Source: Russula earlei (Eukaryota; Basidiomycota; Agaricomycetes; Russulales; Russulaceae). From it: a stretch of DNA of 64,000 nucleotides. Below, one piece after another: positions 1 to 64,000 of this stretch; within the stretch, counting starts at the first letter, position 1, and each line of letters begins with the position of its first letter. The notes under the pieces are model-generated. The model saw only the letters and a list, made by a program, of their open reading frames with translations. It was not told the DNA's origin and ran no database searches. Both the position numbers and the translations under genes were made by a program. The stretch spans positions 17,555 to 81,554 of the forward strand of contig JAGFNK010000220.1 in assembly GCA_025769875.1 (NCBI GenBank), in the 5' to 3' direction.

Positions 1-824
1 AAGTCTGAAATCGAAAGCAACTTCGCCGACATCCCAGCCAGTGCGTGTTTTGATATCAGATGTCTCTTCCTTATCCTGATGGACCTTTTCTTTTCTATAG
101 GACCCGAGAAAAAAAAAGATATCCCCGATGATCTTGATGACCAGTGGGAGCGCGATCGTGTAAAGAAAGCAGAGCGCAAACATTTGCGTCAGCTGGAGCG
201 GTCAGCCTGCTGCTTTGGACCTATCCGGAGCAAAGAAGGCCAACAAAAAGGCACGGAAAGCCAGGTTGACCGCTTCTTTGGTCGCCCCTGTGACCCTTGA
301 GAAAGTCGTTGAGCAAATGAGGCGGTTTGTCGCGGACATTGGTGGGGTTAACACGCTCTCCCTCCTGCCAATGAGCAAGGAAATGCGGAAATCGGTCCAC
401 GAACTCGCACAGGTGTTCGGACTTAGAAGCAAGAGCCGAGGGAAGGATGCTACACGCTTCACGATTCTGACGAGGACAGCGCTCAGCGGCGTCATGGTAG
501 ACGAGAAAAGGATTGGGCGGATCTTAGGAAAGTATAAGACACAGGGAGGCGGGAAGGAAAGGAGCAAGGCTATTAGGACTCGGCCACGCGACGGTGAGGT
601 CGTGGGCGAGGTAAGGATTTCCTATGATGTCTCAATGATTTCGGTGTTGATTTATTTCTGTTAAGACAGCTCCCAAGCTCGACGAGTCGAACATCGGCTT
701 CCAGTTACTATCTGCGATGGGATGGGAACAGGGTAGCAGGATTGGAGTTGTGGGAGGGTTGGAAGCGCCATTAGTGGCGGTTATCAAAACTACGAAGTTG
801 GGTCTCGGTGCTACCAGAGGATGA
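1..824 (+). CDS. SQS1: Sqs1-like R3H/G-patch protein, 3' part
   Basis: C-terminal part of a protein with an R3H domain (around 365-475, ending R-F-T-I-L-T) followed by a G-patch (about 690-822: GFQLLSAMGW...G.G..LGLGATR). This order is that of fungal Sqs1/Pfa1, a cofactor of the DEAH helicase Prp43 in splicing and ribosome maturation. My exons: 1-40, 101-610 and 666-824, with introns 41-100 (gtgcgt...tatag) and 611-665 (gtaagg...ttaag); stop TGA 822-824. The reading frame changes between about 200 and 214: the charged segment ending QLER is in one frame and QPAALDLSGAKK in another, with no room for an intron. This is either a sequencing indel or a real frameshift. The 5' part lies outside the window. 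Confidence 0.78.
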
Positions 825-878
825 ATGTAGTCAGTCACAATGCTCGTCACGTTCCTCATCTCTACTCTCACCCCGGGG

Positions 879-3793
879 ATGCCAACTTTTGAACAAATAA
901 TCAACTCATCCACGCTCAATGTCATCGTTCCAAACGCATCCCTCGAGTTCCCAACGACGGACATTGATGGCCAGGCATGGCTAGAGAAGTTAAGGTCAAA
1001 GGATATCGAGCGCGAGCGAGCTTTCTTCGGTACATTCCGTGGAAATCTTTCTCTCCGCTCTTCATTTACACGTTGATCATCATCTCCAGACGAATGTCTC
1101 GATTTCTTCCTCGTCCTTTGCCTGGAGCAACCCGATGAAGCATTCGCTGACCCCGCACATCCGCCATCCGCTCTTCTTTCTTTCCTCGCCCATACCCAAG
1201 TTTCTTACGAGGCAATCTACATAACCCCCGCTCCTGCCTCCTCCCTTCCTGTCTCCAGACTGGACACGATGCCGCGCACGACGTCCCTCAAGCCAATTGC
1301 GGGAAATGGCGGACTCCATGTCCCTCCCAGTATATTCCCACCGAATACTCCGAATCCGACACCCCTTACCACGGAACAGGACCGTAGATATGTGCGCACG
1401 GAGGGAGTGGCGCTCGTATCAGGGATCTGGGGGGAGGAAGTAGATTCCAGCCAACCAAGGCGCATCAAGGACAGGGACGCGTTTGCCCTCCTATGGGACG
1501 AAATTTCCCATGTTTGGGTTGCTGTTTACCGGATGTGTATCGAAGTTGGTGCGTTAGGCGAGGCTCGGTGCTGTCCCGGCTAATCATGCCGTACTTCGGT
1601 AGCGTTCTTGCGATTACCCATTGGAGATCCACTACTCTGTCTCACAGCCTCAGTCACCGTAAGGGAGAGGCCAATGCCCATGACTCCCGCCAGGACTATC
1701 CTTGCAACCATGTTCAGAGAAGCAGAGGTTCTCCCAGAGCTCGCACCGCAAGCTTGCACCGAGTTGTTTAATGATGTGTACGAAAGCGACAAGTTCTATC
1801 ATGGCTTGGATGAGGTCAACCTCCTCGAAGGGTTATCTTCAGGTACCCATACCTTTATTTCTGGTTTTCAAAGCACTTAACACCTATAGCGCCCACCTTC
1901 GCGAATGCTCTCTTTCCACTTTCCCTCCCCAGCACGCGACTCGGTGCTAAGATACGTGAACGGGATTTTGCTCTACCGTCTGATCCTCCCCCAGTGGTCG
2001 ATGCATCTGCAGCAATCCCTTCTCTCGCTGCTCGAGCCACGCTTCGCAAATCGTTCCGCCGTACACTTGCTGCAGTCTCTGGCTTCCGAGTGCGCATGCG
2101 CACGGTTTTTGTCCCTTATATCTCGCTTTATCCGGCAGAACCCGATGCGGATGTTGATCGTGCGCTGGCAGCTGGCCACGTTGAGCATACGGTCATGCTT
2201 TGTGTTGAACTCGAGCACCCTGGTGAAGCACCCGAAGCATTCTTGGTTGACGCCGTTGATGTTACAGTCGGCGATGGTGGCGGTGCACGCGTTCACCTTC
2301 TCCCATGGTGTGAAAAATCTGTGCAAGAGATATTCCCACTCCGGTTGGGCAGGCATGAACAATGCAACTTGTTGTTCGCAGTCGAGCTATTAAATGCTCC
2401 CATGTCTGACAAGGAGGCATTGCTCCTGAAGGACGAGACGCCTGCGGCAATGTGGGACTTGCAACGCCAAGTAACAATTACGGTGAGGGGGCAGCCGGTT
2501 TCGGCCAGACTCTGGAACGGAGATCAGAATGGGGCGAAGACAGACGTATTGCCATTTCTGACGCGACCATTTCCTTCACGCTGGAATTGTGTACTTGGCC
2601 TCGCTCCTCAGCAACCGTCATTTGCAGGTGAAGGAGGAAGTGAGGTACTACCAGAGCCACCAACACCATTTCCTACCACTACTCCACCGCTATCCACTCC
2701 CGCCGGGGATAAGCACGGCTCACTGAGTGCTGTTGCGGGCCAAAAACGATTTGCACCGCCATCCAGTCACGTTCTGCGGTCCCCGCGATCCTTTCCCCCA
2801 TTCCGTACGCCTCCCAGCGGCACAAGTCGAGGCATCATTCCGAGTTCTGGTATACTCTCGAAGCTCGCCTACACGCCTCCTAGCGTCTCAGCTACCGCTA
2901 TTTCAGGTCTGCCCCGTACGACGTACGCCCCACCGTCCAGCCCCGGAATCCCTCCCCCAGCGCCGCTTGGCAAGATGCTGCCCATGGGGGAAACAGATGA
3001 AGCTTTTATGGGCGGCAGTGAGGGTACAACACCACCACCAGCCACGCCGGCATACCCGGCATATGCGAAGGGCTCGACCTTCCCGATGACACCGCGAGCA
3101 CAGGCTCCACTTGCGATCTCCGGTGCGGTACGTTTTCCTAGCGCTGCGGTCGAGCTCCCGCGCAGCGGTGCATTCTCTAGGCCGTCTCCTGTGCCTTCAC
3201 CCCTTGCGTTGGTGCCATTCTCGTCCATAACGCCGCAACGCGAGCGCATTATTGTTAGTGTTGGGCTTCAGGATGACGTAGGAACGCGGACGCGAGTCGT
3301 GGTGCCTTACAACGAGTTTGTGTTGGACATCTTCGTATTCAATCAGAGTTCTTGGACACGTCGGTTCGAAACGACCTTTTTGGAGCGCAGGCGGAGGCGG
3401 CATGGCCAAAGCGAGGATCAGGGACAGTGGTACAAGGCTACTATCAGAGGGGGGGCGTCAGGATCCGCGATCGTGCCACTTGAGAGCCGCGTCCGCGTGG
3501 GGTGCGTTCCTGTGTTCAAGCCTTTCTATCATTGACTGACGGAAAGTCATTGCAGGCCATTGCGACCAGCAACGTGCCAGTCTGTCAGAATGTCGTTTCT
3601 TGCACTTGTGCCGGGTGTGCACATCATAGAGCACATAACGCTCACAGACATTGAGACACAACATACACTGACATTAAGGTATTGTAATGTTTTTCTTCCT
3701 TTTTTTTTTTGTTCACAGGTACTCAATATTCTGCGGCCAATTGTTAGGACATCAATAGATATAGTCATACAGGAGACTTGGTCCCCATTGTGA
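879..3793 (+). CDS. TRS65: Trs65-like TRAPP II complex subunit
   Basis: Six exons join in one frame to 876 residues: 879-1029, 1090-1548, 1603-1842, 1890-3501, 3556-3678, 3748-3793. Introns are 60, 54, 47, 54 and 69 bp, all GT-AG. The joins restore continuous peptides (ERERAFF/DECLDFFL, MCIEV/AFLRLPIGD, RVRVG/PLRPATCQSVR, TLR/TSIDIVIQE). The C-terminus, with PLRPATCQSVRMSFLALVPG and ITLTDIET, resembles the Ig-like end of Trs65, a fungal TRAPP II subunit acting in Golgi trafficking. Residues of the middle (about 2630-3230) are Pro/Ser/Thr-rich and look disordered. The start at 879 is preferred because TFEQII follows it directly; an in-frame ATG lies at 840. It begins only 54 bp after the SQS1 stop, same strand. 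Confidence 0.8.
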
Positions 3794-3929
3794 TGTTGTT
3801 TTATCATAAGTTCTCTTGAGTAGCTTGCCTAGCAGTTACAGAAAATGGACAATGATAAGTGTAAGATACATTTCCCACTAGCTATGAAACCCCTCATGCC
3901 ACTGTTTTTTGCTCATTCTATCTATGTTT

Positions 3930-4730
3930 TATTTCTTTGGAAAGTGTTTGCTCAGGTAATCAAGGTGGAGGACTTCGACGAGCTTGTGCTCGATATAGTT
4001 GAACCCAAAGATGGGCATCTGCTGTGGCCCAAACTTGTCATAGCTGTAGGAGTAGGAGAGCTGATTGTTCCTGGAGAGGAGGCTGGTCATGTTGGCGGTG
4101 TAGTAGGCCATCACCTTGGGAGCCTTGAATTGTGGAGGTGATCCAGGCAATGCAGCTGCATCTGGATCAAGTACATGTGGTACTTGAAGTCATTGTCCAT
4201 GTCAGTGGCAAGCTGGAGTGAGCCATTGTAATAGCTGACCTGACTGAGAAGACATTTGTGCAGCTTATAGGTGTAGCAGATCTTGCAAAAGAGAAGGATG
4301 AGGGCAGGGGGCATGGGATTAGCAGTGGTGTATTGGGCAGCAATGTTGTCAAGGATATGGTACACACCTTGCCAGGAGAGAGATCATGGTCAGTGAGGTG
4401 TTCCTTCTCAATTGCCATGCTCTGCAAGGTGTAGTCATGCTCTAACACAACATCTTTGGTCCACATTGGCAATGTAGAGGGTGCCAAACATGAAGGCGTA
4501 GATCTCCTGCCAATTGGTGTAGCCAGGAATCTCACTGGCAATGTGCTTGGCCCAAGCAAGGATCTGATCATGAAGGATTTGGGTGGTAGCAGGCTTGACC
4601 TCAACACAGTCAATGTTGAAGCTGAACCAGAGGATCTTTGAGAGGGCATCTTCAACGGCATCGTTGAGATGCAAGCAGCACCAGTTGTCACACTAGTAGG
4701 AGCTGTGAACCACAATGGTGTGACTCTGGT
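3930..4730 (-). pseudogene. Unassigned gene remnant
   Basis: Minus-strand coding-like pieces in changing frames: 4674-4435 (contains ALSKILWFSFNIDCVEVKPA and YTNWQEIYAFMFGTLYIANV), 4365-4111 (YHILDNIAAQYTTANPMPPA) and 4150-3929. The order and amino acid composition suggest one decayed protein, Trp/Tyr-rich with short helical stretches. I do not recognise the family. It abuts a probable LTR start at 4843, so it may be host or transposon sequence split by that insertion. 3794-3929 between it and TRS65 shows nothing except the TRS65 3' flank. Confidence 0.35.
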
Positions 4731-4842
4731 CAGGCGAGGTAGCCTGATGTATATGAAAATTTGAATCTTGTCCCCTAATAGAGGAAGACTACTTGACTTG
4801 AAGGGATTTGGAAGAGTGAAAGTCTCTGATGGGGAATGGGAA

Positions 4843-5726
4843 TGTTACACCATTTTCCTTTTATGTTTACCTCTTACCTTTTGCTATGGACTGCTTGCTT
4901 TCGTACGTCCCTTTGCTTACTAGTCTCATGATCTCTTACGTCTTGTGATCCCTTCTGTGTTATCATGTGATCCATACATGTCCAGGTAACACTGGATTGC
5001 TGTTACTTTCCCTTTGTTTGGTTCTCTTTCCATTTATATTCACTTCTTAGTTTCGACTGTGCAATGCTGTGCACCTACTGTGCAGCACAGTTACTTGGTT
5101 CTGACTCATTCATGGCCTCATTCCTATGACTCTTACTTATTATGACTCCTACTATACTAGTAGCACAGTCAAAGCGCAGCTACTTGCTGCACTTCTCCTG
5201 TATATATAAGCTCAGTACTTTGTGACCAAAGCCCTAAGCTTGGTCTCTTGTAGAATCCAACCTACTCTTGTCCAAACATATTCTCCTGCAACCCACTTCA
5301 CTCTCACAAACTTAAACCACAACTACCTCTCCATTTCATCAACTCTCAACACACCATCCACCATCTACTCTTCGCCTTTCCCTTCCTTCCCTAAGAGTCT
5401 CTCTTCACTCCCCTGAGAAGAGCTCTCCTCCTTTAAGACCTACCTTCCTCTACTCTCTCTGTGTTGTTCAAGGTCCCCGACAGACGTGAATGCATATAGC
5501 TAGTGGAACCAGCCCTAGTCTATCCCATTACAAACTTACCCTAGCTTCTCAATGGACCGAGTTGTACTAGGAAGGGTCTATTGGCCATAACCTGCTTAGC
5601 ATAAAACACTTCGACTGCTGCAGGGATCCTTACTCATTATACATGGGAACCAGCCCGTTTCTTGAACACCTCTCTATCATCAACTTGTCTTCCACTTGTG
5701 AACTGACATGGCTAGTTACCGTGACA
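4843..5726 (+). repeat. LTR of Gypsy family G (5' LTR)
   Basis: It starts TGTTACACC and ends CCGTGACA. It is followed within 2 nt by a self-complementary primer site and within 25 nt by a gag start. It contains a TATA box and a transcript-start motif (listed separately). The partner 3' LTR is not in the window, so the boundaries rest on the TG...CA ends and the primer site. The first ~55 bp also occur, inverted, at 24569-24623. Confidence 0.6.
5201..5246 (+). promoter_or_regulatory. TATA box and self-primer motif in LTR G
   Basis: TATATATAAG at 5201-5210. About 30 nt downstream, TAAGCTTGGTCT at 5235-5246 lies where transcription should start. It is the exact reverse complement of 5729-5740 just after the LTR. 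Confidence 0.6.
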
Positions 5727-5728
5727 TC

Positions 5729-5740
5729 AGACCAAGCTTA
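5729..5740 (+). other. Self-complementary primer-binding site, family G
   Basis: AGACCAAGCTTA, 2 nt after the LTR end, is the perfect 12-nt complement of the predicted transcript start at 5235-5246. No match to a tRNA 3' end is obvious. Confidence 0.6.
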
Positions 5741-5750
5741 ACATTTCACC

Positions 5751-6655
5751 ATGGCTTCTACCTCAAATATTCTTGCTATCCCCGAACCCTCTATCGAACC
5801 AGCTTCCTCATCTAACCCTCTTCAACACCAAACCGTCACTCGACGTAATCAAGACAACCTACCTGAACGTATCACTGGTAAAGCCTTTTGGCACCCCACT
5901 GAACCTGAAGTAGGATATTACCTCTGCATCAAAAACCTTTACCACCCTATCGAATATATCAACGGACGTTGGTATAAACTTGATAGATGAGAAGTTGGAC
6001 TTAACCTTGAATACGCCACTCACGAAGGCCTTGTTCTCAATAACAAAGAACACAGTTTAGGAACTTGGGATCAATCAGACCCCCAGTACCAACTCTTTCA
6101 ATACCAACCTTCACCCTCTCTTGGAAGGCATTGTTTATCTTCAGCAGAAGAATCCGAACGACCTTCCTCCCGACCTCGAACCAGACAACCTTCACCAAGG
6201 TTATCTCCCATACATCTAGCTGTAGAAGCCGCGCCAGCACCTGAACCACTTCCTGTACCACAAAGGATCTTTGGTAGCGCTCGCGTACCCACTCCTAGAC
6301 CTCCTACCCCTCCTACTCCATCTTCACCTCCTACTCCACCTCCTCCAGCTATGGCTGCCATAGTCCCAATCCCTTCTAATGGAGCGGTCAGGGGAAACCC
6401 ACCATCTATCTTTGATGGAGACCGTTCCCAATCCTCCAAATTCATGAGAGAGTTTGCCATCTTTTGCAATATGAATGATGAAAACTCCCTCTTCAACAAT
6501 CCTTATAGACGAGTTAACGCTTGTCTATCCTTTATAAGGGGCCCTAATGTGGACCATTGGGTTGACACTCAACTGGAAGCAGTCAATAATAGTGTCAACA
6601 CTCTTGGAGTACTCAGGACCGACGAAGCTCTATGGAACGACTTTAGAAATGCGTT
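5751..6655 (+). pseudogene. gag of Gypsy family G, truncated
   Basis: The reading frame opens at ATG 5751 and is coherent for about 300 codons apart from one in-frame TGA at 5988-5990. It has a W-H-P/W-Y-K N-terminal module (GYYLCIKNLYHPIEYINGRW), a Pro-rich linker (about 6230-6360), then a capsid-like region (NPPSIFDGDRSQSSKFMREF, CLSFIRGPNVDHWV, ALWNDFRNAFIAVF). The layout matches the gag of families A and C in this window. It is cut at 6655 by the TIR element that starts at 6658; the zinc knuckle and all of pol are missing. Confidence 0.7.
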
Positions 6656-6657
6656 TA

Positions 6658-7373
6658 TTGCCGTTTTCAGCGCACTTGGTGGAGCTTGAATTCCACCCAA
6701 ATCGGTGTAGAAAACCCCCTCAAACATGCGGGATGAATATCTCCCTCAAAACAGCTTCAATTCATATGAAATTTACTGTCCCTGAATCGCCTGAATGAGG
6801 GCTAGGCAGCCCCATTGTTTTCATGAGATTTGAGTGAGAATTGGTGGAGCTGGACTCAAGCCACCTCCACATGTGTATTAGATGAATTACAACTCAAAAT
6901 CATGGTCTATATCTATTATTTTTCCCTCATGTTGTACCCATGGGCTGTCTTGAGGCAGCCCCATAGTGTTTTTGACTCAAGTGTTGTGGTGTGCAACGTT
7001 ATTTCCAGTGCAATTGGAGTCACGGCCAGCCACTCATCACCCCTCTCGCCTCTCGATTCTGACCATCCTTCTTGTTTTTCACAGACAGAGAGGAGTGGGT
7101 TGCAAAGAGGGGTCCTATTCTGAACTCTTTCTACTACAGAGTAGCTAGGGTGTTTTTATATACAGGAGTTGTCTCCATTGCAGGTGGTGGCAGCAGGCGT
7201 GGACGAGGAGCGAAGGCGTAGGTGGTAAGCATGAGTTTGTAGATAGAGACGTAGGTGGCAAGGATTCAAGAAAGAGGATGCATGGGGCGGCTTGCGCAGG
7301 GGTGGGATCTGTCGTCTTGCGGCGGTGGTGGCGGGGTTGTCTCCACTGCAGGTGTTGGCAGCAGACGTGGGAG
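6658..7373 (+). mobile_element. TIR element I, left end only
   Basis: It starts TTGCCGTTTTCAG after a TA (6656-6657) inside gag G, and follows the left part of the complete copy at 55071-58297 through its TIR and into the GC-rich interior. It stops at 7373, where the A-family LTR begins. The right half is absent on the far side of element A. No coding capacity recognised. Confidence 0.75.
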
Positions 7374-7961
7374 TGTTAAGGCTCCAAAGTGCCTTAAATA
7401 AGATCAATGGTTGCGTCTATAAACGCATCCTACCAATGCAGATATGCTTGAGTCAAGCAAGCAATACTCGTGGAGGGGAAGGAGTGTTAGATCCTTCTAG
7501 AGTATGACAACAAGATGAGAGGGGCTCTGCAGATGGGGTAGGAGTCAACTGTTTGGGATTGGCAAACTAAGTCGAGCTTAAGGCTCAACTGTTTCTACTG
7601 GAGGCTTTATATAGCCCTACAGGGATAAGGTTCATACTACTGTAGTACTGGTTGGTGCTATAGAAGCAAAAGGCAGCTCATAGAAGCGAGGTTGCTTCTA
7701 TGTAAATGATCTCGGTGCTGGAAGCATTAAGTGCTTCCCCAATCAAGGAATCAACGTACGTGACGGTACAGGAACATCTGGGACAGAAGCAATGCTACTC
7801 ATTGCTTCTTCAGTACATCTTCTGAAAGATACGATCAACGCGCTCCGAATATGATATCAAGGAACATAAACGATCAAGATCTGACGCACGCATAATGCAA
7901 ACGGTGCAGTCCATAGTTCAGGTGTTCCGGCATCTTCCGGACCCCAAACCACTCGGTAACA
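7374..7961 (-). repeat. 3' LTR of element A
   Basis: 588 bp, TGTTAAGG...CGGTAACA on the plus strand. It matches 15425-16013 with scattered substitutions and 38258-38845 in inverted orientation. It is preceded in sense by a polypurine tract. Confidence 0.92.
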
Positions 7962-8002
7962 TTACCCCTCCTTCAGATTGGTGGTCCCACACACCAACGA
8001 TT

Positions 8003-9569
8003 CTAAAATTGAGTGGTGGGGTCAACGCCATCATCATCAAGGGGAGGAGGTGATGTGGTGAAGGTGTATCGGCCTTCTTCTGCTGCCTCATAGGCAGCCA
8101 ATGCTGAGGCCACTATCGCCTCTGACTCCTCAGCAGTGGCTGAAGGAGACATGATCTGTGGGAGTCTGTCAGAGTCCCTAGGTAACCTCCGGACTGGAGG
8201 TGTGTCTGAGCGAAGAGGAGTCGTAGTGAAAGGTTCTTGAAAGGTCCTGGACCCTTCTCCTTTCGCTACCTGCAAAATGCGCGGGTTAGCAATGTCCTCC
8301 CTCTCCTGGTCGGACTTCCTCTTCCTGCTCAGGTGTGCCTGTTCCCATTCTTGGTGGAAAGGGCATGATCTGATTGGTGTATAGGAACAATGATAGGGAG
8401 GCACTAGGCAATGTGAGGCAGCGTCTGCTGCCAGTTGGTCGTGGCAATACTGGTGGGGCAGTGGACAGTACTTGTTAAAATGTCCTACCTTGCCACAATA
8501 CTTGCATCGGTTCCTTTTCCTCCTCCCTTCTATCATGTTCAGCTGCTGAGGCTCCAGAATGAAGTCAGCCGTTGCAGTAGACGCTTCCCCACTGCTGCTA
8601 TAGGAATGGTAATAGATAGAGCTCTGGGGGGAAGGGTTTGGTGACGCTTCTGATCCTGCCCCTCCTCGAAGGCAGCATACCGGACATGGTTTGGAGGACG
8701 TTCATCTCCTCTTCCGAATACCCTTGCACTGTTGTAGGTGTGGGGCTGGCTGGTACTGGTTCTGGGTCAGAGGTAGCATACCCCTGAGCGATGTCTGCCA
8801 AAGGCAGCTGAGGGACGAAGATGGGTAGAGGGGGAGTGGGCTGCCCAGCTCGGTAGTTGGTGAGGAGTTCTTCAGCCCAGACACCTGGAGGGGTTTCTCC
8901 CTGGCTACAGCCTGCTTCAATGAACTCCCAACAACGTGAGCGTACTTTGGCTGCCGCCATTCTCTCCTTGGCTTCAGCCCTGTCTCTCTCTACTCCTCGC
9001 TTCTCAGCTAGGTACTTGCTGAGCTTGTAGCGCAGCTGCTTCTCCTCTTCCTCAAGCACCTTATAGTTAGCTTCCAGCGTCTCTTGTAAGGTGTAGAGAT
9101 GGTCCAAGCGGTAGAGTTCTGCCTGCAGCCCATAGTCGCCTAGCAGGTAGAGGGTCTGTCTCCAGCGCCCTTCGAACTGCCTCTCTGTGTCGAAGCAGTC
9201 TAAGTCATGTTCGTCTTGGCCATAGTTATAGAGGTTATAGCAAGGGGTGGCCTGGAGGATCTCGCCATAGTCTGCATGGCCTTCTCCATTCTTCCCCCTC
9301 ACTCTCGGCTCTCCCAAGGCAACGTCATAGGCCACATACCTGGCCGGTTTGTTGCCCCAAGTCATGCCATCAGGGATGTCAATCCCTGTGTGGTGTCTGT
9401 CAGCGTCCCATCGTACCCAAGGCTCTCCAGGGTGGGCATCCTGGGCAAGAGTGCTGGTGGGGGACGTCACATCCCAATCCCCAGGCTGAACGTCGACTTG
9501 GTCAGCAGGGGGTCCAAATTCGAGAGGACGCATATCTGCTTCTCCTTCTCCAGTGTTATGTTCATCCAT
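8003..9569 (-). pseudogene. ORF3 of element A: coiled coil plus zinc-binding domain
   Basis: An extra ORF between the pol stop (9626) and the 3' LTR. Its first part (9569-8598, 323 codons) carries a long charged helical segment around residues 150-215 (YKVLEEEEKQLRYKLSKYLA), a likely coiled coil. The frame shifts at a G-run near 8627-8640 and continues as 8536-8003 plus upstream codons. That part has a CCHC knuckle (C-K-Y-C-x4-H-x4-C) followed by a conserved PH..C....C.....H...C-like tail. Such an ORF is not part of the usual gag-pol set. A related zinc domain sits before the C-family LTR at 21460. Its role is unknown; nucleic acid binding is likely. Confidence 0.65.
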
Positions 9570-9625
9570 TCCTTGGAAGAAGGCAAGAAGGGAAGCATCG
9601 GGAGTGGTGATTTCAAGTGGCCCCT

Positions 9626-12600
9626 CTACACCAGAGAGGTCGGCTGGGGAACGATTTCATTAGTGGGAGTTTGGGACATTTGTGAGCGACGATATGGGGA
9701 TGAGGAAGTAGAGGGCATCTTTCGCTGGACTTTTATAACCCGTATGGCCGTGGGGTTCCTTCTGTGATATTCCTCTATTAGTCTAGACGCTTTGATGTTC
9801 TCTACTGGCTCCCAAGAGTCATGGGCTTCGGAGTACCCTTCCCACCGGACTTGATACTCCAGCTGTTTCCTCCTTCCAGTTCGTCTTGAACCTAAAATCG
9901 TTGCTACTTCATATTCCTCTTCTCCTTCCACCAATTCTGCTTCTGGATTGGTGTAGTTGGCCCCATGCTCCTCGGTTTCCTTGTAAGGTGTCAATAAGGA
10001 GGCATGAAACGCGTTATGGATCCTCCAGCGGCTAGGGAGATCCAATCTGTATGTCACCGGACTAATCACCTCCGTGATTTCAAAGGGCCCATATCGTTTT
10101 GGGCGTAGTTTCACTGTAGGATGTGTCGTTTTTAGGTTGGTGCTGTCGAGCCATACCCTTTCTCCTTTCTGATAAGGTTGGAAACTACTTCTTCGCTTCC
10201 ACATTAGGGAAGCGATCTTCATCGCTTCTTGTGCCTGTGATCTCGCTTCCTGGATCCGGACTTTCCAATTGTCTATTCTTGGTATCTTGCTTTCCCGATT
10301 TGGCTGGTGTGCCTTTGGGCGTAAAACCCATCCATAAGAAGAAAGGGGATTGTCTGGTTGTCTCTGAAACGTTAGAATTCATCGTGTATTGCACCAGAGG
10401 CAGCCAATCCACCCAATCGTCTTGTTGGTGGTTGCAAAAGATTCTTAGCGATGTTTCCATCGTCTGATTCGTTCTTTCTGATTGTCCATCTGTCTGAGGA
10501 TGGTAGGCAGTGCTGATATTCTGTTTGATATGCAGCTGGTCGCAAAGTTCCCTAATGAACTTGGAACTTATTAGTTTATCTCGATCGGATATGATCTTGC
10601 TTGGTACTCCCACAAATGGGAATATTCTGTCCTTGTAGAGCTGTGCTAGCTCTTCTGCGTCCATTTCTTCTTTGCAAGGAAGCAAGATGACGCCTTTAGT
10701 ACAATCGTGGTCAGTGACAGTCAATATACTGTCATATCCCTTCGACTTTCGGCAATTTGACCACAAAGTCCATGCTGACAGTCGAGAAGGGAGTAGCCCC
10801 TTCTTCTGGTGGAATGGGATACAAGGGAGGTCGATTTGGATGAGTGTTTGACTTGTTACTTTGGCAAATTGCGCATCCTTCCACATATCGATCGACAAAG
10901 CGTCTTATGGTGGGCCACCAGTAGTATCGCATCATTCCCAGTAATGTTTTAGCTTTTCCTGGGTGTCCTGCTGTGGGACTGTCATGATACTGTTCCAGTA
11001 AGGTCCTGTGGGTTCCTTCGTCGCCTGTAACCACCAAGGCTTCATTCTTCCACCATAAGTTATGTCGCTTCTCCAGTCGGTGTCTCTGTACCCAATCAAG
11101 TAACTTTAATCGGTGTCTTTCTTCCCCTTGTTGGTTCTTTATCCGTTCTTCCAATGCAGTAGTGTGCATTACTCGAATAAAAAGATGGTCAGGTAGCGCG
11201 ACCACTTCTTCTTTATCCCCTTGTCCATCGTCAAGGTCAGGTCTCCTTGACAGGGCATCTGCTTTATTCCTTGCCCCTGCCTGATGTTTCAATTCTAAGT
11301 CGAAGTCTGCCAAGAAGGTAATGTATCTTGCCACTCGACCATTTATTCGCTGAGGGTGTCGGTAATGCAACAGGTTCGCATGGTCTGTATAAACCACCAC
11401 CTTATGCTTTGCTCCCATGAGTAGGTGTCGCCAGTGTTTCAAGGCTCGCACCATGGCTAAGAACTCTTTGTCCCATATGTCGTAGTTCTTCTCTGCTTGT
11501 TTCAAGGCTGCTGAGAAGTAGCCTATTGGCCTCCTCTTTCCTTGTTCGTCCTTCTGGAATAATACTGCTCCAATGGCATAATTGGACGCGTCTACTTCCA
11601 GTTCAAAGGGTCGCTCCTCATCAGGATGGAGCAGGACAGGGTCAGAAGATACTATCTGGATAAGTCGTTCCAGAGCATCTTTGCATTCTTGGGTCCATTC
11701 AAATGGCACCCCTTTCTTTGTCAAGGCAATAATGGGTCGAGCAATCTGACTGAATCCTCGAATGAAAGCCCTATTGTAACTGAGGACTCCCATGACTTTG
11801 CGCACTTCGTGTACGTCCTTGATTTCCCGAGGCCAGTCCGTGATTCCTCGGACTTTGGAGGCCTCAATCTTCATCTTCCCTTCGTCTATGTCCCATCCTA
11901 GCATGGTTAGTTTTCGCACCATGAACTGGCACTTCTGGGGTTTCAGGAAGTATGACTTCTTCTGCATCAGCGTGAGTAGTTCGTTGACACATTGCTCATG
12001 GATTTCTAATTGTTCAGGACTGTCCCCCGTGGCAATTCCAAAGTCATCCAGATAGTTGACCGTGTATTCTGCCCATCGGTCCAGCCAGTCACCGAAGTCT
12101 CTTCTCATCAGCCTAGTAAAGAAGGCTGGTGCGTTCTTGAGCCCAAAATACATGACGTTGGGCAGGTAGGTTCCATATGGCATCTTGAAGGCTGCCTTCC
12201 AGCGATCTCCTTCTGCCAGTCGCACATTATTGTATCCCCATCGTATATCGAATTTGGAGAAGACCTTTTTCCCTCGGAGTCTTTCCACCTCTTGTTCCAG
12301 ATGTGGTAAAGGTTCATTGTCTCGTCTGGTCCACTGATTTAGTCGTCGATAGTCTACAATGATCCTCTTCTCCTTGCTGTCCTTCTTGCCAATGAAGAAC
12401 ACTGGAGATGTGTAGCTGGATGGACCTGGAGTGATGTATCGCTTCTCTACTTCATCAGCTAGGAATTTCTTGAGGTATTCTCGCTCATCTCGTGTAAGGG
12501 GGTACACTTTGCAGTTTAGTTCCTTTGGTGCGTCAGGTAACAGCTCTATCTGCATGTCTGGTTCCCTTGGTGGTGGGAACCTCTGGGACTTCTCTTCTGA

Positions 12601-13245
12601 GAAGACATCTGCAAAGCGGTGGAATTGCTTTGGAACATTGGCAAGGGGATCCTCTCCTTCCTGTGGTTTAATCGACTGCTGGGCCCACTTCTGAGCAATA
12701 GTCGTCTTTTGTAGGTAAATGGCTTCCCCTTTCTTCAATTGTCGGTTTTCATCTCTTGCTCGCTTTTGGAGTTTTGCGACATAGAGATCCAGGTACTTGT
12801 ATCGAGCAGTCTCAATCTGTACCGTTCCTTCCATCAGCTGTCCTTTCTTCCAGTTGATGGTGGGGTCGAATTCATATAGGAAGGGATATCCCAGGATGAC
12901 CCGATCCGTTCCTAAATCTGTGAGATAGAACCTTTGCAAGCTCTCCTTCTCCTTGTATCGGACGCGAAGCCAGCAGTAATGGGTGAGTTCCCCTTGCTTA
13001 TTCTGGGTTCCGTCGACGTTTCGTACTACCATGGGTTCATGTAGTTCTTGTTTCCCAATCTTCAGTCTTTTCCAAGCTGAGTGATCGATGAAGTTCTCTG
13101 TTGCTCCACTGTCCTAGTAGAGCAGATTCCTCGGCCGTTGTGTGTGCAGTGACGAAAGTGAACGGAATATTCATAGCATTCAGTCTTCTAATGTACACTT
13201 GCAACACACTATTCTTCCTAAGCCAGGCCGTCGACTTAGGTGTTC
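9626..13245 (-). pseudogene. pol of element A
   Basis: It is entered from gag by an apparent -1 shift at 13249-13255. The order is: aspartic protease (DSGATENFID at about 13090-13113), reverse transcriptase with Y-L-D-D (near 12050), RNase H (about 11340-11640), integrase HHCC zinc finger (near 10880-10990), integrase core (D in VTDHD, D in IISDRD, E in the SERTNQTME region) and a chromodomain (about 9770-9930). Breaks: a 1-nt insertion directly before the protease Asp creates TAG at 13114-13116, and frame changes occur near 10735 and near 10265. With these it cannot make full-length product. It ends at TAG/TAA-type stop 9626. Confidence 0.88.
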
Positions 13246-15138
13246 CTAAAAACCCTGTTCCATCAGTTCTTCCAACAAGTCCTCCTTCTGTTTGGTGGAC
13301 ATCTTCTTTATGGACGCCGAGGAGGAGCTCTTGTTATAGGTAGGAGGAGGAGATGTAGATCGCCCGGAGACAGTGCTTTCATTTCCACTATCCCCTGAGT
13401 CGTCCTCCTTCTCTGTTTCCAGAGCTCGAGCTTTCCCTTTGTCCCTTGGGTTACTTGATTTCTTCTTGACTCTGTCCTTGTCAGGACAGTTCCGACTGAT
13501 ATGTCCTGCTTTCTTGCAGATGAAGCATTTCCCTTCTGCTAGCAGTTTCTTCTTTTCCTCTGTCAGAGGAGGACGTCGCTTGGTCCTTGCTGCATCAGTG
13601 GATACTGAGTCCACTTCCATTGCATTCGGATCTCTTTGGTTTCGCCTTTTCCCAACCTGTAGGGATTTCATGCGATTTTCCCTGGTGGTCAACGATCCAC
13701 CTCCAGATCCAATATTGGCTTTCATGAGCTGGTCTCTGGCCTGTTCTTCCCTGGCAGCATTGATCCATGCTCGTAGATCATTGATGGCAGGTATATCTCT
13801 GACTGGTCGATTGTAGATTCGTCGCACCAGCCAGGTGATTAGTCCAGCCTTGTAGGCTTCTACTGCTCCTGGTGAATTCTGGTCCCATCCTGCTTTACTG
13901 AGCAGAACAAGGAACTTGCTGGTATAGTCATCCAGCGATGCTGCTTTAGACATGGACAGTTGTTGTAGCTCCATGAAAGCGTCTTCAGGCTCTGTGGTGT
14001 CTTTGAATTCTCTGAAGAAGTCATCCACAAATTCGGTCCAAAAGAGCATGTCAGTTGGATCTAGCTGCACTGGTGCATAGGGAGACGGTGGGTCCCCATT
14101 TCTTTTTGCTTCTACCAGGTTCGTTTGATTGACCACCCATTCATGCACTTTCTCTCCTTTGATGTAGGTGAGAGCTAGGGCTACTCGTTTCATTGGAATA
14201 GTCATGGTCGGGTTGTCGCTGTTGAGCAGATTCCATAGATTGAAATCCTGGACAAAGTACTTCGTCTTTTTCCTGTCTCCTTTGAAGACTTCAGGAGGGT
14301 CTCCTTTTAGAGATCCGTTGCCCCCATGGGGGCCTGGTGCCGGCTGAGGTGCCAGATTCGCCCCTGGTCCTACAGGAGGTGCTGCTGGTGGTCCCCCTGC
14401 TGGAGGGCCTCCTCCAGGTGGGCCTCCTCCTGGTACTGGTGGACCTCCGGGTCCGAAGGGGACTCCTCCACCTCCAGGTGGTCCTCCTGCTCCAGGTGGA
14501 CCACCTCCAGGGTTTACTACGATGGTGGGCCCTGCTCTTCCACCTGCTGTCTGGGTGGCAATGGTGGCTGTCTGCGTTGCTGCAATGGTAGCCATTTCGA
14601 CTGATTCTTCTGGCTCTTCAACGATTGTTGGTTCAATGGGTGAGACGTGTACTGTCTGCTCTAGTCTTTCAGCTAGCTCCAATACTTCTGGTGCTTCTGC
14701 TTTCTGATCTGTAGTCGGAGGGTCCGACTGTTCTGTTTCTCCACTTGATGACTTTTGTATCAATGGAGCTGGGTCGTCTACTACTGGGCTTCTGGGTTCC
14801 CAATGAGTAGTATAAGGATCTGTCTTGGTTCCTAAACCTAGGACCTTATATTCGTCGATGTCTTCGTCCTCTCCTGCGTAGGGACGTCCTTTGTGGTAAT
14901 CAACAAAGTACCACTGATCGTTGATGTATTCACAAGGAAGGTAGCTTCCTTTGTATCGGACCTCGTATCTGTTAGGCCCTTCCTGGTCTGCCCAACACCA
15001 GATGGCAGTTCCTTTGATTCCTGAGGGTAGATCGTCCCTCTCTCTAGCTTTGAACCAACCAAATTTGGTTCCTTGCTTTGATTTCTGGTTGAACTTTACG
15101 CGTATGCTATGTTCTCCTTCGATTTCCAGTTTGTCCAC
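13246..15138 (-). CDS. gag of element A
   Basis: 630 codons, intact. The N-terminus has a W-x-W-A module like that of family G (GTAIWCWADQEGPNRYEV). Residues about 200-260 are Gly/Pro-rich. The capsid domain follows (KYFVQDFNLWNLLN, HEWVVNQTN, DDYTSKFLVLLSKAGW). A CCHC knuckle at about residues 536-549 (C-F-I-C-K-K-A-G-H-I-S-R-N-C) binds RNA. It ends in MEQGF-stop exactly at a GGGTTTT slippery site. The product should form the virus-like particle. Confidence 0.9.
   Translation of the reverse strand: MDKLEIEGEHSIRVKFNQKSKQGTKFGWFKARERDDLPSGIKGTAIWCWADQEGPNRYEVRYKGSYLPCEYINDQWYFVDYHKGRPYAGEDEDIDEYKVLGLGTKTDPYTTHWEPRSPVVDDPAPLIQKSSSGETEQSDPPTTDQKAEAPEVLELAERLEQTVHVSPIEPTIVEEPEESVEMATIAATQTATIATQTAGGRAGPTIVVNPGGGPPGAGGPPGGGGVPFGPGGPPVPGGGPPGGGPPAGGPPAAPPVGPGANLAPQPAPGPHGGNGSLKGDPPEVFKGDRKKTKYFVQDFNLWNLLNSDNPTMTIPMKRVALALTYIKGEKVHEWVVNQTNLVEAKRNGDPPSPYAPVQLDPTDMLFWTEFVDDFFREFKDTTEPEDAFMELQQLSMSKAASLDDYTSKFLVLLSKAGWDQNSPGAVEAYKAGLITWLVRRIYNRPVRDIPAINDLRAWINAAREEQARDQLMKANIGSGGGSLTTRENRMKSLQVGKRRNQRDPNAMEVDSVSTDAARTKRRPPLTEEKKKLLAEGKCFICKKAGHISRNCPDKDRVKKKSSNPRDKGKARALETEKEDDSGDSGNESTVSGRSTSPPPTYNKSSSSASIKKMSTKQKEDLLEELMEQGF
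13249..13255 (-). promoter_or_regulatory. Probable -1 ribosomal frameshift site
   Basis: The last gag codons read CAG GGT TTT TAG, forming the X-XXY-YYZ heptamer G-GGT-TTT immediately before the stop. Slipping back 1 nt continues as TTA GGA ACA CCT AAG into the protease leader without a stop until the later indel at 13114. Confidence 0.6.
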
Positions 15139-15361
15139 TCGCCACTGCCTTTCCTAGGGAGTCGGGACTTGTCTGCCCTCTTACCACTGTCTATGCCAAT
15201 GACAGTAGGGGTCTTTACAGAAGTATGCGTGTGTCCAACCGTGCTGCTCGTCGAGAGTCACGTAGTACACCTTCTTCTTGTCGTGGAGAGGTCTGTATAG
15301 ATTCTCCCCCTTGACTACTTCAGCGTAGGTTGCTGACCATATGATGACTAGATCCTAGTCT
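15139..15361 (-). other. Short conserved leader module of element A
   Basis: Between the 5' LTR and the gag ATG one minus-strand frame encodes ATYAEVVKGENLYRP ... YFCKDPYCHWHRQW, closed by TAA at about 15181-15183. No ATG precedes it in frame and a TAG lies just upstream. The same module occurs twice in the leader of element D (35330-35720), so it looks like a real conserved unit (Cys/His-rich end: C-K-D-P-Y-C-x-W-H). Function unknown. Confidence 0.5.
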
Positions 15362-15412
15362 TTAGGCTTCCTGCCTATTTCTGGTTCGCTTTCACAGCGA
15401 TGTCTGTGATAG

Positions 15413-15424
15413 AAGCTCGACTTA
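15413..15424 (-). other. Self-complementary primer-binding site, family A
   Basis: In sense TAAGTCGAGCTT, directly touching the LTR. It is the perfect 12-nt complement of the predicted transcript start (15619-15630 on the plus strand). Confidence 0.65.
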
Positions 15425-16013
15425 TGTTAAGGCTCCAAAGTGCCTTAAATAAGATCAATGGTCGCGTCTATAAACGCGTCCTACCAATGCAGATATGCTT
15501 GAGTCAAGCAAGCAATACTCGTGGAGGGGAAGGAGTGTTAGATCCTTCTAGAGTATGACAACAAGATGAGAGGGGCTCTGCAAATGGGGTAGGAGTCAAC
15601 TGTTTGGGATTGGCAAACTAAGTCGAGCTTAGGGCTCAACTGTTACGACTGGGGGCTTTATATAGCCTTACAGGGATAAGGTTTGTACTACTGTAGTACT
15701 AGTCGGTGCTATAGAAGCAAAACATGGCTCATAGAAGCGAGGTTGCTTCTATGTAAACGATCTCGGTGCTGGAAGCATTAAGTGCTTCCCCAATCAAGGA
15801 ATCGACGTACGTGGCGGTACAGGAACATCTGGGACAGAAGCAATGCTACTCATTGCTTCTTCAGTACATCTTCTGAAAGATACGATCAACGCGCTCCGAA
15901 TGTGATATCAAGGAACATAAACGATCAAGATCTGACGCACGCATAATGCAAACAGTGCAGTCCATAGTTCAGGTGTTCCGGCATCTTCCGGACCCCAAAC
16001 CACTTCGGTAACA
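15425..16013 (-). repeat. 5' LTR of element A
   Basis: 589 bp. It contains a TATA box (sense TATATAAA, 15657-15664) and, about 30 nt downstream, the self-primer motif at 15619-15630. The right edge cuts into the integrase gene of element C1. Confidence 0.92.
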
Positions 16014-18594
16014 CACGATCGGAAATGATTTTAGAAGGGACCCCAGTCCAAGGGAAAGCATATCGTAAGATATTATATTGGCCATTTCTAGGGTTCCATG
16101 TCCTTACGACATGGTATGAATAGTGCTGCTTTGGGTAGAATCATGGTTGGTGATTGGTCATAATGGTGTTATTTCCTTCCGACAGTGGGAGATCAACGAT
16201 CCAGTCAGATCCGTTCGCTATGGTTTGAAATGGTTTCTGAAACTCCGGGGGGAATCAGGTGAATTGGGGGGCGAGTGGGGTGGTGTGGAGGATTGTTGGC
16301 CTGGACAGGTGGCACAACCCTGAATGATCTTGGATAAAATAACCCATTTGGGCCACCAGAAGGATTCTTGATCAAGTACAAGGTTCAGGTGGTTCCTGTG
16401 TGTCCTCCGAGAATGCGATGCATGATAAGTGTGTAAATCTTTCTTAGTAAGGGGTTCTTGATATGGTACAACCAACTTCTCGTTTTGAACAGTGCACCAT
16501 CTTCTTCTTGTAGGCTGTGTTTGGTTTTCCACATAAGTAGGTCTGATTGTCGCCTTTTTTGTTCTTTCAACACTTGTTCGTACAGGTCTTCTTTGTGGAG
16601 TGTGCAAATGAAAAGTTTGTCAGGGAGTGCCGTGATGTTTTGATTATCTCCTGATCCATCATTGTGGTCAGGTCATTGTGAAAAAGTGTCTGCGCGATTA
16701 GAAGTTCCAGGTTTGTGGTGGATTTCAAAATGATAATCTGCCAGTGTGGAAATGTAACCTGCAATTCTTTGATTAATTTTATGGGGGAGTTGGTAGTGGG
16801 CAAGTTTGGCATGATCAGTAAAGATCTTGATGGGGTGTTTTGTTCTGACCAATAGGTATCGCCAGTGTTGGAGAGCAAGAATCAAGGCTAGGAATTCCCT
16901 GTCCCAGACTGGGTAGTTCCTTTCTGCTTCATTAAATGCATGTGACATATTGCCAATCATTTTTCTTTTTCCTCTTGGGTCTTTCTGAAATAGGATTACT
17001 CCTGTGGCAAATTGTGAGGTGTCAGTTTCCAATTCATATGGGAGGTCAGGGTTGGCGGTATAGAGTTCAGGGTTGTCACAGACTGCTGATATCAAGGTTT
17101 CTAGGGCTGTGGTCGCTTCTGGGGTCCAGAAAAAGGGGGTTCCTTTCTTGATCATGGAAAAAATGGGGCAAGCTACTTTTGCGAAGTCTCGGATGAATGG
17201 TTGTTGGTAATTGAGGGTGCCCATAATTTGTTGTACTTGTTTCAGGTAATTGGGGGGTCTCAGCCAGTTTTTGAGGCTGTCCATTTTGACTGGGTCAATT
17301 TTGAGGGTTCCTTGGTTAATTCAGAAACCCAAGAAGTCAATTTCGTGTTGTTCAAAGGCGCACTTAGATGCCTTCAAAAAGTAGGAGTCCCTTTCAAGTA
17401 GGTCAAGGAACTCATGTGTGATTTGCTGGTGGAGGAGCTCTTCTCCCAATCCTGTAGCTATCACCATGTTGTCTAGATAGTTGCAGGTGTTTTCTGGAGA
17501 CTTTAGGAGCCAGGGTCGGAGGGTGTTGTTCATAGCTCGTTGGAAAGCTGCTGGGGCATTGGTAAAGCCAAAGCCCATTACCATGGGGACAAAGGTGCCG
17601 AATTGGGTTTTGAAGGCACCTTTGTGTCGATCTTCTGGGTGGATCAAGATGTTGTTGTAGCCAGCTCTGACATCAAATTTGCTGAAGGTGGTTTTGCCCC
17701 TAATTTGTGTAATTGTTCTTCCATGTTCGGCAAGGCATGGTAGTCAGGGACTGTGGCGTTATTAAGTTTTCAGTAGTCTACTACCATTCGCGGGGCGGTG
17801 CCATCCTTTTTCTGGACAAAGAAGACAGGAGATACGAAGTCTGAGACTCCGTCTGTGATAAAGCCCTTGGTTAGGTCTTCTTGTATTTGCCTTGATAGTT
17901 CTTGTTTTTCGTTCTGGGGGAGCGGGTAAGTTTCGACAATCAAGGAATTTGGGGGCATCAGTTTCAAGATGATTCTGAAGTCGAGTTCTCCTCGACTGGG
18001 TGGGAGTCGTTTGGCTGCTTCTTCTGAGAAGACCTTTTGATGTCATGAGTATTCAGGGGGAATGGTGGTTGACCTTATTTGTGCAACCCAGATTCTCAGT
18101 ATTTTAGTTGAGGGTACGGGGGTAAGAAGGACCCCTAGGTGGTTTTTTAGGCGACCAGTGCTCCAGTTGACAAGGGGGTTTAACGCTTTTAGGAAGGGGT
18201 AGCTGAAGATCATTCTATCCTCTCCCAAATTTGTAACATAGAAGGTGAGAAGTTGTGTGGTGGGGCCATGTCATACGGCCATATGAGCATAATGGGTTAG
18301 TGCTCCTCCTTGGTTACTGGTGCCATCTACATTGATGATGGGTCTGGGGGTTCTGAGGGTTGGGAGTGGGATTTGTAATTTTCCCACGATTCCTTGACTG
18401 ATGAAATTCTCTGTTGCTCCACTGTCAAGGAGCACTTGGCCAGTCTTTCCATTGGTTGTTAGCATAAAAGGAACTTTCATTGAGTTTTCTTTATGGTTGA
18501 CAATGGTATCTATTTGGGCCTCTGTGCCAACTGTTGCACTTTGGCCTAGAGAAAATCCTCCTTGAGGATGAGGTCCCAGATTTTGGCTCATTCC
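16014..18594 (-). pseudogene. pol of element C1
   Basis: In sense order: protease (LLDSGATENFISQ near 18420), RT start (SPVFFVQKKDG near 17830), RT core with Y-L-D-N (near 17480; other families here have Y-L-D-D), RNase H (17284-16673, ETDTSQFATGVILFQKDPRG), a decayed integrase zinc finger (near 16320-16420) and the start of the integrase core. Stops at 18271, 18043, 17770 and 16673 are TGA where arginine is expected; 17321 is TGA for tryptophan, judged from the fragment at 61337. Integrase ends at 16014. Confidence 0.85.
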
Positions 18595-18640
18595 TCAGCT
18601 GGCAGGGCTTTCATGTGTGCTACCATGGAAGCTGGTTCTT

Positions 18641-19207
18641 TGTTAAGATCTGACAGATCTTAGTACCGACTCTTTAGTGAAAGAGTTGCTTGATATAGTT
18701 CAAGCACTAGACTTCGAATCCTTTGATATTATCTCAGGAAGATTGGATGTAGAAAAGAGAGGGGCCTCTTTCAGGTGGAGTCTGCACTATAAATTTGTTT
18801 AGATCGGTAGACAAGATGATTGTCTTGTTAAAAGTGTAAGTCAAGCGTAAGGCTCGACTTCTTGGTACCACAGACTATTCATATGATATCTCGATAACTG
18901 CTGATCCGATTCGTACGAAACTCGGGGTGCACATAGCTGAGAACCAGTAGTATCCAAATACAGAAAGCGCAATTCAAGAATGTTAGAAATGACTCACGCG
19001 TGAGTCATTCTTTCCTAGTATCTGTCATGAATCAATAAGCAGTGAGTAAACTCTTACTGATCAGGATCAGTAAGCAATCACTAAGCCAGACAGGATCAGT
19101 AAGCAATCACTAAGCAATCACTAAGCCAGATCAATAAGTGGACATATGAGTAATCACAGATGAGTCAGTGAAACAGGTGACGGTCGGAGAACACGAGAAT
19201 CCTAACA
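18641..19207. repeat. Solo LTR (family J) in C1
   Basis: 567 bp, TGTTAAGATC...ATCCTAACA, flanked on both sides by the 5-bp duplication TTCTT (18636-18640 and 19208-19212). It separates the C1 zinc knuckle from the protease. It contains several short direct repeats (AGTAAGCAATCACTAAG type, 19060-19135). No other copy in the window. Confidence 0.88.
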
Positions 19208-20594
19208 TTCTTCTTCCTTAGCCAGTTCTGGCATTGATTCGGTGATGTGGGCCTTAGAAGTGGTGGGAACCATGTTTTTGGGGCATTCCTGGCTGAGGTG
19301 GCCTTTCTCCCTGCAATGGAAGCAATGCCCTTCTTTTGCCAACTGTTTCCTTTCTTCTTCAGTGACCTTCTTAAAGTTGGACTTGGCGGTGTCCACTTGC
19401 ATTCAGTCAGGGTGATGGGACTTGTGCTCCGAAGGGGAGTGTGTAGTCTTCTTTCCTTTGAGTTTCTCCCTGATAGTGACAAATCATCAATATTGTCTCC
19501 TGGCTTCCTCCTTCCATTCCTGGAGAGTGGTGGGCCAGGTGTCCCTGTTTAGGATTGCGCAGTAGTGGCCACTTTTGAGCCCATTTTTGAAGCTCTCAAT
19601 GGTGATTACGTCCATCTCTGGCCATCCTGTTTTAATAAGGAGTTGTTCAAAGGTGGAGATGTAGTCATCAAGGGAATCCTTCATTTCAAGTTTGACAAGA
19701 GCTGCCTGGGCATCTTCCTTTTTGGCTGTGTTGGTGAATTTGAATGTGAAGTCAGTGATGAAATTGGTCCACAGGACTTCGTCGTTTTGGTTGATGGGAT
19801 TTTGGGCCCTAGTTATTTTTTCTCTAAGGGCCATTACTTGTGAGTTTACCCAATCTTCTACCTTTTCCCCTTGAATGTAGGAAAGAGCTAGGATGACCCT
19901 TTTAGAGGGGTCCCTCATGACCACCTTGTTGTCGTTGAGTCCCCAGTAAAGGTTGAACTCCATGAGGAATCTTTTAGTTTTGTTTCTTTCCCCTGTGAAG
20001 ACTGTGGGTTCTTTGCCGCTAAGGGATCCATTGGTTCCTTGGGCCTGTGGTGCTATGACTGGTTGCACTGGCAACTTGAGGGGCTGGAGCAGCTTGTGGG
20101 GCTTGTGCTGCCCTAGTGGGTTCTGGGGATTCTGAGGGTGTTCAGGGGTTCTGGTGGTTCGGTGGATTCCTGGGTTTCAGGGAGGTCCTCTGGTTCTAAC
20201 GCAGGGGATTCAAAGGGTGTCTGAGTCTCAGCAGTATTTTCTGGCTTGGGGGGGTTGCCTTCTGTAGAAGAGGCTTCTGTTTCTGATGGGGGCTCATAAA
20301 GAGGGTCATTTTCCCTCCAGTAGCCTAGTCCAAGGCTGTTTCTGATAAGTTCTAGGTCTTGATGGGTGTAGAGCTGTCCTCTTCTGAGTTGTAGCTCGAA
20401 ACCAGCGGTTGTTGATGAATTCAACAGGTAGTTCTTCATTGTTTTCAGTGGTAATGTAGCAGAGGAAGGTCCCAAGTGGCAGTTCCTACGATGTGTTGAG
20501 GAAGATCAGGGGAGGGTCTAGGTTGGACGTGGATCCAGCAGTTTGGTGGTAATTTGAGGTTGATCTCCAGAATGGAGTAAGAAAGCTTAGCTTG
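19208..20594 (-). pseudogene. gag of element C1
   Basis: The open frame starts directly at the end of the 5' LTR. An N-terminal module (LRRGQLYTHQDLELIRNSLG) is followed by a Glu/Pro/Thr-rich linker, capsid region (FTGERNKTKRFLMEFNLYWG, YIQGEKVEDWVNSQ, SLDDYISTFEQLLIKTGWPE) and a CCHC knuckle (C-F-H-C-R-E-K-G-H-L-S-Q-E-C, about 19290-19330). TGA at 19403-19405 replaces an arginine. Frame changes occur near 20110 and 20430. No ATG is visible near the start in either C1 or C2. Confidence 0.8.
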
Positions 20595-21198
20595 TGTTAC
20601 GGCATTGCGGCCATAAGAGCATTAGCTCAGGGTTCAGTGGGGCCAAGTCCCTGTGACTTGGTTCAAAGGTTCAGTGGGGCCGGCTCAAGGAGACTGATTC
20701 AGAGGTTTAGCAGTCTCAAGACTAAGTCAAGGATGACCTAATCTGCAGACAGAGTTGATCTCCTGGTTTTACAGAAGAGGAGGATGATGAGGGAGAAGCA
20801 GAGGAGGAAGAGGAACATGAAGGTTCCTTGTGATGAGGTCAAGTCAAGCAGAGTATAAGCCAGCACAACACAAGTTGTGATTGAGAGACAGTACAGGGCA
20901 AAGGGATGCAACAGAAAAATGGGACAAAGCTTAGCTTAGGGTATTCCCCAGCTTCTACAGGCACTTAAATACTGTATGTAGCAAGGCTGTACAGTACTAT
21001 ATGTGGAACAATAGATAAAAGTGAGCCAACAGCAAAAGAGACTCAACAATAGATAAAATAATAGATGAAACACAATAAGTGAAACAATAAGGGCCATCAG
21101 CATCAAGGGATGAAACCGTAACCAAGGGGATGGGGGTGAAAGTAAAGAACAATAAGGAGTAGTTTGGGGATGAACTGAAAGAGGGGTAGATCACAACA
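20595..21198 (-). repeat. 5' LTR of element C1
   Basis: 604 bp, sense TGTTGTGATCTACCCC...GCCGTAACA. Matches the C2 LTR at 62899-63532 and, inverted, the LTR at 21460-21981. Contains several (G)TTTCA(C/T) repeats in sense. Confidence 0.8.
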
Positions 21199-21459
21199 CA
21201 TCATCATCAACTCCGAAAGCGACAACATATTTGCAAACATTGCAACATTAGGGGTCATTGGAACAAGGACTGTAACAAACCTCACACCAATTGTAGCAGA
21301 CAAGTGGACTGCATCCTCGGAAGGACTCACCGAAGTTACAGAGGCTTCTGTCCTAGAGCAGTGGGGTCTCAGAATGCATGGCTAGAAGTTGAAGGCGATG
21401 AACTCCATGAGTTGGGTCCTAAGACCAATTAGTTTGGAGAACCAAGTGTGGGGGCATGA
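21199..21459 (+). pseudogene. Zinc-knuckle tail of an ORF3-like protein
   Basis: One plus-strand frame reads C-K-H-C-x4-H-x4-C, then NKPHTNC, a second Cys/His group (C..GRTHRSYRGFCP) and stops at TAG about 21414-21416. Spacing and order are those of the zinc domain ending ORF3 of element A (CKYCGKVGHFNKYC..PH..C). It is followed by a G-rich tract and the C-family LTR at 21460, as expected for the 3' end of a plus-strand C-family element whose front part is gone. Confidence 0.55.
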
Positions 21460-21981
21460 TGTCATGAATTACCCCCTTATTGGTTCACCTCTAACCTCTT
21501 TTGTTATTGTTTCTTTCTGTCACCATGATCCCCTTGGTTACCATTTCACCCCTTGATGCTGATGGTCCCTTATTGTTTCACCTGTTGTGTTTCATCCATT
21601 GTTCAAGCCCCTGTTTGCTATTGGTTCACCTTTATCTATTGTTCCGCATATAGTGCTGTACAGCCTTGCTACATACAGTATTTAAGTGCCTGTAGAAGCT
21701 GGGGAATGCCCCAAGCTTAGCTTTGTCCCATCTCCTGTCGCATCCCTTTGCCCTGTACTGTCTCTCAATCACAACTTATGTTGTGCTGGCTTATTACTCT
21801 GCTTGACTTAAGCTCATTACAAGGAACCCTGTGGATTAGGTCATCCTTGACTTAGTCTTGAGACACTAAACCTCCAAACTGGTCACCTTGAGCCGGCCCC
21901 ACTGAACCATTAAACCAAGTCACAGGAACTTGGCCCTACTGAACCCTGAGCTAATGTTCTTATGGCCATGACACCATAACA
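21460..21981 (+). repeat. C-family LTR, probable 3' LTR
   Basis: 522 bp, TGTCATGAATTACCCCC...CACCATAACA. Opposite orientation to the C1 LTR next door. No 5-bp duplication (CATGA before, GCCAG after). Confidence 0.7.
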
Positions 21982-22199
21982 GCCAGCAGCAAGGAGAGGG
22001 AGGAAAAGAAGAGATCTGCTCACTCTTAAAGGGGAGGATGGCAAAAGAGTGGCCTTGCTTTCAGCATGGCAAGGCTTCAGATAGGACCTGGTACCTTCAT
22101 AATCATGACTGCTCACAGAGGTATTCACTAGGGATCCACCTGCTCTTAAAAGGGGAGATAGTGAAAGAGTCAACTGCCTTGACAATAGTGTCCATATAT

Positions 22200-24440
22200 C
22201 CAAGTCTAGTATAGAAAGGTGTGAATATATTCTTAAAATTGAGCCTTCTTGTTTTTCTCCAAAGCTGATGCATCCTCCACTGCAAAGCACAAAATCTGTG
22301 AGGCTGTCCTGAATTCCATGCCACTAACATCTGCCAGCTCACTGCAAGTGAGTGGTACAATGTCTTCAATTGTATAAAGTTTGTGGGTTTCTACAAGGAT
22401 GTCAGCATACTGTGAGAAATCTTCACCATATTTATTTTGGAAAGGGTGCTCCTCAATAGAATGGAGCCACTCTCTCAGGTCAGGGTAGGCGATGTTCCTA
22501 TTGGATGTGGTGCACTTTGACTGGGGCAGCAAAGACCCAGGGTAACACTGGTTGAGAAATCAACTTATGTGAATTACAAAACTGTAATATTTTGAATAAC
22601 AAAATTTATTATTTTGATATAAATTTGTAGGAAACAATTTGTAAGATTTCATTTTAGATTTTGTTACAATAGATTCCTATTACAAAATGATAAAATTAGT
22701 AAATAGTATTGACAAGATTTTAGAACACACATTATGCTACAAAAAATGTAAATTATTTTAAGATTTTGTATGAAACAAAATTGTGAAAAAGTTGACACTG
22801 CAAAATTCAGGTTTATGCTGGGTGGAAAATACCCTTTTGTGACTGACAAAAGTGTAACATTTTGAATAACAAAAGTCAATGTTATGTTACAATTTTTCAG
22901 AGGAAAAATATTGAAATTTAGTTTATATTTTGTTATATAAAATGTTTGTTACAAAATGATGGAGTAACAGTATGACAAACTCCTTCTCTATACCATTGGC
23001 ATGGTTTGCCTGCAAGCTTACAAACCTCCTCTGGCAACAATTTTCATAATTTTGTTTCATCATTTTGTCACAAGAATTTTATATTGCAAAATATAAACTA
23101 AATTTTAAGATTTTTCCCCTGAAAAATTGTAACATAACATTGACTTTTGTCATTCAAAATGTTACACTTTTTTCAGTCCCAAAAGGGTATTTTCCACCCA
23201 GCATAAACCTGAATTTTGCAGTTTCAATTTTTTCACAATTTTGTTTCACACAAAATTTTAAAATAATTTACAATTTTTGCAACATGATGTGTGTTCTAAA
23301 ATATTGTCAATATTATTTACTAATTTCATCATTTTGTAACAGGAATCTATTGTAACAAAATCTAAAATGAAATTTCACAAATTGTTTCCTACAAATTTGT
23401 ATCAAAAGAATAAATTTGTTATCCAAAATGTTACAGTTTTGCCATTCACATAAGTTGATTTCCCAACCAGTGTAAGGAGTAGAGGGAGTGATGTTTTCAG
23501 AGTGAGGTAAGCGATGGGAGTTTGAACCATTAACATTGTTGGCAAAGGCACCCCCCAGCATCATCATCATCATTTGCACCCATTGGGGTGGATCAGAGGA
23601 CGGTCCAGCCACTGTGTGGCTAGGGTTTGGCATGGAGCCCAACATATCAGAATGGGGTGGTTGTGATGTTTCCTGGTTCCTGACTTTCACCTGTTGAAAG
23701 CTTTTGTCCATGAGATTCAGTTTGTCTGGGGGAGCATCAACTGTTGCAAGGTGATGTGCCTGCAAAGGTGGTTTTAAGCTTGAAGATCCAAAAGAAAACA
23801 ATGGTGTGTACCAACAAGGATGCCCAAATGCTCAGATCCTCCATCATGTACTGGTAGTGTATGCCATTCATTTGCACATAGCACAGCATATTGTGCTTTT
23901 TGCACTGGTGTTCATGAGTCAAGAGCTTTAAAAGTTCATGTTGTTCTTGGCCAGGGAGATCCAAAAGTGCATTTGAGGGTGCCAACTGTACCTGGGTCTT
24001 TTTTTTCCCTGGACCCTTTGGTCAAGAAATCGTCAGATGCAATTATGAGGAGTAGCATTTAGGTGCACCTTTTCTGTGCCTTGTTCAGAGGTATTGACAA
24101 TCTGGATGCTGAAAGGCTTGACTTTGCCCTTTCCATGGTTTTTCGCCTTCTGTTCATTGATATGGTTCCACACATGCTCGATTAGCTTTTGAAAGGAAGC
24201 ACCATCTTCAAGCAACATTGAAACAGGCTTGCCCATCTTGGGCACCATCCAGGGAAGGATGTATCCAATGTGCAATAGACAGACAATGCTCATTTCCATT
24301 TTGGCTGCAATTTGGACAAGAAGATCTGAAAATGAGATGTCAGATTCAACAGCAAGTTCCTGAGACACATTTTTGTATGGGACATCAAATGTGAGATCAA
24401 TTACTGGATGGCCTGGGGTCACTAGTCACTGGTGAAAGGG
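22200..24440 (-). pseudogene. Decayed gene with a SAM-like C-terminal domain
   Basis: In sense order: 24422-24033 (VIDLTFDVPYKNVSQELAVE, YILPWMVPKMGKPVSMLLED), 23985-23737 (EHQCKKHNMLCYVQMNGIHY, a Cys/His patch), 23700-23500 (Pro/His-rich linker) and 22532-22233 (IAYPDLREWLHSIEEHPF...FSQYADILVE, a SAM-like helical domain). This order is familiar from repetitive uncharacterised Agaricomycete proteins; I cannot name it. A palindromic MITE (22546-23472) splits it between linker and SAM-like domain. A similar SAM-like domain lies at about 53340-53505. 21982-22199 holds nothing I can identify. Confidence 0.45.
22546..23472. mobile_element. Palindromic MITE, 927 bp
   Basis: It starts CACTGGTTGAG and ends CAACCAGTG. 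The left half is the inverted copy of the right half almost to the centre (about 22990-23030). AT-rich with many TTTTGT/ACAAAA motifs. Flanked by TAA on both sides (22543-22545, 23473-23475). Same family as 30550-32156. No coding capacity. Confidence 0.88.
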
Positions 24441-24623
24441 GTCAATTCATCATTATTTGCACACCTTCCTCTTCAATTGAAGCATCACTCCCTTCTATGG
24501 GTCCAGGGCCAAAAGGTGAGGTGCATTTACTGTCATCTGCCAGAGCATATAGGTCCAGTGGACTGAGCTCCCCAGTCCATAGCAAAAGGTAAGAAGTAAA
24601 TGTAAAAGGGAAATGGTGTAACA

Positions 24624-24916
24624 TGTAGGGTCCTTGATACTAGGTTAGTGCCCATTGTGGAGCACCTAGAGTTGTCCTAAAGGGTCCTTAGGAAGGCCCT
24701 AATACTGTCCTTTATTGCTAGAAGGGTTGCCATTAAGTGGGGCTTGCTGTATGTCGATTGTGCCAAGGATCGCTCGTGTGACAATGTGCACATGATATTG
24801 TGGACACCTCTACTCACCCCTTTTGCTCGTGTGAACAGGGTGACACCATAGAGGCTGGGTTTCCTCTCATAAGGAAGGGTCCTTCAAGTGCCCTCTCTGG
24901 AGAATGGTTCATGACA
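24624..24916 (-). repeat. Partial 3' LTR of element D
   Basis: 293 bp, TGTAGGGTCC...TTCATGACA on the plus strand, corresponding to the last third of the 39436-42548 LTR. It holds the uninterrupted sequence GATACTAGGTTAG, i.e. the empty site of the Tc1 insertion. The other ~660 bp are missing; at 24623 it meets a GTAACA end inverted relative to 4843. Confidence 0.8.
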
Positions 24917-24928
24917 TTCATCCCCTCT

Positions 24929-25371
24929 TTATGACCTAGTTGCTCCTGCAACTATGTCATTAGGCTTGGGCATTGTTGGGTACTGTCGGTGAAAGGCCTT
25001 TACAGCCTCTTTGGCTTTGACTAGGTTGGACGCTGGCTCCCAAGTGTTTTCTGCCACAGGGTACCCTTTCCATTGTATTAGGTATTGAATGCCTCTATGG
25101 TTAGGGGACTGTCTGGATGCTAGGACTTTGTCCACTTCATACTGTTCCTCTCCTTCCACTATAGTAGGGGGAGGTTGTTTGAAGTTAGGACCGTGGGCAG
25201 TGGTCTCTTTGTACGGTTTGATCAGGGAGTTATGGAAGACTGGGTGTATCCTCCAAGTCTTTGGTAGTTCTAGGCATATGTTGACTGGGTATGAGGTGAC
25301 GACCTGTACCATCAAGGGGCTATCTTGGCTTTTGGGTGCGTTGTCTTCAGATTAGTGGCTTCCAGCCAGAC
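24929..25371 (-). pseudogene. pol C-terminus of element D (GPY/F and chromodomain)
   Basis: Sense continuation of integrase after the Harbinger insertion: WLEATNLKT, the GPF-type module (SYPVNICLELPKTWRIHPVF, HNSLIKPYKETTAHGPNF) and a chromodomain (EQYEVDKVLASRQ...YLIQWKGYPVAENTWEPASN). It stops at 24929, 13 bp before the LTR, so there is no ORF3. The chromodomain probably steers integration to modified histones, as known for chromoviruses. Confidence 0.85.
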
Positions 25372-25760
25372 TAAGGCCCCATTTACCAACCGAGAATTCT
25401 TGAATCTTGAACTTGAACTCGGATTTCGGTATTTTCCGGGGGTGACAGGAGTCACAGGCATGATGAACGATAACTTGATTAACTAATACGAGTTTCTTTA
25501 ATTATAATTTCTTTAATTATAATTATGAGCTCTTTCCCACCAGATTTGCAAATTTGCTTGTTGTAATTGCATATTCGCCTGTGTGCATATTCGCATGAGG
25601 TAACACATGATTTGTAAAAAAAATATTTCTACATCATGTTGGCCAGATGGCGATATGGAGGGCATAGTTTATACATACATGAAATTCTATGCTAGTCAAC
25701 ATACGCCCTTCGAATTCTCATTCTCACATATTGCTCCCACATGTCACCAGCAATTCTGTC

Positions 25761-26976
25761 TCACCTGTGATTCGCTCGCTCCCTCTCATGCTGTGTCACT
25801 GGGCCTTCAGCAAGTTCACCAGCCTCCTCCTCATCTTGAGAGCCCATGTGGAGCTCAGCCACATCATCAAAGGCGGAAATCTCCCTAGGATCATACTCAC
25901 TGAATAAAATTGTGCAGTGCTGCAAGCGCAGCTGGGATGTGCGCCTGAATTGACATGTTATAGTTAACGGGACGATCAAGTAATTGGAACCGTCGCTTGA
26001 GGATTCCAAAGATGCGTTCTACGACATTGCAAGCTTGAGCATGATGCAGATTGAACAACTCCTCACATGTGCGTGGCCTGGGACAAATGTCAGTGAGAAA
26101 ACTCAGGAGATGAGAAACATTACCTTGTGTTTGCGCAACCCCATTCGGCGAGATGGTACTGCACTCCTCGATAAGGGGTGAGAAGTACATCTGATGAGGC
26201 AATGCCTCCATCGCCAAGATAATACTTTCCGCTTGGGATAAAAAAATCAGAAAGTCGTGCGTCAAGGAAGAGTGTCACATCAGCAGTGGAACCCTCCCAA
26301 CCAGTCAGGAGATAGGTGAAGTGGAGGTCGAAAGAACATGCCACAAGGCAGTTCTGTGTGATTACTCCTTTGCGGTTCCTTGCCATGTCACGCTCGTCAG
26401 CAGTGGCAGAACACTTGATATGTGTGCCATCAACAGCACCTAGGGCATCCTTGAGATATGGATAGAGCTTGGGGTTACTTCAGATAAAGGGGTGAGGGGG
26501 CGAATTGGTGTCAGGGAGCTGCACAAATGTGGTATAGAAGGGGGGGCTTGAGAGAACTCCAAGAATTTTATTAAAATACCTAACTGCCTGTCAGAACAAG
26601 TGTGAAGAAACCCAAGTGATACATACTTTGAAATGGTGCGGGGTGACCGCTGGAAACGCTCTCCGACATGAGTTGATGACAGCCCTGTAACAGCAGTATA
26701 GAGGAAGTTGGCCATTTGTTCTTCAATTAGGACATGTTGTGATGAGGCAACACCGAGGTTTCGAATGGTCCGCCAGAGGGTGTCAAAGACATGTTTATGT
26801 ACTCCAAGCTCACTCCGAATGCACTCTGGATGGCCAGTGAGTAGTTCATGAACCCACACAGCCCCAGTTAATGCTGATGTGTGATATGGAATACGACGAG
26901 GACAGATGGCTTGGAGGAGTTGTATATATGCTTCACAGCACTGCAAGACAAGAGTCGACATATGCAAGAGGACCAC
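25761..26976 (-). pseudogene. Harbinger DDE transposase
   Basis: Exons 26976-26627, 26579-26124 and 26077 downward, with introns 26580-26626 and 26078-26123 (47 and 46 bp, GT-AG). The N-terminal part has PYHTSALTGAVWVHELLTGH and a helix-turn-helix-like LEEQ/FLYTAVTGLS region. Catalytic residues are visible: D in VDGTHIKC, D in YYLGDGGI, E in NVVERIFGILKRRF. Defects: TGA at 26480-26482 where FIR is expected, and a 1-nt insertion after HNFI (about 25905) that shifts the frame of the tail EYDPREISAFDDVAE. The enzyme would cut and paste the element and its MITEs; this copy looks inactive. Confidence 0.88.
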
Positions 26977-27192
26977 AAGTCATTGGCATCGCTTCTTTAC
27001 CAGTCGTTGATTGGGCATTGGGGGGGGAAATGATGGGATGGACAACGCAACGCTTTGAAAGTTTTTCTTTGCCACCAAGCAGACTGAGTCAGCATAGACG
27101 GACTCAGTCCACCCTGTGACCACATGATACCATCAATGACAAATTATTTTACATACACATAACACATGACAACATGACATTTGAAATTACAA

Positions 27193-28369
27193 TTACAATT
27201 TGGTTTGTGCTAACATAATACATATGTATTGACGCGCAAGATCACGCAATTCTGGATCCTTATCTAATCCAAGTGTGAGGTAACTATCAACATCTGCAAT
27301 ATTGCCATTGGAGAGGAGGCTGAGTGCTGGGACAATGTCACCCGTTGGCAGCCAGTGACCATCCTTGATATCAGTGGCAAGGGTTTTGACTGCCAGCAAC
27401 TGACGCACATACTCAGGAACCATCATAAGCACAGGTACAACAGCACCTGTAGACGCATTCCCAAGTTGTTCATCAAGTGAGGGTGTGGCTTCAAGGGCGG
27501 GCTTGGGCTTGTTGAGAGCTTGCACAGTCGAGTCAAAGGACTCAATGACCCTGTTCATGACCGCTGACATACCAATGACAGCGGATGCCGCAGTGTTGGT
27601 CCTTTGTTTTTTGCTTGACGTTTCACTTACGGAGACGTGATCAGATCTATGCTTCCAAACTGAGAAGCAGGGTGAGAGGAGAGGCATTTGATAGTGAAGT
27701 TGATGAGAAACACACCACCATCAAATTGAGATCTGAATGAGTTGGGGGACAGACGAGAAGTTGACTGGGATGGAGGATCTGAATCTGCATGAAGTGTTTT
27801 CTGTGTACCCTGATAGGCACTTTTGCCTTTGGATTTCAATCCAACAAGAGACTCCATAGCCTTGCAATGTGACCAGCCCTTGTTGCGGTACTTCTTGGCA
27901 CTTGGTTTTTTCTGCTAAGGTCAGACATTGTTAAAGAAGCAGGAGTTATACACACACCTTGACTAAATTGGCCCACTGCCCCTCCATTTCTAACCCTACA
28001 TCCACTCCTTTCTCATCATCCCAGGGAAACCCAGACTGTAGCTTGAGGAAGGAGATGATACTGTATTCAGTCTTCAACTGTTGGACGGCATCAGCGTTGA
28101 GGGAAGGGATGAAGTGGAAAATACAGCACCCTGTTCCATTTTGTTTTGCATGTGCTCCCAGTCTTGATGCCACCCTTCTCACGAAGGGGGTTGATCTGAG
28201 AGGCTGCGTCGTTGAAGATGTGGTCCTTGAACATAGAGTTGGAGGTCATTTCGTCCCTATGCTCCAAAAGAAAATCTAAAAAGGCTGCTTCATCCTTAGT
28301 TGTCCATGTGGCATTACCATCTGCTTGACTTTCTCCCACAGAAGAATCAGAGGCTGAGCGGGTCTGCAT
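27193..28369 (-). CDS. Harbinger Myb/SANT-like DNA-binding protein
   Basis: Exons 28369-28130, 28077-27958, 27914-27719 and 27659-27193 join in frame to 340 codons without a stop; introns of 52, 43 and 59 bp. The N-terminal half is a Myb/SANT-like domain (ATWTTKDEAAFLDFLLEHRD, GSTCKTKWNRLKTEYSIISF, GFPWDDEKGVDV). The middle is Ser/Gln/Lys-rich with a basic stretch (KKPSAKKYRNKGW). The C-terminus is helical (VPEYVRQLLAVKTLATDIKD). In this superfamily the Myb-like protein helps bring the transposase to the ends. It is intact although its partner is broken. Confidence 0.82.
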
Positions 28370-28754
28370 GTATGATGGGGGTACTGAACAAAGGAGGTAT
28401 GGAGGGAGGAGGGGATTAAAAAAGAAGGCGAGAGAAAAACGCACGCCATGCATACATGGAAAAAGACAATGGAGGGAAAGTCCCAAACAAAGCCGAGTAC
28501 CGACTCCTGAGTCAACTCCGAGTATGCGGACATCTAACTTCACACACGCGAATATGCAATTACAACAAGCGAATTTGCAAATCTGGTGGGAAAGAGCTCA
28601 TAATTATAATTAAAGAAATTATAATTAAAGAAACTCATATTAGTTAATCAAGTTATCGTTCATCACGCCTGTGACTCCTGTCACCCCCAGAAAATACTGA
28701 AATCTGAGTTCAAGTTCAAGATTCAAGAATTCTCAGTTGGTAAATGGGGCCTAA

Positions 28755-30546
28755 GTCTCCTGTCTTAAACTGGTACTTGGGGATGTGGGAGCTGGGCTGT
28801 CCCATCAATGCTGTGGCATATCGGAGTGAGGCTGCAACCTCCTCTCTGAGTAGATCTATTTGTTTCAGATGTTCCAAGATGGAAGGGAACTTGGTATTGA
28901 AACTAAGAGGGGGGGCAAATGTTGGATTGAAGCCATACCATATTTCAAAGGGGGCTTTGTGGGTCATGCTATGGGGGCGTGCATTATGAGTAAACTCCAT
29001 GAATGGGACTAGTTCAGCCCAGTTATCCTGTTGGTGGTTACAGAAGATTCTCAAATACTGTTCTAGTTCTTGGTTGACTCTTTCTGTTTCCCCATCTGAC
29101 TGAGGGTGGTATGCGGTGCTAAGGGAGGACTTAACATTTAGTTTCCTCCATAGTTCTTGGGTAACTTTGGCTGCGAACTGGGGACCTTGGTTGGAGATGA
29201 TTTGAGTTGGTAACCCTACTCGTCTCCACACATTGTTCATGCTTAGGGAGGCAGTATCTTCTGCAGTGATGGTCTTGTGACACAGGGAGATGATGGCAGC
29301 TTTACTAAAGTGGTCCACAACTACTAGTAGGCTGTCATACCCTTGAGAGAGGGGTAGGTCAACAATGAAGTCCATGGTGATGCTGTCCCATATCTTGCCC
29401 ACTGGGGTGATAGGGACCAGGGGTACGGTTGTTGTTGGGCGGTTCTTATGGCTTATTAGTTCATAGGTCTTCCATTGACCTGGGTGGCCAGTGGCTAAGG
29501 AATCATGGTGTACTTTGAGGACCATACGCCTTAGTGCATCTGACCTTGGGACATAGACTTTTTCTTTGAAGAGGATCAATCCATCTTCTAAGTTCCAGTC
29601 CTGCAAGCCTTTTGTAAGGTGACGGGGGCCATTCTTTAGGATGGTTTTAAAGGCTGTTTTGACCTCTGGGTCATAGTCTTTGCTGGAACGTAATTGTTTT
29701 CTTAGTTCGAAGTCTCCTATGGGTTCTGTTGTGGATGATCGGGTTGCTCTAATTTTAAAACATTGTTGGTCCAGCAGGACCTTTGCATCATTTTCATGCA
29801 TCCCCTCTTTATAGTCTGGCCGCCTGGACAGACTGTCGGCTTTGTTCTGGGTTCCTGGGTGGTGTATAATGTGGAAATTGAATGCGCTAAGCAGCAAAGC
29901 CCATCGAGCTTGTCGTCAGGTGAGTTTCTGTTTCGTCATGAAATATGTGAGGTTGTTGTGGTATGTCCACAACTCTACTGGGTGTTTAGTGCCTTCTAAG
30001 TAATGTCAGAAATGCCAAAGCGAGGAGACTATAGCCAGGAGCTCTTTGTCATAGATCATATAGTTCCTCTGAGCAGGGTCTAATGATTTGGAGAAATACA
30101 CCACTGGTTGGTACCGGTTTAGTTCATCTGGTTGTTCTAAAATGGAGCCGACTGCAAAGTCGCTTGCATCACAGATCAAGCGGAACTGCCATGAATGGTC
30201 AGGAAGCACTAAGACAGGTGCATTTGTGAATGCTTCAATGAGGATGCAGAAGGCTTTTTCCTCTTCAGATCCCCAATGAAATGGGGGATCCTTCTTGGTT
30301 AGGTTGAACAATGGTCGGGCCAGATGGGAATATTGGTGTATGAAACATCTGTAGAAGTTACAAAAGCCTAAGAAGGCTTGAACTTTGGTGATATTAGTAG
30401 GATTTGGCCATTGTGTTATGCCTACTAGTTTGTCCAAGTCCATTGATATGCGTCCTTGGGAAATGTGTATGCCTAGATAGCTGATGGACATTTGACGGAA
30501 AGCGCACTTTTCTGGCTTGAGGTATAAGTCATGTTCCTGTAGGATT
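28755..30546 (-). pseudogene. pol of element D: RNase H and integrase part
   Basis: In sense: the end of RT (SISYLGIHISQGRISMDL), RNase H (FRLICDASDFAVGSILEQPD, DKELLAIVSSLWHF), connection (FNFHIIHHPGTQNKADSLSR), integrase zinc finger (HHDSLATGHPGQWKTYELI, partly decayed) and integrase core (D in TMDFIVD, D in ISNQGPQ region replaced by N/Q, E in GETERVNQELEQYL). TGA codons at 30006-30008 and 29916-29918 replace arginines. Ends at the Harbinger insertion. Confidence 0.85.
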
Positions 30547-30549
30547 TTA

Positions 30550-32156
30550 CACTGGTTGGGAAATCAACTTATGTGAATGACAAAACTGTAACATTTTGAA
30601 AAACAAAATTTATTATTTTCATACAAATTTGTAGCAAACAATTTGTGAAAATTAATTTTATATTTTGTTACAATAAATTCCTGTTACAAAATGATGAAAT
30701 AAGTAAATAGTATTGATAAGATTTTAGGACATACATTATATTAAAAACATTTCAACTTATTTTAAAATTTTGGGTGAAACATAATTGTGAAAAAATCAAA
30801 ACTGCAAAATTTGGGTTTATGAAAAAGGTGGAATAAAAATTGTGAAATTTTTGAAATTTTTGAAAAAGTTTTGTGACTTGAATAAAGATGTTAGGGAGAT
30901 AAAGTTTTGTTATAATCATTGATGAGAACAAAATCTAGCCCTATAGAAAACATAATGTTATCATTTTTAATGAAGAAAATTTTTGAATACATTCACAATT
31001 TTGTTAAAGGTAAAATTTTGACAAAACAGAATATGAAATCCCAAAGTTGTTTCATCATTTTGTCATTGGAATAAAGATGTCAGGGAGATAAAGTTTTGTT
31101 ATAATCATTCATGACAACAAAATCTAGCATTTTAGAAAACATAATGTTAACATTTTTCATGCAGAAAATAAAAAAATGTTTGAATACATTCACAATTTTG
31201 TCAAAGGAAAAATTGTGACAAAACTGAATATGAAATCCTAAAGATGTTTCATCATTTTGTTTATAACATTTAGATATATTATGGCCAATTCTGAATGATG
31301 CTGGACATATATACACCACAAAAAGAGGCCATAAAGTTTGAGTAGAGCCATGACAGCACAAGTGACACAACTTTATGGCCTCTTTTTGTGGTGTATATAT
31401 GTCCAGCATCATTCAGAATTGACCATAATATATCTAAATGTTATAAACAAAATGATGAAACATCTTTAGGATTTCATATTCAGTTTTGTCACAATTTTTC
31501 CTTTGACAAAATTGTGAATGTATTCAAACATTTTTTTATTTTCTGCATGAAAAATGTTAACATTATGTTTTCTAAAATGCTAGATTTTGTTGTCATGAAT
31601 GATTATAACAAAACTTTATCTCCCTGACATCTTTATTCCAATGACAAAATGATGAAACAACTTTGGGATTTCATATTCTGTTTTGTCAAAATTTTACCTT
31701 TAACAAAATTGTGAATGTATTCAAAAATTTTCTTCATTAAAAATGATAACATTATGTTTTCTATAGGGCTAGATTTTGTTCTCATCAATGATTATAACAA
31801 AACTTTATCTCCCTAACATCTTTATTCAAGTCACAAAACTTTTTCAAAAATTTCAAAAATTTCACAATTTTTATTCCACCTTTTTCATAAACCCAAATTT
31901 TGCAGTTTTGATTTTTTCACAATTATGTTTCACCCAAAATTTTAAAATAAGTTGAAATGTTTTTAATATAATGTATGTCCTAAATCTTATCAATACTATT
32001 TACTTATTTCATCATTTTGTAACAGGAATTTATTGTAACAAAATATAAAATTAATTTTCACAAATTGTTTGCTACAAATTTGTATGAAAATAATAAATTT
32101 TGTTTTTCAAAATGTTACAGTTTTGTCATTCACATAAGTTGATTTCCCAACCAGTG
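30550..32156. mobile_element. Long hairpin element, 1.6 kb near-perfect palindrome
   Basis: CACTGGTTGGG...CCCAACCAGTG. The two ~790 bp arms are inverted copies with few differences around a short centre (about 31335-31375). Flanked by TTA on both sides (30547-30549, 32157-32159). Its outer ~250 bp match the 927 bp element at 22546. It splits the RT of element D just after YLDD. No ORF beyond palindrome echoes. Confidence 0.9.
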
Positions 32157-32159
32157 TTA

Positions 32160-33560
32160 AGGACCTTGTGTGTCCATTGATCTAAGTCGTGAATGGTGTT
32201 TGCAAGGATTAGTATATCATCTAGATATACCACAACATGTCCTGTTGTGATCAGCAGTGCTAAGATATTGTTCATGAATCATTGGAATGTGGCTGGTGTG
32301 TTACAAAGACCAAAGGTCATAATAAGTGGTTCGAAGAGGCCTAAGGGTGTCTTAAAGGCTGCAAGGTGTTCATCACCTTGTCAAAGGCGGATGTTGTTAT
32401 ATCCCCATTGTACGTCAAACTTTGTGATGTATTGTGCCCCTTGTAGTTTGTCAATGACGGTCTGGGATTAATGGTAGGGGGTAGGCATCTTTGATAGTAG
32501 CGGCATTAAGTCCTTGATAGTCTTGTACTGGGTGCAGGGCACCACCTTTCTTTTCCACAAAGAAGAATGGGCTAGCTATTGGTGCTTTGGAAGGGTGGAT
32601 AGTCCCTCATTTGAGGTGTTTGTCTAGATACTCTTTCAAGGCCACTAATTCCTTTGGAGTGAGCCTATAGATGCCACAGTCCTTACATGAGGCTTCTGGT
32701 TTGAGGTTAATGGCATGACCCCATGGTGCATGAGCAGGGAGGCATTGGGAGGCTTCTTCATCAAATACACTTTGCCAGATCTTAAATTCAGTTGGGATTA
32801 GTTTCTCAAGGGACTGTGTTGGCTGATTATCCTTTGCCAACTTGGTAGATGTTGTACTCTTTGCTTGGATTTGTAATGGGTAATGCTGGAAGGCACTATG
32901 AATGTGTTGGTCGACAAGGGGTTCCTCCTTGTCCAGTGTTTCTCGGAATATTAACGCTGCTACATGTTTGAATGATGGTTCTTCGTCTTCTGGGATGGTG
33001 AGGGCTTTTATCAACCCTCCACATGCACTGTGGGTTGATGGGACTGTTATGGAGGGTTGTGTCATTACACATGTTGCTGGGCAGTTTTGTAAAGTGATAG
33101 TGTCATTGGTCCAATTGATGTCCGGGTTAGGGTGTCGTAGCCAGTCAGTACCCAGGATAATGTCATGGTCTCCTATGTTGGTAACAAGGAATTCTGCCTG
33201 TTCATCATGTGTACCTCCCATTGCTTTGATTTGTAGCCATTGGATGGTGCTATATCTGATTAAACCATTAGTGTTTGTGGTGCCATCTACATTGTGTGCT
33301 GGTAGGGGCTTTTGTAAGCTGCGAAGGTAGAGATTATGTTGGTTCATGAATTGCTCATGGATGATCATTCCTTCTGCCCCACTGTCTATGGGGGCACTTG
33401 CACCGATTTCCTTGCCACTGAGTTTCCCCATGAGTGTTACTTTCAAGGCTATGGAAGGGGATCTAATATTCTTTGTAAAGACTTTGGGGTAATTGATTTG
33501 TATGGGTATAGTGGCAATTTGTACTGTATTCCTTAGCGGTGCACTAAGGGGCTTTATCAA
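32160..33560 (-). pseudogene. pol of element D: protease and RT start
   Basis: The ORF 33560-32607 starts with a leader and aspartic protease (APIDSGAEGMIIHEQF; NVDGTTNTNGLIRYS; DIILGTDWL), then the RT N-terminus (RLTPKELVALKEYLDKHLK). It is cut by TGA 32607-32609. RT continues ([36 protein letters not shown]) with TGA at 32381-32383 and 32279-32281, and a 1-nt frame change near 32480, up to VYLDDILIL near 32220. All three TGAs sit at arginines conserved in the family. Confidence 0.87.
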
Positions 33561-35308
33561 AAATCCATAGGAGCAGAATGGGGATGCAGAATGTTAGTGG
33601 CGAGACTTTCTCGCCAAGTTACAAGAGAAGCAATAGGAACTGGGTCAGTGTCCTTCTGTTCAGGTTGTTCTTCCTGAATGGTAGCTGAATGGACTGCTGT
33701 TTGCAAGGATTGTCTGGGGCGGTGAGCATGAGCAGTGGCTTTCTTAGACCTGCAGTCTTTGGCCATGTGGTTGGGTTTGCCGCAGTAGTAGCACAGCTTC
33801 AACTCTGTGCATCGTTGTTTCTCAGCTTTTGTGAGAGTGTTGCACAGGGCATTGTTGTTCCAGCGTTGTTCACCTGGTTCCCCCTGGTAGAGATTGATTT
33901 CCACTGGAGTATCCAGGTCATTAGTGCCTAGATTCCTTGTTCATACAGGCAGTTTTCCTGTACAGAATGACAGTGACATCCACATGTGATACACTTGATT
34001 GAATTTGCATGCCTTCTTGACTAGTGCTGCCAAGGTGGTAGGCGCAGGTGTTATACCCAATATCTTGGTGTGGATCCCTTGATTCAGGTTACGGTGGAAA
34101 GCAAACATCTTAGTGTTCTTGTCTGCTTGTGAGCAAGTTGCATGATGGGACAACTTTTGGTACCATTCATTGAACGGGGTGTTGCCTTGTTGAAGGGAGT
34201 GCATTAAGGCATTCAATTCCAGTTGCGCATCTGCTGGAATGAAGTGATTGGCAAATGCTGTTTTAAAATCTTGCCAGGAGCCATAGTTGATTGGTTGTAA
34301 GGCCTGAGCCTTTGTTGTTAGTTCTCAGGCCCATGTCCCTGCTGGGGTACCAATCTTAAAGTGTGTAAGGGCTGCTGCAACCCTTTTCTCTTCATCCAGG
34401 AATGAGTCCAGGTTGATGTAGTAATAGTTGTCTAAGGCAGCCCAGAATGTCTCTGCATTCTCCACTTTGCCATCAAAGGCTTCTGGGGCAGTCCCAATGA
34501 TACGATTCTGTTGTACCTGGGCAGGAGCTGGTGCTGCCATTGGAGCGAGTTGTACGGGAGGTGGTGGCGGAGCTGGAGCTGGTGGTGCGAGGGGTGCCGG
34601 TGGTGCTGCTTGTGCAGGTGCTACCGGTGGTGGTGCTGATGGTGCTGGTGGTACTGGCCTTGTTTGGGCTCTGACTGGAAGAGCAGGAGTTCGCATAGGA
34701 GATGGAGGTGGTGGTGGGGGTGCCGCTAACATGCGTTGTCCTACTGTTACAGGAGTGGGAAGATGGCTTGGTTCAGGGGAGTCAAATCCTCCTGGTACTC
34801 TAGAAGGGCCTGGTGTTGGAGTATTCCCCCGCACAGGGGTGAGGACTCTGGTAACTTGTGATAGAACCCTTGATGCAGTTTCTACTGTAGCTTCAAGGGT
34901 GCGGGTAACTTCCGCTTGTTCTGCTTCTTCCTGAGTGGTCAAGAAATCGACTGGCTTGTGGTTTCGATATGTGAATTGTTCTAGATTCCTACTCCAGTGA
35001 ACTGTTCGACCTTGGAATGTCACAGTTCCAGTGAGGAGATCAAGGTTGCAAAGGAAGGCGATCTCTGGGATAAGAGTTTGAAGAGTTCCTGGAGTGAGTT
35101 CAATGTCTTCTTCATCCCAGTCTTTCCTTGCATCTAAGGTCCAAGGGTCATAAAGGGTATCATATTGGGTAACAGATCAGTTTCTGCAGAAGCCACTGTA
35201 GTATTCTCCAGTGATGTTATAGTTGACATTGCGGAAGATGGGAATTTGCAGTTGTTCACTTTCTGTAAGGGGTCTTGGAGATGTCTCTTCTTCTGGGCTT
35301 TGGCTCAT
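33557..35308 (-). pseudogene. gag of element D
   Basis: Starts at ATG 35306-35308 (MSQSPEEETSPRP). An N-terminal module is interrupted by TGA 35177-35179. A Pro/Ala-rich stretch (about 34540-34740) precedes the capsid (APEAFDGKVENAETFWAALD, ALTHFKIGTPAGTWA), with TGA 34325-34327 at an arginine. Then MNALMHSLQQGNTPFNEWYQ and a CCHC knuckle (C-Y-Y-C-G-K-P-N-H-M-A-K-D-C, about 33750-33800). A frame change lies near 33940. It overlaps the protease frame by a few bases at 33557-33560. Confidence 0.82.
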
Positions 35309-35720
35309 ATGTTAACGGTGCCAATCTTGGTGCCATGAAAAATATGGGTCCTTACAGAATTAGGGGTGTTCTAGAGAGTGGCGGTGTTCTTCTGGTGTGC
35401 AATAATAGATACGCCTGATGAAGCATATTGGTTTGTAAAGGTTCTCCCCCTTTACAACCTCTGTGTATGTTGCTGGCCAAATGGTGGGCTATTTGTCCCA
35501 AGACTTGTGCCAGATGTGGGTGTAATGCCAATCCTTGTGCCAGTAACAGTAGGGATCCTTGCAATAGAATGATAGTCCAAAAAGATGTTGATCTGTTCTG
35601 GTGAGGTGGAAGATGTGCTTTCCGTGGTCGTGTGGCTTGTAAAGGTCTTTGCCTTTTACTACTTCTGCGTAAGTGGCTATTGGGATTTTAAAGGGGAATG
35701 ATGGTCCAATGAGTTGCATC
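35309..35720 (-). repeat. Two tandem leader modules of element D
   Basis: Two minus-strand copies of the module seen once in element A. Copy 1 (about 35690-35510): ATYAEVVKGKDLYKP ... FYCKDPYCYWHKDWHYTHIW. Copy 2 (about 35480-35320): ATYTEVVKGENLYKP ... FCKDPYFSWHQDWH, with a TAA inside. They lie directly before the gag ATG. Copy 2 lost one Cys (PYFSWH for PYCxWH). Confidence 0.55.
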
Positions 35721-37104
35721 CCACAGGTACATGACAGCGTAGGCTAGGAGCAATATGGGTGTACCTCTTCATTGGGTTTGGAGGTTTTGAGCGATGTGGA
35801 AATACTCTTTGGTGATGCCAGAGTATGTTATGGCTACACAGCCTTTCCAGAGGAAGCCTTCAAAATCTAAGGGGTGCAGAGCAAATTGACTGATTTCTTC
35901 TATGGGGTGGTCTATGCAAACAAAGGCTTGTGTTTGCGCATGCCACAGTTCCTTGCAATGGTTTTTGAAATCTAATAACTCCCTACATGTTCTATGGGGT
36001 AGTACTGATCCTAAGTATGCTAGCTCAGGGAAGTAGCACTGTAAGCCAACTATAGAACCTGGGGGTGACTGGCTACTACTTGAATGTTCTACTAAGGGAG
36101 TAGCAAAGGGAGTTAAGTGATGGTCAGTATATGGAAGTGGGACTGGGATAACTGGGGGAGTCAATGGCAAGGGGCGCTCTACTTGGGAACTTGAAACTGC
36201 AGAAGCAGAGCGATGGCCTCTTCATCTGTGAGAGGGCACCAGAGTGGATGGTGTGGGAGATGTCTATCTCCTGGGGTCCACAGGTTTATACCTGGTGGCA
36301 TGGGGGGTGTGTTGGGTCAGAAGCCACAGTGACACACTTCTTTGAGGCAGAGGCAGACTCCTGGGTGAGTCAGAGTGGGGGACCAACGGGTGATGAGGCT
36401 ACTAGGCTGAGTTTGCCTTGTCACAGGGTGAGAGGTCGACTGATAGTCGAAAGTTGTTCTGGGACAGGGGGACCGGTGTAGACTGCAGGGGGAGGAGAAT
36501 ATAGACCTGCGGGGTCAACAAGATTCTGTGGGGCATCGATGATGCCATGGGTCCACGTTGCTTTGATCCAATTGTAGATATATCTTCTTCCCTCCACGTA
36601 GGCCAGCTGGAGGGTAGCTTGTCCTCCTTGCATGGATCTGTTGAGGCGGAGGTGTTGCACTGCACCGCAATGTGCTCATGCGTGAGGGTGAAAAGGGTTA
36701 GGTAGTATGAGGCTTGCCCTTTGAGTAATTCTTGGATGAGGGTGTAGTGCTGTGGGAGGATTACTTCAGTCCACAGCTTCTTGTCGCTGTCAGTGAGGGT
36801 GAGGATGCTGGTGGGGTGTCCTTCAAAGTCTCTTGAGTTTGAAAGGTACCAGAATAGTAGCTGACATTGAGTGGGTTTGACAAGGTGGGTCAGGGTGTCA
36901 ATGAAGAGGTCGTATTGCACTTGATTCAGAATTTGACCAAAAGGGAGGAGGCCTACTAGATCTCAGAGGATGTCAGTGTTGTGTGACCACACATCGATGT
37001 GTTGGCGGTGTAGCGCGTCCGGTGACATGCGAGTGAGATCGTAAGGCTGACCGGTCCAAGCAGAAAGAGTAGAGGAGGGGGGGAGAGGAGGAACAAGTGG
37101 TCGC

Positions 37105-37690
37105 GCGCAGTCGTTCTGGTTCAGGCAGAGGTGGACAGATGAGGGGGAAAAGATTCTGATTCCACTGGACTTTTCTTTTTTTACTACAAGGTAGCTAGGT
37201 GTTTTATATACAAGAAGGGGAGTAGTAAGAGGGGGCATGTAATGAAAGGAAATGAGATGATGAAAGGAAGTAGAGTCTTGAAAGGCAATCAAGACCGGGC
37301 GAGGCGGTCTAGGCGATCGTGAAAGGCTCGACGCGGAAACGCGTCGCGTGTGCCGGAGCGTGGGGTGCGTACGCGTATGGCGATGGGTGGGCGATGCGGT
37401 CGTCTGGGTCTTGACATCGGGTGTGAGGTGGTAGGCGTGCTCGTGAGGTCGGTGCGTGGTCGGTGGCAAGGGCTGCAATGCGGTCGGTGGCGGACAGCCT
37501 GGCACGCAATCGTGTCTTGTGAGCGTTTGGCATACGCGTGGTTGGTAGAAAGGGCTTGAAGTTGGGCACAAGAGAGGTCGCGGGTGTGTGCGTGTGTGTG
37601 TGCAGCTGTTGGCAAGGGATGAAAGCGAGCTGAGGCAAGGGAGAGGATAGGCGTCACGTTGTGTCGCGTCGCGTTTCCGCACATGATTTC
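37105..37690. other. GC-rich insert in the D leader
   Basis: It breaks the leader reading frame between NIYDRCKEDYG and LSAWTGQPYD. It contains a (GT)n-like tract (37582-37602). Around 37170-37225 the sequence ctacaaggtagctaggtgttttatatacaag resembles the I element near 55543-55585, in short pieces only. Exact ends and duplication not resolved. Confidence 0.35.
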
Positions 37691-38257
37691 GTGGCCAGCC
37701 ATAATCCTCCTTACAGCGGTCGTAGATGTTGACAATGGAAATGGGGGGAAAGTAGATGTCTCGAAGAGGTGGGAGATGGTTGAAAATGAGCTCCCTCTGG
37801 TGAAGGATGGTGTCATCTTCTGAGTTGTACTCTGAGTTGCTTGGATTGGGGGAAACTGTGAATCTCAGAGGCACTGCAGAAAAAGTTTCGATTCTCTTGT
37901 TCTAGTGTTACAAGGGTAGTTCTTTCTTTTAAGAACTGTGCACTAAGTGGCTATATTGATGACGCTTGGATGAAGGGGATCCAGAGTAAGCAAGGGATTC
38001 AGAGGGAGATGTGGGAGGAAGCAAAAGCAAGACAAGATGGGGTAAAGACAGAGGTTGTCTTGGGAGTTTGAGAAGCTGTTTTTGAATGATATATATCCTC
38101 CCTCGGCTACCCTTAAGTAAGCAAATGAGTAATAGACTCTGCCGTCGAGGAAGTCATGAATGGAAGTGAGGAGGAAAGACCCCTGGTATGCAAATTGGTA
38201 AATGGGGGGCAGTGTCTCCAAATGGCGATGTATAGATGAGTTAAACAAGTAATGGAG

Positions 38258-38845
38258 TGTTACCGAGTGGTTTGGGGTCCGGAAGATGCCAGAACACCTG
38301 AACTATGGACTGCACTGTTTGCATTATGCGTGCGTCAGATCTTGATTGTTTATGTTCCTTGATATCACATTTGGAGCGCGTTGATCGTATCTTTCAGAAG
38401 ATGTACTAAAGAAGCAATGAGTAGCATTGCTTCTGTCCCAGATGTTCCTGTACCGCCACGTACATCGATTCCTTGATTGGGGAAGCACTTCATGCTTCCA
38501 GCACTGAGATCATTTACATAGAAGCAACCTCGCTTCTATGAGCTGCCTTTTGCTTCTATAGCACCAACCAGTACTACAGTAGTACGAACCTTATCCCTGT
38601 AGGGCTATATAATGCCTCTAGTAGAAACAGTTGAGCCTTAAGCTCGACTTAGTTTGCCAATCCCAAACAGTTGACTCCTACCCCGTCTGCAGAGCCCCTC
38701 TCATCTTGTTGTCATACTCTAGAAGGATCTAACACTCCTTCCCCTCCACGAGTATTGCTTGCTAGACTCAAGCATATCTGCATTGGTAGGACGCGTTTAT
38801 AGACGTGACCATTGATCTTATTTAAGGCACTTTGGAGCCTTAACA
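38258..38845 (+). repeat. Solo LTR of family A
   Basis: 588 bp, TGTTACCGAG...GAGCCTTAACA, opposite to element A. Flanked by the perfect duplication TGGAG (38253-38257 and 38846-38850). It interrupts the D leader; removing it rejoins GRLH with YLFNSSIH in frame. Confidence 0.95.
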
Positions 38846-39423
38846 TGGAGGCGACCGAAGGGGAAGTCTATGTCCGGAGGGTGTATTCCTACGGAACTAC
38901 ACACCTCAAAGCTTGCTAGATTAAATTGTTTGATGAGGTCACAGTTGGTAGGCAGTACCGCAAAAGTGTGGGCAGTTTTGGCCCGGAATGGAGAAACAAA
39001 GGTGTCGGTGGATGGTTGCTGGAGCAAGTGACCTATAGTAGGGATGGAAAAGAGGGCATCGCATCGTCCTGCTTCCTCCAAGGGGTGCCAGTGCTCTACT
39101 TTGTTCTGCCAGACTCGGTAAACTTGGAACTGGTGGGGGTGAAAGGTGTACTGGGCGCAGTCCGGAGGATCAAAGAAGCCACATGGAACTGGGGGAAGGT
39201 TTTCTTAGTCATTGTCATTGGAGGGGTTATCCTCTGTGTAAGTCCCTGGAAGGGGATGAACTACAATGGGGGGGAGTCTGGGTGGCAGAGACAGGCTCGG
39301 GTCAAGGGGAAATGATTGGGGAAGGGAAAGTAGTTGGATGTCAGGAGTGTGAGGCTCCGGAGACCCAGTAATTGGAATGTTGTCAGACACTTGATGAGTT
39401 GACTGGTCAGCACAGGTTGGTAG

Positions 39424-39433
39424 AGACTGTCCA
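39424..39433 (-). other. Self-complementary primer-binding site, family D
   Basis: In sense TGGACAGTCT, 2 nt after the 5' LTR. It is the exact complement of AGACTGTCCA at the predicted transcript start (plus strand 40203-40212), which lies about 30 nt downstream of TATATAA (40241-40247). Confidence 0.6.
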
Positions 39434-39562
39434 GATGTCAAGACTCACTGTTGAACTATCCAGTTCAAGAGCGAGGAGTAAGCTCGAAGACGAGTCGATA
39501 GACATCCAAGACGGCATGGGCAAGGAGTAGAGTCCAAAGCAGTAACAAATACCAGAGAGGGA

Positions 39563-40092
39563 TGTTGAGATTATCATTGATTTGGGTGATTTGGTATGTT
39601 ACCACTACCCTGGGACGTTGTGATGTAATCACAGCTCAGACGCGTTGACACGTCGGTTACACGGACCGGGCATCACCGGCTTAGCTCAGGCGCATGACGC
39701 GTCGGATCATGCAGTCCGGCTCAGCTCTCATGCTGAGATCTGCATTACTTACAATGATAAGTTAATTGATGACAATCGGTAGCTACTAATGACTGATCCT
39801 TGTATGATCTTTGTTTCTTATTGATGGTAGCTACCTGCAGTGTACTTAGAGACGCTCTGGAGTACTTAAGAGCATCGTATTTCGATAGATCACTTCAGTC
39901 TTGTCTTACACAATACTGAAGTGAGTACTTACTGTTTCCTATCTTATCTCTCGCATTTAATCACGCGTTGTAGATATCTTTTGATAGGTATTACTGAATT
40001 ATAGTCTTGTCTTACACAATACTGAAATATCTTTTGATAGATCTTAAGGATCTTATCGCTCTTATCATAACCTGCGCCCATCTGCTTCAACA
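39563..40092. repeat. Solo LTR (family H)
   Basis: 530 bp, TGTTGAGATT...GCTTCAACA, flanked by AGGGA on both sides (39558-39562, 40093-40097). Intact D-type LTRs (e.g. 48643 on) lack it. Contains CG-rich CGCGTTGACACG-type repeats near 39635-39720. Confidence 0.9.
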
Positions 40093-40651
40093 AGGGATAG
40101 TTACTGGTAGAGTCGAGCAGGTACGCAGGGAAGAGGCCAGGATAGTCACAAGGGGACGGTCCTTAAAGGAGTATCCCAGGGATGGAGCGTGCCATAAACA
40201 AATGGACAGTCTGAGGACTGTCTGCTACTTTATTGAGTGCTTATATACTACAAGAGAACTGCTAAATAGGGAACAAGTCCTAACCTTGTTATCAAGCACA
40301 ATAGAGTGATGAGTAAGAAGTCAGAGTGTGCTTACTGAGCATGCTCAGTCATGCTCAGTAAGCTGCTGAGTAAGAAGGCTTCTCTTGATGAGTAAGAGCC
40401 TTCACTGTCCACTGCTTTAGTACATGTGCGAGCACCTGATTCATTTTCTGTTAGTTAGTTTAGGGCCGGTCATTTGAGGACTTGTAGTTTGGTTTAGGGA
40501 ATAGTGTTATCTTATAAGGCCCTTATATAGTTCTATTAGGGTCCTTAGAGTCGACCCTAATACTTCTATTAAGGTCCTTAGTATTGCCTTATAGTTTGTT
40601 CTATAGTTATTAGAGTTAGTCTAATAACACATTGTAGGGTCCTTGATACTA

Positions 40652-42272
40652 CAGTGACCCAAAAAACTGTTCAAATGTTTTGTACATTTTCATTGTATTA
40701 ACCATATCTAGAGAACCACTGCAGCTGATAACATGTTAGTGGGCTTGTTTTAAAGCTCTACATCATAGCTTTGTAATTAAATACTATATATACTATGAAC
40801 ATAATTATGTAAGAAGATATAAGGTATTTCTTCCAGTGTATCCATTTGAACAGTTTTTTTGCCTTGGTATCTAAATAGGGTATATGCCAAAAATTAGTAG
40901 TTTGTGTATCCTCCATTTGCTTTGAACACCTCTTCCACCCTCCTAGGCATACTTTCTATCAAATTCTGCACAACAGTTTGATCAATGGCCTCCCATTCCA
41001 GCTGTGTGTGCTCCCAAAGTTCATTGATTCCCTTAGGGGGTGTTGGATAAGCTGCAAGCTTCTTTTTGAGATGAGCCCAAAGATGCTCAATAGGATTGAG
41101 GTCTGGGGATTGAGCTGGCCAGTCCATGACCTGAATTCTGTGGTCTTGGAACCAAGATGTGGCAAGCCTGCTCTTGTGGATAGAGGCATTGTCCTGTTGA
41201 AAGAGGGTATCTTTGCATTTCTTCTTGAAATACTTGATAGATGCAAGTAGTTCATCCTCCAAAATGCTGCAATAAAGTTCAGCATCCATCTTTCCATCAA
41301 TCTTTGCTGCATGCCCAACTCCTTCCCAAGACATGCAGCCCCACAACATCAAGGAACCTCCTCCATGTTTGACTGTTGGCTGAACAAGGCATTCAGAAAG
41401 GAGCTCTCCTCTTTTTTTCCAAGCCCATTTCTTGCCATCTGAGCCCATACGATTGATTTTGGTCTCATCTGACCAAATTACCCTCTTCCAGTCCTCCACA
41501 GTCCAGTATAGGTACTTTTCTGCAAAGTCCTTTCTGGCCCTATAGTGACTTGGTTTAAGGTAAGGCCTCTTCTTCTTTGTAACTGCCTTCAAGCCTGCCT
41601 TGTTAAGGTAGTTTCGAATGGTCTGATTGGAGATAGTGGACTCTTTGATGACCTCCAACCTTCTAGCAACCTGAGGAGCAGTATCTGCTTCTCCAGAGCT
41701 AAGAAGGCGTGTGGCAAAGCGGAAGTCAAGGTTAGAGAGCTTGGAAGGACGACCTCCAGAGGACTTTGGGAGGTCAGGAAGGTATTTCTGGTGAATGTTG
41801 GTGATTGAACCAATGCTTCTGTGTGCTGCCTTGGCAATGTTACGAACTGAATGGTTGGCCTGGAGAAGGGAGATGATGTAGTTGACTTCATGAGGAAGAA
41901 GAGACTTCATGATGTTGTTGGTGAAGAAGAAGCAGCTGTTTTGGCTTATTTGCACATGGTTTGAGTTTATTATAGGTCACATGACCTCCATGTTCGATTT
42001 TAGCCCTCTGGGGAAAGAATATGAATCTTAATCTGAGAAATAATGAATTCACTTACCAAGGCCAAAAAACTGTTCAAATGGGTACACCAGCAAACATACC
42101 TTATATATTCCTAAATAATTATGCTTATGCTGTATAAAGTATACCATTACAAAGCTACGATGTAGAGCTTGAAAACAAACCTAGTTACATATTATTAGCT
42201 GCAGTGGTTCTTTAGATATGGTCAATACAATGAAAATGTACAAAACATTTGAACGGTTTTTTTGGGTCACAG
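40652..42272 (-). mobile_element. Tc1-type DNA transposon
   Basis: 1621 bp with TA duplication (40650-40651, 42273-42274) and ~215 bp terminal inverted repeats beginning CAGTGACCCAAAAAAC. It carries one intact transposase gene. The uninterrupted target (GATACTAGGTT) is preserved at 24636-24646. Confidence 0.95.
40894..41955 (-). CDS. Tc1-type DD34E transposase
   Basis: 353 codons, or 338 from the second Met (41910, MKSLLPHEVNYII), which fits the family start better. The N-terminus has two helix-turn-helix domains (LLQANHSVRNIAKAAH, then SGGRPSKLSNLDFRFATRLL). Catalytic residues: D in VIWSDETKINR, D in LFQQDNASIHKS, E in SPDLNPIEHLW, with 34 residues between the second D and E. No stop or frameshift, no intron. 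The enzyme excises and inserts the element at TA. It is the best candidate for an active transposase in this window. Confidence 0.95.
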   Translation of the reverse strand: MQISQNSCFFFTNNIMKSLLPHEVNYIISLLQANHSVRNIAKAAHRSIGSITNIHQKYLPDLPKSSGGRPSKLSNLDFRFATRLLSSGEADTAPQVARRLEVIKESTISNQTIRNYLNKAGLKAVTKKKRPYLKPSHYRARKDFAEKYLYWTVEDWKRVIWSDETKINRMGSDGKKWAWKKRGELLSECLVQPTVKHGGGSLMLWGCMSWEGVGHAAKIDGKMDAELYCSILEDELLASIKYFKKKCKDTLFQQDNASIHKSRLATSWFQDHRIQVMDWPAQSPDLNPIEHLWAHLKKKLAAYPTPPKGINELWEHTQLEWEAIDQTVVQNLIESMPRRVEEVFKANGGYTNY

Positions 42273-42548
42273 TAGGTTAGTGCCCATTGTGGAGCACCTA
42301 GAGTCGTCCTAAAGGGTCCTTAGGAAGGCCCTAATACTGTCCTTTATTGCTAGAAGGGTTGCCATTAAGTGGGGCTTGCTGTATGTCGATTGTGCCGAGA
42401 ATTGCTCACATGACAATGCGTGCGCAATATTGTGGACACGTCTACTCACCCCTTTTTCTCATGTGAACAGGGTGACACCATAGAGGCTGGGTTTCCTCTC
42501 ATAAGGAAGGGTCCTTCAAGGGCCCTCTCCAGAGAATGGTTCATGACA

Positions 42549-42812
42549 CTCATTGTGTGAGACAGAGGGCTTGTCAAAGCTGATGATGCACTCTGTCTTT
42601 TGAGCTTGGCTTGCTTCTGGCATGAATTCTGAGAGAAATTCAGCTATTGGCATAGGCCTGATGAATCTGTCACATATGTCCCAGGTCATGTCCTTGTATC
42701 TCAGTGAAGCTGCCTTTTGAGGTGCAGATGTGTGTGTGTGACTTCCTGATAGGTCATATTTTAGAGGTGTAGTAGTTATAGTTAGACTACCTTGCTTGGT
42801 TTGAGGCGGCAT
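42549..42812 (-). pseudogene. FunK1-like protein kinase N-terminus, fragment
   Basis: About 85 codons (MPPQTKQGSLTITTTPLKYD; RYKDMTWDICDRFIRPMPIA; EFLSEFMPEASQ) resemble the N-terminal region of fungal FunK1 kinases, in which a G/R-PMP-x-x-E/Q-F-L motif recurs. No kinase motifs follow, because element D begins at 42548. Assignment rests on this motif only. 42813-43443 holds short plus-strand pieces (e.g. NNWPMGINLPDDGDMLSCKF, about 43100-43160) that I cannot assign. Confidence 0.4.
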
Positions 42813-44339
42813 GCTGGGACAGATAACAGCATGTTGTGAGATGAGACAAAGAAGTTGTCAAAGGTGAGAATCACCTACTGCAATCAGTATGTGGTCCCAC
42901 AGTCAATGATTCTCTCTTAACCCTAATCTTAAAAGAGGTTGTGTGCAGCAGCAATTACATGTACAATATAACAATCACTTCAACGTACATACCTGAGCGA
43001 AACCAGGTGGTTCAGGTGCATGAGCTCGCTCGCTTAAGTATCTGCCTACTACATGGCCATGGCCAGTGAAACCCGGAGAACTGCAGGCCGTAAGTGCCTT
43101 ATTGGCAATAATTGGCCAATGGGGATCAATCTCCCTGATGATGGAGATATGCTTTCATGCAAATTCTCCTGGCAAAATGCTGGATCTGGTGTGCTCACAT
43201 ATGTAACGTGTTTTGTGAATCTGGTCAGGAATGCTCATCATTTGGCCAGCCCTGAGGCAGATCTAAGATCCCAGTGATGTTGTATGCTTTTGCTGGCCAT
43301 AGTGCTGAGTGTGAGGAGTTCATATTGATGGCATATATTATGTTTGAAGCATCATATCATAGTAAATCTACAAGGACTGTATCACACAGAATAAACCATG
43401 GAACATATTGACATTGTAATGAACAACCTGTTATGGTACATGCTGTCACAAATCAATTCCCAGAGAGGGCCCTTGAAGGACCCTTCCTTAGTAGAGGAAA
43501 TGCAGCCTCTATGGTGCCACCCTGTTCACATGGACAAAAGGGGTGAGTAGAGGTGTCCACAATATTGCACACGCATTGTCACACAAGCAATTCTTGGCAC
43601 AATCAACATACAGCAAGCCCCACTTAGTGGCAACCCTTTTAGCAATAAAGGACAGTATTATAGCCTCTCTAAGGACCATTAAGGACGACTCTAAGTGCCC
43701 TACAAGAGGCACTAACAAGACACTAAAAGCCCTATGACATGTTATTAGACTAACTCTAATAACCTTAGAACGAACTATAAAGTAATACTATGGACCTTGA
43801 TATAAGTATTAGGGTCAACTCTAATGACCCTAATAGAACTATATAAGGGGCCTTATAAGCAACTCTATTCCTTGAACCAAACTACAAGTCCTTAGATGAC
43901 TGGCCCTAAACCAACTAACAGTAAACAAATCAGGTGCTTTGCACATGTACTAAAGCAGTGAACACATGGACAGTAAAGGCTCTTACTCATCAATAGGAGC
44001 CTTCTTACTCAGCAGCTTACTGAGCATGACTGAGCATGCTCAGTAAGCGTACTCTGACTTCTTACTCATCCATCAATTGTGCTTGATAACAAGGTTATGA
44101 CTTGTTCCCTTTTTAGCAGTTCCCTTGTAGTATATAAGCGCTCAATAAAGTAGCGGACAGTCTTCAGACTGTCCATTTGTTTATGACACTCTCTACTCCT
44201 GGGATACTCCTTTAGGACCATCCCCTTGTGATCACTCTGGCCTCTTCCCTGCATAACTTCTTGACACTACCAGTGACTGTACCCCTTTGGTACTTGGTAC
44301 TGCTCTGGACCTTACTCCTTGCTCATGCTGTCTTGGACA

Positions 44340-44634
44340 TGTTGGATATACAATCTGTCATGTGGATTAATCCACTTCACTGTACCCAAGGCTAGGTAGC
44401 TCAGTGGTTAGAGCACCTGGTATATATCTGGGAGGTCCTGGGTTCAATCCCCAGTCTGGCCATTTTCTTAATTGCACCAGGATATAGGGAATCATGTGAG
44501 TGCATGTCAACCCCCTCCTCTGAGGTCCCCAGGTTGGGTCACATAGTGTTGAACCCACAAGTCAGATCCAAGAGGGTGGCAATGACTAAGCACCTCCTCT
44601 GAGGTCCCTCTATCTGTGGTTGCATTTCACAACA
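44340..44634 (+). mobile_element. 295 bp TG...CA element containing a tRNA cloverleaf
   Basis: It begins TGTTGGATATAC, ends TTTCACAACA and is flanked by GGACA on both sides (44335-44339, 44635-44639). It carries a tRNA-like sequence at 44390-44462 and, behind it, two copies of CCTCCTCTGAGGTCCC about 80 bp apart. There is no poly-A tail, so it is not a normal SINE. Its size and ends fit a solo LTR of a small LTR element (TRIM type). Confidence 0.7.
44390..44462 (+). tRNA. tRNA-like cloverleaf, anticodon TAT
   Basis: A 73-nt cloverleaf folds fully: acceptor GGCTAGG/TCTGGCC (7 pairs with two G-T), D stem GCTC/GAGC, anticodon stem CCTGG/CTGGG, loop TATATAT, T arm CTGGG-TTCAATC-CCCAG, discriminator A. 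A-box (TAGCTCAGTGG) and B-box (GGTTCAATCC) are present. Position 33 is A, where tRNAs have T, so a functional Ile-tRNA is doubtful. It lies inside a mobile element. Confidence 0.6.
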
Positions 44635-44744
44635 GGACATCTACCGACTCATCTTTGAACTCATCCCTTGCTCTTGAACAGGATTGTTCAACAGTGAGTC
44701 TTGACACATGCTATATCATTTATCAATCCTGTGAAGTCCTCGAG

Positions 44745-46615
44745 TCAGAGCAACAATGAATCATAGCAATAGGTGAGAGTGGAGGGGGACATGCAGGACA
44801 TCCTGCTCAGATTTGCAGTCAATGGCAATGACATCCCACTCTGTGTGACATAGTGGGGTTGAGGAGTCTTGATGAGCAATGGTCGCAAGGTGCAGGCATT
44901 TATGCTGTCTGGATGAGCATGATGGGGAGGCAGGAGTGCAGCCCAGTCTTGCATGGCTGATTGACAGCACAATCCACAAGGGCATGCTGTAGTTCATTGC
45001 ACACATCGAGGCTCTCCTTCAGCTTCATTTACGCATTTCTGAGTTCCTGATGCAGTGCCATGAGCTCTTCGAGGAAGTCATCCCACTCCTGTTCAAGATG
45101 ATCAATCCTTCCCTGGAAATGATGAGAAGTGGCATGGTCATGGGCTTGATATGCAGAGTCCAGTGACTTTTCTTCTTCAGACTTTTCTTCTTCAGACTTT
45201 TCTTCATCATCCATTGTAGCTGTGAGGTGATGCTCCTGCAACTTCTGTCAAAAAAAGCACTGGGACAGATGTGTGATGGTGTGCAGCCTTTCATTGTATC
45301 TCCAAGTCAAAGGCTTATGATGATAAGTCTTTTGGCCACTTCTGCCAAATGGGGACCATGATGTGGACATACAACCACCATGTCTGTAAACAAGAGTTTC
45401 TTTGGCTTTGGACATGTCTGAGAAGGGACCTTGAAATGGAGAGCTGGGACAAGGAGATGGAGTGAATGAAAAACAGTGGCAGCAGGATTTACATATTGAG
45501 CTCCTGCCTGCTCATATGTTCCTGCCACACTTTCTGAGTTATCACTCGAGCCAAATAGATTTGAGCAAGCCAAGCCACTGATTGGCTTGTGGCTAAGTGG
45601 GCTAGTTAGCCACTTGAGCCCACTCGAGCCATGGGCTCAGATCCAAATCAGGCAGGGGTCAGTCATCACAACAGGGCAGTCTTCCCTGCATATGGTAAGA
45701 TCTAAGCAAGATAATTGAAACGAGCTGCCAGATAATAAAATTTCCATTGGTCAATCTGACATAGGCCAAAGGTAGGTGTGTGATGACTTCCAGACTAATA
45801 AGTCTGTTGCAATACAGCAAAGCTCTTGCCAGTCAATTGGCTGATTGAGCTGGTGATTAGAATCATGGACTCTAGGAGTTTCCAGTGTACACACCTCCAC
45901 CTTTGCCCTTGGCAGCAGCTGCAAGCTCCTTATCCTTATCCAGCTGATTCTTTCTGGCTTTCTGGGTGCTGTTCTTCAAATAGACATGTAGATAGTCATG
46001 TACTACCCAGTTGTTCTCAAACTTGATGAGTATTGGAAATTCTGTGGAAGCCTGCCTGACATGATCAATTTTACATTGAACAATTGACAAAATATTGCAC
46101 CAGTTCACAGAGAAGCATACATTTGTCCTTGATTTGAAGGGAATATGGAACTGATGTGTCCAAATATGTGTCTGCCAGAGAGCATACTCTCTCCTGAAAA
46201 GATTTGAGCATGATAATTGCACCCTGCACAAGTTGGTTATACTCTAATTTTAGGGTAGAGTCCACTTTCCCATCTGTGCTCTTGCTCAAGGACATTCTTG
46301 AGTGCGTATCCCCCACGTCCGACATGACCAACCTCTCCTGAGGGCTTGAGTACAAGTGGTGGAGATGGTTTTGTTGGCGTCAATGGTGATGGAGGTGTGG
46401 AGATGGATATTCCACTGGCGTGACTATTTTCTGATGTCAGGAATACATGCATCATGGCATGAGGCAGTGGAGGAACCAACTCTGGACTGAATCAGCACCT
46501 CATTGTTCCCAGCGAGAAGTGAGGGAGGAAGTGGTGATGATGGAAGGGAGGACATATGCAAGGCATGTGGAAAGATAGTAATTAATGTGAAAAGTACTGA
46601 TATTTTAAATAGCAT
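44745..46615 (-). pseudogene. Unassigned gene remnants
   Basis: Minus-strand pieces: 46479-46237 (SGEVGHVGRGGYALKNVLEQ), 46355-46071 (LKLEYNQLVQGAIIMLKSFQ), 46060-45880 (FENNWVVHDYLHVYLKNSTQ then a Lys/Ala-rich end) and 45241-45029 (repeated SEEEK units then DHLEQEWDDFLEELMALHQE, a likely coiled coil). The first three have the look of one decayed protein; I have seen such W-V-x-D-Y-L endings in repetitive Agaricomycete proteins but cannot name the family. 45300-45870 shows no clear gene; 46620-47100 is empty apart from short frames. Confidence 0.35.
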
Positions 46616-47099
46616 CAGCTACCTGGTTTGTTGTTGAAGCTCAGAAATACAACCACTCATGAAGAACAAGGGACAAAACATAATGCAATAGAAGTGTTGT
46701 AGGGCTGCAATGATCCCTGGTTACTGGTCATTTGTTAGAGAGAATAAGAAAAGAAAATGAACACTCAAGAAGATAAAGAGGAAACAACAAAACCCATTAG
46801 GGTACATGACATGCAGAACTGAGACCCATGAAACAAGATTGCCATGAAAATTGATGTACAAGGCATCAATTTGTTCAAGAAGGGATAGCACTGAGGAACA
46901 GTTTCATATTTGGCAGTTAAATCCCACCATATGGAAGTGCATTACACCATAGAATTGCCATCATGCCTGCCTGCTACTGTGCCTACTTTGGCTGGATTGG
47001 CAAACTTGTTGACAATAAGACCAAAAAGTGTCATGGGGAATTTGATGCCTCACAATCTTATCACAATGTGGGATCACACCAGGGGCATGTGAGATGCCA

Positions 47100-48529
47100 T
47101 CAAAGTAGCACCCCAGGATGAATATCACTTATGACTTCCAACCCCAAAACACTGAATTCCTTGGTTGAGCTGAGAAGAGGGCCATTTCTCAAAGCCAGGC
47201 CACACTGTCATTGAAAAGTCAAGCCCTGGCATCACCACCTACCAGAGCATTGCTTAATGTGATCAAAATGCACCAAACCAACATGGAGACAATGTTGGCG
47301 GCCATCAATACACTCTGGTTCCCAGCTGGTTCACTAGGAATGACCATGAAGGAAGGCCTGAAGATGTACTTACAGATGAATATTGAGGATGTGAATGACT
47401 TGAAAGGAGCACTCCTTGCTGACACAGGCAAGTTGGTCTCAACATGGAGGATAATTAGTGCAGAGCCACCAAGTGAGGATCTCAGCTGTGGACATATGCA
47501 CACACTGATGTTAGCAACAGATGAATTCATTCACAGCTTGGCAGAATGTGACTCACTCCTACTGTGAAGTCTGTTTGAACTGCTTGTCCAGGACACTCTG
47601 GACCACTCAACTCAAAAGTTGAGCAACATCAGGCTCAAATCACTTAAGGAGGTCTTCAGAAAGTCAAGGGCCAGCTTGTCAAATACCAATGAGCAGATCC
47701 TCTGAACCTTTCCAAGCGACATTAGGGTTGCTTGGAAATTGCTTGGAGTCCCAAAGACTATCAGGTATGCATGCTGCCCAGCATGTAGCTCCACATATCC
47801 TTCACGAGATGAAGATGGAATTGCAGTTTATCCATATGATTGCACCAGTGAGCCATGTCAAGTTCAAGGTAGATTTGACCTCCTCAGAGTGGGGTCGACA
47901 CTGGATGGGAAGAGCATTGGCATACCTAAGTGTCCCTTTGTTATGCAAGACTTCCATGACTTTGTAGCATGCCTGTTGTCCAGACCAAGGGTAGAGGCTG
48001 CAATTAAACAATCTTGAGAGCATGTGCGCACTGGGACTGTCGATGATATCATCATTGCAGATGGTGTCAGGGCAATCAAAGGGCCAGACGGCATACCATT
48101 CCTCTCTGGTGGACAACATGATGAACTTCACCTATTGTGGTGTCTCTCTGTGGATTTCTTCAACCCATATCATAATAAGATCGCTGGGAAGGTTGCATCT
48201 GTGGGTTCCATAGTCCTGTCCTGCCTCCTATTGCCACCAGACATGCAGCATAAACATGAAAACCTCTGCCTTGTTGGCATCATCCCTGGGCCTTGTGAGC
48301 CTTCAGGTGAGGAAATTGACCAGTTCTTTTGTCCCCTTGTTGAAGTCATGAAGGAATCCTGGGCACATGGAGAAATATACAAGATGCATGATTATCCTTA
48401 TGGCCAACTTGTCCATTCAGCAATTGCCCTCTCAATAAATGACCTGCCAATGGCTTGGAAGATCATGGGTATTTCAAACTTCATTGATAGGAATACCACA
48501 AAAGAGGAGGATCTCATGGAGCATGTGCA
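47100..48529 (+). pseudogene. Tnp2-type (CACTA) transposase fragment
   Basis: Plus-strand pieces in order: 47211-47567 (helical N-terminus), YACCPACSSTYPSRDEDGIA with CxxC (47760-47815), VMQDFHDFVACLLSRPRVEA (47940-47995) and LLWCLSVDFFNPYHNKI ... CLLLPPDMQHKHENLCLVGI then IPGPCEPSGEEIDQF (48125-48330). The VDFFNP / CLxLPxxxRxKxEN / GIIPGPxEP series is characteristic of the Tnp2 transposase family in basidiomycetes. Stops at 47565, near 47703 and 48015 break it. It ends at 48529 where a D-type LTR begins; the catalytic remainder is missing. Confidence 0.7.
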
Positions 48530-49219
48530 TGTCAAGACTCACTGTTGAACAATCCAGTTCAAGAGCAAGGGATAAGTTCAAAGATGAGTCAATAGATGTC
48601 CAAGATGGCATGGGCAAGGAGGAATGTCCAGAGCAGTAACAAGTACCAAAGAGGTATGGTTACTGGTAGTGTCGAGCAATTATACAGGGAAGAGGCCAGA
48701 ATGATCACAAGGGGACAGTCCTTAAAGGAGTATCCCAGGAATAGTGAGTGCTGTTAACAAATGGACAGTCTGAAGACTGTCCGTTACTTTATTGAGTGCT
48801 TATATACTACAAGAGAACTGCCTAATAGGGAACAAGTCATAACCTTGTTATCAAGCACAATAGACAGATGAGTAAGAAGTTGGAGTATGCTTACTGAGCA
48901 TGCTTGGTCATGCTCAGTAAGCTGCTGAGTAAAAAGGCTTCTATTGATGAGTAAGAGCCTTTACTGTCCATGTGTTCACTGCTTTAGTACACATGTGAAG
49001 CACCTGATTCATTTACAGTTAGTTAGTTTAGGGCCAGTCATTTGAGGACTTGTAGTTTGGTGCAGGGAATAGAGTTGCCTATAAGGTCCCTTATATAGTT
49101 CTATTAGGGTCCTTAGAGTCGACCCTAATACTTCTATTAAGGTCCTTAGTACTGATTTATATTTCGTTCTATGGTTATTAGAGTTAGTCTAATAATGTGT
49201 TGCAGGGTCTTTAGTATTG
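48530..49219 (-). repeat. Partial D-type LTR, outer end of left arm
   Basis: Matches 39436-40651 (without its insert) from TGTCAAGACTC to about GGGTCTTTAGTAT; the last ~290 bp of the LTR are absent. Retains the TATA and self-primer motif (TGGACAGTCT near 48760). Confidence 0.85.
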
Positions 49220-49285
49220 TGTTATTGTCGTTTTCATGTGACCTTGCACTTGCCATTTTTGGATGTCATTTCGAGTGCGAAATTA

Positions 49286-49880
49286 AAACTGCTATATCTC
49301 AACAGTTTCTTAACAGATTGCCTTGAAACTTTGACAGCAGAACATTATATACTGTATCTATGTGCAGCTAAAATATGGGAGCCTAATATTTAGTTCTTGA
49401 AATGTCGATTTTCAGGTGCTGACATGAGTGCAAAACTTTGAACTGCCATATCTCAACTGTTTCTGAATCAATTGACTTGGAACTTCGACAGTGGGATCTC
49501 ATGTACTGTATCTAGGTGCAGCCCAAGAGTTGGGGTCTAATTCTCTGTTCTTGAAGTTTTGATTTTTGGGTGCAATCTGAGTGTGAAATTTCGAACTGCC
49601 ATATCTCAACCATTTCTCAATGGATTGCCTTGAAACTTGGACAGTGGGATCTCATGTAATGTGTCTAGGTGCAGCCAAAGAGTTGGTGTCTAATTATCAG
49701 TTCTTGAAGTTTCGATTTTTGGGTGCCCATCTGTGTGCGATTTTTCGAACTGTCATATCTCAACCATTTCTCGATGGATTGCCTTGAAACTTGGACAGTA
49801 GAACCTCATGTACTGTATCCAGAGGCAGCCAAATAATTGGTTTCACTCGTTGAATTTTCATGTTTTGGGGTGCTGATCCC
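49286..49880. repeat. Tandem repeat, about four 154-bp units
   Basis: The core AACTGCCATATCTCAAC recurs at about 49286, 49441, 49594 and 49748. Each unit also carries a GCCTTGAAACTT(G)GACAG box and a TACTGTATCTA(G)GTGCAGCC box. The mirror array in the right arm (about 59590-60070) has three units. Confidence 0.8.
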
Positions 49881-50099
49881 AAGCATGATAAAATTACATT
49901 ATCCCTACAGCTGAGCACATGATATGGTACAACTATTTATGAAGTAGCACGCAAGAAGGGCATGTTCATGGGACCGGACGAGGACTGATGGAAGAGCGAT
50001 AAGACAAAATCGAAACGATGATGCGAGGCGTGTGTCAAGGCAGTGATTGCAATCGCGTGTGAATGGGCGAGGCAAGGCAATGGTGGGCTGCGAGCCCTC

Positions 50100-50620
50100 G
50101 AGTACAGCGGCGGCAAACAATGACAAATGATGGGGGGGTGGCTCGGTAGGTCGGAGCAATGTGGTGAGCGACAGTGTGCTGCTGTTGGGCACCTTTTGGC
50201 ATTTCTCGTGCATGATGCGGCATTCGCGCACTATGATCGTCGCATTTCACACCGCTTACCCCTCTCACACTTCAAAAAATGCAGCTTTTTATTATGCGAG
50301 CCATCAGGAAATGTCTTCCATATGTGGTGTGTCATACTTACCTGAAACCAGGAAATTGCTGTTGACCCTTGCACATGAAAGCTTGCTCCATTCACCTGGC
50401 TCATCCACAACATAACCCTCAAAATAGAGCTGAAGGTTCCCTTCACCGACCGTGGGAAGCTTTCCCTGGTCCTGTCCAACAACGGAAGAGGTGAACGTGA
50501 GTGGCGGTGTTCAAGTTTCAAACTGTCAGCGGCTGGCAGCGTGTGAGCCAGCAGAGCGGTGACTGGAGGAAGGATGAGTTTTGTACATATGGCAGGGAGA
50601 AATAACATTGCATACCTTCA
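50100..50620. other. Conserved unassigned frames, left arm
   Basis: Frames here are kept in both arms (mirror 58860-59450). On the plus strand of the left arm 50445-50610 and on the plus strand of the right arm 58975-59125 various frames stay open; in the right arm LQLYFEGYVVDEPGEWSKLS ends at a GTAAGTATG donor. This could be a second captured exon. I do not recognise a family. Confidence 0.3.
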
Positions 50621-50778
50621 TCGTTTTGTCAACTTTTCATTTTGCTCTCCCACACAGTGTACCACAGTATTGTATGTGTGTGGTCTCAAGCGAGACCTGG
50701 AACTTGCATGTCACGGGTTCCCTCCTCTGCAGCAAGTTCAGATGCATGCCGATGGGCATGTCCAAGCAGGCATCTCAC

Positions 50779-51167
50779 ATAAAGGATAAAGAGTGGATCT
50801 TCCGCTGACAAGATATCTGGTGTGCAGAAATTGAGGACCCACGTCATCTCCTCGTGCCACCACTTGTCACGGCCCTGCATCCACGGAACTTCCTTCCCTG
50901 TGCGCCTAAGAACAAGGATGTGCTCAATGTGCAGGCAGACCTTGAGTGCCGAATTGACTATTGCTTTGGTTGCAATAGTCTTCCCACTGCGACGCCCTTC
51001 GTCAGCAATAAGGAGGACGCAGCTCTGGCAGTCATTGATACGGTCATGATGCGCCTCTGCAGAGAAGCCAGCGAACACAACAGAGTGGACGGCACCGATG
51101 AGCGCTACACGTGAGGAGGGCAGCGACCGCTTGCCATGCCATAGGAAGGGAGATAGAGACGGCATTG
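50779..51167 (-). pseudogene. Acetyl-CoA synthetase exon fragment, left arm
   Basis: Minus-strand peptide [15 protein letters not shown]..., then after a 1-nt frame change [60 protein letters not shown] and [10 protein letters not shown]. This is the region of acetyl-CoA synthetase just before the AMP-binding TSGSTGKPKG motif. A splice donor GTGAGA (sense, 50778-50773) follows FILY, so a genomic piece with exon/intron border was captured. The adenylation motif itself is missing. Confidence 0.78.
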
Positions 51168-52050
51168 CCTTAATTGATGCCAAGAAATTTTCACTACATT
51201 GGCAACACTAGAAGTTTTGTGTGGCAGCTCAGCATAGGGATCTGTTGGGCTCATTGGCTTTGTAAATGATAGCGGTCTGGGAGAGATGAGTGATCAGACA
51301 TGGAGATACCCGGAAATGGCTCTTGATCAACCATAATCTATGACGGTACGGACCTTGTTGGGATGTTTGAATGCCTAACAGTCTACACTGTTGTATGACA
51401 CATTCAGACCTACGGGGATGAGGCAACATGAGGGGTAGTGTGGGGCGTATTACTTATGTCAGCAGCGTCTCTGGCACTGGCGGTGTGGAGGCTGTTTCTG
51501 CTCCTCCTGAGGTGGCGAGTGACTAAGCTCAGGTCCGGGGCCTTCTTGGACAATGTGTGTTGCATGAGACTAAAACGACAGTTGGGGTTGAGACCAAGAT
51601 GGTAGTATGGATGAGCTCAGGTGACAGCTGCGAGTGAGACTGAAGCGGTGGAAGAAGCCAGATGAAGCTGACATTGTAGGGGCTGGCTGGACTAAAGTAA
51701 CGGCGGCTAGAGGGGACAATGAGGAGGCTGAGACTGCAGCGACTGGGACTGAGACAGCAAGGCGGCACATGTGGCCAACAGAATGGCCAACAGAACTGAA
51801 ACGACTAGACGGCAGACGAAGCAGGTGTGGATGGATGAGAGGCGGCAGTGGGCAGGACAGGGGCCGTGATGGCAACGACTTGGCAAGGCTAAGAATGGAG
51901 CAGCTGATGAAGCTATGACAGGGGTTGATGGTGGATGAGGGCAGAGGGGACTGGCAGCGGTGGTAATTGGGGAGTCCAACTCCGACTCTGAGACAGTCGA
52001 GATGTCTTTGTTCCCAAAGAGGAAATTTTTTCAACAAACCCATCACTGCC

Positions 52051-53509
52051 ATGGCTAAAGGCAAAGCAGTCTCAGAAGAAGTGCAATGGATCATCATTCA
52101 TCTCAACACAACCATGTCTGTGGAGGAAATTTTCCATGTATACAGATGTAAGTGAGTGAAAAGTGAAAGAGATCATCGCCAACTTCAAGCAAAATGGTGG
52201 TGTCAAACTTTCCTGCCACTCAAAACCTCAACTCCATCGGACACTTTGTGACTATGATGTTGAGGTATGTGGCCCAAAATCTGTACTAGCAGGCATTTTT
52301 ATTGAAATTGGACCCATACAGCACCTGCTCACAACTCTGAATAGCATGCCAGATCTCTTTCTTGATGAGTTGCGTATGGAACTGTTAGAGACATGTGGGG
52401 TGTTGGTATCAGTGTCAATGATATGGAGGACACTTATCAAGGCTGGCTTTAGTATGAAGAAGGTATGCACTTTCCGTTATGTACATTTCAAACTTCTGAT
52501 ACACGATGGATAGCTCTCATGCACTGCACTTGAGCATAGTGAAGAAAAGCGAGCTGCATTTGCTGCACGTATCGGAACCTATTATCCAAATCAGCTTGTC
52601 TTTGTGGATGAGAGTTCTGTTGATCGCCGAACAACATACCATGGACAAGCTTGGGCTGTTCGTGGCAGGAAAGCCACACGCAAGGCATTTTTCTGTCGAG
52701 GACAACGGTGCATGACATGCAATCCATAAATGCCATGTAACTCATGATTTTCATGTGCCAGATATTCTGTCCTTCCTGCGTTATCTCTCAATGATGGTAT
52801 CATACATTGTGACGTTGTTGAAGGCTCTTTTGATACTGAGCTTTTCTACACATTCATCAATCACCTCTTGGATCATATGCAGCCATTTCCAGCCCCAATT
52901 CAGTCATTGTTATGGACAATTGTTGAATTCACAAACACCCTGCCATTATAGAGTTTATTGAATCCCGGTAAATTCTATTCATATTTATTGACAGTGTTGA
53001 CACTCCTGTTCATATTTAGGGGTATGGGTGTCGACTTTCTGCCGCCCTACTCCCCTGATTATAACCCAATTGAGCTGGCATTTTCTGCAATGAAGTACCA
53101 CCTTTGCTGTAATGGAGAATACGTTCGAAGCCAAAGACAAATTCCTGACATGCCTACGAATGAACTGCCTCAGTCACTCATGGGCTATCCATATGGCTTC
53201 TTCCCTCCGTCATACCATCCCTCTCATTCTTGGTTCCTTCCAAATCAATTGCCACCTCCCAATCTGATTTCAGGGCTCCCACCTCTCCCAAACCCTGTTC
53301 TGGCAAAGACCAAGGTCCCAAGGATAGGCCCTTGGCTTGAGTACTGCAACATGCACCGTGATTGTCAAGGGGAAGACTTTAGCAAGCATGCGGACAAGTT
53401 CGACAAAGAGGGTTATTGTCGCATCAACCAGCTTGTTAGAGACTGTATGTCTGAGGAGAAGCTATCGAATTGGCTCAATATTGGGAAGGATGGTTGGCTG
53501 ACTGACTGA
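52051..53509 (+). pseudogene. DDE transposase remnant joined to a SAM-like domain
   Basis: N-terminal helix-turn-helix (VSEEVQWIIIHLNTTMSVEE), FLDELRMELLETCGVLVSVS and WRTLIKAGFSMKK (52345-52460), catalytic D in QLVFVDESSVDRRTTYHGQA (52590-52650), second D in MDN near 52915, and GVDFLPPYSPDYNPIELAFS with the E at 53030-53090. This is the Tc1/mariner-like DDE_3 type common in Agaricomycetes, with several frame changes. From about 53125 the last frame continues without a stop into QSLMGYPYGFFPPSY and a SAM-like domain (GPWLEYCNMHRDCQGEDFSK), ending at TGA 53507-53509. The join is probably an insertion or fusion. Confidence 0.72.
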
Positions 53510-55070
53510 CATGGCTGACTTAGACATGGGATTGTTATGAGCACACTACTTATTATTATGGTGCAACTTGCTCTTGTACAGTACAGTCCCTCCTTACAAC
53601 TTTGGTATATAAGCATGATCTTCTCTCCAAAAGCAACGTAAATTCTATTCAAACCTGGAGCATGCAAACCCAGAGCATGCAGTCGTGCACGTTGAATACA
53701 CGCACTCCCTCTCCCTTTCTCCCTCACCTTTCTCACTCACCCTCACTCCTTGCCCTGCCTTCCTTTCCTTCCCTCCCTCTTCTCTTCCGGTCTACCTTCC
53801 CTTTGGGTGAATGCCCATACTCAACGCAGCCAAACTGACACCACAAGGTCATTATACCCTTCACTTCTTCTGGATCAACTCTCCTGGGTCTAGCAGGAAT
53901 GATGTGATAAAGGTCTGATTACAGCAGGGATACTCACAGTGTGGACCCCTCCCGTCTACCTCTCTTCCTGTTGTCTCGCAAACGTTAGCCTGGGTTTGTG
54001 ATGCCAAATTTCATCCTCAACTCTTTCCATCTGAAAGTTCCCACCGCATATTTCTGTTCACAGTTCGGGACACCTGCCTCTCCTCTGCCATGCGTTCTTT
54101 CATGCCATGATTGATCTTTATCGCCTCATATTTCTTGTTGCAGGCCATCCAGCCCTTCGCCTCCATTGCAAGACATCTCCGACTCCCAGATTACCACTAC
54201 ACCCAGTCTTACCCATCGTCATTGCCCCAGCCTCAACCCCTCAGCCCTATCCATCCTCCCCTCTTCCCCATCCACCATCAACCCTGCATCTGTTGCACCT
54301 GCCATATCCTTATCGTCAGCCATCATAGCTTCGTCAGCTGCTCCATTCTTAGCCTTGCCAAGTCATCACCATCATGGCCCCTGTCCTGCCCACTGCCGCC
54401 TCTCGTCCATCCACACCTGCTTCGTCCGCCGTCTAGTCGTTTCAGTTCTGTTGGCCATTCTGTTGGCCACATGTGCCGCCTTGCTGTCTCAGTCCCAGTC
54501 GCTGCAGTCTCAGCCTCCTCGTTGTCCCCTCTAGCCGCCGTTACCTTAGTCCAGCCAGCCCCTACAATGTCAGCTTCATCTGGCTTCTTCCACCACTTCA
54601 GTCTCACTCGCAGCTGTCACCTGAGCTCATCCATACTACCATCTTGGTCTCAACCCCAACTGTCGTTTTAGTCTCATGCAACACACATTGTCCAAGAAGG
54701 CCCCGGACCTGAGCTTAGTCACTCGCCACCTCAGGAGGAGCAGAAACAGCCTCCACATCACCATTGCCAGAGACGCTGCTGACATAAGTAATATGCCCCA
54801 CACCACCCCTCATGTTGCCTCATCCCCGTAGGTCTGAATGTGTCATACAACAGTGTAGACTGTTAGGCATTCAAACATCCCAACAAGGTCCGTACCGTCA
54901 TAGATTATGGTTGATCAAGAGCCATTTCCGGGTATCTCCATGTCTGATCACTCATCTCTCCCAGACCGCTATCATTCACAAAGCCAATGAGCCCAACAGA
55001 TCCCTATGCTGAGCTGCCACACAAAACTTCTAGTGTTGCCAATGTAGTGAAAATTTCTTGGCATCAATTA

Positions 55071-58000
55071 TTGCCGTTTTCAGCGCACTTGGCGGAGCTT
55101 GAATTCCACCCAAATCAGCGCAGAAACCCCCTCAAACATGCGGGATGAATATCTCCCTCAAAACAGCTTCAATTTATATGAACTTTATTGTCCCTGAATC
55201 GCCTGAATGAGGGCTAGGCAGCCCTATTGTTTTCATGAGATTTGAGTGAGAATTGGTGGAGCTGGACTCAAGCCACCTCCACATGTGTATTAGATGAATT
55301 ACAACTCAAAATCATGGTCTATATCTATTATTTTTCCCTCATGTTGTACCCATGGGCTGTCTTGAGGCAGCCCCATAGTGTTTTTGACTCAAGTGTTGTG
55401 GTGTGCAACATTATTTCCAGTGCAATTGGAGTCGCGGCCAGCCACTCATCACCCCTCTCGCCTCTCGATTCTGACCATCCTTCTTGTTTTTCACAGACAG
55501 AGGAGTGGGTTGCAAAGAGGGGTCCTATTCTGAACTCTTTCTACTACAGAGTAGCTAGGGTGTTTTTATATACAGGAGTCGTCTCCATTGCAGGTGGTGG
55601 CAGCAGGTGTGGACGAGGAGCGAAGGTGTAGGCAGGGAGCATGAGTTCGTAGATAGAGATGTAGGTGGTGAGGACTCGAGAAAGAGGATGCGTGGGGCGG
55701 CTTGCGCGGGGGTGGGATCTGTTGTCTTGCGGCGGCGGTGGCGGGGTCGTCTCCACTGCAGGTGTCGGCAGCAGACGTGGGCGAGAGCGCGCGAATGGAT
55801 GGGGAGGCGATGTGGGAGGCGGCGTGCGGTGTGCTGTTGGTGTCGGCCACTGCTTCTCCTGCTGCTGCGGCGGCGTGGCGGCAGCTTCTGCTCCTGTTGT
55901 GGCATGTCATGGCTAAGTTCGTGGCCGAGGCCTTCTTGGTCTTCTGGGGTGGTGCTGGTGGCAAGGGGTTGCGACGGTGCAGCGGTGCTGGTGTTGCGCA
56001 AAACTACTAAAGCAGCGGCTGTGACTGAGAAGACTGAGGCTGAGACTGAGAAGGTGGCGGCGGACTGAGCTGGTGCGACGGTAGAGGCGGACGGGGCGGA
56101 GGCGATGACTGAGGGCAACGCAGGGGCGACGGCGGCTGTGGCTGACAAGGGCGTGGCGGCGGTGGCTTGTGAGACGGTGGTGGAGGTGGCGGCATGTGGC
56201 GCTAAGACGTCGGTGGCTGAGGCTGAGGCTATGGTGGCGGCTGATGAGACTAAGGCGGCTGGCAAGGCTAAGAGTGTGGTGGCGGCAGTTGACTGATCTG
56301 AAGCTGGGGCGACGGAGACAGCTGGCAAAACTAGGGGCACGGTGGCGGTGGCTGAGACTGAGAAGGCTGAGGCTGAGGGCAGGGTGGAGACGGCGGCGGC
56401 TGGCGATGCTGGTGCTATGACGGACTGGGCTGAACTGACGAGTACGGGCGAGGCTAAGATGGAGACTGATGCGAAGTCGGCGGCTGGCACGACTGAGGCT
56501 ACTGTGGCGATGGACGAGACGGTGCGTAAAGAGTTGTGTGGCTTGTTCATCAACCGTCCACCTGTCCACTCCTACTCCAGGACGACGACAGGGCATTCTT
56601 CCCTGGCTGCTCACCATACCTTGCTCTACCCCTCCATTTCAACCCCCTAAACCCTCATGGGCTTGAAGCAACGTGCTTCAAAATGCCAGCCTGCACTGAC
56701 ACGTACTACTGGCCAAAGGAAGGCTGCCCGAAAAAAAACTGGTGGAAATGAAAGTGACAGCTCAGGCACTCCCACTCGACCGAAGCGATCACAACCACGA
56801 GCTCAGGCTTCCAAGACATCCCTTCCTGCTATTGATGAGGATGGGGAGGAAGAGTCCTATGCCTATGTAAATGCAGAAGCCTGGGAACTCACTACAGCAC
56901 AAACGCACAGACCACAAGACATGCAAAGTTGTCGCAAAGGCGCACGGCCTCGATGTAGACTCACCCACACAGCTATATGGCTGGCCGCAAATCGCTTACA
57001 AGAGTACATATGTGCTTATTCCTTTTGTGCCATCTCCTCTTTGTCCTCACATCATCATCATCGTTGCCGCCAGCACGCCACCCTTGCCCCCATCAACCGC
57101 CGCACACCCTCGCCCTCAACACCCCCACCTTCACCATGCACTGACGAGTCCCAACGCACAGCCGAAGAGCCCCGTACCATGCCACCGTCTTCGTTGCCAT
57201 TGGACAGTGTTGCTACTGTACATTTTGGTATGTTTTTCTCCCCTTTTTTACTAGACTCTCATTTTGTTAGTCAGAGATCTGCACGCCGCCTATGCGTCCA
57301 TTTCCCAGCCTGCCGCCGTCTTCCCTCTCCCTTTCTACTTCCACGCCCCCTCGCTCCTCTCCCTCGCATCTGCCATCCAAGTTCTCCAATCATCCCACCC
57401 GCAATCGCGTTCGGCAGTGCCATCAGCGCCCAAGTGACCACCCACCAGCACTCTCCCTATCCCCCCTCCAGCCTCTCCTTTGCATCGTCTCCCCCTCCTC
57501 GTGTCGCGACTCGACCACACCCCTCGTCACCACACCTGGCCTCAGCCATCCTTCACAAATCTCCACACGCCACTACCACAGCCGCTGGAGACCACGACTC
57601 GATACCTCGCGTCGTCCAGCTTCGGTCCCCTTCTCACGTCTAGATTTCCTTTCATATGACTGTCTTTTGTGCTTTTCCTGTCCCTTAGCCTTAGTTCTAA
57701 CCTGTATCTGCTACCATGTTGAATAAAGTTGCCCTGTTGTTCCCTTATCATCTGTGTGAACCTGAGTGCAGTCGAATGAACAAACGCGTTCTCGCATTCC
57801 CGCTAGGTGCTCCTCCTCTTTGGAGCTTCAGTCTTATGAAGTCATTCTGCATTCTTGGACACACTTCACCGCCCCATGGGCTCAGGTGTGCACTTCCTGG
57901 GGGGGCTCCTTCCCGGCACACGACCGTGCTACTGTCACACAATATGAGGGAAACGACATTGCACACCGCAACATTTGAGTCAAAAACACTATGGGGCTGC

Positions 58001-58297
58001 CTCAAGACAGCCCATGGGTACAACATGAGGGAAATATAATAGATATAGACCATGATTTTGAGTTGTAATTCATCTAATACACATGTGGAGGTGGCTTGAG
58101 TCCAGCTCCACCAATTCTCACTCAAATCTCATGAAAACAATGGGGCTGCCTAGCCCTCATTCAGGCGATTCAGGGACAATAAAGTTCATATGAATTGAAG
58201 CTGTTTTGAGGGAGATATTCATCCCGCACGTTTGAGAGGGTTTTCTGCGCCAATTTGGGTGGAATTCAAACTCCGCCAAGTGCACTGAAAACGGCAA
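55071..58297. mobile_element. TIR element I, complete
   Basis: 3227 bp starting TTGCCGTTTTCAGCGCACTTGG and ending in its inverse, with TA on both sides (55069-55070, 58298-58299). Terminal inverted repeats are about 350 bp. The empty site GGCATTGCCTTAATTGATGCC is preserved in the other arm at 51161-51181. The interior is GC-rich with degenerate GAGACTGAGGCT-like repeats (about 55980-56520). The TA duplication suggests Tc1/mariner-type mobilisation, but no transposase was found, so it is probably non-autonomous. Confidence 0.9.
56657..57643 (+). CDS. Unassigned ORF in element I
   Basis: An ORF of 328 codons. The first ~90 residues look protein-like: basic and Ser/Thr-rich with possible nuclear signals (TGQRKAARKKTGG, TRPKRSQPRAQ), then an acidic patch (DEDGEEESYAYVNAEAW). 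The rest is low complexity (His, Pro, Ser) and may be fortuitous. A TATA-less GC-rich region precedes it. It could be a DNA-binding protein fragment or no gene. Confidence 0.25.
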   Translation: MGLKQRASKCQPALTRTTGQRKAARKKTGGNESDSSGTPTRPKRSQPRAQASKTSLPAIDEDGEEESYAYVNAEAWELTTAQTHRPQDMQSCRKGARPRCRLTHTAIWLAANRLQEYICAYSFCAISSLSSHHHHRCRQHATLAPINRRTPSPSTPPPSPCTDESQRTAEEPRTMPPSSLPLDSVATVHFGMFFSPFLLDSHFVSQRSARRLCVHFPACRRLPSPFLLPRPLAPLPRICHPSSPIIPPAIAFGSAISAQVTTHQHSPYPPSSLSFASSPPPRVATRPHPSSPHLASAILHKSPHATTTAAGDHDSIPRVVQLRSPSHV

Positions 58298-58310
58298 TAA
58301 GGCAATGCCG

Positions 58311-58691
58311 TCTCTATCTCCCTTCCTATGGCATGGCAAGCGGTCGCTGCCCTCCTTGCGTGTAGCACTCATCGGTGCTGTCCACTCTGTTGTGTTCGCT
58401 GGCTTCTCTGCAGAGGCGCATCATGACCGTATCAATGACTGCCAGAGCTGCGTCCTCCTTATTGCTGATGAAGGGCGTCGCAGTGGGAAGACTATTGCAA
58501 CCAAAGCAATAGTCAATTCGGCACTCAAGGTCTGCCTGCACATTGAGCACGTCCTTGTTCTTAGGCGCACAGGGAAGGAAGTTCCATGGATGCAGGGCCA
58601 TGACAAGTGGTGGCATGAGGAGATGATGCGGGTCCTCAATTTCTGCACAGCAGATATCTTGTCAGCGGAAGATCCACTCTTTATCCTTTAT
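58311..58691 (+). pseudogene. Acetyl-CoA synthetase exon fragment, right arm
   Basis: The mirror copy of 50779-51167: [17 protein letters not shown], the same 1-nt insertion before [17 protein letters not shown], then the same peptide to [10 protein letters not shown] and donor GTGAGA at 58692. Sharing the insertion shows the fragment was already broken before the arms were duplicated. The I element ends only 14 bp upstream. Confidence 0.78.
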
Positions 58692-59589
58692 GTGAGATGC
58701 CTGCTTGGACATGCCCGTCAGTGCACATCTGAACTTGCTGCAGAGGAGGGAACCCGTGACATGCAAGTTCCAGGTCTCACTTGAGACCACACACATATGA
58801 TACTGTGGTACACTGTGTGGGAGAGCAAAATGAAAAGTTGACAAAACGACAAAGGTATGCAATGTTATTTCTCCCTGCCATATGTACAAAACTCATCCTT
58901 CCTCCAGTCACCGCTCTGCTGGCTCACACGCTGCCAGCCGCTGACAGTTTGAAACTTGAACACCGCCGCTCACGTTCACCTCTTCCGTTGTTGGAAAGGA
59001 CCAGGGAAAGCTTCCCATGGTCGGTGAAGGGAACCTTCAGCTCTATTTTGAGGGTTATGTTGTGGATGAGCCAGGTGAATGGAGCAAGCTTTCATGTGCA
59101 AGGGTCAACAGCAATTTCCCAGTTTCAGGTAAGTATGACGCACCACATATGGAAGACATTTCCTGATGGCTCACATAATAAAAAGCTGCATTTTTTGAAG
59201 TGTGAGAGGGGTAAGCAGTGTGAAATGTGATGATCGTAGTGCGCAAATGCCGCATCATGCACGAGAAATGCCAAAAGGTGCCCGACAGCAGCACACTGTC
59301 GCTCACCATGTTGCTCCGACCTACCGAGCCACTCCCCCATCATTTGTCATCGTTCGCCGCTGCTGTACTTGAGGGCTCACAGCCCACCATTGCCTTGCCT
59401 CGCCCATTTGCGCGCGATTGCAATCACTGCCTCAATGCACGCCTCGCATCATCGTTTCAATTTTGTCATATTGCTCTTCCATCAGTCCTTATCTGGTCCC
59501 ATGAACATGCCCTTCTCGTGTGCTACTTCATAAATAGTTGTATCATATCATGTGCTCAGCTGTAGGGATAATGTAATTTTATCATGCTT

Positions 59590-60070
59590 GGGATCAGCAC
59601 CCCAAAATGTGACAATTCAATGAGTGAAACCAATTATTTGGCTGCCTCTGGATACAGTACATGAGGTTCTACTGTCCAAGTTTCAAGGCAATCCATCAAG
59701 AAATGGTTGAGATATGGCAGTTCAAAATTTCACAGTCAGATTGCACCCAAAAATCGAAACTTCAAGAACAGAGAATTAGACCCCAACTCTTTGGCTGCAC
59801 CTAGATACAGTACATGAGATCCCACTGTCGAAGTTCCAAGTCAATTGATTCAGAAACAGTTGAGATATGGCAGTTCAAAGTTTTGCACTCATGTCAGCAC
59901 CTGAAAATCGACATTTCAAGAACTAAATATTAGGCTCCCATATTTTAGCTGCACATAGATACAGTATATAATGTTCTGCTGTCAAAGTTTCAAGGCAATC
60001 TGTTGAGAAACTGTTGAGATATAGCAGTTTTAATTTCGCACTCGAAATGGCATCCAAAAATTGCAAGTGC
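59590..60070. repeat. Tandem repeat, three units, right arm
   Basis: GTTGAGATATGGCAGTT cores at about 59706, 59859 and 60012, a 153-bp period. One unit fewer than in the left arm. Confidence 0.78.
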
Positions 60071-60099
60071 AAGGTCACATGAAAACGACAATAACACAA

Positions 60100-60786
60100 T
60101 ACTAAAGACCCTGCAACACATTATTAGACTAACTCTAATAACCATAGAATGAAATATAAAGCAGTACTAAGGACCTTAATAGAAGTATTAGGGTCGACTC
60201 TAAGGACCCTAATAGAACTATATAAGGGACCTTATAGGCAACTCTATTCCCTGCACCAAACTACAAGTCCTCAAATGACTGGCCCTAAACTAACTAACAG
60301 CAAATGGATCAGGTGCTTTGCATGTGTACTAAAGCAGTGAAGATGTGGACAGTAAAGGCTCTTACTCATCAATAGAAGCCTTTCTACTCAGCAGCTTAAT
60401 GAGCATGACTGAGCATGCTCAGTAAGTGTACTCCAACTTCTTACTCATCTGTCTATTGTGCTTGATAACAAGGTTATGACTTGTTCCCTATTTAGCAGTT
60501 CTCCTGTAGTATATAAGTGCTCAATAAAGGAGCGGACAGTCTTCAGACTGTCCATTTGTTTATGGCACTCTCTATCCCTGGGATACTCCTTTAAGGACCA
60601 TCCCCTTGTGACCATTCTGGCCTCTTCTCTGCATACCTGCTCGACTCTACCAGTAACCGTACCTCTTTGGTACTTGGTACTGCTTTGGACTCTACTCCTT
60701 GCCCATGCTGTCTTGGACACCTATCAACTTGTATTTGAACTTATCCCTCGCTCTTGAACTGGATTGTTTAATAGTGAGTCTGGACA
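60100..60786 (+). repeat. Partial D-type LTR, outer end of right arm
   Basis: Inverted copy of 48530-49219; the end reads GAGTCTGGACA where other copies have GAGTCTTGACA. Followed directly by a C-type pol fragment. Confidence 0.83.
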
Positions 60787-61862
60787 ATTATGGTCTGGGC
60801 ACCGTGAGAGGGTGTCTGCCAAATTAGAGACTCCTGGTTTGTGGTGGATCTCAAAGTGGTAGTCTGCAAGTGTGGAGATGTAACCTGCAATTCTTCAGTT
60901 GATTTTGTGTGGGAGTCAATAGTGGGCAAGGTTGGCATGGCCTGTAAAGATTTTGATGGGGTGTTTGGTCCCAACTAGTAGGTACCACCAATGTTGTAGT
61001 GCAAGGATCAAGGCCAGAAATTCCCTATCCCAGACTGGGTAGTTGTTTTCCATTTTGTTGAACTTGTGTGACATATTTCCAATCATTTTTATTTTTCCTC
61101 TTGGGTCCCTTTGGAATAGGATTGCTCTGGTGGCAAATTGCAAGGCATCTTTTTGATTGTGGAAAAGATGGGGCAGGCTATTTTGGCGAAGTCCCGGATG
61201 AATGGTTGTTGGTAGTTGAGGGTGCCCATGATTTGTTGTACCTGTTTCAGGTTGTTTTGGGGTCTTGGCCAGTTTTTCAGGCTGTCCATTTTGACTGGAT
61301 CAATCTTGAGGGTCCCTTGATTGATCCAGAAGCCCAAGAAGTCAATCTCCTTTTGTTCAAAGAATGGAAGTAAGAGTCTCTTTCAAGAAGGTCAAGGAAT
61401 TTGTGTGTGATTTGTTGGTGGAGGCATTCTTCTCCTAACCCTGTGACTATTGCTACATCATCCAGAAAGTTACAGGTGTTTTCAGGGTATTTGAGATGGC
61501 AGGGATGGAGGGTGTGATTCATTGCTCGCTGGAAGGCTGCCAGGGTGTTGGTGAAGCTGAAGCCCATCACCATGGGAATGAATGTGCCAAATTGGGTTTT
61601 GAAGGCCCCCTTGTGTCAGTCTTCTGGGTGAATTAGGATATTGTTATAGCTGGCTCTAACATCAAACTTGCTAAAGGTGACCTTGCCTCTTAGTCAATGT
61701 AATTGTTCTTCCATGTTTGGTAGGGCATGGTAATCAGGGATGGTGGCATTGTTTTGTTTTTGGTAGTCTACTACCATTTGTGGGGCAGTGCCATCTTTTT
61801 TCTGAACAAAGAAGACAGGGGAGACAAAGTCTGATACTCCATCTTTGATGAAGGCCCTTGGC
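60787..61862 (-). pseudogene. C-type Gypsy pol fragment
   Basis: RNase H tail (60974-60787), RNase H (61143-60916, TRAILFQRDPRGKIKMIGNM), RT thumb (GTLKIDPVKMDSLKNWPRPQ, 61337-61160) and RT core with F-L-D-D (61573-61277, TCNFLDDVAIVTGLG). Relative to C1 about 115 bp are missing near 61145. TGA at 61616-61618 and 61694-61696 stand where arginine is expected; C1 still has CGA at the first. Bounded on both sides by D-type LTR ends. Confidence 0.85.
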
Positions 61863-62454
61863 TGTCAAGACTCACTGTTGAACAATCCAGTTCAAGAGTG
61901 AGGGGTTAGTTCGAAGACAAGTTGATAGACGTCCAAGACAGCATGTGTGAGAAGTAGAGTCCAGAGTAGTGACAAATACCAAAGAGGTATGGTTACTGGC
62001 AAGGTCGAGCAGGTATGCAGAGAAGAAGTCAGAATAGTCACAAGGGGATGGTCCTTAAAGGAGTATCCCAGGGATGGAGAGTGCCGTAAACAAATGGACA
62101 GTCTGAGGACTGTCCGTTACTTTATTGAGCGCTTATATACTACAAGAGAACTGCTAAATAGGGAACAAGTCATATCCTTGTTATCAAGCACAATAGAGTG
62201 ATGAGTAAGAAGTTGGAGTGTGCTTACTGAGCATGCTCAGTCATGCTCAGTAATCTGCTGAGTTAGAAGGCTTCCCTTGATGAGTAAGAGCCTCTAATGT
62301 TCATGTGTTTACTGTCCTAGTATGCATGCAAAGCACCTGACTCATTTGCTGTTAGTTAGTTTAGGGCCAGTCATTTGAGGACTTGTAGTTTGGTTCAGGG
62401 AAGTTTGGTTGTCTATAAGGCCCATTATATAGTTCTATTAGGGTCCTTAGAGTC
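61863..62454 (-). repeat. Partial D-type LTR
   Basis: TGTCAAGACTCACTG to GGTCCTTAGAGT, same orientation as the D LTR. It retains the TATA and TGGACAGTCT motif (about 62095). Cut at 62454 by the next LTR-like sequence. Confidence 0.82.
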
Positions 62455-62898
62455 TGTCAAGACACGTACTGCTGATCACTAAGGACTCAGGAGCAGGTGG
62501 GCAAGGGTCAGAACAGACAGTACACGGTGTAAACAGCGTTGAACAAGAGGATGAGCCAAACGACTAGGAGATACCAGATGGGGACTGGTATGTGTTGCAA
62601 AAGGCAGAGGCGAAGAGTAGAGGCCAGTGCAGCGAGGGGCTTTAAACAAGGCAGTCATTGAAGAGTACCTTGAAGACGAGGGAGGACTTTAGACTGAGCG
62701 GTCACAGGGGAGTACCCAGGAAGATGAGAGTATCACAAATGGACAGTCTGATGACTGCCATGCTTCATTGGGGCTTATATACAGTGTACAGGGTCGATTA
62801 CAAAGAACTGGAACTATTCCAGACCCTTTGGTACCATCCAATAGGACTACAGAGGCATAAACTTGCTTGTGTCAAGTTTCAGGCTTACTGAGCGCATT
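62455..62898 (-). repeat. Diverged LTR related to family D
   Basis: Starts TGTCAAGACACGTAC. In the middle it keeps the family layout: GGAGTACCCAGG, AATGGACAGTCTGATGACTG and TTATATACAG in the same order as D-type LTRs (62710-62780). The far end is lost at the C2 LTR. No gene seen. Confidence 0.5.
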
Positions 62899-63532
62899 TG
62901 TTGTAAATTACCCCTTTATCGGTTCGTCCAATCATTATTCTTCTTGTTACCCTTGTCTCCGTGGCTACTGTTTCACCCCTTGACGGTGATTCCCTATTGT
63001 TTCATCTATTGTGTTTCACTTGTTGTGTTTCACCTATTGTGTTTCACCTATTGTGTTTCACTTATTGTGTTTCACCTATTGTTGAGTTACTTTTGCTATT
63101 TGTCTACCTTTATCTATTGTTCCGCTTATGGTACTGTACAGCCTCGCCACATACAGTATTTAAGCGCCTGTAGAAGCTGGGGAATGCCCCAAGCTTAGCT
63201 TTGTCCCATTTCCTGTCGCATCCTTTGCCCTGTATACTCTCTGAATCACAACTTTGCTTGTGCTGGCTTTTACTCTGCTTGACCTAAGCACACCTCAAGG
63301 AACCCTTGTGTTCCTCTTCCTCCTCTGCTCCTCTCTCATCGTCCTCCTCTTCTGTAAAAACCAGAAGATCGACTCTGTCTGCGGACTGAGTCATTGTCTG
63401 ACTCAGCCTTGAGACGCTAAACCCTTAAACCGGTCTCCTTGAGCCGGGCCCACTGAACCCTTGAACCAAGTCACAGGGACTTGGCCCCACTGAACCCTGA
63501 GCTAACGCTCTAACGGCCGCGACGCCGTTACA
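62899..63532 (+). repeat. 5' LTR of element C2
   Basis: 634 bp, TGTTGTAAATTACCCC...GCCGTTACA. It contains five TTGTGTTTCA(C/T)-type repeats (63007-63075), TATTTAAG (63157-63164) and the transcript-start motif AAGCTTAGCTT (63191-63201). CpG-rich compared with the C1 LTR. Confidence 0.82.
63157..63201 (+). promoter_or_regulatory. TATA box and self-primer motif in LTR C2
   Basis: TATTTAAG 63157-63164; 27-34 nt downstream AAGCTTAGCTT (63191-63201) is the exact reverse complement of AAGCTAAGCTT at 63534-63544, 1 nt after the LTR. Confidence 0.65.
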
Positions 63533-64000
63533 CAAGCTAAGCTTCCTTACTCCATTCTGGAGATCAACCTCGAGCTACCATCGAATCGTTGGGTCCGCGT
63601 CCAACCTAGACCGTCCCCAGACCTCCCTGAACACGTCGTAGGAGCTGCCACTTGGGACAGCTTTCACACCTTCCTCTGTTACATCACCACTGAAAACGAC
63701 GAAGAACTACCAGTCGAATTCATCAACAACCATTGGTTCGAATTACGACTTAGGAGAGGACAACTCTACACTCATCTAGACCTAGAACTCCTCAGAAACA
63801 GTCTTGGATTAGGCTACTGGAGAGAAAACGACCCTCTCTATGAACCACCGTCAGAATCAGAAACCTCTTCCACAGAAGGCAACCCCCCGGAACAACAAAA
63901 CACCGTTGAAACTCAGACACCCTTTGAATCCCCTGCACTAGAACCAGAGGACCCCCCTGAAAACCAAGAACCCATTGAAACCTTAGAACTTAACCCGAAG
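63533..64000 (+). CDS. gag of element C2, N-terminal part
   Basis: Open from the LTR end to the window edge (156 codons) with no stop: YSILEINLELPSNRWVRVQP, TFLCYITTENDEELPVEFIN, LRRGQLYTHLDLELLRNSLG, then a Glu/Pro/Thr-rich linker. Matches the start of C1 gag, but C1 is frameshifted here. There is no ATG before about 63839, and TAA at 63503-63505 closes the frame upstream, so translation would need a non-ATG start, a spliced leader or another arrangement. It continues beyond 64000. Confidence 0.75.

Follow-up and report, generated by a model that had tools for sequence, protein, structure and literature searches.

Complementary LTR motifs and adjacent sites suggest Tf1/sushi-type self-priming in Ty3/gypsy retrotransposons of Russula earlei

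Retrotransposon families and complementary pairs in the window

The window, the whole 64,000-nt stretch of Russula earlei DNA that was analysed, is rich in nested repeats, with many inverted repeats, and holds LTR elements of four families (G, A, D, and C2). Further copies were searched in the 66.6-Mb assembly (1374 contigs). The 5′ LTR of the G element (TGTTAC...GTGACA) lies at 4843-5726 on the plus strand; its start is common to five of six copies compared, and solo copies end in GTGACA. In another G copy (L035) a 5-bp target duplication was seen by eye. The G LTR has a TATA box at 5201-5210, 34 nt ahead of the putative self-primer (mRNA 5′ end) at 5235-5246, and the candidate primer-binding site is found at 5729-5740. 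Element A occupies 7374-16013 on the minus strand and carries interrupted frames for gag, RT, RNase H, IN, SH3_Tf2-1 and Chromo. Its two LTRs are 96% identical, and their termini (TGTTAC...TTAACA) are defined by a solo copy at 38258-38845 with TGGAG on both flanks. The A 5′ LTR spans 15425-16013, with the putative self-primer at 15619-15630 and the site at 15413-15424 (all on the minus strand).

The D LTR (39436-40650, minus strand, 5′ limit approximate) ends at 39436 and is split by an inserted repeat of ∼530 nt (roughly 39563-40092), which was also found alone elsewhere. Because of this insert, the distance between the D motif (40203-40212) and the D site (39424-39433) is larger in the window than in uninterrupted D LTRs. 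On the plus strand, the putative self-primer of C2 is located at 63191-63201, the LTR end at 63532 and the site at 63534-63544. An older relative of C2, termed C1, lies on the minus strand at about 20480-21200 and has kept 10 of the 11 pairs (by eye from the alignment).

A previous sequence-only reading had proposed that motif and site form exact complementary pairs in these families. Direct checking of the coordinates confirmed perfect reverse complements in all four, with 12 nt in G and in A, 10 nt in D, and 11 nt in C2. The motif had been placed about 30 nt after the LTR TATA box, in agreement with the distances that we measured: 34/32 nt in G and A, 35 nt in D, and 34 nt in C2 (the last counted from TATTTAAG in copy L086). 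The site had been described as directly following the 5′ LTR, which holds for A, where the two are flush; G and D have a 2-nt spacer (TC after ...GACA) and C2 a 1-nt spacer (C). We infer a putative primer of 11 nt, starting with AAG, in G, A, and C2, with the exact match reaching 12 nt in G and A.

Pfam searches identified a Ty3/gypsy pol (RT, RNase H, IN) in A, C2, and D′ (a second LTR family with the D motif and site, described below); RT and RNase H were seen in G. A chromodomain was detected at the integrase end of A (52 bits), C2 (49.1 bits), and D′ (28.6 bits, 26 of 53 positions), and by their domain content these three are chromoviruses. RT identity was 49% between A and C2 and also between D′ and G, and 37-41% in the other pairs. 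A protein search gave 5280 matches; nearly all of the 120 listed are unnamed or "hypothetical", and one names Lyophyllum shimeji. Among solved structures the best match was Ty3 Gag-Pol.

Conservation of motif and site across copies

Genome searches found at least 43 matches for G, 40 for A, 67 for D, and 41 for C2, scored for the best candidates only. We read 30 loci each of G and A (the window copy included in each), 20 of C2, and 17 of D. The LTR motif was unchanged in all 97 copies (30/30, 30/30, 20/20, and 17/17, respectively). The G site was present in 25 of the 30 loci, 24 of them exact (including that of the window) and one with a terminal change; the five loci without a site are solo LTRs or break at the LTR end. 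In A, 27 of 30 sites were exact, and the other three share one C-to-T change at a CpG, where a G-U pair remains. The C2 site was exact in 19 of 20 regions. Taken together, of the 75 site-bearing loci fetched for G, A, and C2, 5 showed mismatches; these were confined to the site, the motif being intact, as decay would give.

All 17 fetched D regions turned out to be solo LTRs without a site, so the D pair was examined by another route. A word made of the D LTR end plus site occurs 460 times genome-wide at no more than one mismatch, and the reversed control gave 0. The two of these 460 places that we read (L112 and L113) belong to D′, a different LTR family with the same motif and the same site as D; in both, the motif is found 30 nt behind TATAAG. 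Within the LTRs the motif is invariant, but 6-33% of equal-sized windows are equally conserved. The copies are too alike for motif invariance to add much by itself.

Further families and paired changes

A de novo scan of 112 sequences plus L112 and L113 recovered the four known codes and two further families: H, under two keys (TAAGCTTGTTCT with AGAACAAGCTTA at L024, and one base shorter at L109), and I (AAGTCGAATCT with AGATTCGACTT, at the single locus L044). Eight other single matches (L029, L030, L032, L035, and four in the window) have no GACAT junction and were taken as background.

G and H are one compensated base pair apart. With that base left free, the G/H site pattern occurs 376 times genome-wide and the primer pattern 1166 times (control 0 for each). 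Linkage was examined for the 33 sites among the matches listed, within the region that the two lists have in common (to C29). A listed primer was present 270-489 nt upstream of 21 of these sites, and 12 had no listed primer in range. The linked pairs comprised 15 with primer T and site A, 6 with primer G and site C, and no mixed pair, i.e., all 21 match.

For family I, we used patterns that left the five central bases free (one of these only in part); they gave 75 sites and 65 primers genome-wide (controls 2 and 2), with letters listed for all but the last 23 of the primers. The primer patterns for both G/H and family I demanded YTGT behind the primer and kept the outer primer bases fixed. A listed primer could be linked to 13 of the 52 family I sites considered (39 had none in range), and 10 of the 13 linked pairs were exact, in two compensated states: TCAAA/TTTGA (6) and TCGAA/TTCGA (4). 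The three mismatched pairs were TCCAA/TTCGA, TCGAA/TCTAA, and TCATA/TTTGA. In one TCAAA/TTTGA pair the spacing is 129 nt, the value of the TCGAA copies, which looks like a switch on both sides. The family I switch sits at a CpG, and deamination could be involved.

These paired changes, seen in related families, point to the two complementary pieces changing together. The copies share ancestry, so the independent covariation events are few. The earlier statement that LTR motif and site have coevolved draws its support from the comparison of G with H and from the two states of family I; within the four original families the copies hardly vary, and there it finds no such backing.

BLASTN alignment of the G LTR with two H copies returned the primer (23 and 28 nt, E = 4e-5 and 1e-6) and the LTR end plus site (19-20 nt, E = 0.006 and 0.002), with no other alignment. 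D and D′ LTRs shared a 23-nt alignment at the primer (E = 1.7e-6); their other matches had E values of 0.1 or worse, one of them being the 10-nt LTR end. As far as these alignments go, otherwise unrelated LTRs have the primer in common, together with a weaker likeness at the LTR end.

Priming by the mRNA 5′ end, alternative readings and known systems

When leader RNAs were folded (that of D without its insert), the full primer:site helix was part of the minimum-energy structure of G, A, C2, D, D′, and H, with mean pair probabilities of 0.89-0.98; it was absent from the family I leader (mean pair probability 0.001). An auxiliary duplex in the G leader had a z score of -4.25 vs. the first 100 nt behind the primer and of 0.94 vs. 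the whole interior. Both of its sides are nearly invariant, leaving no covariation to test, and no auxiliary duplex of the Tf1 "pretzel" kind stands out in the leaders of the other six families. By eye, a UGU 2 nt behind the primer faces the ACA of the LTR end across the 2-nt spacer in G, H, I, D, and D′; for C2 to fit, a bulge is needed, and A is without such a UGU. As a weaker idea, a clamp between UGU and ACA could fix the cleavage point.

The compensated changes and the folding show just that pairing is kept, and the inverted pair might accordingly be read as a long-range RNA hairpin serving translation, packaging or export instead of priming. We consider this quite unlikely. In all seven families (G, A, C2, D, D′, H, and I), one arm lies 0-2 nt from the LTR end, the point at which minus-strand synthesis has to start; the other arm lies 30-35 nt behind the TATA box. 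A mere hairpin would need neither placement.

Slightly less probable still is that cellular tRNAs prime these elements and the complementarity to the LTR is incidental. The D site begins with TGG, like tRNA-primed sites, and our comparison covers 30 (with 18 different 3′ ends, and including members of a repeated tRNA-Ile-like group) of the 63 Rfam tRNA matches. Among these 30, the best 3′-anchored fit was 6 of 10 nt, for D, and none of the other five sites exceeded 5; the longest complementary runs against the six sites were 5-8 nt. None of the G, H, I, A, and C2 sites begins with TGG, a T-arm plus AGACTGT pattern (a test for the D site) had 0 matches genome-wide, and the site covaries with the LTR motif. 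For the 30 tRNAs compared, priming was rejected by the poor 3′-anchored fits.

We also estimated the chance background of the arrangement. A loose scan of both strands (a TATA word, which misses C2, a 10-mer behind it, and, further downstream and close to CA, the complement of the 10-mer) averaged 1.0 match per 64 kb in a first-order Markov null (20 resamplings). In the real window it returned further matches besides the four pairs, mostly in inverted repeats. Among 17,996 sampled window positions used as mock sites, 21 showed the arrangement, a count that includes any in inverted repeats; the background is low. That the four pairs were simply picked out of many inverted repeats is hardly credible, even in a window rich in such repeats and with further single matches in the loose and de novo scans, given the low count of mock sites, the persistence of the pairs over copies and the recurrence of the arrangement in H, I, and D′.

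G, A, D, and C2 are very probably Ty3/gypsy elements whose reverse transcription is self-primed in the manner of Tf1/sushi elements, judged from their sequences and by analogy. The sequence-only reading had pointed to the same arrangement, and both the misfit of the tRNAs and the covariation between related families support it. By this mechanism, transcription would begin at the motif, ∼30-35 nt behind the LTR TATA box, and the first 10-12 nt of the mRNA would fold onto the complementary site just past the 5′ LTR. The RNase H of the element would then cut the mRNA behind the folded segment, and the freed segment would prime minus-strand synthesis. The start site, the cleavage and the priming are inferred from Tf1 for the present families.

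The primer codes on related elements include AAG-CTTGG-TCT, AAG-CTTGT-TCT, AAG-TCGAA-TCT, and AAG-TCAAA-TCT, in addition to those of A, C2, and D. We tentatively raise the possibility, which we hold to be somewhat less than even, that every cycle rewrites the site from the primer: plus-strand synthesis would copy the primer while it is still joined to the minus strand, and one genome could thus hold many primer/site codes. The site would then follow a mutation in the LTR primer with no selected second change, since reverse transcription could itself copy the primer into the site, and selection for compensation would not be required. In 2006, Atwood-Moore et al. are said to have found that removal of the self-primer does not take place in Tf1, which would fit such rewriting.

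Self-priming is a recognised alternative to priming by tRNAs; the mechanism is known from yeast and fish and has been worked out mainly in fission yeast. The primer of Tf1 is 11 nt long. In this one genome, no fewer than six families (G, H, I, A, C2, and D/D′) are self-complementary. Their primer codes differ, LTR-site junctions number in the hundreds (460 for D/D′ and 376 for G/H), and compensated changes occur naturally. Such changes are evolutionary evidence for the helix that does not depend on mutagenesis, and they provide material for asking how primer and site stay matched while both change.

Self-priming is reported to be common among the Tf1/sushi chromoviruses of fungi and vertebrates (PMC10085805, PMC4600332, PMC6317226) and is predicted for most plant elements of the Tcn1 clade, in mosses and club-mosses (PMC10085805, PMC6317226). 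Since it is already described as common in the Tf1/sushi group, the present families would be a set of new members. They resemble that group and the Tcn1 clade in their probable self-priming, a likeness of features and not of position in a tree with named members. For SM-Tcn1, one Tcn1 element, an earlier paper states that neither tRNA priming nor self-priming was found (PMC2864245). Self-priming has also been predicted for the TAR/Houba/Osr-1 Ty1/copia elements of plants (PMC6317226), which belong to another superfamily; A, C2, D′, and G carry Ty3-type RT and RNase H. Our literature search returned no title on self-priming in mushrooms, with most subscription papers outside its coverage and absence therefore unproven, and a term search of a paper on fungal LTR elements (PMC3248453) found no mention of primer sites.

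A close likeness is to Tf1/Tf2 of Schizosaccharomyces pombe, Tj1, Tosmo1-3, and Tcry1, which have a site complementary to the mRNA 5′ end; in our families the site is complementary to the putative mRNA 5′ end. Tf1/Tf2 and their fission-yeast kin are also chromodomain Ty3/gypsy elements (PMC10085805, PMC4600332). Auxiliary duplexes comparable to those of the Tf1 pretzel are found here at best for G. In contrast to the Tf1/Tf2 group, LTR and site are separated by 0-2 nt in the families described here, and primer sequences differ among families of one genome.

ATG downstream of the G primer-binding site and flanks of element A

In the LTR retrotransposon family G, an ATG (5751-5753) lies a little downstream of the putative primer-binding site that follows the 5' LTR (5729-5740, forward strand; ACCATGGC). 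This ATG corresponds to ACG in many other G copies, a difference which could mean that gag of G starts at a different position, or that many of the copies are inactive.

The family A element at 7374-16013 is flanked by TCGTG and CTCCC, with no target duplication. In contrast, the solo LTR of A (38258-38845) does have a target duplication, with TGGAG on both sides.

Region between the primer-binding site and gag in D' elements

In D' elements, which share the putative primer/site pair of family D and differ from it in the LTR, ∼3 kb separate the putative primer-binding site from gag, and this interval holds several open frames (L106:41-3300, a locus elsewhere in the genome). The first open frame encodes 312 aa, and two frames tested from this region gave no match in Pfam. 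Distant counterparts of the region were found at the protein level in the D element of the window.

Palindrome, tandem arrays and a tRNA-like repeat

A nearly perfect 1.6-kb palindrome with internal repeats occupies 30546-32160; its inner arms (616 nt) are 100% identical. Tandem-repeat arrays with a unit of ∼154 nt adjoin D-like LTRs at 49243-49844 and 59630-60073, in mutually inverted orientation.

At 44376-44640, within a D-like LTR, there is a tRNA-Ile(TAT)-like stretch (44390-44462) followed by ∼180 nt more. Seven of the tRNA matches read were 92-99% alike to this stretch. Since the tRNA matches in the genome include large groups with equal scores, we suggest that the repeat is a tRNA-derived SINE.
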